Shown here piece by piece: positions 1 to 64,000 of a DNA stretch of 64,000 nucleotides. The position numbers and the translations under genes are program-made. The stretch spans positions 1,688,501 to 1,752,500 of the forward strand of contig NZ_CP049834.1 of assembly GCF_019916085.1 (NCBI RefSeq). Reading direction: 5' to 3'. How positions within the stretch are numbered: position 1 is the first letter of the stretch; the number at the start of each line of letters is the position of its first letter. The notes beneath the pieces are model-generated. The model worked only from the letters and a program-made list of their open reading frames with translations, searched no databases and had not been told where the DNA came from. The stretch is from Aquirufa lenticrescens (GTDB lineage: Bacteria; Bacteroidota; Bacteroidia; Cytophagales; Spirosomataceae).

Positions 1-2388
1 AGCGGAGATGGGAAAGCGCAGACAGAGGATTTTATTCTCAAACTGTATGCAGGGTCTTATGCCGTGAAATGGCTTTCACCTACGGAGTCCTTTACCTTAG
101 CGGAGGCGGGAACTTCCGTTAATGTACGTGCGAAATTTTCTGCGACTTCATCGATTAGTTTGAAGTCGGCTGGGACAGTTCTTTCCAGTTCGGCATCTTC
201 TGATTCCATTAATTATACCTATTCTTTAGGTACAGAAAAAGGCAAATTGCATACGCTGATTTTAGAGGGGACAGCTGGAACCTCTACGATAAAAGATTCC
301 GTACGCATTTTGACTAAGCCTTTAGTGGTGACGGAAGCTTTGCCTACTGGAATAAAAGATGGTGTGAATTATGTGGGGAACAAGGTGGTGCTATGCTTTT
401 ATGCGCCATCGACCTCGTTTGTTTATGCGATAGGGGAATTTTCGAATTGGTCAGCTTTGCCAGCTTACTTGATGAAAAAGACGCCAGATGGTTTGCGTTA
501 TTGGATTGATTTAGGCGTTCAGGAAGCGGGGAAAGAAGTAGCCTATCAATTTTGGGTGGATGGAAAATTAGCGGTGGCAGATCCGTTGACGGAGAAGATT
601 TTGGATCCCAACAATGATACCTACATTTCGGCGACTACCTACCCATCTCTGAAAAAATATCCTTCCGGAGCGAAAGGAATTGTCTCTGTTTTTGAATCAG
701 GAGCGACGCCTTATGTTTGGAAGACGACTAATTTTACGCGTCCAGCGTCTTCGAACTTACACGTTTATGAGCTATTAGTGCGTGATTTTGTAGCGGATCG
801 ACGCTACAAAACGGTGGCGGATTCGCTAGGTTATTTGAAGAAATTAGGGATTAATGCATTGGAATTAATGCCGGTGGCAGAGTTCTCCGGAAACGATTCT
901 TGGGGCTATAATCCAATCTTTTATACTGCTCCGGACAAGGCGTATGGGACGAAGAACGACTTGAAATATTTGATCGATAAATGCCACGAAAATGGGATTG
1001 CGGTCATTATGGACATCGTGTTGAACCAGGCGGATTATGAGAATCCGTATGTGAAGATGTATTGGGACGGAGCAAAACCTACGGCGACGAGTCCATTCTT
1101 TAATCCTACGGCGACGCATCCGTACAGTGTATTCTTTGATTTTAATCACGAGAGCACGCACACTCAATGGCTGGTGGATGTGGTCACGAAGTTTTGGCTA
1201 GAAGAATACAAAATCGATGGCTATCGTTTCGATTTGTCCAAAGGCTTTACCCAAACCCCTTCCGGTTCAAACGTGGATCTTTGGGGGCAGTATGACGCGT
1301 CCCGCGTGAAGATTTGGAAAAGATTTTATGATAAAATTCGTTCCTATGATGCGTCCGCTTATGTGGTGTTAGAGCATTTTGCGGCAAATAATGAAGAGAA
1401 TGAATTAAGTAATTATGGGATGCTTTTGTGGGGGAATAGCAAATTCGATATGGCTCGTGTGGCACAGGGTTACACCCAAGATTTAAGTAATGCCTCGTAT
1501 AAAATGCGTGGTTTTACTAATCCAAGTGTCATGAGCTATATCGAGTCTCATGACGAAGAACGTCTGATGGTAGAAGTGACGAATGGAGGCAAAAAAGTCT
1601 TCACAGCACAAGAAAAACTCGAGCGAATGAAAATGGCCGTGGCCACTTTCTTAACGATTCCGGGACCTAAGATGATCTGGCAATTTGGTGAATTAGGTTA
1701 CGATGTTTCGATCAATGAGAATGGTCGCACTGGAACCAAACCTTTGAAATGGACATACGCTCAAGATTCCGAGCGAGCTAAATTGTTGAAAGTGTACCAG
1801 CAATTAGGGGCACTCAAAACGAGTAAACCTATTTTTACGACAACCGATTTTACAGTAGGTTCTTTATCCGCGGTGAAGCGGAATTTGTTAACGAAGGGAT
1901 CGGATTACTTGTTAGTTGTAGCCAATCCGGATGTGAATTCTCAAGTAATTTCAGCTAGCTTCCCTAAGACAGGTGTTTGGTATGATTATTTTAGTGGCAA
2001 GTCATTTGAGGTGAAAGATGCAGAAGCGAAGATGAATTTGCTACCAGGGGAATTTCATTTGCTAACGAATGTGTCCTGGAATACTTCAAATCTTGGTTTA
2101 GTGCCTTGGTCGACTCCTGATTTCAATATTATGGGAGTGGAGGCAACATCGCTAAACGTGAAAGTTTATCCGAACCCAGCACGAGATATGGTTCAAGTAG
2201 ATTGGGAAACTGAAATGACAACCGAAACAAGTTTGCGTGTTATGGATAGTGCGGGTCGCGAAGTACTACAGAAAACCTTGCCTCAAACGAAAGGTATAAA
2301 TTCCACGACCTTATCCACTCAAAACATTCCTAAGGGATTGTATTTCATTCAATTAAACAATAGCAAAGCTAAACTTGTTGTCCAGTAA
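1..2388 (+). CDS. GH13 alpha-amylase family protein with T9SS tail (5' partial)
   Basis: The reading frame is open from the first base, so the N-terminus lies outside the window; 795 residues are visible. It should cleave alpha-glucosidic bonds of starch or glycogen-like polymers outside the cell. A CBM48-like domain lies around residues 125-190 (GEFSNW), followed by the GH13 barrel. Visible signatures are DIVLNQ (about 338), YRFDLSKG with the nucleophile Asp (about 411), VLEHFA with the acid/base Glu (about 456) and ESHDEE (about 515). Region I ends in Gln instead of the usual His, and Glu is preceded by Leu instead of Gly. The last 75 or so residues form a T9SS type A sorting domain (YPNPARD near its start), so export through the Gld/Por machine encoded at 54679-60274 is likely. 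The amidase and a second glycosidase follow almost without gaps. Confidence 0.9.
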   Translation, partial: SGDGKAQTEDFILKLYAGSYAVKWLSPTESFTLAEAGTSVNVRAKFSATSSISLKSAGTVLSSSASSDSINYTYSLGTEKGKLHTLILEGTAGTSTIKDSVRILTKPLVVTEALPTGIKDGVNYVGNKVVLCFYAPSTSFVYAIGEFSNWSALPAYLMKKTPDGLRYWIDLGVQEAGKEVAYQFWVDGKLAVADPLTEKILDPNNDTYISATTYPSLKKYPSGAKGIVSVFESGATPYVWKTTNFTRPASSNLHVYELLVRDFVADRRYKTVADSLGYLKKLGINALELMPVAEFSGNDSWGYNPIFYTAPDKAYGTKNDLKYLIDKCHENGIAVIMDIVLNQADYENPYVKMYWDGAKPTATSPFFNPTATHPYSVFFDFNHESTHTQWLVDVVTKFWLEEYKIDGYRFDLSKGFTQTPSGSNVDLWGQYDASRVKIWKRFYDKIRSYDASAYVVLEHFAANNEENELSNYGMLLWGNSKFDMARVAQGYTQDLSNASYKMRGFTNPSVMSYIESHDEERLMVEVTNGGKKVFTAQEKLERMKMAVATFLTIPGPKMIWQFGELGYDVSINENGRTGTKPLKWTYAQDSERAKLLKVYQQLGALKTSKPIFTTTDFTVGSLSAVKRNLLTKGSDYLLVVANPDVNSQVISASFPKTGVWYDYFSGKSFEVKDAEAKMNLLPGEFHLLTNVSWNTSNLGLVPWSTPDFNIMGVEATSLNVKVYPNPARDMVQVDWETEMTTETSLRVMDSAGREVLQKTLPQTKGINSTTLSTQNIPKGLYFIQLNNSKAKLVVQ

Positions 2389-2389
2389 T

Positions 2390-4024
2390 ATGAAAAAAAT
2401 CGCCTTCTTACTGCTATTCGCTAGCCCACTTTTTGCCCAAACGAAATCGGATCTTTCAGGTGCGGCAAACTTGTTTGACATTCAATTCACCACCCAAGAA
2501 TTAGATACGCTCTATTCTGATGTGGTGGATAACCTAGCGAATTACAAGGCGATGCACGCGCTTTCATTGAAAAATAATGTGCCGCTGAGTCTTTGGCAAA
2601 ATCCGAAACTTCCGGGAATGAAATTTGATCAGACGCAGCGTCCGGTGGTTTGGCCTGCGGTTCGCGCAACGCTACCTGCGAGAAAATCTGATTTAGCTTT
2701 CTATTCCATCGATCAACTTGCGTATCTCATCAAGACGAAACAAATTACCTCGGTCGAATTAACGCAATTTTTCATCGAGCGGATTAAGACGCACGGCCCT
2801 ACTTTGCAATGCGTGATTAGTATACAAGAGGATTTAGCTTTAGCACAAGCGCGTCAGGCGGACAAAGAAATCGCGGCGGGTAAATACCGCGGCTTGTTGC
2901 ACGGAATTCCCTACGGGTTGAAGGATTTGTTTGCGGTGAAAGGCACAAAAACGACTTGGGGCGCGGCTCCGTACAAGGATCAGGTGATCGATGAAGATGC
3001 CTATGTCTATTCAAAATTGAAAGAGTCAGGAGCTGTTTTAGTCGCTAAATTCACGTTAGGCGCCCTAGCCATGGGTGATTATTGGTACGGCGGTAGAACG
3101 AAAAATCCATGGAATTTGAATTACGGGTCCTCTGGTTCCTCGGCTGGATCTGCTTCAGCAACGGTGGCAGGATTAGTCCCTTTTGCGATCGGAACTGAGA
3201 CCTGGGGTAGCATCGTTTCGCCCTCTACGACGTGCGGAGCGACGGGTTTGCGTCCTACTTTTGGGAGCATTTCTCGCTCTGGCGCGATGGCTTTGAGTTA
3301 TTCTTTAGACAAAGTAGGTCCTATTTGCCGTTCCGCAAATGATGCGGCGATCGTGTTCCATTACTTGCACGGAACGGATGGAAAGGATTTGGCAGCCGTG
3401 AACATGCCCTTTAATTACCAGGCAAATCGCCCCATGAAGGGAATGAAGATTGCCTATGCCAAAAACTATTTTGACAAAATCAAAGACACCACTCGCAGCG
3501 AATGGAAGGTCTTATCAGATCTAAAGAAGCAAGGCGTTCAATTAATTCCGGTAGAATTTCCAGACGAAAAAGCCTATACCTTTAACATCATGGACGTCGT
3601 GATCGGGGCAGAATGCGCCGCGCAATTTGATGAGATGACGCGTAAAAACATCGACGATCAACTCACCCGCCAAACCAAATACGACTGGCCCAACCAATTC
3701 AGAACGGCTCGTTTTGTGCCAGCAGTTGAATACATCAACGCCCAACGCCACCGCTATTTGTTAATGCAAAAAGTGAACGAAGTCGTTTCGCAATACGATG
3801 CGATTATTTGTCCATCGCGTGGAGGCGGTAATCAATCCGCGATTACGAATTTAACAGGTCATCCTGTGGTCTGCGTACCCACGGGTCTCGATGCGAAAAG
3901 CGGCTTGCCTACGGGTATTTCCTTTGTAGGTAAACTCTACGATGAAGGTACCTTATTGCGTATCGCGCAGTTTTACCAGGACAACACCTCTCACGAAGAA
4001 ATTCATCCTAAGCCCTTTTTGTAG
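2390..4024 (+). CDS. Secreted amidase (amidase signature family)
   Basis: 544 residues if started at the ATG at 2390, which gives a clean signal peptide (MKKIAFLLLFASPLFA, cut before Gln). Upstream in-frame codons overlap the amylase gene and have no ATG. Amidase-signature enzymes hydrolyse amide bonds with a Ser-cisSer-Lys triad. The sequence shows YGLKDLF (Lys near 178), the Gly/Ser loop GSSGSSAGSASA (near 247) with the cis-Ser, and GTETWGSIVSP (near 270) with the nucleophile. The family includes GatA, but the signal peptide and the lack of gatC/gatB neighbours argue for a periplasmic or secreted hydrolase of unknown substrate. It starts two bases after the amylase stop and its stop overlaps the GTG of the next gene, so the three are probably one operon. 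Confidence 0.85.
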   Translation: MKKIAFLLLFASPLFAQTKSDLSGAANLFDIQFTTQELDTLYSDVVDNLANYKAMHALSLKNNVPLSLWQNPKLPGMKFDQTQRPVVWPAVRATLPARKSDLAFYSIDQLAYLIKTKQITSVELTQFFIERIKTHGPTLQCVISIQEDLALAQARQADKEIAAGKYRGLLHGIPYGLKDLFAVKGTKTTWGAAPYKDQVIDEDAYVYSKLKESGAVLVAKFTLGALAMGDYWYGGRTKNPWNLNYGSSGSSAGSASATVAGLVPFAIGTETWGSIVSPSTTCGATGLRPTFGSISRSGAMALSYSLDKVGPICRSANDAAIVFHYLHGTDGKDLAAVNMPFNYQANRPMKGMKIAYAKNYFDKIKDTTRSEWKVLSDLKKQGVQLIPVEFPDEKAYTFNIMDVVIGAECAAQFDEMTRKNIDDQLTRQTKYDWPNQFRTARFVPAVEYINAQRHRYLLMQKVNEVVSQYDAIICPSRGGGNQSAITNLTGHPVVCVPTGLDAKSGLPTGISFVGKLYDEGTLLRIAQFYQDNTSHEEIHPKPFL

Positions 4025-6378
4025 TGCGCTATCTCTTACTACTGCTGACTTTTACCGCCTTTGCCCAAAAGTCTATTGCACCGCTTTTTCGCTCTTCAGA
4101 GTCCATTATAGGACAAAAAGAGTATTTGAATACGCCATACAACACGGCTGGCGATAAGCTGTATATGGTAGGGCATCAAGACGGTACTTTTCCGCCTTTG
4201 GGCTGGCACGTTAAGGACGAAATGGGTGGAATATGGGCGCATCCAATTAAATTATGGGATGGTTTTTCTGCCTCGTATACGCTTCGTGGAAAAACGGTTT
4301 CCTTACATCAAGCCTTGAAATTTATCAATTATCCCTATGCGAACGAACATCGCTATGAAGGAAGGGAAATCGAGGTAAGTCGAGTGCAATTTGTGCCAGA
4401 TGGTAAGTCTGCTGTATATGTGGAATATGTGTTCGAAAACAAGACGAATCAGCCTCAGCAAATACAGTTTTCGATGGAAGCCATTTCAAATCTTCGACCG
4501 GTTTGGATAGGGGAGAGAACGGGGATGGTGGACTCGCAGGACCGGGTCAGTTTTGAGGATAATCAGGTCATTGCCAAAGATCAAAATAACCACTGGTTCG
4601 CCGTAATGAGTTCTTCACTGCAGGCGTCAGGTCAGCAACAATTGAAGGGAACTAAACCGAATACGGTTGTTGCAAAAACATCCTATGCGTTCAGTATTTC
4701 AGCGAAAGGAAAGCAAATAATTTCCTTCGTTTTCAGTGGCTCATCTGTTTCTAAGGAGGCGGCATTAGCAACCAATGCCACCGTTCTTACCAATGGATAC
4801 GCATACGCACAAGCGAAAAAAGAACGCTTCGAAAAATTAGCCTCGGCCTCGGAAATCCAGCTTTCGGATCCCGTTTTAACCAAAGCGATGCGCTGGTTAA
4901 AATACAATGCGGATTGGTTGATCAATGACGTTGATGGAATCGGTAGAGGTATTACGGCAGGGATGCCGGATTATCCCTGGTTTTTTGGCGGAGATATGAC
5001 CTACTCCTTGCAAGGCTTGATCTCCTCCGGCCGAAAAGACGTCGCCTTCAGCACGATTGAATTAATCGCCAACCTCTCCGAAAAGACCAATGGGAATGGT
5101 AGAATTGTTCACGAAGTAAGCACAAACGGATCTGTTTATAACCCCGGAAATGTCAATGAAACACCTCAGTTTGCCTCTTTAATTTACAAAGTTTATTGCT
5201 GGACAGGTGATCAGGCTTTTTTAGCGAAGTATTTTCCTGTAGTGGAAAAAGGTCTTGAGTGGCTAATGCAGCAGGATAAAGACCATAATTTGATTCCAGA
5301 TGGAAATGGGATGATGGAAATTCATGGATTGGATTCTGAGATGATCGACGTGGCAGCCTATTCGGCGAAGGCCTTTTTAGATGCGTCCAAAATGGCGGAG
5401 GCTTTAGGTCGTCCAGATTTAGCCCGCGATTTTTTCGCGAAGTATGAAGCTATTCGATTGAAAATTAACAGCGATTTCTGGGTTCCTTCGTCGAAATCTT
5501 ATGCAGATTTTTTAGGGACAAAATCCCAGGCACTTCGCTTAACGCAAGACGCCATCGAACGTGCTCGCGATTTGAAAAATGATTGGGCAGTGGAGGAATT
5601 GCTGGCTTTGGAAAAGCAAATTGCGGCTAACCCAGACACTTCAAAACGAGGCTTTGTTTTGCACCACAATTGGGTGGTAAATACGCCAATGGAGACGGGC
5701 TTGGCTGATCCTGATAAAGCTTCGCAAGCCTTGAAAACCGCGGAGAAGTTCCGCAATAAATTTGGGATGTATGTGACCGGAATTGATCGTTCCGCGAATT
5801 CAAATAAAGCGGAGTCTTACGCGGCCAAAGTAGGCAAATCCGATTTCACCTACACCGGTACCGTCATGACTTTGCCCACAGGTGTTCAGGCGATTTCCGA
5901 GAATAAGTATGGACAACCTAATGCGGCCTATGATTTAGTGCAACGGATGTTACGCACCTTTTCTTTTGCCTTGCCCGGATCGATGTATGAAGTTTCACCG
6001 GATTATGGAATGATGACGCAGGCCTGGAATAGTTATGCGTTAGAAGTGCCGGTGATTCAACAGTTTTTCGGTATACAGCCTTTGGCTTATAAAAAAGAGA
6101 TTTATCTTTCTCCTTCCTGGCCAGATTCGTTGCGTTCAGGATCGATTAAAAAAGTGGAAATTGGAGACAATTCAATTGATGTTTCTTACGTGCGAGGCGC
6201 GCAAAAAGCCACCTACAATTTGCGTCAGACGAAGAATTGGACTCTTTATTTTAGCCCCCGAACCGGAACATATAGACGCTGGGTCTTGGACGGCGAAATC
6301 GTGAAACCAACATTCATCGATGGTCGACCTGGTCTTCGTTTAAAAGGAAGGCAACACCATCTGGTTTTAATTGAGTAA
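4024..6378 (+). CDS. Six-hairpin glycosidase, glycogen-debranching-like
   Basis: 784 residues. The GTG start at 4024 shares its first base with the amidase stop (TAGTG) and gives a signal peptide (MRYLLLLLTFTAFAQ). An N-terminal beta-rich domain of about 270 residues is followed by an (alpha/alpha)6 barrel of the GDE_C / glucoamylase type: PDYPWFFGGD near residue 316 resembles the PW.xGRD region of debranching enzymes, and NPGNVNETPQFASL and DGNGMMEIHGLDSEMID supply acidic candidates. A role in trimming alpha-glucan branches or oligosaccharides fits the neighbouring GH13 amylase. The exact glycoside hydrolase family and specificity cannot be fixed from sequence reading alone. Confidence 0.75.
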   Translation: MRYLLLLLTFTAFAQKSIAPLFRSSESIIGQKEYLNTPYNTAGDKLYMVGHQDGTFPPLGWHVKDEMGGIWAHPIKLWDGFSASYTLRGKTVSLHQALKFINYPYANEHRYEGREIEVSRVQFVPDGKSAVYVEYVFENKTNQPQQIQFSMEAISNLRPVWIGERTGMVDSQDRVSFEDNQVIAKDQNNHWFAVMSSSLQASGQQQLKGTKPNTVVAKTSYAFSISAKGKQIISFVFSGSSVSKEAALATNATVLTNGYAYAQAKKERFEKLASASEIQLSDPVLTKAMRWLKYNADWLINDVDGIGRGITAGMPDYPWFFGGDMTYSLQGLISSGRKDVAFSTIELIANLSEKTNGNGRIVHEVSTNGSVYNPGNVNETPQFASLIYKVYCWTGDQAFLAKYFPVVEKGLEWLMQQDKDHNLIPDGNGMMEIHGLDSEMIDVAAYSAKAFLDASKMAEALGRPDLARDFFAKYEAIRLKINSDFWVPSSKSYADFLGTKSQALRLTQDAIERARDLKNDWAVEELLALEKQIAANPDTSKRGFVLHHNWVVNTPMETGLADPDKASQALKTAEKFRNKFGMYVTGIDRSANSNKAESYAAKVGKSDFTYTGTVMTLPTGVQAISENKYGQPNAAYDLVQRMLRTFSFALPGSMYEVSPDYGMMTQAWNSYALEVPVIQQFFGIQPLAYKKEIYLSPSWPDSLRSGSIKKVEIGDNSIDVSYVRGAQKATYNLRQTKNWTLYFSPRTGTYRRWVLDGEIVKPTFIDGRPGLRLKGRQHHLVLIE

Positions 6379-6386
6379 ATTAGACC

Positions 6387-7286
6387 ATGCGTCCTTTTAT
6401 TCTACTTCTTATTGTTGCGTTTACCTCCTTCGCTCAAGAGCCTGATTTCCATTACAAAGGACTTTCAGTTTCACTCGATTCCGTCGCGGCGGGATCCGAA
6501 GTTCGCAAAATTCAAGTATTAGCAGCTTCAGAAAAAAATCCAGTTAAGCGCGTTCTGCTCCAAAAAGCTGCTCAAGATTACGCCTGGTTAGATGTCCTGC
6601 GCAAGGACCGAAAAGTGATTTTAGTGAACATTCCCTCTGCTATGATGCGGGTTTTTTCAGGAACAGAGGAAGTATTGAAAATGAAGGTGATCGTAGGAAA
6701 AAAGTCGAATCAGACCCGGACCCTGTTAAGCAAAGTCGATCAATTAACCATTAACCCGTATTGGTTCATCACTCGCCGGATGGCGACGGTCGAATTATTG
6801 CCTAAAATTCAGAAAAATCACCAGTTTTTGGACGATAATCAAATCCGGGTTTTGGATGCCAAATACCGCGTGGTTGATGCGCATTCGATCAATTGGTCTA
6901 ATCTAAACAAAAATAATTTTCCTTATATTTTACGCCAAAACAGCGGAGAAAACAATGCCCTCGGAGCCTTGAAATTTCATTTCAACAATCCCTTCAGCCT
7001 CTATTTACACGATACGGATTCGAAGAAGTTATTTGCCTCGACAGAACGCTTCTTCAGCCACGGCTGCATTCGTTTAGAAAAACCCAAAGACCTCGCTCGC
7101 TTATTGCTGGCCGATAATCACATCGCCCTTGACACCGTCAAATTCAATCACCACATTAAAAACCCCAAACCTTTGGCTTTAAAAGCAAAAGAAGAATATA
7201 TCCTGGTGATTTGGTATTCACTAGTCGACTTCGATGAGAAGGGAGAGGTGGTGTTTTTTAAAGATGTGTACGGTCTAGTCCAATAG
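6387..7286 (+). CDS. L,D-transpeptidase (YkuD domain)
   Basis: 299 residues with an N-terminal signal peptide (MRPFILLLIVAFTSFAQ). The YkuD domain begins near residue 70 (VNIPSAMMRVF) and ends with the catalytic SHGCIRL motif; His is residue 225 and Cys 227. These enzymes make 3-3 peptidoglycan cross-links or attach proteins to peptidoglycan in the periplasm. The L..LPKI..N..FL..N..I pattern in the middle resembles the YcbB/ErfK-like Bacteroidota type. It follows the glycosidase by eight bases and overlaps the 3' end of nnrD on the other strand by 12 bases. Confidence 0.85.
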   Translation: MRPFILLLIVAFTSFAQEPDFHYKGLSVSLDSVAAGSEVRKIQVLAASEKNPVKRVLLQKAAQDYAWLDVLRKDRKVILVNIPSAMMRVFSGTEEVLKMKVIVGKKSNQTRTLLSKVDQLTINPYWFITRRMATVELLPKIQKNHQFLDDNQIRVLDAKYRVVDAHSINWSNLNKNNFPYILRQNSGENNALGALKFHFNNPFSLYLHDTDSKKLFASTERFFSHGCIRLEKPKDLARLLLADNHIALDTVKFNHHIKNPKPLALKAKEEYILVIWYSLVDFDEKGEVVFFKDVYGLVQ

Positions 7287-8087
7287 GCGTATTTTGCCTA
7301 AATTCTTAATAATATCCGAGGCAACTAAACTAGATTTTGATTGCGTTTCGATAGCTATATCCGCGGCTAAACCATGTACATACACCGCTAAACAAGCCGC
7401 ATCTGCATTCTCATAACCCTGCGCACAAAGTGCCGCAGTAATACCCGTCAATACATCACCAGAGCCTGCCGTCGCCATCCCATCATTTCCAGTTGTATTC
7501 ACAAACTGTTGACCAGAAGGTAAAGAAACCAAGGTAGGAGAAGATTTTAATATGAGATTTGTGTTGTGTGCATGCGCGAAGGCAAAACTCTGCTGCTCGC
7601 TGTTGCCAGAGAATTTTTGGATTCGAGCAAACTCCCCAATATGCGGAGTCAAAATATGGCGCTCATTCAATAGATTCAATAAGTCAGGATTCAATCCCAA
7701 AATACCTAATGCATCCGCATCAATCACTAAAGGGCCTAGATAGGTCTCTAGTAAATAACGCACATTGTCCACCGCCTCATCCGAAAAACCAATCCCTGGC
7801 CCAATCGCAATGGCATCAAAATTACTAAGGTCTAATTCACGTAGAGAACCCGTTCTATACATAATTTCTGGATTCCCAGCGAGCAAAGCGGCAATGCCTT
7901 CCGAAGGAATCATCGCCGTAACTAAACCACATCCCGCGTGCAATGCCGCTCGGGCACACAAAATGCCTGATCCCACTTTTCCTGGACTACCCGCAATGAC
8001 GAGCACATGTCCAAACGTTTTCTTGTGCCCTTTCGTTAAACGGTGTTTCGTGTGGGCGGCAACCCAGTTAGCGTCGATCTGATTCAT
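7275..8087 (-). CDS. nnrD: ADP-dependent NAD(P)H-hydrate dehydratase
   Basis: 270 residues, the stand-alone dehydratase (YjeF C-terminal, ribokinase-like) domain without the NnrE epimerase part often fused to it. It repairs hydrated NAD(P)H at the expense of ADP or ATP in the cytoplasm. Visible signatures: GHVLVIAGSPGKVGSG near the N-terminus, AIGPGIG in the middle, VIDADAL, LTPHIGEFARI, and the nucleotide-binding TTGNDGMATAGSGDVLTG near residue 220. The gene converges on the L,D-transpeptidase. Its promoter side faces the original terminator of the tRNA-Arg gene at 8118-8150. Confidence 0.9.
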   Translation of the reverse strand: MNQIDANWVAAHTKHRLTKGHKKTFGHVLVIAGSPGKVGSGILCARAALHAGCGLVTAMIPSEGIAALLAGNPEIMYRTGSLRELDLSNFDAIAIGPGIGFSDEAVDNVRYLLETYLGPLVIDADALGILGLNPDLLNLLNERHILTPHIGEFARIQKFSGNSEQQSFAFAHAHNTNLILKSSPTLVSLPSGQQFVNTTGNDGMATAGSGDVLTGITAALCAQGYENADAACLAVYVHGLAADIAIETQSKSSLVASDIIKNLGKIRLLD

Positions 8088-8117
8088 TTTCTCTTAGGTT
8101 TGTGGAGGGCAATGTAA

Positions 8118-8150
8118 ACAAAAAAAGGACTCCATTTGTATGAAATCCTT
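8118..8150 (-). terminator. Original terminator of the host tRNA-Arg, now stranded
   Basis: On the minus strand, AAGGATTTCAT and ATGGAGTCCTT form an 11-bp stem (three G-T pairs) with loop ACAA, followed by seven T. It lies just downstream of the displaced tRNA 3' half, where the terminator of the uninterrupted tRNA gene is expected. Integration moved it some 24 kb from the working tRNA. Confidence 0.7.
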
Positions 8151-8167
8151 TTTGAAACCGATGTTTG

Positions 8168-8217
8168 TAGCCTCGGATGGAATCGAACCATCATATTAGG
8201 TACCGGAAACCTACATT
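8168..8217 (-). pseudogene. Displaced 3' half of tRNA-Arg(CCG)
   Basis: This segment matches the anticodon arm, T-arm and 3' acceptor strand of the complete tRNA at 32443-32514, and stops inside the 5' side of the anticodon stem. Three positions differ. Two of them (8178 and 8190) face each other in the T-stem: the stem here reads GATGG/CCATC, in the intact tRNA GAAGG/CCTTC, so pairing is kept. It is the original chromosomal 3' end, pushed aside when the element integrated. Confidence 0.85.
8196..8217. repeat. attL core
   Basis: 22 bp identical to 32471-32492. It covers the anticodon stem-loop and the start of the variable region of tRNA-Arg. Similarity continues leftward to 8163 with three mismatches; rightward it stops after 8217. 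Strand exchange should lie within these 22 bp. Confidence 0.85.
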
Positions 8218-8544
8218 ATCACAAAACAGGTGTTTATTTGATTTAAAGAACATATTGATGTCTTTTTGTGTAGCAAAATGTTAGTTTTTGGATGTTTTGC
8301 TACACAAGTGCTGCACAAATCTTGATTTGAAAAACTTCGTTTAATTTAAAGGAAGTAAATTACCACCTCTTTTTGATTTGTACTCCCTTAATAGGTGGAA
8401 TGTTGCAGCCGTTTTCGATGTTTAAATTAAAAAATTATGATTCAAAATTTGATGTTTGACACTTTAATAATAACATAAATTAAAATTTGAGGTGAAATGC
8501 ATCAGAGTAATGAAACAAATTCATACTTTTAAGCGTTTTTAAAC
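8218..8544. promoter_or_regulatory. Left-end region of the element with integrase arm-type repeats
   Basis: No gene is seen in this AT-rich stretch. TGCTACACAA occurs at 8298-8307, a one-mismatch copy at 8309-8318, and an inverted copy at 8266-8275. The same motif occurs twice at the other end (32345-32354, 32358-32367). Such multiple short copies flanking both att cores are what tyrosine integrases bind with their N-terminal domain. An inverted pair CCACCT/AGGTGG near 8362 and 8394 and a TTTG around 8455 upstream of the first gene are also visible, without clear meaning. Confidence 0.6.
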
Positions 8545-8931
8545 ATGATGCTGCAAAAATTCCACATACTGCTCATAATTATATTTATTGGCTTTCTAAC
8601 GATGCCCATGAAATCCTATGCATGTGGAGCAAAATCAAAGAAAACGGAACAATCTTGTTGTTTAAAAGAAAAGCCTGAGAAATCTAAAAAAGATATTTGT
8701 TGCGCAAAACATAAAATTATTGGACAGAAGGAAGACAATAGTTGTGGGGGGAATTGTGATAATTCTAAATGTAGTTGTCCGTCAACTTTAACTTCGCTGA
8801 TTTTGTCTAATTTTTTAGTACCCGTAAATATTAAAACCTTTACCACTCGTGAAAAAGTAAAATCTTATTACAACGAAACCTACCATTCTTTTGGTTTTGG
8901 TTACATTTGGACCCCTCCCAATATAGGCTAA
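8545..8931 (+). CDS. Small exported HYC_CC_PP family protein
   Basis: 128 residues with a signal peptide ending near MKSYA. The mature part is rich in cysteine pairs (SCCLKEK, ICCAKHK, SCGGNCDNSKCSC) and lysine, and ends in the WTPPNIG tail that defines the Bacteroidota HYC_CC_PP proteins. Members usually sit beside copper or Czc efflux genes; the Cys clusters suggest periplasmic metal binding, but I know of no demonstrated function. It is the first gene of the rightward copper module. Confidence 0.7.
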   Translation: MMLQKFHILLIIIFIGFLTMPMKSYACGAKSKKTEQSCCLKEKPEKSKKDICCAKHKIIGQKEDNSCGGNCDNSKCSCPSTLTSLILSNFLVPVNIKTFTTREKVKSYYNETYHSFGFGYIWTPPNIG

Positions 8932-9018
8932 TTTATTGCCATGGCAGTCATAGGACTGTCTCAACGGAAGCAAATTATTGCTTCAATTCTTACTATTTTT
9001 ATAAAAAAATTTCAAAAA

Positions 9019-9879
9019 ATGAAATCAATAAAATTATTGATGGCTATGGCATTAATGCTATCCATCTCGACATGTTTCGCAGAAATTAAAAATGCCAAGG
9101 TAGAAACCGTACACATTTATGGAAATTGTTCTATCTGTAAGAAGACCATCGAATCGGCTGCTAATGTAAAGAATGTGGTCCATATAGAATGGAACAAGGA
9201 TACGAAAATGGCCATCCTAACCTATGATGAAAAGAAAACAAATCAAGATGAAATTCTAAAGCGAATTGGTTTGGCAGGATATGACAGCGACAAATTTCTC
9301 GCTCCTGACAATGTTTATGCTAAACTTGAAACTTGTTGCCAATATGAACGGACAGGAAAAGTTGTTGCATTAGTTGAAGACGTAAAACCGGTAATTCTTG
9401 CTGTAGAAGAAAAAGTTGTCGCGCCCATTTTAGCAACAAATATACAAGAAGAGAAACTCAAAGAAGTATTCGATTCCTATTTTGCAGTGAAAGATGCTTT
9501 GGTGAAAACGGATGGTAATCTGGCAGCAACAAAAGCAGTATCCCTGTTGAATTCTATTAATTCGGTCAAAATGGAATCATTAACGAAAGAAGAACATGTA
9601 GAATGGATGAAAGTGATGAAAGATTTGGTCTTTGATGCGGAACATATTTCAGAAACCAAAGATGCGGGACATCAAAGAGACCACTTTACATCTTTATCTA
9701 AAAACATGTATTCGGTGATGAAAGTCTCAAAACAAGAGACCCCAACATATTATCAATTTTGTCCAATGGCTAACAAAGGCAAGGGTGCAAATTGGTTGAG
9801 CAAGGAGAACATCGTTAAAAACCCTTATTATGGTTCTAAAATGTTGGGATGTGGTAAAGTTGTTGAAACCTTAAATTAA
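9019..9879 (+). CDS. Exported HMA and DUF3347 protein (copper handling)
   Basis: 286 residues from the ATG at 9019, which gives a proper signal peptide (MKSIKLLMAMALMLSISTCFA); an in-frame ATG at 8941 would add 26 residues that spoil it. Residues 28-95 are an HMA-type domain with CSIC (Cys37, Cys40). The C-terminal 150 residues are a DUF3347 domain with FDSYFAVKDALVKTD and the QFCPMANKGKGANWL region near the end, found in Bacteroidota proteins next to copper exporters and in CusB-like adaptors. It probably binds Cu(I) in the periplasm. Its stop overlaps the start of the next gene (TAATG), implying translational coupling. Confidence 0.75.
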   Translation: MKSIKLLMAMALMLSISTCFAEIKNAKVETVHIYGNCSICKKTIESAANVKNVVHIEWNKDTKMAILTYDEKKTNQDEILKRIGLAGYDSDKFLAPDNVYAKLETCCQYERTGKVVALVEDVKPVILAVEEKVVAPILATNIQEEKLKEVFDSYFAVKDALVKTDGNLAATKAVSLLNSINSVKMESLTKEEHVEWMKVMKDLVFDAEHISETKDAGHQRDHFTSLSKNMYSVMKVSKQETPTYYQFCPMANKGKGANWLSKENIVKNPYYGSKMLGCGKVVETLN

Positions 9880-10439
9880 TGAAACTATACATTAAAAACA
9901 TGGTTTGTAATCGATGTAAAATGGTCGTGAATTCTGAGCTAGAAAAACTTGGACTTCACCCAATTCACATTGAGTTAGGTGAGGTAGAAATAAAAGAAGA
10001 AAATATAGATTCAATAAAATTGGATGTAATCAGTGTCTTCAAGTCTGTTGGGTTTGAATTAATTGATGACAAAAAAGGTAGAACAATTGAACAGGTAAAA
10101 AATCTAATTATTGAATTGGTTCATCACAAAAACAATGACTTAAGAGTTAATCTTTCTAATTATTTATCTCAACACTTAAATCAAGAATACAAATCTCTGA
10201 GTAACCTTTTTTCGGTAGTAGAACAGCAAACCATTGAACAATTCTTTATCAAGCAAAAAATTGAAAAAGTAAAAGAATTGCTCATGTATGATGAATTAAC
10301 ATTGAGCCAAATTGCATACCAATTGAATTACAGTAGTGTTGCGTATCTAAGTAATCAATTTAAAAGGGAAACAGGTTTTACAACGTCCTATTTTAAACAA
10401 CTTAAATCAAGTAAAAGAACCGGTATTGACAGTGTATAA
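9879..10439 (+). CDS. HMA-like domain fused to an AraC-type HTH regulator
   Basis: 186 residues. The N-terminal 60 or so resemble a heavy-metal-associated fold with CNRC (Cys10, Cys13); the C-terminal 100 form an AraC-type helix-turn-helix region, with LTLSQIAYQLNYSSVAYLSNQF and KRETGFTTSYFK as the second half. Cytoplasmic transcription regulator; metal sensing through CxxC is inferred from the fusion. Likely targets are the copper module itself. The start codon overlaps the upstream stop, and the next gene follows after 100 bp containing the direct repeat AACGTAACGT (about 10471), a possible operator. Confidence 0.75.
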   Translation: MKLYIKNMVCNRCKMVVNSELEKLGLHPIHIELGEVEIKEENIDSIKLDVISVFKSVGFELIDDKKGRTIEQVKNLIIELVHHKNNDLRVNLSNYLSQHLNQEYKSLSNLFSVVEQQTIEQFFIKQKIEKVKELLMYDELTLSQIAYQLNYSSVAYLSNQFKRETGFTTSYFKQLKSSKRTGIDSV

Positions 10440-10539
10440 GAAAGGAAATCTTATATAATTTCTAAAAAATAACGTAACGTCACGATGGTTTTAATTTGGG
10501 AAATTTGCGTTTTATATAACTCTATTTAAAAACACAAAT

Positions 10540-11253
10540 ATGACACATACATATCAATTAACTGGAATGACTTGCACAAGTTGTGAATCAAAAGTAAAAT
10601 CATTGTTAGAGAGCGTTGAAAATGTAACTAATGTTGAGGTTTCTAAGGAATACGATTCGGTTACCATTTCAATGGATAGGCACATCAACTTGTCAAATTT
10701 CCAGAAAGTATTAGATGCAAAATATACCATTTCTGCAAAACAAAACATTGAATTAGAGGAACAAGCAAAATCGTGGTTTCAAACTTATGCTCCAATTTTG
10801 CTGATTTTTCTCTATGTCTCTACTATTACTTTATTGATACAACTGAAAAGCGGACATTTTATTTTAATGGAGGCGATGCAGCATTTTATGGCTGGGTTCT
10901 TCTTAGTGTTCTCATTTTTCAAATTGTTAAATTTAAAAGGTTTTGCCGAAAGTTATGTCATGTATGATGTGGTAGCAAAAAAATTCTCCTTTTGGGCATA
11001 TTCATACGCTTTTGTAGAGGTTGGCTTGGGTATTTCTTATCTTTTAAATTACAATCCTTTAGTAACAAATGCCTGCACGTTTGTGGTCATGAGTATAAGT
11101 ATAATAGGTGTTTTGCAGTCAGTATTTGATAATAAGAAAATACAATGTGCTTGTTTGGGGGCAGTTTTTAATTTGCCAATGAGTACTGTGACAATTATCG
11201 AAGATGCATTGATGATTGTAATGAGCGGATATATGATTTTAAATTTATTTTAA
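10540..11253 (+). CDS. Membrane protein with N-terminal HMA domain and MauE/DoxX-like region
   Basis: 237 residues: an HMA domain (residues 1-70, GMTCTSC with Cys12 and Cys15), then four or five hydrophobic segments from about 85 to the end. The membrane part resembles MauE/DoxX-like proteins and carries KKIQCACLGAVFNLPMSTVT, a conserved Cys-containing loop of this Bacteroidota group. It probably moves or delivers copper across the inner membrane, but transport has not, to my knowledge, been shown. Three bases separate it from the multicopper oxidase gene. Confidence 0.7.
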   Translation: MTHTYQLTGMTCTSCESKVKSLLESVENVTNVEVSKEYDSVTISMDRHINLSNFQKVLDAKYTISAKQNIELEEQAKSWFQTYAPILLIFLYVSTITLLIQLKSGHFILMEAMQHFMAGFFLVFSFFKLLNLKGFAESYVMYDVVAKKFSFWAYSYAFVEVGLGISYLLNYNPLVTNACTFVVMSISIIGVLQSVFDNKKIQCACLGAVFNLPMSTVTIIEDALMIVMSGYMILNLF

Positions 11254-11255
11254 AC

Positions 11256-13484
11256 ATGAGATTGATACCAATAATTGCCGTTTTTGTGCTGTTTTCAACA
11301 ACTGTTTTCGCCCAAAAAGTTGTTCGTTATGACCTTTATGTAAAAGACACCTTAGTGCATTTTGCTGGCAAAGAAAAACGAGCGATTGCAGTTAATGGTC
11401 AAATACCTATGCCTACTTTGACTTTTACCGAAGGCGATACGGCTGAAATACATGTTCATAACCAACTGAAGGAGGAAACCTCGTTGCATTGGCACGGGCT
11501 ATTTTTACCCAATAAAGAAGATGGGGTTCCCAACCTGACACAAATGCCCATTCGGCCAAATACAACTCATATCTATCGTTTCCCAATTATTCAAAATGGC
11601 ACTCACTGGTATCACTCACACTCAGGGTTACAAGAACAAATAGGAATGTATGGGAATTTTGTCATGTTAAAAAGACCGAACACCCCATCATTTAGAAAGG
11701 GAATTGATGACTTACCTACGCTTCCTATTGTATTGAGTGAGTGGACCAATCTCAAACCCGAGAACATTCATAGGATGCTTCATAATGCCAATGACTATCC
11801 TGCATTGAGAAAAAACTCGGTACAAAGTTATGGGGAAGCAATATCTGCAGGTCATTTTAAAACTAAAATGAAAAATGAGTGGAAGCGAATGATGGCGATG
11901 GATGTGAGTGATGTCTATTATGAAAAAATATTCATGAATGGTCTACCTATTTCAGAACTTAAAAATATCTCAGGAAATGAATTAAAAGGTGGTGACAAGG
12001 TTAGATTAAGAATTTCAAATGGGGGGGCATCATCCTATTTTTGGTTGACTTACGCCGGGGGTAAAATTACAGTAGTCGCAAATGATGGGAACGATGTGGA
12101 ACCGGTTGAAGTTGATAGATTAATTATTGCGGTTTCAGAAACCTATGATATTATTGTTACTATTCCAGCAGATAAGACTGCCTATGAATTCTTAGCAACG
12201 ACTGAAGACCGGACTAATTCAGCATCCATTTATATTGGAAATGGAATTAAACAGTTGAAATCACCTTTACCCCGATTAAAGTATTTTGAAGGGATGAAGA
12301 TGATGAATGACATGATGAAGATGAATGGCGAATTGGATGATATGGGTATGGCCATGAGTTTAAATCAAATGGATATGAATGTGGTGATGTATCCTGAAAT
12401 AACTGGCGATGCTAAGCCAAAACAAGATGACAATGACCCCAATCGTTATAATGCCAATGCACTGGGAGACATTGTTACCCTGAATTATGCCATGCTGAAG
12501 TCCCCTAGCATAACAGCATTGCCCAAGGATGCTCCAGTAAAAGAATTGTACTTTAAACTCTCCGGTAATATGAATCGATATGTTTGGAGTTTAGACAATA
12601 GGGTCGTTTCAGAAGCCGATAAAATCCTTATCAAAAAAGGAGAAAATGTTAGAATTATTCTCTACAATGGTTCCATGATGCGCCATCCGATGCACCTACA
12701 TGGGCATGATTTTAGGTTACTTAACGGTCAAGGACAAAATGCTCCTTTAAAAAACATTGTGGATGTTATGCCGATGGAGACGGATACATTAGAATTTAAC
12801 GCCAATGTTGAAGGTGATTGGTTTTTCCATTGTCATATTTTGTACCATATGATGAGCGGAATGGGTAGGGTATTAAGTTATGAAAATCAGATGCCCAATC
12901 CATTGATTCCTAATCCAAAACTAGCGCAACGGAAACTGTTTGCAGACGACCGCAAGTTTCATTTTATGGCTGAGAATGATTTTGCAACCAACGGTAATGA
13001 TGGAATGGCCATGTTACAAAATACGAGGTGGAGCATTGGTTCAGAATGGCGATTGGGCTATCATGATTTTCACGGATATGAGGTAGAAACACATATTGGT
13101 AGATATGTTGGGAAAATGCAGTGGTTAATGCCATTTATTGGCTTTGATTGGCGTTATAGAAAGTTTGGAATAGATGAACAGGAAACAAATCTATTTGGGC
13201 AATCAAATAGTAAGGACCTAAGAAGTCTTGTTACAGTCGGCGTAAATTACACGTTGCCATTACTCATTGTTGGACAAGCTGAAATCTATCAGGATGGAAA
13301 TATTCGTTTTCAACTTATGAGAGAAGATATGCCTATTACCAAACGACTTAGAGTGAGTTTTATGCTTAACACCGATAAGGAATACATGGCAGGTTTTCGT
13401 TACATCGTAAACAAAAACATGGGCATTACATCACATTATGATAGTGATATGGGATTGGGTGCTGGAATAACTTTTTCTTACTAA
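11256..13484 (+). CDS. Multicopper oxidase of the CopA resistance type with C-terminal CopB-like barrel
   Basis: 742 residues with a signal peptide (ending TTVFAQ). All four copper ligand blocks are present: HWHG (about 78), HWYHSHS (about 116), HPMHLHGHDF (about 478) and HCHILYHM (about 526). A Met-rich stretch (residues 345-380, MMNDMMKMNG...MGMAMSLNQMDM) fits Cu(I) binding. CopA oxidises Cu(I) in the periplasm. After residue 565 the protein continues for some 180 residues that look like beta strands of the CopB outer-membrane protein (FIGFDWRYRKFG, GFRYIVNKNMGI, ending GAGITFSY). It is the core of the copper module. Confidence 0.9.
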   Translation: MRLIPIIAVFVLFSTTVFAQKVVRYDLYVKDTLVHFAGKEKRAIAVNGQIPMPTLTFTEGDTAEIHVHNQLKEETSLHWHGLFLPNKEDGVPNLTQMPIRPNTTHIYRFPIIQNGTHWYHSHSGLQEQIGMYGNFVMLKRPNTPSFRKGIDDLPTLPIVLSEWTNLKPENIHRMLHNANDYPALRKNSVQSYGEAISAGHFKTKMKNEWKRMMAMDVSDVYYEKIFMNGLPISELKNISGNELKGGDKVRLRISNGGASSYFWLTYAGGKITVVANDGNDVEPVEVDRLIIAVSETYDIIVTIPADKTAYEFLATTEDRTNSASIYIGNGIKQLKSPLPRLKYFEGMKMMNDMMKMNGELDDMGMAMSLNQMDMNVVMYPEITGDAKPKQDDNDPNRYNANALGDIVTLNYAMLKSPSITALPKDAPVKELYFKLSGNMNRYVWSLDNRVVSEADKILIKKGENVRIILYNGSMMRHPMHLHGHDFRLLNGQGQNAPLKNIVDVMPMETDTLEFNANVEGDWFFHCHILYHMMSGMGRVLSYENQMPNPLIPNPKLAQRKLFADDRKFHFMAENDFATNGNDGMAMLQNTRWSIGSEWRLGYHDFHGYEVETHIGRYVGKMQWLMPFIGFDWRYRKFGIDEQETNLFGQSNSKDLRSLVTVGVNYTLPLLIVGQAEIYQDGNIRFQLMREDMPITKRLRVSFMLNTDKEYMAGFRYIVNKNMGITSHYDSDMGLGAGITFSY

Positions 13485-13536
13485 AAACTTTTTAATTGTC
13501 TATTGAGATAATTTAACTTCAATAAAAAACAAAATC

Positions 13537-14097
13537 ATGAAAAAAAACATTGTTTTAAACCTCTTGTTGACATTACCTATTGGCGTTTTTGCCCAACACC
13601 AAAACCATCAACCCAAAGTCGATACCAGTCAAACAGCAGTCAAGCCCAAAAGTCCAAAAATGACGGCAATGGCAATGGTAGGCACAAATCATGTACATAT
13701 AGAATACGGTTCACCGAGTGTGAGAGGGCGGAATATTTGGAATGGTTTAGTTGCCTTCAATCAAGTATGGTCATCGGGAGCTCACAAAGCTACTTGGATA
13801 GATTTTGGTCATGATATAATGGTTGAAGGTAAAGTTATTACAAAAGGTAAATATGGATTTTTTACTATTCCTGATAAAGAAACGTGGACTTTGATTTTGA
13901 GTAAAACGTGGGATATGCACTTATCGGACGATTATAAAGAAGAAAATGACATCATCCGAATTAAGGTAAAACCCTTCAAAAGCGATAAATTAGTTGAAGC
14001 CCTTACGTATGAAGTAATGCCGACCAATGCTAACGAAGGCAAAATAAAATTGAGCTGGGAGTATTTGAATGTTGAGTTTCCATTTAAAAACAAGTAA
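13537..14097 (+). CDS. DUF2911 domain protein
   Basis: 186 residues with a signal peptide (ending GVFAQ) and a His-rich start (HQNHQPK). The body carries the DUF2911 pattern: YGSPSVRGRNIWNGLVAF, VWSSGAHKATWIDF, GKYGFFTIPDKETWT. The fold is thought to be a secreted beta domain; function unknown. It closes the rightward copper module and shares its base composition. Confidence 0.75.
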   Translation: MKKNIVLNLLLTLPIGVFAQHQNHQPKVDTSQTAVKPKSPKMTAMAMVGTNHVHIEYGSPSVRGRNIWNGLVAFNQVWSSGAHKATWIDFGHDIMVEGKVITKGKYGFFTIPDKETWTLILSKTWDMHLSDDYKEENDIIRIKVKPFKSDKLVEALTYEVMPTNANEGKIKLSWEYLNVEFPFKNK

Positions 14098-14612
14098 CTG
14101 ATTTTGGGGGAAGAAATGAGCGAAATCAACTAATTTAACCCGTATTGCTATGAATAGTCTTGGTCAGAAAGCACCCAAGGGCTATGGCTGATTAACTAAT
14201 CCAAAATTCATCTATTAGGAGATTTGCGGGATAAATCATTAATTTTTATCATTGGAAAGCGACATTTACTTCCTCCAATTTACAGGATGATTTCTCTCTT
14301 TAAAAAGTTGAAACCGGATTGACTAAAACCAACTCTTGGCACATTCTTGGCACAATTTGAAAACCACAGGTATAACTCTCAACTAAAATAGTCAAAAAAC
14401 ACTAAGCCCTCTACTGGGCTTAAACCAAGAAAATCGATGAATAGAAGAAATAGAGAATGATTATAAACAAAAAAGTCACCATTTCTGATGACTTTTCTAA
14501 TTGCTCCCCTTACAGACGAAAGATGCAGCTATAATGCGATGATTGAGTATGTGACTATCAGGAAATTAAAGGGCTGAATGCTATATATAAATTCTTTAGC
14601 GGTTTTGATATT
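14098..14612. other. Gene-free junction with hairpins and repeats like integrase arm sites
   Basis: No convincing gene. Two copies of TTGGCACA (14336-14343, 14347-14354) are spaced like the TGCTACACAA repeats at the element ends but differ in sequence. A hairpin AAGCCC/GGGCTT lies at 14403-14420 and a terminator-like AAAGTCA/TGACTTT with T-run at 14471-14495. The stretch may be the scar of an older integrated element or of the joining of the copper and Czc modules; this is inference. Confidence 0.4.
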
Positions 14613-14876
14613 TTAGTTAAAGAAAAGAGTATGTAAATATCTACCTGGTGCAAGAATGGCAAAACTTCCTGCAATGATAATACCTCCGATATATAACCTA
14701 ATCATTGAATTTTTGTGTGTTTTAATATCCCCTCGTTTAATTGCAAACCAAGCCTTTGGGACAGTATATATAGTTAAAATGCTCAGAAGGTGAAGTAACC
14801 CAAAATGATTGAAAATCCGTTGACCTACTTGAGCTGGTATAAATAAAGTTAAGATGCCTGTAATAATGTTGGGCAA
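14613..14876 (-). pseudogene. DUF2306-like membrane protein, C-terminal fragment
   Basis: About 87 codons with no good start (only TTG at 14876). The part from GLLHLLSIL through IKRGDIKTHKNSMIRLYIGGI to the end matches the last two membrane segments and conserved H/N residues of DUF2306 proteins, which are normally larger. The upstream end runs into the fragment at 14847-15120, so this is most likely a truncated remnant. Confidence 0.5.
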
Positions 14877-15120
14877 AGTATTTACATTCGGTAAGATTTA
14901 TTGAAATGAGAATTGCATTTTCTTTGGCAGGTGCAAAATCCGTGTAAAGCCAATTACCATAATGCAGTTCGCTTTCGTCAATGATGCCTTCAATTGCTCC
15001 GTTTAAATCGTCTTTGTGTATTGGGCAATACCCATCTTGCTTTGAAGTATAAAAAGCAAATTCAGCCTCTTGCACTGGGGCTGAAAATGGGATGATATTT
15101 AATTGAAGTGTCTGCTGCAT
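14847..15120 (-). pseudogene. N-terminal fragment of a larger protein, possibly an Argonaute
   Basis: The frame opens with a good ATG at 15120 and some 90 convincing codons (LQLNIIPFSAP, EFAFYTSKQDGY, WLYTDFAPAKENAILISINL, FAQHYYRHL), then continues as out-of-frame sequence over the DUF2306 fragment to 14737. The pattern reminds me of the N-terminal domain of long Bacteroidota Argonaute (PIWI) proteins, but I cannot verify this. No PIWI or MID region follows. It lies directly downstream of the P-type ATPase gene on the same strand. Confidence 0.4.
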
Positions 15121-15199
15121 AACTTACTTGTTGTGTTGTTTATTTATAAATTATATTGATGGTTGGTTCCTCACTTTGTTTTGTTTGAATATTACAAAT

Positions 15200-17230
15200 T
15201 TAAAACTTCATCCGTTGTATTCGCACCGCATTTAATATTGCTAATAAAGCCACTCCAACATCCGCAAAAACGGCTTCCCACATGGTGGCTAAACCACCTG
15301 CACCCAATACCAATACAATGGCTTTTACTGCAAATGCTAAAATGATATTCTGTATTACAATGCTCCTGGTGGCTTTGCCTATTTTAATGGCGGTTACAAT
15401 CTTTAAAGGCTGGTCTGTTTGTATCACTACATTGGCTGTTTCTATGGCTGCATCGCTGCCCATTGCACCCATTGCAATGCCCACATCGCTTAAAGCCAAT
15501 ACGGGTGCATCGTTGATGCCATCGCCTACAAATGCAATGATTTTTGTCTTGTCCTGTTTTAGTTCTTCTACTTTCTGTACTTTGTTTTCTGGTAGCAAAT
15601 CGCCAAAGGCGGTATCTATGCCAATTTGTTTTGCTACTTTTTGGGTAATGGAATTTTTATCGCCACTAAGCATTATGGTTTGTTTAATGCCGTTCAGGTG
15701 CATTTGCCTGATGGCTTCCTGTGCATCCTCTTTTACTTCATCGGCTATCAATACATAACCTGTATACTGGTTGCCTATGGCTACCACTACAATGCTTTCT
15801 ATAATTTCGTCAATAGCTGCATCGTATGTGATATTATATTTCTTTAGCAGTTTTGTATTACCTGCCAATACTTCTTTCCCGTTCACATTTCCCTTTAAGC
15901 CATGCCCTGAAATTTCTTCTATCTCTGTCGCCTGGTAAGTTTGTGTTTCGTTCTTTTCATACTCGGCAATGGCTTTGGCAATAGGATGTGTTGATTTGCT
16001 TTCTAATGCAGCTAATGTTTTTATGAAATCTGTTTTGTCCATTCCGTTAGTTACAATTGCCTGCACTTTAAAAACACCTGCCGTTAGTGTGCCGGTTTTG
16101 TCCATCACAACGGTATTTATTTTGGTCATTAACTCTAAATAATTAGAACCTTTAAACAAAATACCATTTCTTGAAGCCGCACCTATGCCGCCAAAATAGC
16201 CCAATGGAATAGAGATAACCAATGCACAAGGGCAACTGATAACTAAGAAAATTAAAGCCCTGTACAGCCAATCATTAAACACATAATTGCTTAGAACAAA
16301 GTAGGGAACCACCACCAATGCTACTGCCAAAAAGAAAACGATAGGTGTATAGATTTTGGCAAATTTTCTTATCAGCAATTCTGTTTTTGCCTTTCTTGCA
16401 GTAGCATTTTGCACCATTTCCAAAATCCGTGCAAGGGAACTATCGGCAAATTTTTTGGTTACTTTCAGTTCAATTACTTTATCAAGGTTTAGCATACCTG
16501 CCAATACCTGTGCTCCTTTATAAATAGATTTTGGTTTGCTTTCTCCTGTAAGTGCTGCGGTATTGAAGCTGCTGCCCTCACTTAACATTTCACCATCTAA
16601 CGGAATTTTTTCGCCTGCTTTAATTTGTATGGTTTCGCCTATTTCTACTTCTTCGGGTTTTATTTCTTCGTATTTATTATTCCTTAAAACGCTGGCAGAA
16701 GATGGACGGACATCTAATAAGGCTTTGATATTGTTTTTTGCTTTATTAACTGCTGCCTTCTGAAACAATTCACCAACGGCATAGAATAACATTACCGCAA
16801 CACCTTCGGGATATTGACCGATGGCAAAAGCCCCCATAGTGGCCAATACCATTAATGTAAACTCGGTGAAGAACTCTTTTTTAAGACTGGCTTCCCATCC
16901 TTCTTTTATTACCGGTAAACCAACAGGTAGGTATGCAATAGCATACCATGCAAGGCGTACATAGTTTGTAAAGAATGAGGGTTTGAAATAATTATCCAAC
17001 GCAATGCCAATGAGCAACATAACGAAACTGATAATGGCTGGCAGGTATTGTTTCCATACACTACTATGAGCTTGCAATTGGACTTTATCTTGTCCACTAT
17101 CAATGGTTTTCTTTTTATGCAGCAGTTGTTCTGCACCTGCTTCGGTATAGATTTTTTCTTCTAATGTGCAGCAGGTCATCCTGCCTTGTTCATCGTAAGT
17201 ATGCTTATGATTTGGGGCTGTATTTATCAT
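15200..17230 (-). CDS. Heavy-metal P1B-type ATPase (Cd/Zn/Co exporter type)
   Basis: 676 residues. All P-type ATPase landmarks are visible: TGES (about 228), the CPC metal site in the membrane (SCPCALVIS, about 334), DKTGTLT with the phosphorylated Asp (about 377), the HP locus (STHPIAKAI) and GDGINDAP (about 570). There is no full HMA domain at the N-terminus, only a short His/Cys segment (HKHTYDEQGRMTCC). The family pumps divalent Zn, Cd, Co or Pb out of the cytoplasm; the membrane segments point to the ZntA/CadA subgroup rather than CopA. It is last in the leftward Czc operon, 25 bp after the adaptor gene. Confidence 0.9.
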   Translation of the reverse strand: MINTAPNHKHTYDEQGRMTCCTLEEKIYTEAGAEQLLHKKKTIDSGQDKVQLQAHSSVWKQYLPAIISFVMLLIGIALDNYFKPSFFTNYVRLAWYAIAYLPVGLPVIKEGWEASLKKEFFTEFTLMVLATMGAFAIGQYPEGVAVMLFYAVGELFQKAAVNKAKNNIKALLDVRPSSASVLRNNKYEEIKPEEVEIGETIQIKAGEKIPLDGEMLSEGSSFNTAALTGESKPKSIYKGAQVLAGMLNLDKVIELKVTKKFADSSLARILEMVQNATARKAKTELLIRKFAKIYTPIVFFLAVALVVVPYFVLSNYVFNDWLYRALIFLVISCPCALVISIPLGYFGGIGAASRNGILFKGSNYLELMTKINTVVMDKTGTLTAGVFKVQAIVTNGMDKTDFIKTLAALESKSTHPIAKAIAEYEKNETQTYQATEIEEISGHGLKGNVNGKEVLAGNTKLLKKYNITYDAAIDEIIESIVVVAIGNQYTGYVLIADEVKEDAQEAIRQMHLNGIKQTIMLSGDKNSITQKVAKQIGIDTAFGDLLPENKVQKVEELKQDKTKIIAFVGDGINDAPVLALSDVGIAMGAMGSDAAIETANVVIQTDQPLKIVTAIKIGKATRSIVIQNIILAFAVKAIVLVLGAGGLATMWEAVFADVGVALLAILNAVRIQRMKF

Positions 17231-17255
17231 TTTATGAAAATTGATTTAGTTATTA

Positions 17256-18512
17256 TTATTCTTCCTCTTTACCACCACTGGCTTTTGATAATACATAAAA
17301 TGCACCTTTGGTTGCAATCCTTGCACCTTTCGGTATTTCTTCCAATGGCGTAATTTCTATGTAGCCCAATTCTGTTACACCTGTGGTTACTTCTATCTTT
17401 TTAAAATGAATATGCTTTTCAGCTTTGGCTTCTGTATTCTTTTCTGACTTTTCCCCTGCTTCCTTTTTTTCAGCCTTCTCTTTACCTTCGCTTTCCTCAT
17501 CCACAACCATAAAAATATATTGCTTGCCTTCTGCACTTACCACTGCATCAACAGGAACTGCCTGTACTGTTTGATTACCTACATTAATCAATGCAGATAC
17601 ATACATACCCGGTAACAATTTGATGCCGCCTGTATTGTTGATTTTGGCATGTACAATTACCGATTTGTTTTCATTTTCAAAAGATTGATTGATACCGTAA
17701 ATAGTACCTGTTATTTGCTTATTGTTCTGATTGGATAGAATGAACTCTACTGTCTGCCCATTCTTTACTTTAAACAAATCCTTTTCATACACCTGCAAAT
17801 CACAATGAACTTGTGAGTTATCTACAATATCCATTAAGGAGGTTTGCATATCAATATAGCTGCCTGTTTTAATTAGTATATGCCCTATAACACCACTAAT
17901 AGGTGCGGTGATGGGAATTTGATTTACAAAATTTCCATTCGCCACCGATGCAGGACTGATATTTAATTGTTGCAATTGTTTTTCTATCCCTTTCATTCTT
18001 GCTTTATCCGTTTCATATTTGGATGCTGCCTGTTGAAACACTTTTCCTGTACCTGCACTTTCGGTATTCAGTTCCTTTTGGCGTTGGTACTCCTTTTCAG
18101 AATAAACAAATTCTTTTTTCAGCATGAGGTAGTCCTGCTGCAACTTCACAATGTCTGTGTTTTCTAATATTGCTACTGTTTGCCCCTGGCGAACATAGTT
18201 GCCTTCCAACACTAATATTTTTTTAATGATGCCGGACACCAATGAATTTACATCGGCTTTATTTTGTGGGGGCACTTCCAATTGTCCGCTTGACTTTACC
18301 ACACTGTTTAGATTTTTCATTTCTATTGTACCTAACTCAATGCCTACGGCTTTCATTTGCTCCTCCGAAACTTCTATGGTTTCTGAATGGGTTTCCTCAA
18401 CTTTAGTTGTTTCTTTTGTTTCCGTTTTATTGCCCGATTTGCAGGATGTAAAACCGATTGCAACTACAAAGAGTGCAAATGCTATGATTGATTTTATATT
18501 TATTGACTTCAT
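17256..18512 (-). CDS. RND efflux periplasmic adaptor (CzcB/CusB type) lipoprotein
   Basis: 418 residues. The N-terminus ends in a lipobox (GFTSC), so the protein is lipid-anchored. Order of parts: Glu/Thr-rich linker, barrel-sandwich halves around a coiled hairpin (LQQDYLMLKKEFVYSEKEYQRQKEL), LPGMYVSALI in the beta-barrel domain, and a charged Lys/Glu stretch before a C-terminal domain (HIHFKKIEVTTGV). It links the inner-membrane RND pump to the outer-membrane channel. It ends just before cadA-like 15200-17230 and starts one base after the end of the RND fusion gene, so it is co-transcribed. Confidence 0.9.
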   Translation of the reverse strand: MKSINIKSIIAFALFVVAIGFTSCKSGNKTETKETTKVEETHSETIEVSEEQMKAVGIELGTIEMKNLNSVVKSSGQLEVPPQNKADVNSLVSGIIKKILVLEGNYVRQGQTVAILENTDIVKLQQDYLMLKKEFVYSEKEYQRQKELNTESAGTGKVFQQAASKYETDKARMKGIEKQLQQLNISPASVANGNFVNQIPITAPISGVIGHILIKTGSYIDMQTSLMDIVDNSQVHCDLQVYEKDLFKVKNGQTVEFILSNQNNKQITGTIYGINQSFENENKSVIVHAKINNTGGIKLLPGMYVSALINVGNQTVQAVPVDAVVSAEGKQYIFMVVDEESEGKEKAEKKEAGEKSEKNTEAKAEKHIHFKKIEVTTGVTELGYIEITPLEEIPKGARIATKGAFYVLSKASGGKEEE

Positions 18513-18513
18513 T

Positions 18514-21500
18514 TTATTTATTTCCTTTTAAGTAGTTTAACAATATAATGGACTGATTGAACTGGTTCACTGCATCGGTATATTGCAGCCTTGTATTGAT
18601 AGCCGTTTGCAGGTTTTGGATATACTCCATGTAACCAATTTCGCCTTTTGTGTATGCTGTGTTTGAAATTCTGATAATATCGTCTGCCTGTTTTAAACCT
18701 GTGGTTTCGTAATACTGCAAACCTTCTTTTGCTTTCAGGTATTCGTTGTATTGCACTGCATAACTACTTTGCATGTATAGCAAGGTTTGCTGCCGTTCTG
18801 TTTCAATCAACGTATTATTAATTTTGGCAGCTTTTATTTTTGCTTTTTGTGAACCAAAGAATAACGGCACTCCAATACCTACCTGAAATCCTGCTATCCT
18901 TGTACCAGGGAAATAATTACGGTTAATTTTTGCTGGGTCAAACCCTTTGACAATAGCCTGATGATAATAGCCCACATTCAAATCAGGAAGTAGCTTGCTT
19001 TTCTCCAAATTTATTTGTGATGTACTTACATTCAGCCGTTGATTATAATACTCTATCAGCGGATTTGATTTTATTGCAGCCGTGTCAAACTTGTAATCAT
19101 CCGGCATCTTGGGTAATTCATTTTCTTTTGGCATTACCGGTTCGGATGTATTCAGCCATTTCTGCAATACCAATTGATAACTGCTTAATGTTGTATTGGC
19201 TTGCTTTAACTGCAATTGGTTTTCTTTGTATCTGCTTTCGGCTTGCATTTTCTCCAACTGGTTTGTTTCACCTGTATTATAGCGAAGGGTAGCCCGTTTG
19301 AGAAAGTTGCTGTAAATACTATCCTGCTGTTGCAACAGCTTTATTTTTTGTGAACTATAAACCAAATTGTAATAGGCTTCGGTTACTTCTTTTATTATTT
19401 CATTCTGTGATAGCAATTTTGATTTTTGTGCTAATAATGTTTCCTGTTTCAGTAGCTTATTTTGATTAGCATACACAGTAGGGAAAGCAATTGTTTGCGT
19501 AATGCCTATGCTGTTATCAATATTACCGCCACTTGTTGGGTCTTGCACTAATTGCAGGTTTGTTTTATCAGGATTAAAACCTGTTTTTTGCAGTACCTGA
19601 GATTGCTGAATGTATAAGTCGGCTCCCTTTATTTGCAGGTTATTTTTTAAAGCTATATCAATACATTCCTGTAAAGTTTTTTGATTGCTTTGTGCATAAG
19701 ATTTTTCTGCAAACAAACCAATGAATGTAAACAGTAACAGCACAGTCATTGAATTGCCCTGGAGTTTTGGTTTCTTCATTTTATTTGGTTTGAAATTAAT
19801 TTTAGTGTTGAATAAAATGTAGAGTGCAGGAAGTACAAGCAAGGTTAAAAGCGTAGCTGTAATTAAACCGCCAATAACTACGGTGGCTAATGGCTTTTGC
19901 ACTTCACCACCTGCACCTGTGGAAAGTGCCATTGGTAAAAACCCTAATGATGCAACTGCTGCCGTCATAATTACAGGACGCAGCCTTACGGCTGTACCTT
20001 TTCTTACCCTTTCATATATATCGGTAATGCCTTCGTCTTTTAACTGGTTGAAGTAACCAATCAATACAATGCCATTTAATACTGCTACACCAAACAAAGC
20101 TATAAAGCCAACACCTGCCGAAATACTGAATGGCATACCTCTTAGCCACAAAGCAATGATGCCACCAATGGCGGATAATGGAACTGCGGTAAAAATCAGG
20201 AATGATTGTTTTACACTGTTGAAAGTAAAGTAGAGCAATACTAAAATGAGTAATAATGCTACCGGCACTGCAATACCTAACCTTGCCTTTGCTTCTTTCA
20301 GGTTTTGAAACTGACCACCATAGGTATAGTAATAACCTGAAGGTAGTTTTAGTTTTTCATCTAATATGGGTTGTATTTCTTCTACCGTGCTTTCAACATC
20401 TCTGCCACGAACATTGAAACCTACAAAAGTTCTACGCTGCCCATCCTCATGACTTATTTGTGCAGGGGCTGTTTTGAATGAAATATTTGCTACCTGGTTA
20501 ATAGGCACTTTGTTGCCTGATGGCAATGGCACATAAAGGTTTTCAATATTGCTGAAGTCTTTCCGCAAATCTTTTTGCAACCGTACCACCATGTCAAACC
20601 GTTTATCTCCTTCAAACACAACACCTGCCACATTTCCTGCAAAAGCAGTTTTCAGCACCATGTTTACATCACTGATGTTTAATCCGTATTGTGCAATTTT
20701 ATCACGGTTATACTCCACTTGTATTTGTGGCAAGCCGCTTATTTTTTCTACAAAAGGTTCACTTACTCCTTTTACATTTTTTATCAAACCTGCTATTTTA
20801 TTTGCCTGAGCATTCAGTATTTCCAAATCTTCACCATAGATTTTTATTGCCACATCCTGTTTGATACCTGTAATTAATTCATTAAACCGCATCTGCATTG
20901 GTTGTGTAATTTCAAAATTTACACCGGGTAAAATGCTTAGTGCTTCTTCCATTTTTTCCATCATTTCTTCCCTGGTATGTGCAGATGTCCATTCTTCTTT
21001 AGGCTTCATGGCAAGCATCATATCGGCTCTTTCTATCGGCATCGGGTCAGTTGGAATTTCAGAACTCCCTATTCTTGTTACCGCCTGTTTTATTTCAGGA
21101 AACTTATCCTTTAAAATTTTCTCCGCCTTGCCTAATGTTTCTACTACCTGCGTTAATGATGTACCTTGTGCCATGCTTATTTCAACAGCCAAGTCGCCTT
21201 CTTCCAATGTGGGGATAAACTCACCGCCTAAGCTGTTGAACAGGATTAAGCTGCCGGCAAATAATACTACCATAGCAGCCACAATAGTTTTTTTCCAATG
21301 CAAAGCCCAATTGAGTAATGGTGTATAAAGTTGTTGCAAGAAATCAATTATTTTATCTGATATATTGCGTTTATGTGTTGCCTTTTTACTAAGGAACAAT
21401 GCACTCATCATTGGTACATATGTCAATGAAAGTATGAATGCACCTAAAATTGCGAAAGCTACTGTTTGAGCCATTGGCTTAAACATTTTTCCTTCAATGC

Positions 21501-22911
21501 CCACTAATGCGAATAGTGGCAGGTAAACTATTAAGATGATAATTTCACCAAATGCGGCACTGCTTCTGATTTTTGAAGCGGCTTCAAATACTTCATCATC
21601 CATTTGTGATTGCGAAAGTTTTTGCAAACCGACATGATGATGCTTACTCATGTAAATCCTATGAACAATTGCTTCAATAATAATTACTGCACCATCTACA
21701 ATTAAGCCAAAATCAATTGCACCCAAACTCATAAGGTTGCCGCTTACACCAAACAAATTCATCAGTATAATGGCAAAGAGCATTGCTAAAGGAATAACAG
21801 AAGCTACTATAAGACCTGCCCTTAGATTTCCTAAAAGCAATACCAAAATAAACACTACAATCAGTCCTCCTTCAATCAAATTCTTTTCTACCGTACCCAT
21901 TGCCCTGTTTACTAATTCTGTTCGGTCAATAAATGGTTCTATTACTACACCTTCGGGCAATGATTTTTGTATTTGTGCCATTCGCTGTTTAACATTTGTA
22001 ATTACCTGTGCAAAGTTTTCACCTTTCAGCATCAGGGTAATACCTGCCACTACTTCGCCTTCACCGTTTCTTGTAACTGCACCGTACCGTGTTGCACTGC
22101 CAAACTGTACCGTTGCCACATCCCGGATTAATATAGGAATGCCGTTTACGTTTTTTACTACTATTTTTTCAATATCACTTAATGACTTTACCAGTCCCAA
22201 ACCACGAATAAAATAAGCATTGCTGCGTTGCTCTATATAGCTGCCACCAGTGTTTTCATTATTACTTTCTAATGCCTTGTATATTTCAGGAATTGTAATG
22301 TTCATAGCATTGAGCTTGTCATTATCCAAAGCAATTTCATATTGCTTCACATAACCACCCCATCCGCTTACTTCTGCCAAACCCTCTGTACCTGCCAACT
22401 GCCTTTTTACAATCCAATCCTGCATAGTACGCAAATCGGTAGCGGTGTATTTGTTTTCATACCCTTTTTTTGCATGTATGATATAATGATATATTTCACC
22501 CAATCCCGTAGTAATAGGTGCTAAAGTTGGTTCACCTAAACCTTGCGGAATTTGTGCTTCTGCTTCTTTTAGGCGTTCACTTATTTGCTGCCTTGCCCAA
22601 TAGACATCAGCATTGTCTTTAAAAACAATTGTGATTACGGATATACCACTCCGGCTCATGCTCCGCTTTTCAATTACATTGGGAATATTTGCAATTGCCA
22701 ACTCAATAGGTGTGGTAATAAACTGCTCTACCTCCTGAGCACCCAATGTTGGTGCTTGTGTAATTATCTGTACCTGGTTGTTGGTGATGTCCGGCACAGC
22801 ATCAATAGGTAACCGCATAGCGGATATAACGCCCCAAATAATGAGAGCCAATGTAAAAGCCCCCACTACAAGTTTGTTTTTTATTGAGAACTGAATTATT
22901 TTTTGAAACAT
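18514..22911 (-). CDS. CzcA-type HME-RND pump fused to a TolC/CzcC-type outer-membrane factor
   Basis: 1465 residues, about 400 more than an ordinary CzcA. Residues 1-1040 are a complete heavy-metal RND pump, with DFGLIVDGA (about 400) in the proton-relay helix, periplasmic loops such as TDPMPIERADMM, and the second set of membrane helices up to TLLVLPALYILF. From about 1044 a second signal-peptide-like segment follows (MTVLLLFTFIGLFAEKSYAQ), then some 390 residues of TolC repeats (TLQECIDIALKNN, YNTGETNQLEKMQAESRYKENQ, KGEIGYMEYIQNLQ). Known in Bacteroidota as a fused pump and channel. Whether it works uncut is unclear: the signal-like segment could be a linker helix or be cleaved. Confidence 0.9.
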   Translation of the reverse strand: MFQKIIQFSIKNKLVVGAFTLALIIWGVISAMRLPIDAVPDITNNQVQIITQAPTLGAQEVEQFITTPIELAIANIPNVIEKRSMSRSGISVITIVFKDNADVYWARQQISERLKEAEAQIPQGLGEPTLAPITTGLGEIYHYIIHAKKGYENKYTATDLRTMQDWIVKRQLAGTEGLAEVSGWGGYVKQYEIALDNDKLNAMNITIPEIYKALESNNENTGGSYIEQRSNAYFIRGLGLVKSLSDIEKIVVKNVNGIPILIRDVATVQFGSATRYGAVTRNGEGEVVAGITLMLKGENFAQVITNVKQRMAQIQKSLPEGVVIEPFIDRTELVNRAMGTVEKNLIEGGLIVVFILVLLLGNLRAGLIVASVIPLAMLFAIILMNLFGVSGNLMSLGAIDFGLIVDGAVIIIEAIVHRIYMSKHHHVGLQKLSQSQMDDEVFEAASKIRSSAAFGEIIILIVYLPLFALVGIEGKMFKPMAQTVAFAILGAFILSLTYVPMMSALFLSKKATHKRNISDKIIDFLQQLYTPLLNWALHWKKTIVAAMVVLFAGSLILFNSLGGEFIPTLEEGDLAVEISMAQGTSLTQVVETLGKAEKILKDKFPEIKQAVTRIGSSEIPTDPMPIERADMMLAMKPKEEWTSAHTREEMMEKMEEALSILPGVNFEITQPMQMRFNELITGIKQDVAIKIYGEDLEILNAQANKIAGLIKNVKGVSEPFVEKISGLPQIQVEYNRDKIAQYGLNISDVNMVLKTAFAGNVAGVVFEGDKRFDMVVRLQKDLRKDFSNIENLYVPLPSGNKVPINQVANISFKTAPAQISHEDGQRRTFVGFNVRGRDVESTVEEIQPILDEKLKLPSGYYYTYGGQFQNLKEAKARLGIAVPVALLLILVLLYFTFNSVKQSFLIFTAVPLSAIGGIIALWLRGMPFSISAGVGFIALFGVAVLNGIVLIGYFNQLKDEGITDIYERVRKGTAVRLRPVIMTAAVASLGFLPMALSTGAGGEVQKPLATVVIGGLITATLLTLLVLPALYILFNTKINFKPNKMKKPKLQGNSMTVLLLFTFIGLFAEKSYAQSNQKTLQECIDIALKNNLQIKGADLYIQQSQVLQKTGFNPDKTNLQLVQDPTSGGNIDNSIGITQTIAFPTVYANQNKLLKQETLLAQKSKLLSQNEIIKEVTEAYYNLVYSSQKIKLLQQQDSIYSNFLKRATLRYNTGETNQLEKMQAESRYKENQLQLKQANTTLSSYQLVLQKWLNTSEPVMPKENELPKMPDDYKFDTAAIKSNPLIEYYNQRLNVSTSQINLEKSKLLPDLNVGYYHQAIVKGFDPAKINRNYFPGTRIAGFQVGIGVPLFFGSQKAKIKAAKINNTLIETERQQTLLYMQSSYAVQYNEYLKAKEGLQYYETTGLKQADDIIRISNTAYTKGEIGYMEYIQNLQTAINTRLQYTDAVNQFNQSIILLNYLKGNK

Positions 22912-22940
22912 TGAAAATTTTATTTGTTTATGAATTTTAT

Positions 22941-23066
22941 TTATTGGTTAATCCTTGCAGCAATAGCGAACAACATCAAGATGCATATTATCGCTATCCC
23001 TACCGCTTTGAATACCTGCAATAGAGTAAGCGGTTTACGCTTTTTCTTTTTGCTTTTAATGGACAA
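22941..23066 (-). CDS. Possible 41-residue single-span membrane peptide
   Basis: A TTG-started frame beginning SIKSKKKKRKPLTLLQ and continuing with a hydrophobic segment (AIICILMLFAIAA) before the stop. The basic N-terminus followed by one membrane span is typical of small membrane proteins, and the frame lies 29 bp upstream of the RND gene on the same strand. Against it: a rare start codon and no start-site signal. An ORF on the other strand over the same bases has no such features. Confidence 0.35.
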   Translation of the reverse strand: MSIKSKKKKRKPLTLLQVFKAVGIAIICILMLFAIAARINQ

Positions 23067-23194
23067 TTTGTTTTTGATTTATATGATTAATCACGGCTAT
23101 AAACCGGGAAGCATACCACAACGTAAAATGAATTACATCAAACTATAAAGCCTGATGAATAGCATTAAGGAAACGAAATGTTGTGATTTGTAGA

Positions 23195-23509
23195 TTAACC
23201 TATCTTAGGCGGTTGCCAAACAGAATGGAAGTCGTAGGAGTTAAAATCTACTTTGTAACGAAACTTCACAGATTGAAATAGCATTTTAGGCATTTTGTAT
23301 AATGCCAAAGGCTGATAAAAAGCTGATGCAGGACAGTGGGAACAAGTACAGAAGGGAGTACAGGCTTCGTCACCAGTTTGGTGTTGTTGTTGCTGAGTAT
23401 TAGCAGAAATCTTTTGCTCAGCCATTACATTACGCTCCTGCCTGTCATTGCACGGAAGGCAGGACAGCACTAAAAGGTAAATGCTCATTAAGAGGGCAAA
23501 AAATTTCAT
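23195..23509 (-). CDS. DUF6660 family small exported protein
   Basis: 104 residues from the ATG at 23509, giving a signal peptide with a Cys (MKFFALLMSIYLLVLSCLPC); a longer frame upstream starts in sequence without protein character. The mature part has a Cys/His cluster (CTPFCTCSHCPAS) and the C-terminal WQPPKIG, like the tail of the protein at 8545. DUF6660 proteins typically precede Czc/Cus operons in Bacteroidota and may bind metal. It is the first gene of the leftward Czc operon. Confidence 0.75.
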   Translation of the reverse strand: MKFFALLMSIYLLVLSCLPCNDRQERNVMAEQKISANTQQQQHQTGDEACTPFCTCSHCPASAFYQPLALYKMPKMLFQSVKFRYKVDFNSYDFHSVWQPPKIG

Positions 23510-23637
23510 TGCGGCAAATATAAGCAGAAATATGAAAGGTTGTACCCCCAACCTGCAAAACTTGCAAAGTCTGCAAACTCTGCAATGTGTAGAAGGGTTT
23601 GAACTGGTGGGGCAAAAAAAAACCCGAAGGAACAGTT

Positions 23638-23818
23638 TCAAATGCGTTGGTATGAACCTGCTTTGATTTTGGTAAGGGTATATCCGGTTGCAGATTTTAG
23701 CACATCATCAACCGTTCTGGCAGATAGCTTGAACTTAGTGCCTACTTCGGTTGCTTCAGGATGGTCGCAACTAATCAATTCAAGAAATTGGTCTCTGGTT
23801 AATTGAGATAAAGATGTG
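23638..23818 (-). pseudogene. N-terminally truncated relative of the small protein at 26018
   Basis: On the minus strand a frame reads ITSLSQLTRDQFLELISCDHPEA and then an HTH-like stretch (KFKLSARTVDDVLKSATGY). The first part matches the 26018-26233 protein closely (ITSLSQLTKEQFHDLMSSDHPSA); the rest differs. There is no start codon: the frame is cut where the HsdR fragment begins at 23819. Confidence 0.5.
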
Positions 23819-23944
23819 ATGAGACCAATTGCTGTAAAGAAGATACTTCGTAAACACGGTTATCCACCTGATATGGAGTTGAAAGCAACCGAGACGGTGA
23901 TAGAACAGGCAAAGTTGTTGGCAACAGATTATTCAAGTAATTAA
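23819..23944 (+). pseudogene. C-terminal fragment of a type I restriction subunit HsdR
   Basis: 41 codons starting near ATG 23819, with AVKKILRKHGYPPD and KATETVIEQAKLLA, the conserved last segment of HsdR proteins. The helicase and nuclease parts are missing, and no hsdM or hsdS is nearby, so it is a leftover of a lost type I restriction system. Confidence 0.55.
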
Positions 23945-23949
23945 GACAA

Positions 23950-24232
23950 GTGCAATTCATTAAGGTTAATTTTCTATTTCTTTTACTATTATTGGTATCA
24001 TGTGCTAAAGAAGAACCAATCACACCTGATACCGGAGATTACACCCCGACAACATCCAAAGATTATTGGATTCATTTTATCTAATTCGGGGTCATCTTCA
24101 CCAGTTAGGAGTTTCGCAGTAACTGTTGATGAGATAGAGAAAAGGACAGGTATCGATTTCTTCCCACAATTGGAAGATGGTGTGGAGAATCAGATTGAAG
24201 GAGTTGTTAATTATGGTGGTTGGAACCTCTAA
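23950..24232 (+). pseudogene. Internally deleted DNA/RNA non-specific endonuclease
   Basis: The 5' part (GTG 23950) encodes a lipoprotein start (LLLLLVSCAKEEPITPD). Near 24055 the frame changes, and the 3' part to 24232 reads PKIIGFILSNSGSSSP, FAVTVDEIEKRTGIDFFP, the C-terminal end of NUC1/NucA-type endonucleases. The central catalytic region (DRGH, about 150 residues) is absent. A deletion with frameshift inside one gene explains both halves. Confidence 0.6.
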
Positions 24233-24278
24233 GAAGCCACCGGTATTGATGACTTCCTGTATTTTAAAGTAAGTAGGA

Positions 24279-24728
24279 CTACTCTTCTAAATCTTCCAAG
24301 TCATAGTTCTCGAGATTAAAGTCATCATCATATAAAACATCCTCATCGTCAACTACCTCAACATTTAATTCGAAATTTTGGTTGGTGTCACTAATTTGGA
24401 TATTCCTCCGCAAATTCCCCACATAATACATGGTTTGATTAAAATAATCTATGTTTTTGTTATTTATAGCACATATCATAGCAAGATTGAATATAAGTTC
24501 GTTTACTGAGGAACTTACGATTGCCACATTGTCATTCTCATCTATATTAAGTTCTTTAAGAACGGTTTTAAAAAATACCTTGAAGTATTCGATTTCACGA
24601 ATAAGTCCAAGTTCGCTAATTATGCGAGACGCATGTGGGTCAGAAAATGTTAGATTAAGAATTTTGTATTCATTAATATCATTGTGATTCAAGTCCGAGT
24701 TGATTTCTATTAGGCCAGGGATTTTCAT
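24279..24728 (-). CDS. Unknown 149-residue protein with acidic C-terminus
   Basis: I do not recognise the family. The first 115 residues look like a mixed globular domain (LTFSDPHASRIISELGLIREIEYFKVFF), and the tail is strongly acidic (VDDEDVLYDDDFNLENYDLEDLEE). No signal peptide or membrane span, so cytoplasmic. Its ATG overlaps the stop of a 38-codon gene upstream (ATGA), so the two are translated together. It lies between degraded defence genes and the backbone of the element and has the element's AT-rich composition. Confidence 0.6.
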   Translation of the reverse strand: MKIPGLIEINSDLNHNDINEYKILNLTFSDPHASRIISELGLIREIEYFKVFFKTVLKELNIDENDNVAIVSSSVNELIFNLAMICAINNKNIDYFNQTMYYVGNLRRNIQISDTNQNFELNVEVVDDEDVLYDDDFNLENYDLEDLEE

Positions 24729-24841
24729 TTGTTAGTTTTGGTTTCCGCTTCATTCTTTAGGTTCTTCAGTAGTATCGATGCTTGGGACTCCGTTAAAATA
24801 ATCTTCATTGAAACGGTCTTGGTTTTGTTCGTTTTTTTCAT
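24725..24841 (-). CDS. 38-residue small protein coupled to the downstream gene
   Basis: ATG at 24841; the product is basic and hydrophilic with MKIILTESQASILLKNLKNE in its second half. The stop TGA overlaps the ATG of the 24728 gene. Translational coupling and clean codon structure support it. It might be a regulator or simply a leader that opens the second cistron. Confidence 0.5.
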   Translation of the reverse strand: MKKTNKTKTVSMKIILTESQASILLKNLKNEAETKTNK

Positions 24842-25284
24842 AAAAGTCCTTTACTATAAATATCGACTAAGACACCAATGTTCCAATTTTGGGAATTTTT
24901 TCTACCGGATTTAAAAATGGTTTTTCACCTTTTTTTCAAATCAAAAGGTTTTTAAGGGTAGACATTTCCAATTTCCACAAAAATTTGGTCCGGATTTTAA
25001 ACGGGGAATTGACCGGGGTCTAAAAACGAAGGTATTTCATATATAAGGGAGGGCCGGAATAGGGACCTCCGGCACCGCCTCCTGTAGGGAGTGGGGGTCA
25101 AGGGTAGCAGCTTCTACCCTGTGACGCCCTCCTAATTACCGGGATAATACAGAATGACCTCTTTAAGATTTACTGGTGAGGTTTTTGGTGAATTCAATAA
25201 CTGTAAAAAATCAAACACGTTTACCGGGACGATTATAAAAGACACGAGGTCCCTATAAGACTCTAATGTGTAAGTTGAGTCAAA
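24842..25284. other. Gene-free region with hairpins, upstream of 24841 and downstream of the serine recombinase
   Basis: I see no coding frame. It holds a terminator-like hairpin ACCTTTT/AAAAGGT plus T-run (24927-24953), two related blocks around CCGGAT(T)TTAAA (24905 and 24990), and the GC-rich structured segment described separately at 25048-25132. Base composition changes from very AT-rich to GC-rich within a few bases at 25047. A transfer, replication or recombination origin would fit such a place; no known origin sequence is recognised. Confidence 0.45.
25048..25132. ncRNA. GC-rich three-hairpin structure (possible structured RNA or origin)
   Basis: GGAGGGC at 25048 pairs with GCCCTCC at 25126. 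Inside are three hairpins: CCGGA/TCCGG (25054-25072, sharing its first base with the closing stem), CTCC/GGAG (25079-25091), and a strong one, GTCA-AGGGTAG / CTACCCT-TGAC with loop CAGCTT and one bulged G (25097-25125). The layout is cloverleaf-like, but there is no tRNA sequence (no T-loop or CCA). Whether it acts as RNA or as DNA is unknown; the strand is not determined. Confidence 0.4.
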
Positions 25285-25902
25285 TTACATTACCAACATC
25301 AATTTTTTGACCTTGGTAATCGTATTGATATGAAGACCTGTAATCTTTGATATTTCAACAGATTTGTAGTTCTTTTTAAGCAATTCCATTGCATGTCTAT
25401 TTTTTGACTTGGATAAGAATTTTAGCGGGTCTTCGCTGGTACCATGTTTTCTCCCTAAAAAAACGTTGCCTTTCAGTTTTGCCAGTTCAATTCCTTCTTT
25501 CTGTGCCGACTTAATCATGTTGCGATTCATCTCCGCAATTACAGACATCATGGCAATACACATCTTTGAGATTGGATTCTCTGTACCATCCTGGTTAAGA
25601 GTTGATAGACCTTGTTCAATAAAATGAACTGGTATTTTCCTCTCGACCATAAAATGTAGAAAATCAACAATTCCCTTCAGGTCACGACCGCACCGGTCGA
25701 TTTGCCAAAAGGATACAGACCCTACCAAATCCATTGAGATTAGTTTGAACAGTTCCTTTCCACCGGGTCTTTCAAATAATGCAACCGCTCCTGAAATTTT
25801 GTCCTCTATTACCTTATCGTAGTTGGCCTCTTGAACTCGTTGTCTATCTAAGTTTTGGTCAATCGAACTGGTACGAACATATAGAATACTTAGTTTTTTC
25901 AT
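25285..25902 (-). CDS. Serine recombinase (resolvase/invertase family)
   Basis: 205 residues. The catalytic N-terminal domain begins YVRTSSIDQN with the nucleophile Ser12 and has QIDRCGRDL with the catalytic arginines; the long helix follows (MMSVIAEMNRNMIKSAQKEG) and a C-terminal HTH (SVEISKITGLHINTITKV) binds DNA. Small serine recombinases resolve multimers or invert segments. Here it may resolve element dimers or serve in replication, because integration is explained by the tyrosine integrase. An 11-bp inverted repeat (25901-25911, 26011-26021) brackets its upstream region and overlaps its start codon. Confidence 0.85.
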   Translation of the reverse strand: MKKLSILYVRTSSIDQNLDRQRVQEANYDKVIEDKISGAVALFERPGGKELFKLISMDLVGSVSFWQIDRCGRDLKGIVDFLHFMVERKIPVHFIEQGLSTLNQDGTENPISKMCIAMMSVIAEMNRNMIKSAQKEGIELAKLKGNVFLGRKHGTSEDPLKFLSKSKNRHAMELLKKNYKSVEISKITGLHINTITKVKKLMLVM

Positions 25903-26021
25903 AATATTAGACTTGTGGTGTTATAACCCTAAAATTATGCCTTATTGCGCTAGAATGCTGCATTTTTTGTTTAATTTCTACATGTCCAGTCTTCACATTT
26001 CAAGGTATACTCTAATATTAT
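25901..26021. repeat. Inverted repeat around the serine recombinase promoter region
   Basis: ATAATATTAGA at 25901-25911 and its exact reverse complement at 26011-26021 flank 99 bp. One arm covers the recombinase start codon, the other the stop codon of the small gene upstream. Possible recombinase binding or crossover site, or an autoregulatory operator. Confidence 0.4.
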
Positions 26022-26233
26022 GTGTTTGAGTTATGATTGAAGAAGTCGTTAAGGGATTGGTAAGACTTCATCCTGTAATCGAACTCCTTCTTTGCATAAT
26101 CCCGGTATTTCTTTGCCGATGGATGGTCACTTGACATCAGGTCATGAAACTGTTCCTTGGTTAATTGGGATAACGAAGTAATTGTACCTTTTGCGGGTGA
26201 ATATTCTTCTGATGAGATGTCTTTTTCTGTCAT
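26018..26233 (-). CDS. Unknown 71-residue protein
   Basis: From the ATG at 26233 (MTEKDISSEEYSPAKG); an in-frame start at 26263 is also possible. A conserved block ITSLSQLTKEQFHDLMSSDHPSAKK recurs in the truncated copy at 23638-23818, so this is a family duplicated or recombined within the element. No known domain. Located just upstream of the serine recombinase on the same strand; a helper or regulator of it is possible. Confidence 0.55.
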   Translation of the reverse strand: MTEKDISSEEYSPAKGTITSLSQLTKEQFHDLMSSDHPSAKKYRDYAKKEFDYRMKSYQSLNDFFNHNSNT

Positions 26234-26513
26234 TTTATAATAAATGGTTTGAGTTTCGAACATGGGTCAATTCCCACCACGTTAAATTACGGCGAAATCT
26301 GTTCTATTTTACACCCTATATTGTTGCTGGTGATACAAATATCCCAAGTATCATATTTTTTGTCAATTAGAAGTTACACCTATGGCCGGTACGATAAAAA
26401 CCTCCTTTAAATTACAGGAAGTGGGGTCAGATTTCTTAGCAATTCCTTAGCATTGGAGCCTTCCCTTTTTAATTCATTTTCGATATATTTATTAAAAAGG
26501 TAAGAATTAGTTT
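26234..26513. other. Gene-free spacer upstream of the primase-like gene
   Basis: Divergent region between the small minus-strand gene and the primase-like gene. No frame, repeat or clear promoter pair was found; TATATTTA at 26484-26491 and TTAGTTTG at 26507-26514 are near matches to the TAnnTTTG box. Confidence 0.4.
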
Positions 26514-26607
26514 GTAGTGGAGCTGATTTATACCATAAAGATTTAGAGTACTCCCCCTCATTAAAGTAACCGTCCACTACCGGTGAAATAGTGAGGGATT
26601 TTTAATT
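26514..26607 (+). promoter_or_regulatory. Attenuator-like leader of the primase-like gene
   Basis: CCCTCATTA (26555-26563) pairs with TAGTGAGGG (26589-26597) over 9 bp, followed by ATTTTTAATT and the ATG at 26610, like an intrinsic terminator placed just before the gene. Inside it ACCG (26569-26572) and CGGT (26581-26584) close the 8-nt loop TCCACTAC. That loop is exactly complementary to GTAGTGGA at 26514-26521. The upstream segment could form a pseudoknot or open the terminator, as in leaders that control plasmid replication genes. Confidence 0.45.
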
Positions 26608-26609
26608 AC

Positions 26610-27878
26610 ATGTTTTCTTATTTTAAGGGTGGAATACAAGACAAATACCTCAACAGACATATCGACTTACCATCACTTGTAAGGTTTATAAAGAATAATC
26701 CAGAGGAACTTAAAATCGAAAAGGTTCGAGAACTTAGAAGAATTGGTAAGGATTACGATACACTAAAAAAATCCTTACCGAACGTAACACCTAATTGTTT
26801 ACTCAAGGTTCGAAAACTTAAAGATGCAGATTACAACCTAATTGCACCATCATCATATATCTACTTTGATATAGATGATTATCCCAATTCTCACAAACTA
26901 AAAGACCGGTTCATCGATGAATACGGTCACCTAGCTTCTCTAATATGTATATCATGTAGTCGGGGTGGTATTTCTATCTTCTTTAAGGTATCTAATCATC
27001 TTAAGAATGAAAATGACTTCCTTATTGCTCGGCAACACATTATTGATAACATATTGATTAATGAGAAGATTGATACCAATGCTGGTGGTATTGCACGTGC
27101 TATGTTTATATCCTCAGACTCTGATTTATTCTATAACTATGAGAATGAATTAGACATACCGGTGGAATTATTTAAAAAGGGCAAGAATAAGGTTGATAAC
27201 TGCCGGTTGGAAGATAAAAAACCTAATGATGATATGATACGTATCCATTGTGCACCCCAAGAACCATTTGTACCCACCCCAATCAAAGAAGTTTTAGAGC
27301 AATTGATACTGGAAACACCAGTAAATGTAAAGAACCCGGTAGTAGATTATAATGAGGTCAATTACGTTGAGATACGTTTTCAATATCTAATAAAGGATGG
27401 GTTGAAACATAAGACGTTCACAAATATGATTCATAAGTTAATATTCCTTAATCCAGTTGCCGATAAACATTTGCTCCAATCATATCTATATCATGTGAAT
27501 GAGGGATATACCGGTAATAAGAAGATGGAGCTGCGTGAACTGATGGGTTTATTTGATACCGTATATAATGGTGCAATATTCCTTGGGAACTCAAAAGTCA
27601 AGCCGGTCTTAAAACGTATCCATTATAACAAGGATTGCGATGCAACATTTAACAAACGTAAAGTGTCGGGTAAGATTCGAGGTATCCTAAAAGAGAACGA
27701 AACCAAGCTAAAAATTAGAGCAACTATTGAAGAGATGGAAACCAAAGGTATCCCCATTTCCAAGTCAAGTATATCCAAATATTCAGGAATTCACAGGGGA
27801 ACTATCATAAAACACATGGATACGAACCTTCATGACATAAAAAAAATTATAGACGAAATCAACGATTCTATTGAATAA
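26610..27878 (+). CDS. Primase-like VirE-N / BT4734 family protein
   Basis: 422 residues. The first 180 match the BT4734-like, VirE N-terminal domain, which is related to archaeo-eukaryotic primases: SYIYFDIDDYPN (about 84) resembles the metal-binding hDhD motif and ICISCSRGGISIFFKV (about 114) the S-x-G/H motif. A middle region (KHKTFTNMIHKL) and a C-terminal HTH (PISKSSISKYSGIHRGTIIKH) complete it. A role in priming or initiating element replication is likely. The ATG lies immediately after a terminator-like leader. It opens the rightward backbone. Confidence 0.7.
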   Translation: MFSYFKGGIQDKYLNRHIDLPSLVRFIKNNPEELKIEKVRELRRIGKDYDTLKKSLPNVTPNCLLKVRKLKDADYNLIAPSSYIYFDIDDYPNSHKLKDRFIDEYGHLASLICISCSRGGISIFFKVSNHLKNENDFLIARQHIIDNILINEKIDTNAGGIARAMFISSDSDLFYNYENELDIPVELFKKGKNKVDNCRLEDKKPNDDMIRIHCAPQEPFVPTPIKEVLEQLILETPVNVKNPVVDYNEVNYVEIRFQYLIKDGLKHKTFTNMIHKLIFLNPVADKHLLQSYLYHVNEGYTGNKKMELRELMGLFDTVYNGAIFLGNSKVKPVLKRIHYNKDCDATFNKRKVSGKIRGILKENETKLKIRATIEEMETKGIPISKSSISKYSGIHRGTIIKHMDTNLHDIKKIIDEINDSIE

Positions 27879-27931
27879 TGGCACATTTTATCTTTTTTTA
27901 ATTTACAAGAAGAAAAAAGTTGACAAAAATA

Positions 27932-27963
27932 TTTGTATGAAAATAAAACTTCACATACATTTG
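27932..27963 (+). promoter_or_regulatory. Bacteroidota-type promoter
   Basis: TTTG (27932-27935), 20 bases, TACATTTG (27956-27963): a full match to the -33 TTTG / -7 TAnnTTTG pattern. It predicts transcription starting near 27969 and so supports the ATG at 27981 over the in-frame start at 27933. It is preceded by GTTGACAAAAATATTT (27919-27934), which recurs almost unchanged at 28776-28791. Confidence 0.65.
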
Positions 27964-27980
27964 TAAAAAATTACAAGGGA

Positions 27981-28730
27981 ATGAAAAATAAGGATTCGGA
28001 TAATAAGGAGGTAAAGAATAAAAACCTTAAGATGTTGACAGAGGATTTGGCAACATTAGACTTCATAAACGGAAAGTCATTCATGGCATTTCCCGCTGAT
28101 GAAATTGATGGGATGACTTTACCTCAGATGATTTCCGCTTACGAGTCAGGTAAATTCTCTGCTAATATTTTAGATGGGTTCAGAAAGATGGTATTTGCGG
28201 AACGGGATAGATTGGTTGAAGAGGTTTTAAATTTTTACACAACCAAACTTGACTTCAAGGATGCTGAGTCTTCGATGTCACCTGAAGAAATATTTCAAGT
28301 AATAGAAGAAAAGAAGATTCGTGTTAGACGACTTACTATGGTTCTTAAACCTGACTGCTATCAAACGATTACCAAGAAGGCTAACGGAGATGAATATGAC
28401 CTGGTTAAATTAAACTGGATAGGTGATGATGGTGCCAAGTTCATCAAGGTTTCAAAGACATTTGGTTTGAAGGGGAAATTAGGATTAGAGTTTTCCATGA
28501 AAAAGGTACTTAAAGACTACTTCATGACTGAAGCTGAACAAGTAACGGATTGGAAACAATTACAAAAGTTTGCCAGAGCAGTTAGAGCTGACCATGTTGC
28601 GTCAATTGATGGTAAGACGTGGGTGTTTGAGTTCAAACTTAGTGACAAGAACGAGTTCATCAAAACAGCGTTAAGGTTTGAGTTGTGGGATAACTACTAT
28701 CAAACATATCTAAACACAGGAAAGAATTAA
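27981..28730 (+). CDS. Unknown 249-residue backbone protein
   Basis: Family not recognised. Charged, cytoplasmic, no membrane span. The start at 27981 is chosen because a good promoter lies over the more upstream start. Visible parts: a predicted helix with FRKMVFAERDRLVEEVLNFY (about 65-85), a middle domain (LTMVLKPDCYQTITKK), and a C-terminal half ending in LRFELWDNYYQTYL. It has its own promoter and terminator, so it is made separately from the primase-like and methyltransferase genes. Position among replication genes suggests a DNA-related role, no more. Confidence 0.65.
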   Translation: MKNKDSDNKEVKNKNLKMLTEDLATLDFINGKSFMAFPADEIDGMTLPQMISAYESGKFSANILDGFRKMVFAERDRLVEEVLNFYTTKLDFKDAESSMSPEEIFQVIEEKKIRVRRLTMVLKPDCYQTITKKANGDEYDLVKLNWIGDDGAKFIKVSKTFGLKGKLGLEFSMKKVLKDYFMTEAEQVTDWKQLQKFARAVRADHVASIDGKTWVFEFKLSDKNEFIKTALRFELWDNYYQTYLNTGKN

Positions 28731-28740
28731 AAAAAACGAG

Positions 28741-28762
28741 ACGGATGAAAGTCCGTTTTTTA
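28741..28762 (+). terminator. Rho-independent terminator
   Basis: ACGGA / TCCGT stem with loop TGAAAG and a T-run, 10 bp after the stop of the 27981 gene. Confidence 0.65.
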
Positions 28763-28833
28763 AGACCCAAACATGGTTGACAAAATATTTTACCAACTTT
28801 TAAACAAATTCATTAACAATTAAATTCTAACGC

Positions 28834-30357
28834 ATGAAAAATGTAATTAACGTTGAGGTTATCGAAGTCGATAATATCAAAATTCACCCTTTGCTTGAGC
28901 AATTTGTGAAACCCAAAAAGAAGGACCACATCGAATACACCATGAATCGATTGGGTCAGTTTACTCCACTACTTGGTAATTATGTTGGAGATACCTTTTA
29001 TGTAACGGACGGAATCGTCCGATTGGAAGTTGCGAAATCCTTAGGATTGAAAACTTTACAATGTCTGCACATTAACATTCCTGATGAGGATGTGGTAAAA
29101 ATCAGATTAACCAGTAACCAGCGAACCAAAATGTCATACAGTGAGATGATGCATTATGGAGAGCATATGTTAGGTCTTATTGGAAAATCTCAAGGAAAGA
29201 AAAGAGATTTAATGGAGTTTGACTTCATTGACAAGGATGAACATTATGGGCTTAAGGGTAAAGAAAGATTGGAATTAGTCTGCCACTTGCTTGACCTACC
29301 AATCGGAGCGTCATCATTACGAAAGTTGATGGAAATCAAATGGTTCGAAGATGAGAATCCGGGGAATAAAGTAGGGATTATGGCCGGTTTGGAAAATGGG
29401 TTGTACAAGATTGATAAAGCGCATCAATTACTCGGTGAAAAGGCTAAGAAAGAAGGCCAAATTGCAGATAGGAAACGGAAAGATTATGAAGGGAAAGTAA
29501 ATGATATTAGTTACCATTTATTTAACATATCCTCAATGGACCTTTCGGACATTCCTGATTCTAGCATGAGAATGTTCATTCAATCACCACCATATTTTCA
29601 GCTTCGGGAATATCGAAATCAACCTAAATCATTTATCCACGGTCAAGAGAAAACCTTAACTGAATACATCGATAATGAAATTAGATTTTACGATGGTACA
29701 AAAAGCAAGTTGTTACCAAATGGGGTCATCGTTATTATTATTGGTGAGACTTACAGAGATGGTTATCAAGGTGTTTGCACCAAATTGGAAACTGCACTTG
29801 CTGAGAATGGTTGGTATATTCATGATGTAAATACCTTTGTCAAGACCAACGCTAAGGCTACGCCTCACGTGGCAAGATTTCTGAATTCAAAAGAAACCAT
29901 CATCGTAGCGGGTTTAAAACCAGCAAATGAAACGTTATTTAATGAAGTCACAAGACCCTCTTCAATTGGGGAGTTCAAAGTGATACCTGGTTCATCAAGA
30001 ACCACTGGTGGTAAGGGATATTCAATGGCATCTCCTGAGTCATCTATTACGAATGTTTTTATCGAGTCTGTATTTCAAAAGTCAGAATACTCGGATGTTG
30101 ATGAGGAATTTTATCATCAAGCACCTACTTCAGTCAAAATTTATGAAAAATTCATCAAGGCTTATAGCAATCCAGGTGATAATGTAGGGGACTTATTTGT
30201 AGGAAGTGGTTCGGGGTTAGAAGCGGCAATTCAGAATGGAAGAAATGGATTTGGCTGGGATGTAGACCATAAGTCTATCGACTTTTGTAATATCCGTCTT
30301 ACAAAGCGTCTTGAAGAAAGAGAACAAGTGAAAATCGAATTATCGATTGCTGCATAA
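28834..30357 (+). CDS. ParB-like domain fused to a DNA methyltransferase
   Basis: 507 residues. Residues 1-100 are a ParB/Srx-type domain (QFTPLLGNYVGDTFYVTDGIVRLEVAKSLG). A linker to about 230 precedes a beta-class amino-methyltransferase: motif IV SPPYFQLREY (about 251) and, near the C-terminus, the SAM-binding motif I DLFVGSGSGLEAA (about 455). SPPY is most common in N4-cytosine enzymes, though N6-adenine is possible. No restriction gene is nearby, so it is an orphan methylase, perhaps protecting the element or marking its replication state. The same GTTGACAAAATATTT motif as before 27981 lies 43 bp upstream. Confidence 0.85.
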   Translation: MKNVINVEVIEVDNIKIHPLLEQFVKPKKKDHIEYTMNRLGQFTPLLGNYVGDTFYVTDGIVRLEVAKSLGLKTLQCLHINIPDEDVVKIRLTSNQRTKMSYSEMMHYGEHMLGLIGKSQGKKRDLMEFDFIDKDEHYGLKGKERLELVCHLLDLPIGASSLRKLMEIKWFEDENPGNKVGIMAGLENGLYKIDKAHQLLGEKAKKEGQIADRKRKDYEGKVNDISYHLFNISSMDLSDIPDSSMRMFIQSPPYFQLREYRNQPKSFIHGQEKTLTEYIDNEIRFYDGTKSKLLPNGVIVIIIGETYRDGYQGVCTKLETALAENGWYIHDVNTFVKTNAKATPHVARFLNSKETIIVAGLKPANETLFNEVTRPSSIGEFKVIPGSSRTTGGKGYSMASPESSITNVFIESVFQKSEYSDVDEEFYHQAPTSVKIYEKFIKAYSNPGDNVGDLFVGSGSGLEAAIQNGRNGFGWDVDHKSIDFCNIRLTKRLEEREQVKIELSIAA

Positions 30358-30459
30358 TTTGTGGAATTTTAAAAATGCAATTGAAAATATAGAAAAGGCT
30401 TATCATTGCACTGAATGTCCTTTTTTGTGTTAAAATTGCTCCCAATTTAAAAATAGGAA

Positions 30460-30804
30460 GTGAGGACAAATAATCAATTTTTAGTGGATTTGAAGGAGGT
30501 CATCCAACCAGGTGGTCTCCAATCAAATCTTGGTTATAACCAAGTTACTACAAGAATTTCTATTAAGGAGCTACACGTAAAAAAAGGATACCATTGTAAA
30601 CTAAATGACATTCTGAATTTCTGTCAGAATATTGAAAATGGCGAAGTTTTGGACCCTATTGAAGTTAATCAAAATAATATGATTGTCGATGGCGTGAAAA
30701 GATACTTTGCCTATAAAAGGTTGAAGTACAGCTTCGTTCAAGTTAAAGGAAGTAATGTGTTTATTGAAGAGTTTATAGGTGAAGGGTTTAAAATAATCAA
30801 GTGA
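30460..30804 (+). CDS. Small ParB-like protein
   Basis: 114 residues from a GTG at 30460; no ATG is available early in the frame. The C-terminal half carries a ParB/Srx-like pattern (GEVLDPIEVNQNNMIVDGVKRYFAYKRL) similar in layout to the N-terminal domain of the preceding methyltransferase. It lacks a DNA-binding HTH. Its stop overlaps the GTG of the integrase gene by four bases, so the two are coupled; an accessory role in excision or partition is possible. Confidence 0.6.
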   Translation: MRTNNQFLVDLKEVIQPGGLQSNLGYNQVTTRISIKELHVKKGYHCKLNDILNFCQNIENGEVLDPIEVNQNNMIVDGVKRYFAYKRLKYSFVQVKGSNVFIEEFIGEGFKIIK

Positions 30805-32336
30805 AAGTCATGTACCAGTTTTTTTCTTTAAGGAAGTCTCAGAAGGACAAGAATATTGGCTCAATCATTGAAAGTATTTTCGATGATAGAACACCTGTAT
30901 CAAGAAAGTCAATTGGATATAAAATACCGGTGAGACTTTGGGATGGAAACAATGAAAAAGTAAAAGTGAACGAAGGTGTGGATTACATTCTAATCAACAG
31001 TAGGATTCAAATGTTGAAAAACCAGTTCAGTCAAAAGATTAAAACTCAGAAGAGATTTGACCACCAAACACCTTCGTTAGTTGCTGAGAAGGAGATATGT
31101 TTTATTGAGTTCTGCAGGGAGATATTGGTCAAAGATTACGATTCTATCGCAACCCAAAATAAGTACACCACCATCGTCAATTCTATGGTTCTCTTCATCA
31201 AGGAACGCTACAACTTGGATAGACTTCCAATTGAAATTTTGCGTCGGTTTGACTTTATCTATGAGTATGCAATATTCATTGCAAAGCAAACCAATCGAAT
31301 TAAGGACCCAACCGCTACAAAGAAAAACAACACGAGGTTCAACTACATTGTGGTAATCCAAACTCTTGTTAGGAAGTTTAATCAACACCATCCGCACCTT
31401 GAGACAATAAAGACCGACCATTATATTATCCAAGTACCAAAGAAGAACTTGGAGAAGATTAAGTCACGCATGTTGAAGAAAGATGAAATCGAAAAGATTA
31501 TCAACTACCAAGAAATGGATGGTAAAAAGAGAATCAAGACAATGGAAGGGAAGTACCAGTTCCTGTTTCAATTTTTTACCTCAGGTCTTCGTGTTTCAGA
31601 TATTCTGCTAATGAACTTTAAACACTTCGTAGATGGACGACTTGAATTGATTATTCAAAAGAACGATGATTTGTTATCTGTTCCTTTCTCCTTCAAATCT
31701 GCGAAACTACTTTCTTACTTTTACCCAATGGAATTTCAACGAGCCTTGGAATTAAATCCAATTGGTCAGTTAAATCTAAGCGTTAATGAATTGGAGATAT
31801 TACTCAATATACATACTGAGAAGGATTTCGGTTCCTTAACGGTGTTGGACGTTGTCAACCTCAACAACCATCTTAAAAAAAATAAGTTTGATGATTACAG
31901 TGACGAGGTAATGATTATTGATGGTTTAATCCGTAGAATGGAGTCAATGGTTGCATACTCAATGTGTGAAATAATGGGGGAGAAAGAACCGGGACATGTT
32001 TTTGACTATCTCCCTTATGAGGATTTTAAGGATTTGAAGATTTTCGACAAGAAAAGGTTGAATAGAGACCAAATAAAACTACTGACAAGAGGTCGTTCCC
32101 GATATAACTCAAAATTACGAAGAATCGGAAGAGATTTGGGAATTAAGGAATTGTCAAGTCATGTTAGTCGACATTCATTTGCTTATCACATGTTGGAAAG
32201 TGGGGCTTCAATTGAGGAAATTTCTTTTGCCCTTGGTCATGCAACGGTACAACAAACACAAGGGTATTTGAAGCAGTTTCCACAGAAATTTGCTGATAAG
32301 GCAATAAAGGTTTTCGAGGACAGCTTTGAATTGTAA
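30801..32336 (+). CDS. Tyrosine integrase of the element
   Basis: 511 residues, start GTG 30801 (overlapping the upstream stop) or ATG 30810. The catalytic set is complete: Arg264 (SGLRVSD), a Lys in the LELIIQKND strand, HVSR (His454, Arg457), GHA, and Tyr489 (QGYLK). The region between Arg264 and HxxR is about 190 residues, longer than in most integrases. The N-terminal part should bind the TGCTACACAA arm repeats. The gene points at the tRNA it targets and ends 106 bp from it; it catalyses integration and excision at the 22-bp core. Confidence 0.9.
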   Translation: MKVMYQFFSLRKSQKDKNIGSIIESIFDDRTPVSRKSIGYKIPVRLWDGNNEKVKVNEGVDYILINSRIQMLKNQFSQKIKTQKRFDHQTPSLVAEKEICFIEFCREILVKDYDSIATQNKYTTIVNSMVLFIKERYNLDRLPIEILRRFDFIYEYAIFIAKQTNRIKDPTATKKNNTRFNYIVVIQTLVRKFNQHHPHLETIKTDHYIIQVPKKNLEKIKSRMLKKDEIEKIINYQEMDGKKRIKTMEGKYQFLFQFFTSGLRVSDILLMNFKHFVDGRLELIIQKNDDLLSVPFSFKSAKLLSYFYPMEFQRALELNPIGQLNLSVNELEILLNIHTEKDFGSLTVLDVVNLNNHLKKNKFDDYSDEVMIIDGLIRRMESMVAYSMCEIMGEKEPGHVFDYLPYEDFKDLKIFDKKRLNRDQIKLLTRGRSRYNSKLRRIGRDLGIKELSSHVSRHSFAYHMLESGASIEEISFALGHATVQQTQGYLKQFPQKFADKAIKVFEDSFEL

Positions 32337-32344
32337 TTCACACT

Positions 32345-32367
32345 TGCTACACAAATCTGCTACACAA
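32345..32367. promoter_or_regulatory. Integrase arm-type repeats, right end
   Basis: Two exact direct copies of TGCTACACAA at 32345-32354 and 32358-32367, 13 bp apart. The same motif occurs at the left end (8266-8318). They start nine bases after the integrase stop. Confidence 0.6.
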
Positions 32368-32390
32368 ATTCCCTTTTTACTTAAAATACA

Positions 32391-32422
32391 AAAGGACATT
32401 TCATTGCGAAATGTCCTTTTTT
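32391..32422. terminator. Element-borne terminator for the rebuilt tRNA-Arg and the integrase
   Basis: AAGGACATTTC / GAAATGTCCTT is an 11-bp perfect stem with loop ATTGC and T-runs on both sides, so it can work in both directions. It ends the integrase transcript and, on the minus strand, the tRNA transcript. The host's own tRNA terminator is now at 8118-8150. Confidence 0.75.
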
Positions 32423-32442
32423 GTTGACCAGAGGTCAGTTTG

Positions 32443-32514
32443 TAGCCTCGGAAGGAATCGAACCTTCATCTTAGGTACCGGAAACCTACATTCTATCCAT
32501 TGAACTACGAAGCC
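32443..32514 (-). tRNA. tRNA-Arg (anticodon CCG)
   Basis: 72 nt. Acceptor GGCTTCG/CGAGGCT (with G-T pairs), D-arm GTTC...GAAT, anticodon stem TAGGT/ACCTA with loop TTCCGGT, T-arm GAAGG-TTCGATT-CCTTC. CCA is not encoded. The 3' part from the anticodon arm on was supplied by the integrated element; the original 3' half is at 8168-8217. Confidence 0.95.
32471..32492. repeat. attR core
   Basis: Exact 22-bp partner of 8196-8217, lying in the anticodon arm of the intact tRNA-Arg. Confidence 0.85.
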
Positions 32515-32526
32515 AGGGCTGCAAAA

Positions 32527-33243
32527 TTACGAATACTTCTCCAAAGTCTTAACCAGCACATTGAAATCTTTTGGATAAGGCGCTTCCACTGTAATGGGGT
32601 CTCCATTCATCAAGTTGAAGGACAAACTGTGGGCGTGAAGAGCTACGCGGCGCATAACGGGTAATTCTTCCGTCTCTTTTTTCAAGTGGAAATTACGTTT
32701 TAGATCGGATAAGTAAATTTCTGGACCGCCGTACATCGCGTCTGAAACGATAGGCGCTTTGAGGCAGGTCAGGTGAATACGGATTTGGTGCATGCGTCCT
32801 GTGATGGGCATACATTCCACTAAGGTATACCCTCGGAACACTTTCAGGGTGCGGAACCAGGTTTCGGCGTGCTTTCCTTTGGCACGATCAATCACCACTT
32901 TTCCATCTTTCAAAGGTAATATGGGTAAGTTGACCAAAAAGCCATCCCAGTCCTGCATCCCCTCCACGACCGCGTGGTAGCGTTTTGCCGTTTCGCGGTG
33001 CTCGAACTGCATCGAGATGTGGCGGTAGGCCTCCGGATTTTTGGCGATTACTAAAGCTCCTGATGTTTCTTTGTCCAAACGGTGTCCCACCTGCGCATCA
33101 GACGAATATTCCTTCGCTAAACGCAAGATAGCCGGCGCTAAATCATCCTTCCGCTCATCCAGCGTAGAAATGCCAGAGGGCTTGTTAATCACAATAAAAT
33201 CAGCATCTTCGAACAAGATGGAATCGGTAAATTTGTATTTCAT
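32527..33243 (-). CDS. RluA-family pseudouridine synthase
   Basis: 238 residues, without an S4 RNA-binding domain. The catalytic motif HRLDKETSGALVIAK (about 60) contains the essential Asp. ADFIVINKPSGIST near the start and GRMHQIRIHL near residue 150 are further family hallmarks. It converts uridine to pseudouridine in rRNA or tRNA; which position cannot be told. Convergent with nothing; its end is 12 bp from the tRNA-Arg start. Confidence 0.85.
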   Translation of the reverse strand: MKYKFTDSILFEDADFIVINKPSGISTLDERKDDLAPAILRLAKEYSSDAQVGHRLDKETSGALVIAKNPEAYRHISMQFEHRETAKRYHAVVEGMQDWDGFLVNLPILPLKDGKVVIDRAKGKHAETWFRTLKVFRGYTLVECMPITGRMHQIRIHLTCLKAPIVSDAMYGGPEIYLSDLKRNFHLKKETEELPVMRRVALHAHSLSFNLMNGDPITVEAPYPKDFNVLVKTLEKYS

Positions 33244-33287
33244 ATATCGCGCCGTTTCACGGCTTAGTCGTCAGTTGTCAGTGGGCA

Positions 33288-33380
33288 GTCCGGAGGAAAT
33301 GAGTCCGGAGGATTTTTCTCTTTACTCATCGCCGAAGGCGATTCCAACTTTATGCTTTGTGCTTTATGCTCTATTCTTTA
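33288..33380. repeat. Dispersed intergenic repeat, copy 1
   Basis: Two modules: tandem TCCGGAGGA with AATGAG between (33288-33312), and a CTTTATGCTTTGTGCTTTATG tract (33348-33379). Both recur at 45333-45393, the first in inverted orientation. Confidence 0.5.
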
Positions 33381-33389
33381 AATAAAAAA

Positions 33390-34541
33390 TTATAAGGAAA
33401 TCTTTCCCATACTCACCCACGGCGAATCCCCCAATCTTTCTGAACTTGGCGAATCCGCCAACGTTTCGTTCGCTAACAAAGCAAATAAAACTGCCTCTTT
33501 CGCCGCAGAAGGCATGCCTAGCTCATCGCTTTCGCAAACGCGGAAAGGAAGAAGCTCGGTTAAACGGGTCATGATTACAGGATTTTTGCTTCCACCACCA
33601 CTCACGTAAACGCTATCATCGATATCCGATGGAATGTAGGTTTTCATGGCGAGGGCGATGCTTTGAGCGGTGAATTCTGTTAAGGTCGCGACTAAATCAG
33701 CTGGGCTGATCGAGGCGTGAATAATGTCCAAATTAAAGTATTCGGGGCCAGTGCTTTTAGGGAATGAATCCTTGAAAAAGCTCAAGCTCATGAGTTCTGC
33801 TAAAATGCCCGTGTCGATTTTTCCTGAGAGGGCGATGGCACCATCTTCGTCGTAGGCTTTGTTGAAATAACGGCGAACTGCTGCGTCAATCAAGGTATTT
33901 CCGGGGCCGGTATCTGTCACTAAAATGCCAGCTGGATCTCCAGAGGCAGGTAAATAAGTGAAGTTTCCGATGCCTCCTATGTTTAATAAGATTCGGTTTT
34001 CGCCTTTCTTGGAGAACAAGAAATAGTCTCCAAACATCGCCAAAGGAGCCCCCTCGCCACCAGCTGCTACGTGTTTTTGGCGAAAATCGGAAAGGGTAAT
34101 AATGCCCGTTAATTGGGCGATATGATCGCCGTCGCCAATTTGCAAGGTCGAATGCGGAAGTTTACCTGTTCTGTCTGGGCGGTGCATGACGGTTTGGCCG
34201 TGGGAGGCAATCGCGTCTACTTCAGCTACATCCACACCCCACCTAGCTAAAACTTCTAAAATGAGCGATGCATGCAAACGTCCAATTTGCGCGTTAAGCG
34301 TAGAAAGGGTGGGGAAATGAATATTCTCTTTGGCAAAAACTGAACGAATCGATTCCTTAAATTCTGCCGGATAGGGGCGGGTGTCGTAGTGCAAAATCTC
34401 GTAAGACGTGTCCAGCCCAAAACCCGTGAAGCGAACCAAAGCTAAATCCAAACCATCCAGGGATGTACCCGACATGAGACCTAAAATGGTTCGTGTAGGG
34501 GCTTTGGAAATCTGATATAGTTGCTCTATCCGCGGGTTCAT
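33390..34541 (-). CDS. anmK: Anhydro-N-acetylmuramic acid kinase
   Basis: 383 residues. GLMSGTSLDGLDLALVRF near the N-terminus is the phosphate-binding motif of AnmK; ASHGQTVMHRP, NIGGIGNFTYLP, DTGPGNTLID and VSGGGSKNP follow in the expected order. It phosphorylates 1,6-anhydro-MurNAc while opening the anhydro ring, returning peptidoglycan turnover products to metabolism in the cytoplasm. Divergent from lhgO, with 68 bp between the two starts. Confidence 0.95.
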   Translation of the reverse strand: MNPRIEQLYQISKAPTRTILGLMSGTSLDGLDLALVRFTGFGLDTSYEILHYDTRPYPAEFKESIRSVFAKENIHFPTLSTLNAQIGRLHASLILEVLARWGVDVAEVDAIASHGQTVMHRPDRTGKLPHSTLQIGDGDHIAQLTGIITLSDFRQKHVAAGGEGAPLAMFGDYFLFSKKGENRILLNIGGIGNFTYLPASGDPAGILVTDTGPGNTLIDAAVRRYFNKAYDEDGAIALSGKIDTGILAELMSLSFFKDSFPKSTGPEYFNLDIIHASISPADLVATLTEFTAQSIALAMKTYIPSDIDDSVYVSGGGSKNPVIMTRLTELLPFRVCESDELGMPSAAKEAVLFALLANETLADSPSSERLGDSPWVSMGKISL

Positions 34542-34583
34542 AGGTCAAAGCTACGAATAATTCTTTTTACCACCGTTTAGCCG

Positions 34584-34591
34584 TATATTTG
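34584..34591 (+). promoter_or_regulatory. -7 box upstream of lhgO
   Basis: TATATTTG matches TAnnTTTG, 18 bp before the lhgO ATG. No clear -33 TTTG at the usual distance. Confidence 0.4.
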
Positions 34592-34609
34592 TTGTTCAAA
34601 TTTCATTTT

Positions 34610-35809
34610 ATGGCATTAGACGTAATCATCGTAGGCGGGGGCATCGTGGGCCTCGCAACGGCGCATCGCATATTAGAGGCGAGACCTGATCTTCATATCG
34701 CTTTGTTTGAGAAAGAAAGTATGGTCTCCATGCACCAAACAGGCAATAATTCTGGCGTGATCCACTCGGGCTTGTACTACAAACCGGGTTCTTTGAAAGC
34801 AAAGAATTGCATTGAGGGTTACCATCAATTGATTGATTATTGCACGAAAGAGAATATTCCATTCGAATTGACCGGAAAAATCGTGGTTGCTTCGACCGAA
34901 GAGCAGCGTGGACAATTGGAGACTTTATACCAAAGAGGTCAACAAAATGGCCTGGATGGATTGAAAAAATTGAGCTTAGCAGAAATGCGCGAATACGAGC
35001 CGCACGTGACAGGGGTAGAAGGAATGTTCGTTCCTCAAACGGGTATCGTGGATTACCGAGCAGTCGCTGCGAAATTAGCCGTAGGAACCCAAATCAAGGG
35101 TTGCGAGATGCATTTAGGCGAGCAAGTGATTGATATTAAGAAAGGTTTGACTTTCTCGATCGTGGAGACGACGAAGTCAGTCTACGAAGCTAAATTAGTG
35201 ATCAACTGTGCGGGTCTTTACTCCGATAAAGTAGCCCAGATGACCCAAAAAGAACCTTTGGACGTACGCATCGTACCGTTCCGCGGGGAATACTTTAAGC
35301 TGAGAAAAGACAAAGAATACCTAGTGAAGAACCTGATTTATCCGGTGCCAGATCCGAACTTCCCGTTCTTAGGGGTTCACTTCACCCGCATGATGAAAGG
35401 TGGCGTGGAGGCAGGACCGAATGCGGTTTTGGCCTTTAAGAAAGAGGGTTACAAGAAATTAGGGATTGATGTGAAGGAGCTTTGGGACACCTTAACCTGG
35501 CCTGGATTCCAAAAAGTAGCGGTGAAATACTGGGAAACTGGTTTGGGCGAAATGTACCGCAGCTTCTCAAAAGAGGCCTTTACGAAAGCTTTACAGGTCT
35601 TAATTCCAGAGATTCAAATCACCGATTTAGTCGAAGGCGGCGCGGGTGTGAGAGCTCAGGCTTGCGACAGAAATGGGGGATTATTAGATGATTTCTCGAT
35701 CGTAGAAGATGCGAAAGTGATCAATGTATTGAATGCGCCTAGTCCGGCGGCGACCTCGTCCTTATCTATCGGTAAGACGGTGGCGGAAATGGCCTTAAGT
35801 AGATTCTAA
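34610..35809 (+). CDS. lhgO: L-2-hydroxyglutarate oxidase
   Basis: 399 residues from the ATG at 34610; a start 21 bases upstream would lie on the promoter box TATATTTG (34584-34591). FAD-dependent DAO family: DVIIVGGGIVGLATAHRI is the dinucleotide-binding motif, NNSGVIHSGLYYKPGSLKA is typical of LhgO/L2HGDH, and GVRAQACDRNGGLLDDF lies near the end. It oxidises L-2-hydroxyglutarate to 2-oxoglutarate, feeding electrons to the membrane quinone pool. The ABC exporter gene follows after 9 bp. Confidence 0.9.
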   Translation: MALDVIIVGGGIVGLATAHRILEARPDLHIALFEKESMVSMHQTGNNSGVIHSGLYYKPGSLKAKNCIEGYHQLIDYCTKENIPFELTGKIVVASTEEQRGQLETLYQRGQQNGLDGLKKLSLAEMREYEPHVTGVEGMFVPQTGIVDYRAVAAKLAVGTQIKGCEMHLGEQVIDIKKGLTFSIVETTKSVYEAKLVINCAGLYSDKVAQMTQKEPLDVRIVPFRGEYFKLRKDKEYLVKNLIYPVPDPNFPFLGVHFTRMMKGGVEAGPNAVLAFKKEGYKKLGIDVKELWDTLTWPGFQKVAVKYWETGLGEMYRSFSKEAFTKALQVLIPEIQITDLVEGGAGVRAQACDRNGGLLDDFSIVEDAKVINVLNAPSPAATSSLSIGKTVAEMALSRF

Positions 35810-35818
35810 TCAACAAAT

Positions 35819-37567
35819 ATGAAATTATTACTGAATTATTTAAAAGTATACCGCTGGCGCGTGGTGGGGGCCTTAGCCCTGGCAGCCACGAACCAGATCT
35901 TCTCCTTGATGGATCCCTATATTTTTAGGAAGATCATCGACGATGTGGCGGCGGTGTACCGCTCGGATACCCACACGATGGACCAGTTCGTGGCGGCGAT
36001 TTGGCCTTTAGCCTTAGCGTCCGTGGGCGTGGCTTTCGTGAGCCGGGTAGCGAAAAACTTTCAGGATTATTTCATTAATACGGTTACCCAAAAAGTAGGT
36101 GCAAACCTCTATTCAGACGGCATCCGCCACTCTTTAGAATTACCTTACGAGACGTTTGAGGACCAAAGATCAGGCGAAACCCTAGGCAAGCTCCAAAAAG
36201 TTCGTACCGACGTCGAAAAGCTGATCACCCTTGGAATCAACATTCTATTCCAATCCATCATTGCCTTGATTTTCATCTCGGTCTATGCCTTCTCGGTGCA
36301 TTGGATGGTGATGCCCCTTTTCTTAATCACAGGGCCACTAATCGGTTATGTATCGTCTGTATTAAGTAAGAAGATCAAAGTGATTCAGATCGAAATCGTG
36401 AAGGAATCGACTGGGCTAGCAGGATCAACGACGGAATCCTTGCGCAATATCGAGCTGGTGAAATCTTTGGGTTTAGCAGAGCAAGAGATCGCACACTTAA
36501 ATGCGACAACGGAGAAAATTCTGAAATTAGAGTTAAAGAAAGTGCGCTATGTACGTTCGATGGCCTTTGTCCAAGGAACCTGCGTGAACTTGTTACGCAT
36601 GCTGATGGTGGTCGTGTTAATCTACTTGATCTACGAAGGAAAGATCACGATCGGCCAATTTTATTCGTTAAACATCTATTCGTTCTTCTTATTTAACCCC
36701 TTGCAAGAGATTGGTAATGTGGTGAATACCTACCGCGAGGCAGAGGTGTCTCTCCAAAATTTCGAGCAGGTATTAAGTATTCCTTCGGAGAAGAAGCCTG
36801 CTAACCCGAAGGCGATTTCTTCTATTCAGGAATTGAAGTTCGATCACGTTTCATTCAAACACCAATCTGCTACGACGGAAGCGTTGGACGGAATCACGTT
36901 CTCCGTTAAAGGCGGCGAGACGATAGCTTTCGTGGGGCCTTCAGGCGCCGGAAAGTCGACTTTAGTTAAGCTACTAGTAGGTTTATACCGTCCCAAAAAA
37001 GGTCAGGTATACTACAACGGCGAACCAAGTGACGCGATTGATTTCGATGAGTTGCGCAAGAAGATCGGTTTTGTAACCCAAGACACACAATTGTTTTCCG
37101 GTTCGATCCGCGAGAACTTGTTGTTCGTTAACCCGAACGCGACGGACGCACAATGTATGGCCGTGTTAGAAAAGGCTGCTTGCCAAACTTTACTAGCCAG
37201 AGCCGACAAAGGATTAGATTCCTTGATCGGTGAAGGTGGAGTGAAAGTGTCCGGAGGCGAGAAGCAGCGCTTGAGTATCGCGCGCGCTTTGTTGCGTGAC
37301 CCTAATTTATTGGTTTTTGATGAGGCGACTTCAGCGTTGGATTCTTTGACAGAAGAAGAAATATCCGAAACCATTCGTTCTTTATCCGTTGATACGGAGC
37401 ACCTTACGATCTTAATTGCCCACCGTTTATCCACAGTGATGCACGCGACGCGGATCTATGTGCTAGAGAAAGGACAGATTGTAGAACAGGGCTCGCACGA
37501 CGATTTAGTGGCGAGCAAAGGATTGTATTTTGCGATGTGGAGACAGCAGGTAGGAGAAAACAAATAA
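35819..37567 (+). CDS. ABC transporter, fused permease and ATPase (MsbA-like exporter)
   Basis: 582 residues. Six membrane helices in residues 1-310, then an ATPase domain: Walker A GPSGAGKST (about 374), signature VSGGEKQRLSIARALL (about 478), Walker B LLVFDEATSALD (about 498) and the H-loop IAHRLS. Type IV exporter half-transporter acting as a homodimer in the inner membrane; lipid or drug substrates are typical but the cargo is unknown. Directly follows lhgO. Confidence 0.88.
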   Translation: MKLLLNYLKVYRWRVVGALALAATNQIFSLMDPYIFRKIIDDVAAVYRSDTHTMDQFVAAIWPLALASVGVAFVSRVAKNFQDYFINTVTQKVGANLYSDGIRHSLELPYETFEDQRSGETLGKLQKVRTDVEKLITLGINILFQSIIALIFISVYAFSVHWMVMPLFLITGPLIGYVSSVLSKKIKVIQIEIVKESTGLAGSTTESLRNIELVKSLGLAEQEIAHLNATTEKILKLELKKVRYVRSMAFVQGTCVNLLRMLMVVVLIYLIYEGKITIGQFYSLNIYSFFLFNPLQEIGNVVNTYREAEVSLQNFEQVLSIPSEKKPANPKAISSIQELKFDHVSFKHQSATTEALDGITFSVKGGETIAFVGPSGAGKSTLVKLLVGLYRPKKGQVYYNGEPSDAIDFDELRKKIGFVTQDTQLFSGSIRENLLFVNPNATDAQCMAVLEKAACQTLLARADKGLDSLIGEGGVKVSGGEKQRLSIARALLRDPNLLVFDEATSALDSLTEEEISETIRSLSVDTEHLTILIAHRLSTVMHATRIYVLEKGQIVEQGSHDDLVASKGLYFAMWRQQVGENK

Positions 37568-37637
37568 TTAATTTTGCTTTTTCTATAATTGCCAAAGATT
37601 CTTTGGCATAATTAACCTGTCTACAAATCGAATTGCG

Positions 37638-37645
37638 TATATTTG
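37638..37645 (+). promoter_or_regulatory. -7 box upstream of the ilv operon
   Basis: TATATTTG, 26 bp before the ilvD ATG. A near-palindrome TGCCAAAGA/TCTTTGGCA lies upstream at 37590-37608; it may be an operator or the end of the ABC transporter transcript. No leader peptide or T-box is seen. Confidence 0.45.
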
Positions 37646-37671
37646 TTGTTTGAAAAAATTTCTTAAACCCT

Positions 37672-39348
37672 ATGTCATTAAATAAGTATTCACGGACATT
37701 AACTCAGGAAGTATCTAATCCCGCTGCGAAAGCGATGCTCTACGGTATCGGCTTAACAAGCGAGGATATGAACAAAGCCCAAATCGGTATCGCAAGTACA
37801 GGTTACGAAGGCAATACCTGTAATATGCACTTGAATGGCTTATCTGTTCACGTGAAAAAAGGGATCCAAGAGAATGGAATGGTCGGTTTGATCTTCCACA
37901 CGATCGGGGTTTCAGACGGAATGACCAATGGAAATGACGGGATGAGCTATTCTTTGCCATCGCGTGATATCATCGCAGATTCGATTGAAAATGTAGTAGG
38001 CGCACAATGGTATGACGGCGTCATCGCGGTCGTAGGTTGTGATAAGAATATGCCTGGCGCTATGATGGCGATGGCGCGTTTGAATCGCCCAGGGATGCTG
38101 GTATATGGCGGAACGATTCGCAGCGGTTCTTACAAAGGAGAAAAATTAGACATCGTTTCGGCCTTCGAAGCTTTGGGAAAAAAATATGCAGGAACCATAT
38201 CTGACGAGGATTATGAAGGCGTTATTCGCAATTCAATCCCGGGAGCAGGAGCCTGCGGCGGTATGTACACAGCGAATACGATGGCTTCTTCGATGGAAGC
38301 GATGGGCTTAGTACTACCTAATTCATCGACGTATCCAGCCACGCACGAAGGCAAGAAAGAGGAGTGCTTAGCGATAGGCGCGGCGATGAAAGTGTTATTA
38401 GAAAAAAACATCTGTACACGTGACATCATGACGCGTAAGGCATTCGAGAATGCGATGACGGTGGTGATGGCCTTAGGAGGTTCTACAAACGCGGTGCTTC
38501 ACTATTTAGCGATTGCACACGCTGCTGGAATCACGTTTACCTTGAAAGATATCCAAGATATTTCAGATCGCACGCCTTTGATCGCAGACTTAAAGCCAAG
38601 TGGTAAATACTACATGGAAGATGTATTAGCGATCGGTGGAATGCCAGCGATTTTGAAATATTTACACAGTGTGGGCTTGTTACACGGAGATTGTTTGACG
38701 GTGACAGGAAAGACGATGGCGGAGAACCTTGCGGAGGCTCCTGACTTGAATTTTGACACACAAAAAATTATTTTCCCTATCACTCAACCTTTGAAACCAA
38801 CAGGTCACTTGCAGATCTTGTATGGTAATTTAGCTCCAGGCGGTGCCGTGGCGAAGATTACTGGTAAGGAAGGTGAGCGTTTTGAGGGTATTGCTAAAGT
38901 GTGTGAGCGCGAAGAAGAGGTCATCGAATACATCTCGAAAGGCGAAATTAAAGCAGGTCACGTCATCGTGATTCGCAACGAAGGTCCTAAAGGTGGTCCA
39001 GGGATGCCAGAAATGTTAAAGCCTACTTCGGCCGTAATCGGTGCTGGTTTAGGAAACTCGGTGGCGATGATCACCGATGGTCGCTTCTCTGGAGGAACAC
39101 ATGGTTTCGTGGTAGGACACGTAACACCAGAAGCACAAGAAGGTGGTCCAATCGGCCTGGTAAAAGACGGGGATAAAATCACGATTGATGCGGTGAACAA
39201 TACCTTGGTATTGCACGTATCGGATGAAGAATTAGCAGAACGCAAGAAAAATTGGAAGCCTATTGAGTCTCCCTTTAAGCAAGGCGTTCTTCGCAAATAT
39301 ATTAAAAACGTATCCTCTGCTAGTCAGGGATGTGTGACGGATTTATAA
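37672..39348 (+). CDS. ilvD: Dihydroxy-acid dehydratase
   Basis: 558 residues. Fe-S enzyme turning 2,3-dihydroxy-isovalerate (or -methylvalerate) into the 2-keto acid, the third common step of valine and isoleucine synthesis. Cluster-ligand and family motifs are clear: [47 protein letters not shown], and near the end [20 protein letters not shown]. First gene of the ilvDBNC operon, with its own TATATTTG box. Confidence 0.95.
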
Positions 39349-39430
39349 GAAAATAATTTTTTTATCTATCCAGAAGGCTTAAATTGGGCTTTCTATTACA
39401 TTGAGACAGAATTTTTGAAAATTGTTAACC

Positions 39431-41173
39431 ATGGGACAAACCCTAACTCAAACCGAAGCAGCTAATCAACCTGGCCAAAAGAAATTTTTGTCAGGCGCCC
39501 AAGCTATCATGCAATCATTGGTAGAGCAGGGTGTGGACACGATTTTTGGTTACCCTGGTGGGGCCATTATGCCTACCTATGATGCGCTTTACGATTACCA
39601 AGATCGCTTAAAACATATTTTAGTTCGTCACGAACAAGGTGCAGGACATGCCGCTCAAGGTTATGCTCGCATGTTAAATAAGGCGGGGGTCTGCATGGTG
39701 ACTTCTGGTCCTGGAGCTACGAACTTAATCACGCCTATCGCGGATGCGATGTTGGATTCTACGCCTTTGGTGTGTATCGTAGGTCAAGTAAAAGGAAATT
39801 TATTAGGAACGGATGCGTTCCAAGAATGCGATTTGATTGGTATCTCCATGCCTGTGACGAAGTGGAACTACCAAGTTGTAGATGCGAATGAGATCCCAGA
39901 AATCATGGCGAAAGCCTTCTACATCGCAGAAACAGGGCGTCCTGGTCCCGTTTTAATTGATATTACACGTACGGCTCAGACAGATATCATGACTGTGTCT
40001 TTCGAATACAAACCTTGCAAGTCGATTATTTCCTACAAACCACGCGTAGAGCCTAAGGCAGAGCATGTGGAGGCTGCAGCGAAATTAATCAATGGTGCAA
40101 AACGCCCTTATATTTTAGCCGGTCACGGTATTATTATTTCTGGTGCTGAAAAAGAATTGAATGATTTCGTGGATAAAACGGGCATTCCGGTGGCGACAAC
40201 CTTATTAGGAATGTCTTCTATGGATGCGGATCACCCGCTTTATGTGGGCTGGCCGGGTATGCACGGAAATTATGGTGCGAACGTATTGACGAATTCTTGC
40301 GATGTTTTAATCGCAATCGGGATGCGTTTTGATGACCGAATTACGGGAGATTTAGCGACTTACGCGAAGCAGGCGAAAGTGGTTCACATTGAAATCGACC
40401 CGAGTGAAGTAGATAAAAATGTGAAGGCAGATGCTCCAGTTGTAGGGGATGCGAAGGCTGCACTTCAGGCGTTGTTGCCTTTAGTGAACAAGGCGGACCA
40501 CAGCGAATGGAGAGCTGAATTCAAGAAATACGACGACGAAGAGTACGAAAAGATCACGAAGAAAGACTTGTTCCACGAAGGGGATAAGATCAAAATGGGT
40601 GAGGCCGTCAATCTGTTGTCGAATAAGACAAAAGGAGAAGCCGTAGTCGTAACAGACGTAGGGCAACACCAAATGATTACGAATCGCTATTACCGATTCA
40701 AAAAACGCAATTCGATCGTTACTTCGGGAGGCGCAGGAACCATGGGCTTTGCCTTGCCGGCTGCGTTTGGTGCGAAGGTAGCGGTGCCTCAGCGCGAGGT
40801 TGTAGCGGTCATCGGTGATGGTGGTTTCCAAATGACATTGCAAGAACTAGGTACCATCGCACAAAGCGGTTTGCCAGTGAAAATAATCATCTTGAATAAT
40901 AACTTCTTAGGCATGGTGCGCCAATGGCAGCAACTGTTCTTTGATAACCGTTATTCATTCGTTGAATTGCAGAATCCAGATTTCATTACGATTGCGAAAG
41001 GTTTTGGCATTGCGGGTCATACCGTTTCGAATCGAGCGGAATTGAGTGATTCATTAGATACTTTATTGAATTCAGATAAGCCTTATCTGTTAGAAATCGT
41101 TTGTGAAAAAGAGGAAAATGTATTCCCCATGGTACCTGCAGGTGGCTGTGTAACCAGTGTGAGGCTAGAATAA
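39431..41173 (+). CDS. ilvB: Acetolactate synthase large subunit
   Basis: 580 residues from the ATG at 39431 (a TTG nine bases upstream is less likely). Thiamine-diphosphate enzyme making 2-acetolactate or 2-aceto-2-hydroxybutyrate. Visible: GVDTIFGYPGGAIMP with the catalytic Glu following in VRHEQGAGHAAQGYAR, GPGATNL, a central FAD-region domain, and the ThDP motif GDGGFQMTLQEL...NNNFLGMVRQWQ. It pairs with IlvN encoded two bases downstream. Confidence 0.95.
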   Translation: MGQTLTQTEAANQPGQKKFLSGAQAIMQSLVEQGVDTIFGYPGGAIMPTYDALYDYQDRLKHILVRHEQGAGHAAQGYARMLNKAGVCMVTSGPGATNLITPIADAMLDSTPLVCIVGQVKGNLLGTDAFQECDLIGISMPVTKWNYQVVDANEIPEIMAKAFYIAETGRPGPVLIDITRTAQTDIMTVSFEYKPCKSIISYKPRVEPKAEHVEAAAKLINGAKRPYILAGHGIIISGAEKELNDFVDKTGIPVATTLLGMSSMDADHPLYVGWPGMHGNYGANVLTNSCDVLIAIGMRFDDRITGDLATYAKQAKVVHIEIDPSEVDKNVKADAPVVGDAKAALQALLPLVNKADHSEWRAEFKKYDDEEYEKITKKDLFHEGDKIKMGEAVNLLSNKTKGEAVVVTDVGQHQMITNRYYRFKKRNSIVTSGGAGTMGFALPAAFGAKVAVPQREVVAVIGDGGFQMTLQELGTIAQSGLPVKIIILNNNFLGMVRQWQQLFFDNRYSFVELQNPDFITIAKGFGIAGHTVSNRAELSDSLDTLLNSDKPYLLEIVCEKEENVFPMVPAGGCVTSVRLE

Positions 41174-41175
41174 TT

Positions 41176-41712
41176 ATGTTAACGAATTACACTATTTCTG
41201 TTTTTACCACCAATACGGTCGGTTTATTAAATCGCATCACGATTATTTTCACGCGTCGTCGAGTAAATATCGAGAGTTTGACGGTTTCTGAGACAGAGCG
41301 TAGAGGCGTATCACGTTTTACGATTGTGATTAAGCACGAAAATCGAGAATTCGTTGAGAAATTAGTTCGCCAAATCCGTAAAGTAACCGACGTTCTCGCG
41401 GTGTTTGGTTACCTAGATGACGAAATCGTATTTAACGAAATCGGCTTATTTAAGATTGCCACTCCGCTAGGAGGTACTCCGGTGGATGTAAAGACGATTA
41501 ATTTAGATTGGAATGCGAAGATTGTGCATTTTGGCCTTGATTATGTAGTCGTGGAAAAGAATGGCTCTGAAGAAGAAATTCAAGAGTTTTATGCCTATTT
41601 AAAGAAATGGGAAATTTTAGAGTACGTTAAGTCGGGTCGTGTTGCCGTAGGTAAAACAGAGAAAGGCTTAGTGGAGTTTTTGCCGGAAGAAGGCAATTGG
41701 GAAATTGTATAA
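41176..41712 (+). CDS. ilvN: Acetolactate synthase small subunit
   Basis: 178 residues. An N-terminal ACT domain (ISVFTTNTVGLLNRITIIFTRR, then NIESLTVSETE) binds the feedback inhibitor valine; the C-terminal half is the second regulatory domain. It activates and regulates IlvB. Spacing of two bases to ilvB indicates coupled expression. Confidence 0.92.
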   Translation: MLTNYTISVFTTNTVGLLNRITIIFTRRRVNIESLTVSETERRGVSRFTIVIKHENREFVEKLVRQIRKVTDVLAVFGYLDDEIVFNEIGLFKIATPLGGTPVDVKTINLDWNAKIVHFGLDYVVVEKNGSEEEIQEFYAYLKKWEILEYVKSGRVAVGKTEKGLVEFLPEEGNWEIV

Positions 41713-41745
41713 TCGAACAAAGAATATAAATTAAATAACAAAAAA

Positions 41746-42789
41746 ATGGCAAAGATTAATTTCGGTGGAGTTGTTGAAGACATCGTAACAAGAGAAGAGT
41801 TTCCATTAGAGAAAGCTAGACAAGTATTAGCAGACCAAACGATCGCCGTGATCGGATATGGAGTTCAAGGTCCAGGACAAGCGTTAAACATGAAAGACAA
41901 TGGTCTAAATGTAATCGTAGGTCAACGTAAAGGTAAAACTTATGACAAAGCTGTCGCTGACGGTTGGGTTCCGGGTGTAACTTTATTTGAAATCGAAGAA
42001 GCGTTAGAAAAAGGAACGATCATTTGTTACTTACTTTCAGATGCCGCTCAAATCGAGTTATGGCCTACAGTAAAGAAATATTTAACGGCTGGAAAGTCTC
42101 TTTATTTCTCTCACGGTTTTGGTATCACCTACAAAGAAAAAACAGGAATTGTTCCTCCAGCAGATGTGGACGTATTCTTAGCTGCACCTAAAGGTTCAGG
42201 AACTTCATTACGTCGTTTATTTGTAGCCGGTAAAGGTTTGAACTCTTCGTTCGCTGTTTACCAAGATGCATCAGGAAAAGCACGTGAAAAATGTATCGCA
42301 ATGGCGATTGGTGTAGGTTCAGGCTATTTATTCGAAACTGATTTCTACAAAGAAGTAACGTCTGACTTAACAGGTGAGCGTGGAACATTAATGGGAGCTA
42401 TCCAAGGTATCTTCGCTGCACAATACGACGTATTACGCGCGAACGGTCACTCTCCATCAGAAGCTTTCAATGAAACTGTGGAAGAATTAACACAATCGTT
42501 AATGCCATTAGTGGCTGAGAACGGAATGGATTGGATGTATGCAAATTGCTCAACTACGGCACAACGTGGTGCATTGGATTGGTGGAAGCCATTCCGTGAT
42601 GCAACTAAGCCTGTATTCGAGCAATTATACAACTCAGTGAAAACTCAAGCGGAAGCTGAGCGTTCTATTACTTTGAATTCTCAACCGGATTACCGTGTGA
42701 AATTAGATGCTGAATTGAAAGAAATGGCAGATATGGAAATGTGGAGAGCTGGTGCTGCAGTACGTAGCCTACGTCCAGAGAATAACTAG
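41746..42789 (+). CDS. ilvC: Ketol-acid reductoisomerase (NADP+)
   Basis: 347 residues. It isomerises and reduces acetolactate to dihydroxy-isovalerate. IAVIGYGVQGPGQALNMKDNG is the Rossmann motif; VFLAAPKGSGTSLRRLFV, TDFYKEVTSDLTGERGTLMGAI (metal-binding Asp/Glu) and ALDWWKPF are typical. A strong terminator follows at 42806-42840, ending the ilvDBNC operon. Confidence 0.95.
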   Translation: MAKINFGGVVEDIVTREEFPLEKARQVLADQTIAVIGYGVQGPGQALNMKDNGLNVIVGQRKGKTYDKAVADGWVPGVTLFEIEEALEKGTIICYLLSDAAQIELWPTVKKYLTAGKSLYFSHGFGITYKEKTGIVPPADVDVFLAAPKGSGTSLRRLFVAGKGLNSSFAVYQDASGKAREKCIAMAIGVGSGYLFETDFYKEVTSDLTGERGTLMGAIQGIFAAQYDVLRANGHSPSEAFNETVEELTQSLMPLVAENGMDWMYANCSTTAQRGALDWWKPFRDATKPVFEQLYNSVKTQAEAERSITLNSQPDYRVKLDAELKEMADMEMWRAGAAVRSLRPENN

Positions 42790-42805
42790 TTTTTTCTAGT
42801 GTTTG

Positions 42806-42840
42806 AAAAAGGGTAGACAAGCAATTGTCTACCCTTTTTT
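42806..42840 (+). terminator. Terminator of the ilvDBNC operon
   Basis: AAAAAGGGTAGACAA / TTGTCTACCCTTTTTT, a stem of at least 12 bp with loop GCAA and a T-run. Confidence 0.85.
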
Positions 42841-42857
42841 TGTTAATTTTGGGGCGC

Positions 42858-43847
42858 ATGGAATTTAACAAACTACAACACGTTCCTAGCGTCACAGAAA
42901 TAAAACAAGTAGCGGAGCAGCTAAAAGGGGTCATCTCAGAGACGCCTTTAGAATTCTCGGCCTCTCTTTCTGCGCGCTATGGGGCAAATATCTATTTAAA
43001 GCGCGAAGATTTGCAGGTCGTTCGCTCCTACAAAATTAGGGGAGCCTACCACAAAATCACTAACATTCCCTCGGAGTTAAGATCGAAAGGGGTGGTGGCT
43101 GCGTCTGCAGGTAACCATGCGCAAGGAGTTGCTTTAGCCTGTGCGTTACTCGGAATTCAAGCTCACATTTTTATGCCTAAGTCGACACCTTTGCAGAAGG
43201 TGGAGGCGGTCCGTTTTTTCGGAAAGGAAAAGGTGCGTATTTACTTGGTGGGAGAGACTTATGATGAGGCCTTCGCAGCATCACGGAAATTCTGCGAGTC
43301 GAACGGCGCCATTTATATTCCTCCGTTTGATGATTTTGACATTATTGCGGGTCAAGCCACGGTTACTTTGGAGATTTTGGATGCCTTGCCAGTGGCACCT
43401 GATTTTTTGTTTTTAGCTATAGGCGGTGGCGGATTAGCGGCCGGGGCTTCATTAGTATTGCCCTCTTCTACTAAGTTGATAGGAGTGGAACCGGCGGGTG
43501 CACCGTCGATGCAGCAGAGTTTGGCCGCTTCAGAAGTGGTGGTGCTGGATGAGATTGATCGTTTTGTGGATGGAGCCTCTGTGAAGCAGGTAGGTTTGAA
43601 GACCTTTGCTATTTGTGCCAAAGGCTTAGCTCGCATGTTAACCGTATCTAAAAAAGCTCTTTGTCAAACCATGCTTGATCTCTATGCATTGCGTAGCATG
43701 ATCGTAGAGCCAGCTGGTGCTTTAAGTGTGGCTGGTCTTGAAGAAATGGCAGAGGAAATCAAGGGGAAAACGGTAGTTTGTGTCATCTCTGGCGGAAATT
43801 TCGATCCAAAACGCTTTCCAGAGATTAAATCTCTAGCCTCGGCTTAA
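42858..43847 (+). CDS. ilvA: Threonine ammonia-lyase, catalytic domain only
   Basis: 329 residues from the ATG at 42858, after the terminator; an in-frame start at 42825 lies inside the terminator stem. PLP fold type II: YLKREDLQVVRSYKIRGAYHK holds the PLP Lys, SAGNHAQG and AIGGGGLAAG the cofactor-binding loops. It makes 2-oxobutanoate for isoleucine. The C-terminal regulatory ACT-like domain of biosynthetic IlvA (about 500 residues) is missing, so isoleucine feedback through it is unlikely. TAATTTTG at 42844-42851 could be its promoter box. Confidence 0.9.
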   Translation: MEFNKLQHVPSVTEIKQVAEQLKGVISETPLEFSASLSARYGANIYLKREDLQVVRSYKIRGAYHKITNIPSELRSKGVVAASAGNHAQGVALACALLGIQAHIFMPKSTPLQKVEAVRFFGKEKVRIYLVGETYDEAFAASRKFCESNGAIYIPPFDDFDIIAGQATVTLEILDALPVAPDFLFLAIGGGGLAAGASLVLPSSTKLIGVEPAGAPSMQQSLAASEVVVLDEIDRFVDGASVKQVGLKTFAICAKGLARMLTVSKKALCQTMLDLYALRSMIVEPAGALSVAGLEEMAEEIKGKTVVCVISGGNFDPKRFPEIKSLASA

Positions 43848-43969
43848 AAAAATCCAAAATTTTATATTCTGACGTCTTTTTGTATTTTAGATTAATTGTC
43901 TTATTAAATAGATTATAAAAGATTATTAGTAGTTAAATAATCTTATTTACCTTAATTTTTAAGATTTTT

Positions 43970-44003
43970 AATCTATACTCTGTACTCTCTAATCTCTCAT
44001 CTC
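43970..44003. repeat. Short pyrimidine-rich intergenic repeat, copy 1
   Basis: ATACTCTGTACTCTCTAATC followed by TCTCATCTCC; the same wording (ACTCTATACTCTCTAATCT) occurs between the cytochrome c and sco genes at 48809-48873. Lies in the otherwise featureless 214-bp gap before leuA. Confidence 0.4.
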
Positions 44004-44061
44004 CTTGCTTGCAAACTGAATTAGGTGTAATTTCACAACGAAATAAAACACCTTAAATAAG

Positions 44062-45201
44062 ATGAGTAACCGCATTCAGATTTTTGATACCACCTTACGT
44101 GATGGCGAACAAGTTCCCGGCTGTCAATTAAACCGAGAGGAAAAAGTAGAAGTTGCTTTACAACTCGAGTTACTAGGTGTAGATATCATTGAAGCCGGTT
44201 TTCCGATCTCATCTCCCGGTGATTTTGCCTCTGTTCAAGCCATATGTGATGCCGTAAAGGAGCCCACAGTTTGCGCCTTGACTCGTGCTAAAAAAGAAGA
44301 TATCGACGCAGCTGTTGCTGCCTTAAAAACGGCTCGCAAACCTCGTATTCATACAGGAATTGGTTCTTCAGACGTACATATCAAACATAAATTTAATTCG
44401 ACACGCGAGGAAATTATCGAGCGTGGCGTTTGGGCGGTAAAGTATGCCAAATCCTTTGTGGAAGACGTCGAGTTCTTCGCTGAAGACGCAGGCAGGGCTG
44501 ACTTAGCTTTTTTGGCACAATTAACACACGAAGTAATCAAAGCCGGTGCAACAGTCGTCAACTTACCAGATACAACGGGTTATTTATTGCCGCACGTCAT
44601 GCACGAGCGTATCAAATATTTATACGAAAACGTAGATAACATTCACCAGGCTACGATTTCAATGCACAATCACAACGATTTAGGTCTTGCTACTGCAAAT
44701 ACCATCGCCGGTATTCAAGCAGGTGCTCGTCAAGTCGAAGTAACGATAAATGGAATTGGAGAACGCGCCGGAAATACCTCTTTGGAAGAAATTGCGATGA
44801 TTCTAAACGTGCACAAAGATTTAGGATTTACAACAGGCATCAAGCCAAAATATCTTTACCCTACCAGCACATTAGTTTCTAACTTAATGGGCATGCACGT
44901 ACAGCCAAACAAGGCCATCGTAGGTGCAAACGCTTTCGCTCACTCATCCGGTATTCACCAAGATGGTTTCTTGAAGCACGCTCAAAACTATGAGATTATG
45001 AATCCGGAAGACGTGGGAGTTTCCTCGTCTGCGATTTTATTGACCTCTCGTTCAGGCCGTGCCGCCTTACGCCATCGCTTGACTTTACTAGGATTCGATT
45101 TCGAAAAACCAGAATTAGATAAGATCTACACACGCTTCTTGTTGATGGCGGATGAGAGAAAGATGATTCATGATGAGGATCTACGTGAATTAGTAGGTTG
45201 A
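44062..45201 (+). CDS. leuA: 2-isopropylmalate synthase, short form
   Basis: 379 residues. DRE-TIM metallolyase: [16 protein letters not shown], metal ligands in [38 protein letters not shown]. It condenses acetyl-CoA with 2-ketoisovalerate, the product of the ilv genes upstream, to start leucine synthesis. The C-terminal leucine-binding domain of classical LeuA (over 500 residues) is absent. Homocitrate or citramalate synthase activity is possible but the ilv context favours LeuA. leuB, leuC and leuD are not in the window. Confidence 0.88.
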
Positions 45202-45296
45202 TTATTTGTTATTTAAAACAGAAATCGTGCTGCGCAATGATTTCTAGTTTTAAACACCAATATAATCACTACTAGATTCCTTCGGACTCTATCGCT

Positions 45297-45326
45297 AAAA
45301 AAGGGAACTACTGTTCCCTTTTTTTT
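45297..45326 (+). terminator. Terminator downstream of leuA
   Basis: AAAAAAGGGAAC / GTTCCCTTTTTTTT with loop TACT; usable in both directions. Confidence 0.8.
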
Positions 45327-45332
45327 ATGCCA

Positions 45333-45393
45333 CCTTTATGCTTTATTCTTTGTGCTTTCCTACGGACTCATTCCCTCCGGACTCATTTCCTCC
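45333..45393. repeat. Dispersed intergenic repeat, copy 2
   Basis: CTTTATGCTTTATTCTTTGTG (45334 on) and a tandem GGACTCATT/CTCCGGACTCATTTCC block (45363-45393), the counterpart of 33288-33380. The second module is inverted relative to copy 1. It abuts the 3' end of the MscS gene. Confidence 0.5.
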
Positions 45394-45398
45394 CGCCG

Positions 45399-46463
45399 CT
45401 ACGACCTCGCCATCACGATCTTCTCTTTCTCTAACACCTTTAATATACCTAAATTAATGGCCTGTTTTGTTGCCTGAAACTTAGCGAAGTCTTTGGTTTG
45501 GACGAAATATGTCACGGAAATATCAATGGAATAGGCTCCAAAACCTTCGAAAATAACCTTAGGTGCTTTTTTCTTACATAAAGGTTCTTCTTGGATGAAT
45601 ACTTCAATCGCTGCGATAGCTGCTTCGATTTGTGTTGGCTTAGTATTCAATTCGCATTGGATGGTATATTTTGCACGTCTATAATCGCGTTCGCTCATGT
45701 TTTCGAGCGATTGTGATGTTAATAGGCGATTAGGGACTAAAATTAAATTGCCATCTGCTCCTCGGATTCGGGTGCTTCTAAATCCAATTTTTTCTATATC
45801 TCCGCTGATGGATCCTATTTGGATATTATCACCTACGACAAATGGGAGGTCAAGGAAAATGGTGAAAGAGGCAAATAAGTTTTCCAATGTTTCGCGAGCA
45901 GCTAAAGCTAAGGCTAAACCTCCAATTCCTAGTCCAGTAATTAGGGCTACCACATCCACTTCGAAAACGCGACCTAGGAAAACAAATCCAGCGGCCGTGA
46001 TAATAAAGACCATTGACAAATCGTTCAGGAAGGGAATGAATTGTTGTTTCGATTTTTGATCTGCGCCATTCCACTTTTCTTGAGCAACTAAAATAATGAC
46101 TTTCATTAGGCGCACAATAACCCAAGTGATGGTGAAAATTACGGCTGATTCAAAGGCTTTTTCAATGAGGTAGAGTAAGCCGAAATTCTCCATTGGTTGA
46201 ATATTCCAGGCAGATGGGACGTGGAGGTTTTGGACCGCAAAATACAAGAAGATCCAAAAGATCAGTAATTCAAATGGTTTGCGAATGAGTTGCACGCAAT
46301 CTTGAATCGAAATAGATTCATCTGGCAGAAATCGGTATACAATCTTTGAAAAGGAATTAGAGAAAAAACGTCTTAAGATAAAACTGATTAAAATAATCCC
46401 TCCGAAAAGGAGTAAATCCCATGCTGAATTATCTAAATAGATTCCGTTTTTTAATTCCTCCAT
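45399..46463 (-). CDS. MscS-family mechanosensitive ion channel
   Basis: 354 residues. Four or five membrane helices, then the MscS core: a pore helix with LGIGGLALALAARETLENLFASFTIF, the beta domain VGDNIQIGSISGDIEKIGFRSTRIRGADGNLILVPN, and a C-terminal alpha/beta domain. It releases solutes on hypo-osmotic shock through the inner membrane. Its start overlaps an upstream extension of the barrel-protein frame, whose real start is 46574; the two genes diverge. Confidence 0.88.
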   Translation of the reverse strand: MEELKNGIYLDNSAWDLLLFGGIILISFILRRFFSNSFSKIVYRFLPDESISIQDCVQLIRKPFELLIFWIFLYFAVQNLHVPSAWNIQPMENFGLLYLIEKAFESAVIFTITWVIVRLMKVIILVAQEKWNGADQKSKQQFIPFLNDLSMVFIITAAGFVFLGRVFEVDVVALITGLGIGGLALALAARETLENLFASFTIFLDLPFVVGDNIQIGSISGDIEKIGFRSTRIRGADGNLILVPNRLLTSQSLENMSERDYRRAKYTIQCELNTKPTQIEAAIAAIEVFIQEEPLCKKKAPKVIFEGFGAYSIDISVTYFVQTKDFAKFQATKQAINLGILKVLEKEKIVMARS

Positions 46464-46573
46464 CGTTCACTTTATTAATTTTGAGTTCAAATATAGCTAA
46501 TAACTTAGTCGAATGTGAAATAAAATTACGACCTTTACACACTAGTATTCCCAAAAGGGAGGATTTTAATTTT

Positions 46574-47881
46574 ATGAATTTTATTTCTTTGAATCAGCCT
46601 ACAGCCCTTCCGAAAACACTTCGTTCTCTATTAATCGTATTGTTTTTGTCGGTTAGCCCCGCACTTTGGGCGCAGACGATCTTGAATTCGCCTTATTCCT
46701 ATTTAGGTATGGGTGAAATTCAAACAGGAGACAATGTGACCCAAATGATGATGGGTGGAATCGGCGTTTCTAATTCAAATGGAATCTATACGAATGTGGT
46801 TAATCCAGCCTTATTAGCGAGAAATCGTTGGACTAATTTAGAAGTAGGTATTAATACAGAATACAAAACTTTGCAGGATTATCGTCAACAGCAAAAGGTT
46901 TTTGGAGGTAATTACCAATCTTTGAATTTGACTTTACCTGTGACTAGTCGTTGGACTATGTCTGTTGGTATTCGCCCGCATTCGGCTGTAGAATATGAAA
47001 CCAGATCTTATCGTCGCCTTAATTTACTAGGAGTGGATAGTTTGATTTATAGTTATAAAGGTAGTGGAGGTGTTAGCAAAGTATCTATTTCAAACGGTGT
47101 ACGCCTGTTTAAAGAGTTTTATGTAGGACTACAAATGGATTATTTATTTGGTCAAGTAAACCGTAATGTGGCAACCCAAAACATGTCTGATGGCCAATAT
47201 TATAAAGTTCAATTAGAGGATCTAACTTCTTACTCTGACGTTCAATTTAAGGCGGGATTTGCCTATCGTCTGAAATTGAAGAATGATATGTTTATCAACG
47301 CAGGGGCCACGTTGGATCTAAATTCAACTCTGAATGCAAATCAGGTGAAGCGATTTGCGACCATGGATCTTTCGGGTCTTACAGTGATCAATGCAGACAC
47401 ACTTGAAAAGTCTTCGAAATTTGTTCAGCAGATACCAGTGGCGAAACGTTTTGGCTTAAGCATCGAAAAAGCAGCTAAATGGATGGCTGGGATCGATTAT
47501 AGCTATACTGATTGGAGTAAGGTAAATAATAATTTAGGCCGCACAGCTGCGTTACCAGCTTCGCACAAGGTGTCTGTGGGTGGTGAATATACACCAGATA
47601 TTGAATCTGTTTCTAGTTATATCAAACGTACAACCTACAGATTAGGAGCTTCCTATGAAAAAACGGCCTATGACTTTTTGGGGAATGGAAAGTATGCAGT
47701 AGATAAGAACCTAAGTTTTGGTGTTGCTTTACCGCTTCGCAATCTTTCCTTCTTGAATATCGCCTACCAAGTGGGGCGCCGTGGTTTGATCACTGATAAC
47801 GGGATGGAAGAACAATACCACCGATTGACTTTAGGTTTGACCTTCAGTGATTTATGGTTCCAAAAGCAGAAAATCAACTAA
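46574..47881 (+). CDS. Outer-membrane beta-barrel protein
   Basis: 435 residues from the ATG at 46574, which gives a signal peptide ending SPALWAQ; upstream in-frame sequence overlaps mscS and is not protein-like. The body consists of alternating strands ending in aromatic residues (LEVGINTEYKTLQDY, GLQMDYLFGQVNRN, LNIAYQVGRRG, terminal LTLGLTFSDLWFQ). It resembles the FadL/OmpP1-like porins common in Bacteroidota. Followed by lptC after nine bases; a link to outer-membrane assembly is possible. Substrate unknown. Confidence 0.7.
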   Translation: MNFISLNQPTALPKTLRSLLIVLFLSVSPALWAQTILNSPYSYLGMGEIQTGDNVTQMMMGGIGVSNSNGIYTNVVNPALLARNRWTNLEVGINTEYKTLQDYRQQQKVFGGNYQSLNLTLPVTSRWTMSVGIRPHSAVEYETRSYRRLNLLGVDSLIYSYKGSGGVSKVSISNGVRLFKEFYVGLQMDYLFGQVNRNVATQNMSDGQYYKVQLEDLTSYSDVQFKAGFAYRLKLKNDMFINAGATLDLNSTLNANQVKRFATMDLSGLTVINADTLEKSSKFVQQIPVAKRFGLSIEKAAKWMAGIDYSYTDWSKVNNNLGRTAALPASHKVSVGGEYTPDIESVSSYIKRTTYRLGASYEKTAYDFLGNGKYAVDKNLSFGVALPLRNLSFLNIAYQVGRRGLITDNGMEEQYHRLTLGLTFSDLWFQKQKIN

Positions 47882-47890
47882 TTTTCTCCA

Positions 47891-48433
47891 ATGCGCAATT
47901 CGAGCTTCCTCTTTTTGCTCTTCATAATTAGCACTATTTTTTCTTGTCGCGAAAAAGCGGACGATTCGAAAGCAGTTTATTTAGGCCCTAAGTCAGAATT
48001 GTTTGGTATTGATATGGTGTATTCTGATTCGGCCAGAAAAGTAGTTCGAATGGTTACGGAGGAACAATTGACTTTGGCTTCGGAAGATCGGGTTTACCCG
48101 AAAGAGATGAAGCTTTGGTTCTATGATAAAACAGGAAAAATCACCTCGGAAGTGCGTGGTGATTCAGCTCATTTCTATCGCCAAAAAAACACCTACAAAC
48201 TCATCGGCCACGTGGTTATCCACAACATAGAAAAGGAAGAAACTTTAAAGACAGATGAATTCAATTGGTTGCCTGTCGAAAAACGAATCTTCACAGACAA
48301 GGCGATTCAATTAAGAACACGCACAGAATTAGTGAATGGGGTAGGGCTTGATGCTGCACAAGATTTCTCTTCTTATTCCTTACGCAAAGTCCGAAATTCA
48401 GTCGTAGCAGTAGAAGGGATGCCTACAAACTAG
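47891..48433 (+). CDS. lptC: LPS export protein LptC (lipoprotein form)
   Basis: 180 residues with a lipobox (STIFSC). The LptC/OstA-like beta-jellyroll pattern is visible: YSDSARKVVRMVTEEQL, KEMKLWFYDKTGKITSEVRGDSAHFY, LIGHVVIHNIEKEETLKTDE, IFTDKAIQL. It carries LPS from the LptB2FG pump across the periplasm. In Bacteroidota LptC is often a lipoprotein as here. Its end overlaps the convergent cytochrome c gene by four bases. Confidence 0.82.
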   Translation: MRNSSFLFLLFIISTIFSCREKADDSKAVYLGPKSELFGIDMVYSDSARKVVRMVTEEQLTLASEDRVYPKEMKLWFYDKTGKITSEVRGDSAHFYRQKNTYKLIGHVVIHNIEKEETLKTDEFNWLPVEKRIFTDKAIQLRTRTELVNGVGLDAAQDFSSYSLRKVRNSVVAVEGMPTN

Positions 48434-48798
48434 CGGCAGTTTTGCAAGGCTAACTTTACGCTGTCAGCAGGATAAATTTGTTTTTTACCTCCCCATTTTT
48501 CGCGCATGTAGGTCACGAGCTCTGCGATATCTAATGCTTGTAGTTTCGGATTAGCCGGCATAAAACCATTTCCCTTTTTGCCATTCTTTAATAAGCAGGC
48601 CAAAGCCTCAGGACTCAATTTCGTTTGTTGAATAGACGGATACAAATCACGCAATCCTGATCCATCTGCTTGGTGGCAATTCTCGCAATTCGCCTTGTAA
48701 AGTGCCATCCCCTCAACGGAATACTGTTGTTGGGTGATTTCTTCTTTGCTTTGGCAAGAGAAAACAAATGGGGTGATTAGAAGAAGTAAGTATTTCAT
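48430..48798 (-). CDS. c-type cytochrome lipoprotein
   Basis: 122 residues with a lipobox (FVFSC). A single haem site CENCHQ with distal Met in NGFMPANPKL; a class I monohaem domain. Periplasmic electron carrier. With sco next door on the same strand, a role around cytochrome oxidase supply is plausible. Confidence 0.85.
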   Translation of the reverse strand: MKYLLLLITPFVFSCQSKEEITQQQYSVEGMALYKANCENCHQADGSGLRDLYPSIQQTKLSPEALACLLKNGKKGNGFMPANPKLQALDIAELVTYMREKWGGKKQIYPADSVKLALQNCR

Positions 48799-48808
48799 AT
48801 TTTTTTAA

Positions 48809-48873
48809 GATTATAGAGAGGAGAGTATAGAGCAGAGATAAAAAATACTCTCTACTCTATACTCTCTAATCTA
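48809..48873. repeat. Short intergenic repeat, copy 2, in inverted pair
   Basis: AGATTATAGAGAGGAGAGTA on the left and TACTCTCTACTCTATACTCTC with TAATCT on the right face each other as an imperfect inverted repeat; the right arm matches 43970-44003. Confidence 0.4.
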
Positions 48874-48877
48874 TTTT

Positions 48878-48918
48878 AAAAGAGCAGTAAAATCCTCAAG
48901 GGATTTTACTGCTCTTTT
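48878..48918. terminator. Strong terminator sharing bases with the sco stop
   Basis: An 18-bp perfect stem: AAAAGAGCAGTAAAATCC and its complement 48901-48918, loop TCAAG. The right arm contains the last codons and the stop (48906-48908) of the sco gene. Confidence 0.8.
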
Positions 48919-49520
48919 AAAAGCACTTCCATATCCTCCAACAAATGATTAACCTCCGTTTCCACGGTCCCATCATAAATACCTCGGACGTGTCTGTTTT
49001 TATCAACTAATATAAAAGCACCGCTGTGGACAAATCCACCAGCCTCGTTTGGGTCTTCTTGCGCAGATACCATGTAGCTTTTTTGGCCTAATTTATAAAT
49101 TGCAGCCTTATCTCCCGTCAACAAATTCCATTTAGGGGCTTGCACTTTTAATCGCGTCGCATAATCTTTGAGAACGGAGGTGTTATCAAAATCCGGATCT
49201 ATGCTGTGTGAAATGATTCGTACCTCGTCACGTTCTTTATAACGCTCATAAATGCGCAACATTTGCGTTTTCATTTTAGGGCAAATGGTGGGGCAAGTGG
49301 TGAAGAAAAAATCGGCCACATATACTTTGCCTTCCACGTCTTTCTCTGTAACAAAAACAGAATCTTGGTTTAAAAACTGAAAAGCAGGTATTTGGTGATA
49401 TACCGTGTCGCCTTTTGCATTTACCTTTTTAGGGCCCATAAAAGGCAATTTTTTCTCTTGTGAACAGGAGAAAACCACAACAGCTAAAGCAATACTAAGG
49501 ACGATATTTTTGTGCCGCAT
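48906..49520 (-). CDS. SCO1/SenC-family copper chaperone
   Basis: 204 residues with a lipobox (VVFSC). Thioredoxin-like fold with the copper-binding CPTICPKMK and a downstream His (GGFVHSGAFILV). It delivers copper to the CuA site of cytochrome c oxidase or acts as a thiol reductase in the periplasm. Overlaps the preceding small lipoprotein gene by 26 bases; part of a leftward group recN - lipoprotein - sco - cytochrome c. Confidence 0.88.
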   Translation of the reverse strand: MRHKNIVLSIALAVVVFSCSQEKKLPFMGPKKVNAKGDTVYHQIPAFQFLNQDSVFVTEKDVEGKVYVADFFFTTCPTICPKMKTQMLRIYERYKERDEVRIISHSIDPDFDNTSVLKDYATRLKVQAPKWNLLTGDKAAIYKLGQKSYMVSAQEDPNEAGGFVHSGAFILVDKNRHVRGIYDGTVETEVNHLLEDMEVLLKEQ

Positions 49521-49875
49521 CTAGAGTCGAATCTGTTAATTTTTGAAGTTCAGTTAATTGCGTGTATTGGTTCTTCAGGTAAATCACCTTGGTATTTACA
49601 TCCATTTTTCCCAAACTATCAATCGAGAACTGGTGCATCCAATCCATCATCGATTGGTCTGCCTTGTCTAATGAACGAATCAGCGTGCGCACATGCGTGG
49701 AGTCTGCGCCTGTTGAAAGGCTGTCTAATTTTGATTTCAGGGAAACGATTTGTTCCGTTTTGGGCATTAATACATCGTGTAATCCGAGGACTTTCGCTTG
49801 TAATTCTTCGCTAAGTTTTTCTTCTGCCTGAGAGCATCCTACAAAAAGTAGGCTGAGTGCGATCCATTTTTTCAT
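49495..49875 (-). CDS. Small helical lipoprotein of unknown function
   Basis: 126 residues, lipobox (LLFVGC). The rest is helical and charged (EKLSEELQAKVLGLHDVLMPKTEQIVSLK in part), typical of small Bacteroidota lipoproteins that accompany sco genes. Its start overlaps the recN stop by four bases and its end overlaps sco. No known domain. Confidence 0.7.
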   Translation of the reverse strand: MKKWIALSLLFVGCSQAEEKLSEELQAKVLGLHDVLMPKTEQIVSLKSKLDSLSTGADSTHVRTLIRSLDKADQSMMDWMHQFSIDSLGKMDVNTKVIYLKNQYTQLTELQKLTDSTLDAAQKYRP

Positions 49876-51533
49876 TCGTGGGATTGGATTAAATTCCGAA
49901 CATTATCGAGTAAATCTTTATAACCTTGTTGTCCACCGATCATTTTGGCGATTTCTTCTACGCGTTCGTCTTCTTTTAACTCACGAAGGTTAGAAACAGT
50001 TTTCGATCCCGCGTGATCTTTGTAGACAAACCAGTGTTTGGATCCTGCCGCTGCGATTTGCGGAAGGTGAGTAATGGCGATGATTTGGTGTCCTTGACTC
50101 ATTTGGCTGAGCATTTGGCCCATTTTGATGGCGATTTCTCCGGAAACACCCGTGTCAATCTCATCTAAAATTAAAGTAGGTAAGGCTCTTTTCTTCGCTA
50201 ATAAATGCTTAATCGATAGCATCAAGCGACTCATCTCACCGCCAGAAGCGATTTGCTTGAACGGTTTAGGGGCTAAACCTTTGTTGGCAGAGAAAAGTAG
50301 CTGAATTTTATCTGAGCCATTGGCAGCTAAATCTTTGGCCGTCATCTCCCAAGCTAAATTCGCATTCGGAATACCTAAGGACTGCAAAGAAATGACAAGA
50401 GCCGTGGATATCGCATCTAAAACGGCAGAGCGAGACGAAGATAAGTCCGCAGCTGCAGAAGTGGCAAGTTTAAAATCGGCTTCTACTCGTTCCCGAGCTT
50501 CGACTAACAAGGTATCCATCGATGAATATTGAGAAAGTCTTACATCAAGCGATTCGACCAGCGACATTAATTCTGAAACGTTAGACGCTTGGTATTTTTG
50601 CAATAAGCGATTCAATAAGTCTAATCGCTTTTGTTTTTGTTCTAATTCTAAAGGATCGTAAACGAAATCTTCCGCCTCACCTTCGACTTCTGCACCTAAG
50701 TCTTTTAATTCAATCCAAATCGATTCGATGCGTGTTTTCCAGTCTGAAAAATTTTCACCCCATTTACTTAATGCAGTGGCTTGTTGCAGGGCGATGCGAC
50801 TTTGGTGTAATGCAGAAACCTCGGAAACACTTAGCGCTTGCGCTAAAATGGCCAATTTCTCCTGAATTTGTTCGGCGTTTTGCAGTTTTTGTACCGCTGT
50901 ATCTAAAGCTTCGTACTCGCCCTCTTTTAACTGGGCTTTGCTTAATTCATCAAATTGAAATTGAATGAAATCTAGTTCCTGGGTTCCTTTAGTGGATTCT
51001 TGTTCTAATATACGTAGCGCGGAAACACTAGATGACCAGGCGGAAAATGCTGAAATATACTTTTTTCTTAAGGCTTCGTTCTGCGCATAAGCATCCACCA
51101 TATCCAGCGTAAAATCGGGATGAGACATCCACCACGTATCTTGTTGGGAGTGAATATCCACTAATTCGTTTCCGATTCGTTTTAATGTTTCGAGGGTAAC
51201 TGGGGTGTCATTCACGAAACTGCGCGATTTTCCTTGTGGGTTGATTTCTCTGCGAATGAGGCAGGGCTCTTCGAAATCGATTTCCTCTTCTTCGAAAACC
51301 GATTGTAAATTCGGAAAATTCACGAGTGAAAATTGGCCCTCAATGATGCATTTTTTGGAGGTATCAAAGAGGCTTTTGCTGTCTGCTCTTTGGCCTAATA
51401 GTAAGGAGATTGCCCCTAATAAGATGGATTTCCCAGCACCTGTTTCCCCGGTAATCACCGTCAATCCACCTGTCAAATGCAGGTCGAGCTGTTCGATCAA
51501 CGAGTAGTTTTGGATATGAAGGTGCTTCAACAT
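49872..51533 (-). CDS. recN: DNA repair protein RecN
   Basis: 553 residues from the ATG at 51533 (MLKHLHIQNYSLIEQL); the longer upstream frame overlaps the sucD promoter. SMC-like ATPase: Walker A TGETGAGKSILLGAI (about 30), long coiled coil between about 150 and 350, signature IASGGEMSRLMLSIKHLL and Walker B TLILDEIDTGVSGE, then ITHLPQIAAAG. It acts in double-strand break repair. Divergent from sucD. Confidence 0.92.
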   Translation of the reverse strand: MLKHLHIQNYSLIEQLDLHLTGGLTVITGETGAGKSILLGAISLLLGQRADSKSLFDTSKKCIIEGQFSLVNFPNLQSVFEEEEIDFEEPCLIRREINPQGKSRSFVNDTPVTLETLKRIGNELVDIHSQQDTWWMSHPDFTLDMVDAYAQNEALRKKYISAFSAWSSSVSALRILEQESTKGTQELDFIQFQFDELSKAQLKEGEYEALDTAVQKLQNAEQIQEKLAILAQALSVSEVSALHQSRIALQQATALSKWGENFSDWKTRIESIWIELKDLGAEVEGEAEDFVYDPLELEQKQKRLDLLNRLLQKYQASNVSELMSLVESLDVRLSQYSSMDTLLVEARERVEADFKLATSAAADLSSSRSAVLDAISTALVISLQSLGIPNANLAWEMTAKDLAANGSDKIQLLFSANKGLAPKPFKQIASGGEMSRLMLSIKHLLAKKRALPTLILDEIDTGVSGEIAIKMGQMLSQMSQGHQIIAITHLPQIAAAGSKHWFVYKDHAGSKTVSNLRELKEDERVEEIAKMIGGQQGYKDLLDNVRNLIQSHE

Positions 51534-51605
51534 AGGAAAGGCATCAAAGTTCGAATTTACGCAAAAAAAATTGTTCGCATTTTTATTTCGTCTATCAATC
51601 AGGAT

Positions 51606-51638
51606 TTTGATAATTTTTATCAATATTTTGTACCTTTG
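51606..51638 (+). promoter_or_regulatory. sucD promoter
   Basis: TTTG (51606-51609), 21 bases, TACCTTTG (51631-51638): a full Bacteroidota-type promoter 38 bp before the sucD ATG. Confidence 0.65.
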
Positions 51639-51676
51639 GAAAAATTTTTCGCCTACGTTATTATAACCCCTACGAA

Positions 51677-52555
51677 ATGAGTGTTTTAGTAAATAAGAAT
51701 TCAAAAATTATTGTTCAAGGTTTCACCGGAACTGAAGGATCTTTCCACGCGGAGCAAATGATCGCTTACGGAACCCAAGTGGTAGGTGGTGTTACACCCG
51801 GAAAAGGTGGCGCTAAGCACTTAGATCGCCCTATTTTTAATACAGTAGCAGATGCAGTTGCTTCTACAGGAGCTGATACATCAATCATTTTCGTTCCACC
51901 AGCATTTGCTGCGGATGCGATTATGGAAGCTGCGGATGCAGGAATTAAAGTCATTATTTGTATCACGGAGGGTATCCCTACGAAAGATATGATCGTGGCG
52001 AAAGAATATATCTCGAACTTCGAGACTCGTTTGATCGGACCTAACTGCCCAGGCGTTATGACTGCTGACGAATGTAAAGTAGGTATCATGCCAGGCTTTA
52101 TCTTCCAAAAAGGTCGTGTAGGTATCGTTTCTAAATCAGGAACGTTAACGTACGAAGCAGTAGATCAGTTAACAAAAGCAGGTTTAGGCCAAACAACGGC
52201 GATCGGTATCGGTGGTGACCCTATCATCGGGACAACAACGAAAGAAGCGGTTGAATTATTAATGAACGACCCAGAAACAGAAGGTATCGTGATGATCGGT
52301 GAGATCGGTGGCGGTATGGAAGCGGAAGCGGCTCGTTGGATTAAAGCAGATGGTAACCGCAAGCCAGTGGTTGGTTTCATTGCTGGCCAAACAGCTCCGA
52401 AAGGACGTCGTATGGGTCACGCAGGTGCAATCATTGGTGGTGCTGATGACACAGCAGAAGCGAAGATGAAGATCATGCAAGAGTGTGGAATCCACGTGGT
52501 TTACTCTCCAGCGGATATTGGCGAGACGATGATCAAAGCATTAGCTGCGAAATAA
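51677..52555 (+). CDS. sucD: Succinyl-CoA synthetase alpha subunit
   Basis: 292 residues. [30 protein letters not shown], the Rossmann part, and [15 protein letters not shown]; the phospho-His lies in [13 protein letters not shown]. It forms or uses succinyl-CoA with ATP or GTP in the TCA cycle together with SucC, which is not in the window. Own promoter; no partner gene adjacent. Confidence 0.93.
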
Positions 52556-52574
52556 TTTGAATTAATTTCAAGGA

Positions 52575-53741
52575 ATGATTCCTTTCTTTTTAAAATCTGC
52601 TCATTTGATTCCTTCGCGGAAAACGATGAGCAGATTTTTTTTATGGGCTTTATTACTCTTAGCGGGAACCAGTCAGGCCGCTTGGAAAAAGGTCTATTCT
52701 TTTGATCGAGATTGGTTAGTATACCAGGAAGCTTGGAAAAGTTTCTTGCCTTATGTCTCCTCGAAGCATTACAATTACCATTCGAAGTCCTTGGAATTAC
52801 ATCCGGAGGATTTCCCCAAAGCCTATCTGGCCATTCACCCGAAAGAAAATTACCATCTTTTCTTGCAAGGCACCTTGTTCAAGGCGGTTAAGAAGGGGGA
52901 AACCTTTCGAATGCCTTTGGATAGCTTGAAGAGCAAGGTTATTTTAACGGTTTACGCTGAAAATCTGGAAGGGTTGCCAGGTGATTTTGTTATCGAACGC
53001 GACGAATTAGTAACTACAAAGGCCCAAGCGGATTTTTTCTCCTTAGAAACGCGTTCAGGCTCGGTGTATTCTAATTTTTTCTTACTGAGTATTGTGTCGT
53101 TGATTTTCTGTTTAGGAGTCTTGTTTGCTGCTTATCCTCGCGTTTTCGCCTCTTTTTTCCGCTATTCGGATTGGATCAGGTGGGAGGTAAAAGATGAGGT
53201 TTGGATGAGACGCCCTTTTGCCTTGCCTAATCTCTTAGTTTTATTTACGCTTAGTTTGCTGATAAGTTGTTTGGCATTTTTAACCGGGATGAAAACGGGT
53301 GTAAAAGAGGAGTTCTTTAGTAATCCGGAGAATTTTGTCAAAATTTGGCCAAGCCTGTTTTTCATATTCTCCAAATTAGGTCTTTCCTTCCTCCTCTTCA
53401 TTTCACGCTTCTTTGTGTACTACCTTTTTACGGATCTTTTCAAGTTAAAAGGTTTAGCGAATGTCCATTATTTTAAATCGCTTCAGACGAACTTGCAATT
53501 TTTCGTGATCTTGTTTGCGGTACTTTGTTTGTATTCGGTTTACCTAGGTCCAGCCACCACGATTGATTTCAGTGTTTTTAGTTATATCGTTGACGCTTAT
53601 TTCATTATTCGTTTTTTCTATTTTTTCCAATCTTTCCGTCGGAGTTTTTCCTACAATCAACTGTTCTTATTTACCTACCTCGTTTTGATAGAAGGACAGA
53701 TTATCTTGTTTGGTATCAGGGAATTAATTTTTCCAGGTTAA
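52575..53741 (+). CDS. DUF4271 membrane protein
   Basis: 388 residues from 52575; an in-frame ATG at 52626 (MSRFFLWALLLLAGTSQA) gives a cleaner signal peptide and may be the true start. A periplasmic N-terminal domain of about 150 residues is followed by seven or so membrane segments with the DUF4271 pattern (FVYYLFTDLFKLKGLANVHY in part). It sits next to hemD, as in many Bacteroidota. Function unknown. Confidence 0.75.
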   Translation: MIPFFLKSAHLIPSRKTMSRFFLWALLLLAGTSQAAWKKVYSFDRDWLVYQEAWKSFLPYVSSKHYNYHSKSLELHPEDFPKAYLAIHPKENYHLFLQGTLFKAVKKGETFRMPLDSLKSKVILTVYAENLEGLPGDFVIERDELVTTKAQADFFSLETRSGSVYSNFFLLSIVSLIFCLGVLFAAYPRVFASFFRYSDWIRWEVKDEVWMRRPFALPNLLVLFTLSLLISCLAFLTGMKTGVKEEFFSNPENFVKIWPSLFFIFSKLGLSFLLFISRFFVYYLFTDLFKLKGLANVHYFKSLQTNLQFFVILFAVLCLYSVYLGPATTIDFSVFSYIVDAYFIIRFFYFFQSFRRSFSYNQLFLFTYLVLIEGQIILFGIRELIFPG

Positions 53742-53778
53742 CATTTAGTGCAGTATAATCTTCTGTGAAAAAATGTCG

Positions 53779-53786
53779 TATATTTG
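53779..53786 (+). promoter_or_regulatory. -7 box upstream of hemD
   Basis: TATATTTG, 48 bp before the hemD ATG; no clear -33 element. Confidence 0.4.
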
Positions 53787-53834
53787 CACTCTGAATTTTA
53801 AGGCTGGTGTTTTTCCGGTCCAAATTGATTGATT

Positions 53835-54614
53835 ATGAGTAAAACTGCAACCGAAGAAACGAGTCGTTTAAAGAAAGTAAAGAGTATTTTAGTGACACAA
53901 TCTGCGCCTGCAGATGCTAAATCACCCTACTTTGAGATCGAAAAAAAGTACAATGTGAAGGTTGATTTTAGACCTTTCATCGAAGTACAAGGTATTGCTT
54001 TTAAGGATTTTAGAAAGCAAAAGATCGAAATCCTTCAACACACAGCTATTATTTTCACGAGTCGTCACGCGATTGACCACTTCTTCCGTATGTGTAAGGA
54101 GGCGAAAATCGAGGTGCCTACGGATATGAAATACTTCTGTATCACAGAGCAAACGGCGAATTACCTACAAAAATATATCGTTATCCGTAAACGTAAAGTA
54201 TTTACCGGAACGAAGACAGCCTTAGATCTATTGGAAATCATTAAGAAACATAAGACCGAGAAATTCTTGTTCCCTTGTTCAAATAAGCGCCAAAAAGACC
54301 TTCCAGACTACATGGGTACAAATGACTTCCAATTAACGGAAGCGGTGATGTATGAAACTGTATCAGCAGACTTATCTGATTTAGAAGAAGTTTTCTACGA
54401 TGTGATCGCTTTCTTTAGCCCATCAGGAATCACTTCCCTTTTCCATAACTTCCCAGACTTCAAGCAAAACAATACTCGTTTAGCTGCTTTTGGTCCTACT
54501 ACAGCACAAGCTGTAGTCGATGCGGGGTTGATTGTTGACATTCAGGCGCCTATGCCTAATGCGCCTTCGATGACCGGTGCCCTCGAGCATTACATCAAGC
54601 AAGTAAATAAATAA
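53835..54614 (+). CDS. hemD: Uroporphyrinogen-III synthase
   Basis: 259 residues from the ATG at 53835. Two-domain HemD fold: KVKSILVTQSAPADAKSPYFE at the start, AIIFTSRHAIDHFF, ITEQTANYLQ, then DVIAFFSPSGITSLFHNF and AAFGPTTAQAVVDAG. It closes hydroxymethylbilane to uroporphyrinogen III for haem synthesis. A strong terminator follows. Confidence 0.85.
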   Translation: MSKTATEETSRLKKVKSILVTQSAPADAKSPYFEIEKKYNVKVDFRPFIEVQGIAFKDFRKQKIEILQHTAIIFTSRHAIDHFFRMCKEAKIEVPTDMKYFCITEQTANYLQKYIVIRKRKVFTGTKTALDLLEIIKKHKTEKFLFPCSNKRQKDLPDYMGTNDFQLTEAVMYETVSADLSDLEEVFYDVIAFFSPSGITSLFHNFPDFKQNNTRLAAFGPTTAQAVVDAGLIVDIQAPMPNAPSMTGALEHYIKQVNK

Positions 54615-54615
54615 T

Positions 54616-54644
54616 AAAAAAGCCTCTTTCGTTGAGGCTTTTTT
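54616..54644. terminator. Terminator downstream of hemD
   Basis: AAAAAAGCCTC / GAGGCTTTTTT with loop TTTCGTT. Confidence 0.88.
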
Positions 54645-54678
54645 ATTATTTTTAGCCTACCTATTTTTCATCCAACGA

Positions 54679-55668
54679 ATGACGCGTAAAACAAGCCTAG
54701 TTAATTGGTGCTTTTCCCTACCTGTAGGGATATTTTTGCTTTTCATAGCAACCGCCTCATTTGCTCAGCAAAGTCCACAATTCAGCATTTTTTCGGCGAA
54801 TTCGAATATTGTGAATCCAGCATTTTCCGGTTGGAAGACGAATAATTACGTCGCTCTTCAAATCAGAGATCAATGGTCCGGTTATACTACTTCGAACGAT
54901 GGGTCAGGAAGATTAGGAACCACGTGGCTTTCAGGTTCATTTGGTATTAGCCCAAAAGGAGGTTTAGGTGTTCAGTTTTATTCAGACAAAACACCATCTG
55001 GAGTTTCTCAACAATTGATTCAATTTCAAGGATCCTATCATTTAACGAAGGGCAATGGACTTTGGTCCTTTGGTCTATCGCTTGGATTACAAACCAAAGC
55101 CTTTGATGGTCGTGCCTTCCGAGTGCGAGATCCGAATGACCCCGTGGCTAATTTAGTTTCTGGATCCGCCGTTAGCCAAACCCATCCTGATTTTGGTCTG
55201 GGTGCCGTTTATTCTACCGATACTTGGCAGCTTGGACTCACAGCAGATCACTTAACGGCCCCTCGTTTTGATTTTGATGGAGGCACAGCATCTATGCCAT
55301 TGGACCGTGTTTTTGCCTTACATGGTAGCGCGGAAATTCCTCTGAGTGATTACTTTGATTTATTGCCTTATGCACTCGTTCGCTATTATTCAGGCCAAAT
55401 AGTGCCCGAAGGAGGCGCCAGAGTTTACTACAATAAACTAATTTATGCTGGAGCGGCCTATCGAAATGGGGATGCTGCGATCGGTTTAGTGGGTGTGTCG
55501 ATTCTTCAAAATAAGTTAGATATCGGTTATTCTATGGATATTACTACTTCTAACACATTGAATAAGAAGCCCTTGTCTCACGAAGTATTTTTAAGGTTTA
55601 GAATACCCGAAAGAACCATTCGGCAGAAGCCTGCACCTATTCGAACACCTAGGTTTAGGATTTTATAG
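54679..55668 (+). CDS. PorP/SprF-family T9SS outer-membrane protein
   Basis: 329 residues with a signal peptide (ending TASFAQ). QSPQFSIFSANSNIVNPAFSG is the N-terminal hallmark of PorP/SprF barrels. In T9SS these proteins anchor the secretion or gliding apparatus in the outer membrane. It stands directly ahead of gldKLMN, the same order as porPKLMN in Porphyromonas. Confidence 0.88.
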   Translation: MTRKTSLVNWCFSLPVGIFLLFIATASFAQQSPQFSIFSANSNIVNPAFSGWKTNNYVALQIRDQWSGYTTSNDGSGRLGTTWLSGSFGISPKGGLGVQFYSDKTPSGVSQQLIQFQGSYHLTKGNGLWSFGLSLGLQTKAFDGRAFRVRDPNDPVANLVSGSAVSQTHPDFGLGAVYSTDTWQLGLTADHLTAPRFDFDGGTASMPLDRVFALHGSAEIPLSDYFDLLPYALVRYYSGQIVPEGGARVYYNKLIYAGAAYRNGDAAIGLVGVSILQNKLDIGYSMDITTSNTLNKKPLSHEVFLRFRIPERTIRQKPAPIRTPRFRIL

Positions 55669-55822
55669 TAGGGCCAAGGAAAATTATGTTGAAACCTATC
55701 CAATTGTTAGAATATTCCTTTAAATTTGAGGAATTTGTTAATTCTGTGAGGGGATTATTTTTGATTAAAGGCAATTTTTAATGTGCCATAACGTTTAGAA
55801 AAACAGAAATTTAAAAAGGTAT

Positions 55823-56974
55823 ATGAATTTTCATAATCTGAATAAGAAAGTAGTCTGGCTTTTGTCCCTGGTTGTCCTAACCAGCGTGTTAGCCAGCTGC
55901 GGTTCTAAAAGCAATACAGGTGGAAAGACGTTGAGTTCTTCTAAAAGTACGTCTAAGTCATCTAAATCGAAGGGTTTAAAAGGTTTGTTCTTCAAACCTG
56001 CTACAGAAGATCCCGGTGTATTTAATGGAGAAATCGTTGCAGTAAACCGCAAAGGGTGGTCTCAGCCTACACCATTTGGTATGGTCCTAGTGCCTTCAGG
56101 AAGTTATTTGATGGGTCAAGGGGATGAAGATCCATCTCGTTCTGCTATCAATTTTCCGCGTCGTGTGACTGTTTCAGCCTTTTTTATGGATGATACAGAA
56201 ATCACGAATTATGAATACCGTCAATTTGTGGAATCTCTGTTGCGTGATTCATTATCCGTTTTAGGAGAGACTAAAATCATGTCGGATTACTACCCTGATA
56301 CAACGCGTTGGGCTGAAGATTTGAAAATGCCAGGTTATCAGACGCGTGATTTTACCTATGGTGATCCAATGACGGAGAACTATTTTTCTAGCCCTGCTTT
56401 TGATATGTACCCAGTGGTGGGCGTTAATTGGTCTGCTGCGAAGTATTTCTGTGATTGGCGTTCTAAATTGATGAATAGCTACCGTAGAACACAAGGTTTA
56501 GCTAATCTTCCTCGTTTCACCTTACCTACGGAATCAGAGTGGGAGTGGGCGGCTCGCGGTGGACGTGCTTCAGCGAAATACCCTTGGGGTAATCCGTATT
56601 TATCGAATGCAAAAGGCTGTTTGTTAGCGAATTTCAAACCTCACCGCGGAAATTATGATGCGGATGGATACGAATATACGGCTCCAGCGAATGCCTACAG
56701 TCCCAATGATTATGGCTTGTACAATATGGCCGGTAATGTAGCGGAGTGGTGCGAAGATGCATTTGAAGAAAATGCTTCTGCTGTGACTTGGGATTTGAAC
56801 TCCATAAACCGGGATGCGAATAATCCACGTAAAGTGGTTCGAGGTGGTTCTTGGAAGGACATTGGTTACTATTTAGAAACGGGTACACGTACCTTTGAAT
56901 TTGAGAAAAACAAAAGATCCTATGTAGGGTTCAGATGTGTGATGCGTTACTTAGGCCGTCCAGCATCTAGATAA
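55823..56974 (+). CDS. gldK: T9SS ring lipoprotein GldK
   Basis: 383 residues, lipobox (SVLASC). Ser/Lys-rich linker (residues 30-55), then a formylglycine-generating-enzyme-like (SUMF1) domain: VPSGSYLMGQGDEDPS, FFMDDTEITNYEYRQFV, RFTLPTESEWEWAARGG, NMAGNVAEWCEDAF and VVRGGSWKD. In T9SS it forms the periplasmic ring with GldN; the SUMF1 domain is structural here. First gene of the gldKLMN group; TAAATTTG at 55721-55728 could be its promoter box. Confidence 0.95.
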   Translation: MNFHNLNKKVVWLLSLVVLTSVLASCGSKSNTGGKTLSSSKSTSKSSKSKGLKGLFFKPATEDPGVFNGEIVAVNRKGWSQPTPFGMVLVPSGSYLMGQGDEDPSRSAINFPRRVTVSAFFMDDTEITNYEYRQFVESLLRDSLSVLGETKIMSDYYPDTTRWAEDLKMPGYQTRDFTYGDPMTENYFSSPAFDMYPVVGVNWSAAKYFCDWRSKLMNSYRRTQGLANLPRFTLPTESEWEWAARGGRASAKYPWGNPYLSNAKGCLLANFKPHRGNYDADGYEYTAPANAYSPNDYGLYNMAGNVAEWCEDAFEENASAVTWDLNSINRDANNPRKVVRGGSWKDIGYYLETGTRTFEFEKNKRSYVGFRCVMRYLGRPASR

Positions 56975-57008
56975 TTTAAACCGAAATCTATTATTAAGAA
57001 TTAACAAA

Positions 57009-57746
57009 ATGGAAAAGTCGATTAATGTAATTGCCAGTTTTGGTGCCGCTATCGTAATTGTAGGAGCGCTATTTAAGATTTTACACTGGTCCGGTGCGAA
57101 TGAGATGTTAATGGTGGGGATGTTTACGGAGGCCGCTATCTTTATTTTGTTTGGCGTTCTTTATTTGAAATCGAAAGAGGAAAAACACTATGACTGGGAA
57201 AAGGTGTATCCAGAATTAATGGGAGAAGCTCCACGTCCTGCTGCGGCGCGTCACACGGGTGATGTTCCAGGCTTAGATGCAGAGGCGGTGGCTCATTTGA
57301 CGAAAAGCTTGAAGTCATTAACGGATACAGCGAACAGCTTGTCTGAGATTTCTAAGGCAACTGGTGCGACTCAAGATTTTGTTAAATCATTGAACTCTTC
57401 TGCAGAATCATTAGGTGGCTTGAACAAGTCAGTTTCTGAGGCTTCTCAATCGTTAGCTACTATTTCAGCTTCTTCATCTGAAGCAGCTAAATACACGCAA
57501 AATTATGCGAAGGCTGGAGAATCTTTGGAAAAATTAAACGCCGTATACGAAGCGGAAATCCAAGAAGCGAGCAAGCACATGAAAGCAATCAACGGATTCT
57601 ACGGTAATGTGAATGCGAGCGTTGAGCATATTGCAGCGACTCAAAAAGATGCAGAATTATTCAAGGCAGAATTAGCGAAATTAAACGCGAACATTCAATC
57701 CTTGAACCAAGTATATGGTAGTATGTTAACAGCTATGAAAGGCTAA
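57009..57746 (+). CDS. gldL: T9SS motor protein GldL
   Basis: 245 residues. Two membrane helices near the N-terminus (VIASFGAAIVIVGALFKILHW and MLMVGMFTEAAIFILFGVLYL) carry the acidic residue used for proton flow; the rest is a cytoplasmic coiled-coil-rich domain. With GldM it is the proton-driven motor of T9SS and gliding. Confidence 0.95.
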   Translation: MEKSINVIASFGAAIVIVGALFKILHWSGANEMLMVGMFTEAAIFILFGVLYLKSKEEKHYDWEKVYPELMGEAPRPAAARHTGDVPGLDAEAVAHLTKSLKSLTDTANSLSEISKATGATQDFVKSLNSSAESLGGLNKSVSEASQSLATISASSSEAAKYTQNYAKAGESLEKLNAVYEAEIQEASKHMKAINGFYGNVNASVEHIAATQKDAELFKAELAKLNANIQSLNQVYGSMLTAMKG

Positions 57747-57748
57747 TT

Positions 57749-59341
57749 ATGGCAAGTTTAAAAGAGACCCCCCGGCAGAAAATGATCGGGATGATGTATT
57801 TGGTATTAACTGCCTTGCTCGCTTTGCAAGTTAGTGATGCCTTATTACAGAAATTTGCCCTTTTGAATAGTAGTTTGGAAATGGCAAATCAATCATCCCT
57901 GAACAAAAGTAAAGGTATGGTGCAAGGAATTGAGGAGCGAATTAAAGATCTCCCTAATCCTGCGGCCTATGCGGATGTATTGAAAAAAGCAAATGAAGTG
58001 CGTCGTATTACTGATGCTCTAGTAGGTCATATTGAGAATATCAAAGGCAAAGTATTAGAAGCAGCGGGTGGTATTGATCCAGAAACTGGTAATATCAAGA
58101 ATCCGAAAGAGGAGGAAAAGATTTATGAAATCATGGTGGGAGGAACAAAACAAGGAGAGGCGTATAAGCTTGTTCCGATGTTTGACAAATACCTGAAGGA
58201 TTTAACGCTTGCAGCTGATCCAGGGACTAAATTCCCCTCCTTAGCTTTATCTGCTAAAGAAGATCCGATCGCCAGCAAAGATGCAAATCAAGCGAATAAG
58301 GATTTTGCAGAATTGAATTTTGAGCACACGCCAGTGGCCGCGGCTTTAGCAACCCTATCTCAAAAACAGTCAGAAATTCGTCGTTACGAATCAGAGGTGT
58401 TGAATCAATTAGCGGGAAAAGTAGGAGCGAAAGAGATTAAGTTCGACAAGGTTTTTGCCCAAGTATCAGCGAATGCTAATACTGTCGTTGCGGGTATGGA
58501 ATACCAAGCAGAAGTATTTATTGCAGCTACTTCTAGTGGTTTTACTCCACGCATGAGCTATAATGGTTCACCTTTACAAGTGGTGGATGGACGTGGACAA
58601 ATCAAATTCAAAACTTCAGGTGGTGGATACGATGCGAATGGTTTAGCGAAAAAGACCTACACGGCGTCAGTTTCATATATGAGCCCTGCGGGTCCTAAGA
58701 CGGAATCGATTACGAAAGAATATTTTGTCTTGAAACCTACGTATAATATCGAAACGGGAACGTTGCCAGCGCTATATTTAGGCTGTGCTAACCGTTTGAG
58801 CGTGGCGAGTGCTGGTTTAGGTGCGCTTTGGAACCCAAGCTTTACAGCGGAAGGTGGAGAGGCGATTGCTGGTTCTAATAAGGGGAAAGTGACGATTGTT
58901 CCTACTGCAGCCACTGTAACATTGAACGTAAACAATGCAGGGACTTTATTAGGTAAGGAGACATTTAGAGTTCGTCGTGTACCAAGACCTGAAATTAAGA
59001 TCGTTGGTTCCTCTGGTGCAGAATTGAATGATAAAAGTGGTGAGAATTCTGCAAGTTTACGTTTTGTGAATGCTAAAGCGATTGCAGATGAGTCATTTGC
59101 TGCCACGAATCCGGAGGATGCAAATTACCGTGTCTCTGAAATCGAGGTAGCCTTAGCACGTGGAACGAAACGTGTAGCATCGATTACTTTGCCAGGTGGA
59201 GGATCGATTTCTTCGTTAGCTGGTCAAGCGCAAGCAGGAGATCGCTACCGTATTGAAGTGAAAGGGGTACAACGTAAGAATTTCAAAGGAACGGTAGAGA
59301 CGATACCTTTTTCATTCGTCAAAGTGATTCCATTGAATTAA
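57749..59341 (+). CDS. gldM: T9SS motor protein GldM
   Basis: 530 residues; the start is two bases after gldL. One membrane helix (MIGMMYLVLTALLALQVSDAL) then four periplasmic domains reaching to the GldK/GldN ring. RQKMIGMMYLVLTALLALQV is nearly invariant in the family. Confidence 0.95.
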   Translation: MASLKETPRQKMIGMMYLVLTALLALQVSDALLQKFALLNSSLEMANQSSLNKSKGMVQGIEERIKDLPNPAAYADVLKKANEVRRITDALVGHIENIKGKVLEAAGGIDPETGNIKNPKEEEKIYEIMVGGTKQGEAYKLVPMFDKYLKDLTLAADPGTKFPSLALSAKEDPIASKDANQANKDFAELNFEHTPVAAALATLSQKQSEIRRYESEVLNQLAGKVGAKEIKFDKVFAQVSANANTVVAGMEYQAEVFIAATSSGFTPRMSYNGSPLQVVDGRGQIKFKTSGGGYDANGLAKKTYTASVSYMSPAGPKTESITKEYFVLKPTYNIETGTLPALYLGCANRLSVASAGLGALWNPSFTAEGGEAIAGSNKGKVTIVPTAATVTLNVNNAGTLLGKETFRVRRVPRPEIKIVGSSGAELNDKSGENSASLRFVNAKAIADESFAATNPEDANYRVSEIEVALARGTKRVASITLPGGGSISSLAGQAQAGDRYRIEVKGVQRKNFKGTVETIPFSFVKVIPLN

Positions 59342-59353
59342 CCGTATTGATTT

Positions 59354-60274
59354 ATGAAGTTGAAATATAGTTTATGGGTAGTGATTTGTCTGGTGTCTTT
59401 CGGTGCTTGGGCACAGGAAACGTCGGTTAATCCTAATCCCAATTCGGCACATCCGATTGATGAAGCTGATATTCAATACCGTGCGCAAATTTGGCGTAGA
59501 ATGGATTTGAATGAGAAGATTAACCAACCTTTCTTTGCAGAGAATAACCAAATCTCTAAGTTCCTTATAGACGGAGTGAAGGCGGGACTATTGACTCCTT
59601 ATTCGAATGATTCACTCAATACGAAATTAAGTCTTGAGCAGTTTTTGGACCGCTTGAAATTGAAAGGTAAATTAGAGAACGGCGGATTAACGGCCGAGGA
59701 AATTGCGGCTGGTTTCGGAGGTGACACTAAGCCTGCTGCGGTACCTGCCTCAGGTGGTGGAGCAGATGATGGCTGGGGTGGTACAAAAAAAACAGAAACC
59801 TCTAAGGCGGAAAAGCCAGTGGTAGATGATTTTGATAAAGGCCCAGTAGTGGCTGGAGTTGAATACTACATCCCGAAGCAATTATCAATTTTAGAAATCA
59901 AAGAAGATGCGATTATTGATCGCAAGCGTTCCCGTTTGTATTTTGATATTCAGGCGATTACGTTGAAAATTCCGGCATCACAATCTGATGCTGGTTTAGA
60001 AGATATTGTGGCTTCTTTCCGCTTTAAAGATGTGTATAAGTACTTTAAGAGTAACCCCAATTGTATTTGGTTTAATTCTACGAATGAAATGCAACATCGT
60101 AATATGGCAGATGCTTTTGATTTACGCTTTTTCAGCGCTCGCATTATCAAAAAAGGAAATGCGGCTAATAAAGATATTTTCGATCAATTTGGGGATGGAA
60201 AAGAAGCCTTGAAAAAATCACAAAAATTAGAGCAACAGCTACAAGATAAAGAGGCTGAAATGTGGGAGAATTAA
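59354..60274 (+). CDS. gldN: T9SS ring protein GldN
   Basis: 306 residues with a signal peptide (ending FGAWAQ). IQYRAQIWRRMDLNEKINQPFF is the family start; a Gly/Ala/Pro-rich low-complexity insert (about 115-150) precedes the conserved C-terminal domain (LSILEIKEDAIIDRKRSRLYFDI in part). Last gene of the group, followed by a terminator. Confidence 0.95.
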   Translation: MKLKYSLWVVICLVSFGAWAQETSVNPNPNSAHPIDEADIQYRAQIWRRMDLNEKINQPFFAENNQISKFLIDGVKAGLLTPYSNDSLNTKLSLEQFLDRLKLKGKLENGGLTAEEIAAGFGGDTKPAAVPASGGGADDGWGGTKKTETSKAEKPVVDDFDKGPVVAGVEYYIPKQLSILEIKEDAIIDRKRSRLYFDIQAITLKIPASQSDAGLEDIVASFRFKDVYKYFKSNPNCIWFNSTNEMQHRNMADAFDLRFFSARIIKKGNAANKDIFDQFGDGKEALKKSQKLEQQLQDKEAEMWEN

Positions 60275-60302
60275 TGCCCATAATCTTATTTTAATACAAT
60301 TT

Positions 60303-60322
60303 AAACCACCTTTTGGTGGTTT
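60303..60322 (+). terminator. Terminator downstream of gldN
   Basis: AAACCACC / GGTGGTTT with loop TTTT and a run of T. Confidence 0.88.
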
Positions 60323-60373
60323 TTTTTGTGTAATAGATGTAACTTGCAATGTTAATAGAATCTAATCCATATT

Positions 60374-61849
60374 ATGTCGTATCAACGCAAGACAAAAATT
60401 GTAGCCACAGTAGGTCCCACATCAGAATCAAGAGAAGCATTAATCCAATTAGCTCAGGCAGGCGTAAACGTTTTCCGCTTAAACTTTTCCCATGGAACCC
60501 ATGAGGATCATTTAGAGCGTTTAAAGACGATTCGTTCTATCTCAGAAGAGATGGGTTTGAACTTAACAATCCTTCAGGATTTGCAAGGTCCTAAAATTCG
60601 TACACAACTAGTGGAGAATAATGGGGTTCCTTTAGTTGCGGGTCAACAATTGATCTTTGCGATGGACGAAAACTTATTAGGTACATCAGAAAAAGTAGGT
60701 ACTACCTATACATCGATGTACTTAGATGTGAATCCAGGTGAGCGCATCTTGATGGATGATGGTAACCTGGAAGTGAAAGTACTTGCAGTAGATAAAGTGA
60801 AGAAAGAAGTGGTGACAGAGGTTATCTATGGTGGTATTTTGAAGTCTAAAAAAGGGATTAACCTTCCAGGTACGAAGGTTTCATTACCTTGTTTGACACC
60901 TAAGGATGAGGCTGATTTGTATTTTGGCCTTGATCACGGAGTAGATTGGGTTGCCTTATCTTTCGTTCGTAAGGCGAGCGATATTTGGGATATTAAAGAA
61001 AAGATTAAAGCATACGGTAAAAATACGCGTGTAATCGCGAAAATTGAAAAGCCAGAAGCTATTGATAATTTAGATGAGATTATCGCAGCAACAGACGCTA
61101 TTATGGTGGCTCGTGGTGATCTAGGTGTGGAGATGGATGGTGCGGTAGTACCTTACTTACAAAAAGTGATGGTAGAGAAGTGTACGGCGGCAGGTAAGCC
61201 TGTTATCGTGGCTACACAGATGTTAGAGTCGATGATCACTAATCCTGTTCCTACGCGTGCAGAAACGTCTGACGTGGCGAACGCGGTATTGCAAGGTGCT
61301 TCGGCGACGATGTTAAGTGGTGAATCTGCTTCCGGTGCTTATCCAGTGAAAGCGGTGGAAACAATGGCACACATCCACGAAGTAGTCGAGCAACAACAAA
61401 ATGAAATTGAAATCGTACAAGGTAACGAAGCGGCGATCTACTTTAAGAATCACTCGTTAAGTGCATCGACTTCTGAAAATGTAGCTTTGCAAGATCGTTT
61501 AATCGCTGGTGCATGTCGTTTAGCGCGTGACTCAAAAGCAAAAGCGATTTTATGTATCACGAATTCAGGTTATACAGCGTTCCGTTTATCAGCTCACCGT
61601 CCTAAGGCCGATTTATTCGTGTTTACATCGAATAAGGAATTAATGTCTACGATGGGCCTATTGTGGGGAGCGCGCGTGTTTTTCTACGATCCAGGTACAG
61701 GTAACGCAGAGAAAACAGTAGCTGCGATGGTCGATAAATTAAAGCAAGATAACTTGTTGTCTAAAGGAGATATCTTCGTGACTACCTTGTCTGTTCCAGC
61801 GAATCAAGACAAGAAAACAAATACAGTTCAATTAGGTGTAGTAGAGTAA
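60374..61849 (+). CDS. pyk: Pyruvate kinase
   Basis: 491 residues. KIVATVGPTSESREAL and FRLNFSHGTHEDH at the start, LQDLQGPKIRTQL, the catalytic IAKIEKPEAIDNLDEII and MVARGDLGVE, then VATQMLESMI. Last glycolytic step, phosphoenolpyruvate to pyruvate with ATP made. Allosteric C-terminal domain present (residues 360-491). Confidence 0.95.
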   Translation: MSYQRKTKIVATVGPTSESREALIQLAQAGVNVFRLNFSHGTHEDHLERLKTIRSISEEMGLNLTILQDLQGPKIRTQLVENNGVPLVAGQQLIFAMDENLLGTSEKVGTTYTSMYLDVNPGERILMDDGNLEVKVLAVDKVKKEVVTEVIYGGILKSKKGINLPGTKVSLPCLTPKDEADLYFGLDHGVDWVALSFVRKASDIWDIKEKIKAYGKNTRVIAKIEKPEAIDNLDEIIAATDAIMVARGDLGVEMDGAVVPYLQKVMVEKCTAAGKPVIVATQMLESMITNPVPTRAETSDVANAVLQGASATMLSGESASGAYPVKAVETMAHIHEVVEQQQNEIEIVQGNEAAIYFKNHSLSASTSENVALQDRLIAGACRLARDSKAKAILCITNSGYTAFRLSAHRPKADLFVFTSNKELMSTMGLLWGARVFFYDPGTGNAEKTVAAMVDKLKQDNLLSKGDIFVTTLSVPANQDKKTNTVQLGVVE

Positions 61850-61877
61850 ATCCTATTATTAGGGGCTCGTTTAGATT

Positions 61878-62639
61878 ATGAAAAACAAAAGTTCTTTGCT
61901 TTCATCACTTTTAAAAGGGCTATACACTTTCTGGGCAGGATTGGTTTTTGTACTGATCTTTTTATTATTATACCCATTGATCTTTGTCTTTTTGCAAAGA
62001 CGATCTTGGAAAAGAGTTGCTCATCGGCTTGTCGGGCTGTGGGGGCAACTCTTTTTTCTTTTTGCGGGAATTCGCATCAAAGTGACGCATCACTTTAAGC
62101 CGGATCCGAAACAGACCTATGTGTTCTGTGCGAACCACTTTTCTTATGTAGACATTGCAGTGGTGGTCGTGATTATTCGCCATTATTTCTCTTTTGTGGG
62201 AAAGAATGCGATGAAGAAGATTCCGCTTTTTGGTTATCTCTATGCCCGTTTGAATATCCTAGTGGATCGAAGCGATAAGAATAGTAGAGCAAACTCTTTG
62301 AGTCGTTCGATTCGGGCTTTACAGTCAGGCAGAAGTATCATTATATTTCCGGAAGGTGGGATCATTTCGAAGAACTTTCCTTATATGGCAAATCCTTTGA
62401 AGGATGGTGCATTTATTATGGCCATTCAACAGCAGGTTCCTATTGTTCCCATGAGCTTTCATAATAATCATCAAATCATGGACGAAGATACCCTGATGAT
62501 GCGTCCAGGAACCTTGCACGTGGAGATTCATCCGCCCTTTGACACGAAGGGTTTGACGATGGAAGATTTACCTGTTTTACGGGAAAAAGTGTTTGAATCC
62601 ATACAAAATCCTATCTTAGCGTATTACGGTTTAAAATAA
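61878..62639 (+). CDS. 1-acyl-glycerol-3-phosphate acyltransferase (PlsC family)
   Basis: 253 residues. N-terminal membrane helix, then NHFSYVDIAV (the HX4D motif, slightly changed to NHxxxxD with His present) and the substrate motif FPEGGIISKN. It acylates lysophosphatidate in phospholipid synthesis at the inner membrane; closely related acyltransferases of other lipids cannot be excluded. Confidence 0.85.
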   Translation: MKNKSSLLSSLLKGLYTFWAGLVFVLIFLLLYPLIFVFLQRRSWKRVAHRLVGLWGQLFFLFAGIRIKVTHHFKPDPKQTYVFCANHFSYVDIAVVVVIIRHYFSFVGKNAMKKIPLFGYLYARLNILVDRSDKNSRANSLSRSIRALQSGRSIIIFPEGGIISKNFPYMANPLKDGAFIMAIQQQVPIVPMSFHNNHQIMDEDTLMMRPGTLHVEIHPPFDTKGLTMEDLPVLREKVFESIQNPILAYYGLK

Positions 62640-62645
62640 GCGAAT

Positions 62646-63230
62646 ATGCGTCTTTTTCTCCTGGGTTTTATCTTGACCTTGTTTTCTTGTGGAACGGCCT
62701 CAGAGGAGGAGAATACGGCTATGCCGCGACCTAAAGGGTTTCCTGCGATGGATATTCCGCCGCATCAGTACCAGGCTTTAGAAAAAGGGCATCCGTTCAG
62801 CTTTGAATTATCTAAGCAAGCCGTTGTGAAAAAAGATACGTTTGCTTTGGCTGAGCCCCACTGGATGTACATCTATTATCCACGCTGGGATGCATTTATC
62901 CAGTTGACTTATAAATCGGTGGAAGGAGATCGGAAACGTTTAGATAAGATGATCCGAGACTCCTATGTTTTAGCCTCTAAGCACCAAATGAAGGCGAACC
63001 GTATAGAAGATGCGATTTTGACCACACGCGACGGCCGCAAAGCGACTGTGATCGAATTAGAGGGTGAAGTGGCTACTCCTTTTCAGTTTTTTGCCACGGA
63101 CAGTACGACGCATTTTCTACGCGGAGCGGTCTATTTAAACACGGCAACAAAAAATGATTCATTGGCCCCCGTTATTCGGTATCTAAAACAAGATGCGATT
63201 CACCTGATTCAGACTTTGCGATGGAAATAG
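62646..63230 (+). CDS. gldD: Gliding motility lipoprotein GldD
   Basis: 194 residues with a lipobox (LTLFSC). PRPKGFPAMDIPPHQYQ, KHQMKANRIEDAI, FFATDSTTHFLRGAVYLNT and the end DAIHLIQTLRWK follow the GldD pattern. It is needed for T9SS and gliding, in the outer or inner membrane periphery. Its last ten bases overlap the start of priA. Confidence 0.85.
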   Translation: MRLFLLGFILTLFSCGTASEEENTAMPRPKGFPAMDIPPHQYQALEKGHPFSFELSKQAVVKKDTFALAEPHWMYIYYPRWDAFIQLTYKSVEGDRKRLDKMIRDSYVLASKHQMKANRIEDAILTTRDGRKATVIELEGEVATPFQFFATDSTTHFLRGAVYLNTATKNDSLAPVIRYLKQDAIHLIQTLRWK

Positions 63231-64000
63231 GGGAGGAAAGAACATTTTTTGTGGATGCTTTGCTTCCACTTCCCATTCCTCGGTATTTTACATACCGGGT
63301 GCCTCGGGAATGGGCAGAATTTGTGCAAGCTGGATTGCGGGTGGTGGTACCTTTTGGGACGAAGAAAGTCCTTACGGGTGTGATCGTTACAGTTCATCAT
63401 AACCCGCCGAAGCAATACCAAGCGAAGTATTTATTGGAGATTTTGGATGATGTTCCGCTAGTGACCTCTTCTCAAATCGCCCTTTTTCAATGGGTGGCAG
63501 ATTATTATATGTGCTATCCTGGCGAGGTTTTTCAAGTTGCTTTACCGGCGGGTTTGAAGATTTCAAGCCAATCGAAGGTGCAAGCGAACCCGGAATTTTC
63601 ATGTCCTGAAACGCTGACGGATAAAGAGTTAGCTATCTATGTCGAGATACGCGATAAAGGCGCATTGACCTATGATGAACTTGCCAAATTTGCCGAAGTC
63701 AAAAGCCCCTATCATCTCATTAAAGCCTTAGTGGGCAAGGATGCGGTGATTATTTTTGATGAACTAAAAGACCGATACACGCCTAAAGTGCAGCGAAAAG
63801 TCCGTTTAGCGACTCCATTTGAAGATAAATTAGTATTGACGGATCTGATCCAATCACTGGAGGAGAAACCAAAGCAGATGGCGATATTATTGCATTATTT
63901 GCAATATATCCCGGTCCTAAGAAGCCCGGAAACGAATCAAAAAGGTCTAGCAAAGAATAGTTTTAGTCAAGCCGGGTTATCAGAGAGTTCATTGCAGACC
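63221..64000 (+). CDS. priA: Primosomal protein N' (PriA), 5' part
   Basis: The frame is open from ATG 63221 to the window edge, 260 codons visible. RTFFVDALLPLPIPRYFTYRVP is the start of the PriA 3'-DNA-binding domain, with ALFQWVADYYMCYPGEVFQVALPAG and a winged-helix part after. The helicase domain lies outside the window. PriA restarts stalled replication forks. It overlaps gldD by ten bases. Confidence 0.92.
   Translation, partial: MEIGEERTFFVDALLPLPIPRYFTYRVPREWAEFVQAGLRVVVPFGTKKVLTGVIVTVHHNPPKQYQAKYLLEILDDVPLVTSSQIALFQWVADYYMCYPGEVFQVALPAGLKISSQSKVQANPEFSCPETLTDKELAIYVEIRDKGALTYDELAKFAEVKSPYHLIKALVGKDAVIIFDELKDRYTPKVQRKVRLATPFEDKLVLTDLIQSLEEKPKQMAILLHYLQYIPVLRSPETNQKGLAKNSFSQAGLSESSLQT

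Follow-up and report, generated by a model that had tools for sequence, protein, structure and literature searches.

The metal-resistance island in the window, the analysed stretch of 64,000 nucleotides of the genome of the freshwater bacterium Aquirufa lenticrescens (contig NZ_CP049834.1, positions 1,688,501 to 1,752,500), has probably (with a probability of roughly 0.6) integrated into the anticodon arm of a tRNA-Arg(CCG) gene, whereby the incoming 3' half of the gene was of the type that is standard in the genus and the displaced half represents a rarer host allele dating from before the insertion. An island carrying a tyrosine integrase gene would have entered the tRNA gene through a crossover in the anticodon arm and would have supplied all that lies 3' of this crossover, namely the variable loop, the T-arm, the 3' acceptor strand, and the terminator. 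The host's own 3' half would have been pushed to the far end of the island, as read directly from the anatomy of the element, with the direction of the exchange deduced from the related island of Aquirufa aurantiipilula (genome G017). The incoming half would have carried the T-stem that is standard in Aquirufa, and the displaced half (U45, U51-A63) most likely was a rarer allele in the host lineage when the island arrived. Islands that restore their target tRNA and leave a displaced fragment behind are textbook knowledge. The restoration is thus known as such, and what is added here is that the restored and displaced halves differ as alleles.

The tRNA-Arg(CCG) gene and its displaced 3' half

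ARAGORN retrieved a single tRNA gene in the window, the working tRNA-Arg(CCG) (32442-32514, minus strand), with G45 and the T-stem GAAGG/CCTTC, of which the 5' part would belong to the host and the 3' half to the island. A displaced 3' half of this tRNA (8167-8217, minus strand; 51 nt), with U45 and the T-stem GATGG/CCATC, was located at the left end of the island, on the attL side. Both copies lie on one contig of 2.5 Mb. The Rfam model RF00005 scored the working gene at 63.5 bits and the displaced copy (8168-8228) at 30.9 bits, the gathering score being 29. A BLAST alignment of the displaced copy (8163-8217, minus strand) with the working gene covered 55 bp at 94.5% identity (E-value 2e-19) and contained three differences, in agreement with a previous sequence-only reading of this DNA, which had placed them in the variable loop and at two partners of the T-stem. 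The first difference (8195 in the displaced half, 32470 in the working gene) corresponds to tRNA position 45, which is U in the displaced half and G in the working gene; position numbers are our own assignment, read from the sequence. The other two differences (8190/32465, position 51, and 8178/32453, position 63) make up the middle pair of the T-stem, which reads GAUGG/CCAUC in the displaced half and GAAGG/CCUUC in the working gene. Pair 51-63 is hence U-A in the former and A-U in the latter, and the earlier statement that the exchange keeps the T-stem paired holds when read from the sequence. Furthermore, the cloverleaf was the minimum-energy fold for both 3' versions when joined to the 5' half present in the window. 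Both strands of the T-stem are situated on the 3' side of the presumed crossover and move together. Preserved pairing is therefore expected, and the covariation carries no particular information on the exchange. A block of 22 nt of the anticodon arm (8196-8217, minus strand), which is the same in the displaced half and the working gene, is the presumed crossover region on the basis of the A. aurantiipilula alleles discussed below. On its 3' side, the displaced half borders on host flank (8088-8166, minus strand), consisting of intergenic sequence between this half and a Carb_kinase gene (7275-8087).

Gene content of the island

The island between the displaced half and the working gene measures approximately 24 kb, and its tyrosine integrase gene adjoins the tRNA. 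Judged by its anatomy, it is a tRNA-targeting integrative genomic island, with a tRNA fragment at the far end, a tyrosine integrase inside, and an empty site in relatives. The left end (8218-8387, plus strand) is kept in other islands, as the segment 8164-8387 is 88% identical to the island end of A. aurantiipilula (L034; 224 bp) and the segment 8191-8350 is 87% identical to a sequence of genome G019 (L031). A first set of cargo genes (8545-14097, plus strand) comprises an open reading frame (8545-8931) and genes coding for a DUF3347 protein, an AraC-type regulator, an HMA/MauE protein, a multicopper oxidase, and a DUF2911 protein, the HMA/MauE protein and the multicopper oxidase being counted as metal-resistance cargo. 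A second cargo block (15200-22911, minus strand) consists of three metal-resistance genes, coding for a heavy-metal P-type ATPase (15200-17230), an RND periplasmic adaptor (17256-18512), and a CusA/CzcA-type RND pump (18514-22911). The latter is a single frame of 1465 amino acids that also contains an outer-membrane efflux (OEP) domain, apparently representing a pump-channel fusion. Further genes code for a resolvase-domain protein (25285-25902, minus strand; PF00239), a weakly PrimPol-like protein (26610-27878, plus strand; NF040562 at 32 bits, far below the cut-off of 200; PADLOC PrimPol, E-value 4e-4) that had no match in Pfam, and a DNA methylase (28834-30357, plus strand; PF01555 and MTase_II models). 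The predicted tyrosine integrase (30801-32336, plus strand; 511 amino acids) matched PF00589 at residues 432-493, and its C-terminal part gave weak matches to XerA, XerC, XerD, and integron integrase chains. The right end of the island (32387-32441, minus strand) contains a terminator-like repeat, GGACATTTCGCAATGAAATGTCC, and is located directly 3' of the working tRNA; similar sequence was found 3' of the tRNA in G017, G018, G019, and G042. Families involved in conjugation were absent from the Pfam matches of the 16 island open reading frames scanned.

Related integrases and islands

An integrase that is 96% identical to the one in the window is encoded at the same tRNA in A. aurantiipilula. 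Scanning genome contigs with the integrase confirmed one locus, in A. aurantiipilula 15D-MOB. Integrases with an identity of at least 46% over nearly the full length were restricted to the window's own genome (G000), G015, G017, and G018, and for the majority of the 38 genomes that gave an integrase match, the matches were distant only (E-value about 1e-6). That G017 and G018 have related integrases at this tRNA shows, as far as sequence likeness goes, the spread of the integrase family only. The island family was present in distant Aquirufa species. Three different tRNA halves were found beside full-length integrases (G000, G017, and G018) and a fourth one beside an integrase fragment in G042. 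In G019 (L031, 17161-19426), a form of 2.2 kb was seen, both ends of which are like those of the island in the window and which is devoid of an integrase; it contains one long reading frame, FG-GAP-like as judged from the sequence by eye. From its ends and content, it looks as if this form is a cargo-only relative of the island.

Probable exchange of alleles in A. aurantiipilula

The working gene of A. aurantiipilula contains G45, GCAGG/CCTGC, and CGGGGCT, and its displaced half U45, GAAGG/CCTTC, and CGGGGTC. The latter combination is also that of the working genes in G020, G024, and G039. These three genomes group together with A. aurantiipilula (support of 0.97 combined, 0.87 for rpoB, and 0.87 for psu) in trees limited to two genes, rpoB and psu (window 32527-33243). 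As the displaced half carries the allele of the sister genomes, it belongs to the host, and the working 3' half belongs to the island; the same alleles indicate a crossover on the 5' side of position 45, within the 22-nt block of the anticodon arm. Applied to the window, this reasoning would assign the displaced half to the host and the working 3' half to the island. In addition, U45 is present in another two half-copies located on the host side in A. aurantiipilula, the better kept one ending in GGTCAC. Judged by these alleles, A. aurantiipilula offers a clear example of a tRNA gene whose allele was overwritten by an island. GCAGG also occurs in G005 and G015, outgroups to A. aurantiipilula and its sisters, and the working allele could be an old one that was retained instead; the host-side half-copies would then be unexplained. 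The sequence-only reading was supported in that a tRNA 3' half travels with the element and that integration can change the working allele, which is best seen in this species; the foreign source that it attached to the incoming half was not supported.

Alleles in the genus and empty sites

A tRNA-Arg(CCG) 3' half was matched in 31 of the 38 genomes of the genus, the seven genomes without a match being left out of the counts. A single working gene was present in 30 of these 31 genomes and two were contributed by G013, giving 32 working genes. The T-stem GAAGG/CCTTC was found in 27 of these genes and GCAGG/CCTGC in five. GATGG/CCATC occurred in none of the 32 working genes from the 31 Aquirufa genomes, nor among the matches from 16 of 390 genomes of the order, which were obtained with a narrow pattern, too narrow to map alleles. 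Viral contigs gave no matches to the GATGG half or to the general half. The GAAGG/CCTTC half, which had been read as the mark of a foreign source, turned out to be the majority allele. Among the genes compared, the unusual allele is the displaced GATGG/CCATC, not the incoming GAAGG/CCTTC. Indeed, the exact incoming half (G45, GAAGG/CCTTC, and CGAGGCT) is also present in G019, G046, G047, and one contig of G013.

An empty site was retrieved in two draft genomes, G023 and G047, in which the left flank of the window continues uninterrupted into a complete tRNA-Arg and psu. Both tRNAs contain GAAGG/CCTTC and G45, so that the supposedly foreign T-stem occurs in close relatives free of the island, an outcome that the sequence-only reading had itself named as refuting its proposal; the tRNA of G047 is identical to the working tRNA of the window. 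The flank 8088-8166 is identical to the stretch that immediately follows the complete tRNA on its 3' side at 76 of 79 positions in G047 and at 75 of 79 in G023, and the 3' half of G023 differs from the displaced half of the window at 5 of 51 positions. A second contig of G047 (C99) matches the flank and ends where the tRNA repeat begins, indicating that G047 may represent a mixed population for an insertion. Similarly, G023 is placed beside G000 by psu and beside G007 by rpoB, the latter gene being partial, and this disagreement suggests that the G023 draft genome may be mixed. As to the genomes with GCAGG/CCTGC, half-copies were found downstream in G005, G015, G017, and G041, and the contig of G021 ends at the tRNA; as these are five partly related genomes, a possible association of this allele with islands is left unclaimed.

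A T-loop insertion in other half-copies

Twelve half-copies at the CCG locus, originating from nine genomes, had GTCGCGNNCGAC inserted into the T-loop, ahead of TCGATTCC, for instance L034 12124-12359, L044 4564-4762, L031 17161-17179, and L041 8148-8166. The insertion GTCGCGNNCGAC was found in none of the 32 working CCG genes. The downstream length read for half-copies varied by genome, down to zero at contig ends. The insertion motif is shared by half-copies of tRNA-Arg(CCT) and also adjoins tRNA-Arg(CCT) genes; one such place, L177 (G000:C1:1949112-1949141), belongs to the same genome as the window but lies beyond it. In places it is arranged in tandem, in units of about 80-220 bp, and it occurred in 27 of 222 genomes of the family, belonging to 2 of 36 genera. 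The same T-loop insertion was present on different host allele backgrounds.

Alternative explanations

The main rival to an older host allele is decay of the displaced half, a rather unlikely course of events in which the host had GAAGG/CCTTC and the unused half gained three mutations after its displacement, two of which re-formed a pair by chance. Such decay would fit with both empty-site relatives having GAAGG/CCTTC and G45, which also means that, with an older host allele, the change must have taken place on the branch leading to the window. Furthermore, two observations speak for decay and count against an older host allele: no working gene with GATGG/CCATC is known, and the half has changed to a similar extent as the adjoining flank (3 of 51 positions in the half versus 3 of 79 in the flank relative to G047). 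However, when three random substitutions per set were placed in the 51-nt half, a compensated double change in one of the ten stem pairs arose in only 0.77% of 1,000,000 simulated sets. In addition, the five other displaced halves without the T-loop insertion (G007, G012, G015, G017, and G018, the displaced half of the latter being located on a different contig from its working gene) are undecayed, as they equal the working allele of their own or sister genomes. Many displaced halves elsewhere do differ, but through the shared T-loop insertion and not through scattered changes. The simulation and the five undecayed halves favour a host allele older than the insertion as the most likely origin of the displaced sequence.

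It is improbable that the crossover took place 3' of the T-stem, in which case the working gene would be the host's up to that point and the odd T-stem would belong to the left end of the island. The window itself would then need no mutation, its working gene being that of the empty site in G047. In A. aurantiipilula, however, such a crossover would demand a host gene of the composition G45-GCAGG/CCTGC-CGGGGTC, a combination that all 32 working genes lack; a crossover in the anticodon arm, by contrast, gives exactly the allele of the sister genomes. Moreover, the six displaced halves without the T-loop insertion all begin to resemble the tRNA at the anticodon arm, as for anticodon-centred sites. 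The A. aurantiipilula alleles and this start of homology indicate a crossover in the anticodon arm, as far as sequence comparison can locate it. A crossover inside the T-loop was rejected, since one parent would have had a mismatched T-stem. The proposal of the sequence-only reading, namely a recent arrival of the island from a lineage of hosts of which the GAAGG/CCTTC T-stem would be the mark, is very improbable. The two halves do differ and the island family does extend to distant Aquirufa species, but both empty-site relatives have the allele concerned, as do 27 of the 32 working genes, and given the occurrence of the exact incoming half in four other genomes, the donor could equally well have been closely or distantly related.

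Comparison with known islands

Tycheposons are islands with cargo that occupy tRNA genes in aquatic bacteria and have small cargo-only relatives, a trait that the 2.2 kb form of G019 resembles by description; their hosts belong to another phylum than Aquirufa. Islands at the tmRNA gene of which the island-borne 3' part replaces a diverged host part were reportedly described by Williams in 2003; that case concerns tmRNA, whereas the one in the window concerns tRNA. Islander separates anticodon-centred from T-arm sites (PMC4383910). The anticodon-centred islands share with the window a tyrosine integrase, an island-borne 3' fragment restoring the tRNA, a displaced fragment at the opposite end, and homology starting from the anticodon arm; to that extent there is no difference in principle, the restored and displaced halves in the window being different alleles. 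Island-made tRNA fragments have been treated as false tRNA annotations (PMC9897764), and the displaced fragment of the window resembles these in still being scored by a tRNA model, although that source concerns annotation and the present case allele exchange. Replacement of an allele in a tRNA gene is stated in none of the related titles retrieved, which is no proof of absence.

Acceptor pairing after the proposed exchange

Diverged halves at island ends can be interpreted only together with relatives, as the window alone suggests a foreign incoming half, whereas its relatives identify the incoming half as ordinary and the displaced one as odd. T-stem pairing would survive such swaps and acceptor pairing would be exposed, with the acceptor pairs joining the 5' strand of the host to the 3' strand of the island. 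Standard or G-U pairs were present at all seven acceptor positions in 31 of the 32 working genes. The draft genome G013 contained two contigs (L049 3540-3590 and L139 58-108) with different tRNA-Arg(CCG) 3' ends. One of these has A7 facing C66 and a flank unlike that of its clade, and the other has the native pair and the native flank. The A7/C66 contig looks like a mismatched swap, in a draft genome and with 194 bases of flank. Speculatively, and with a low probability, the tRNA-Arg(CCG) 3' half may be a mobile cassette, islands of one integrase family carrying different halves from one Aquirufa species to another and overwriting the host allele; the transfer of islands could then be limited by acceptor pairing, and the mismatch in G013 might be a mismatched swap caught in the act.
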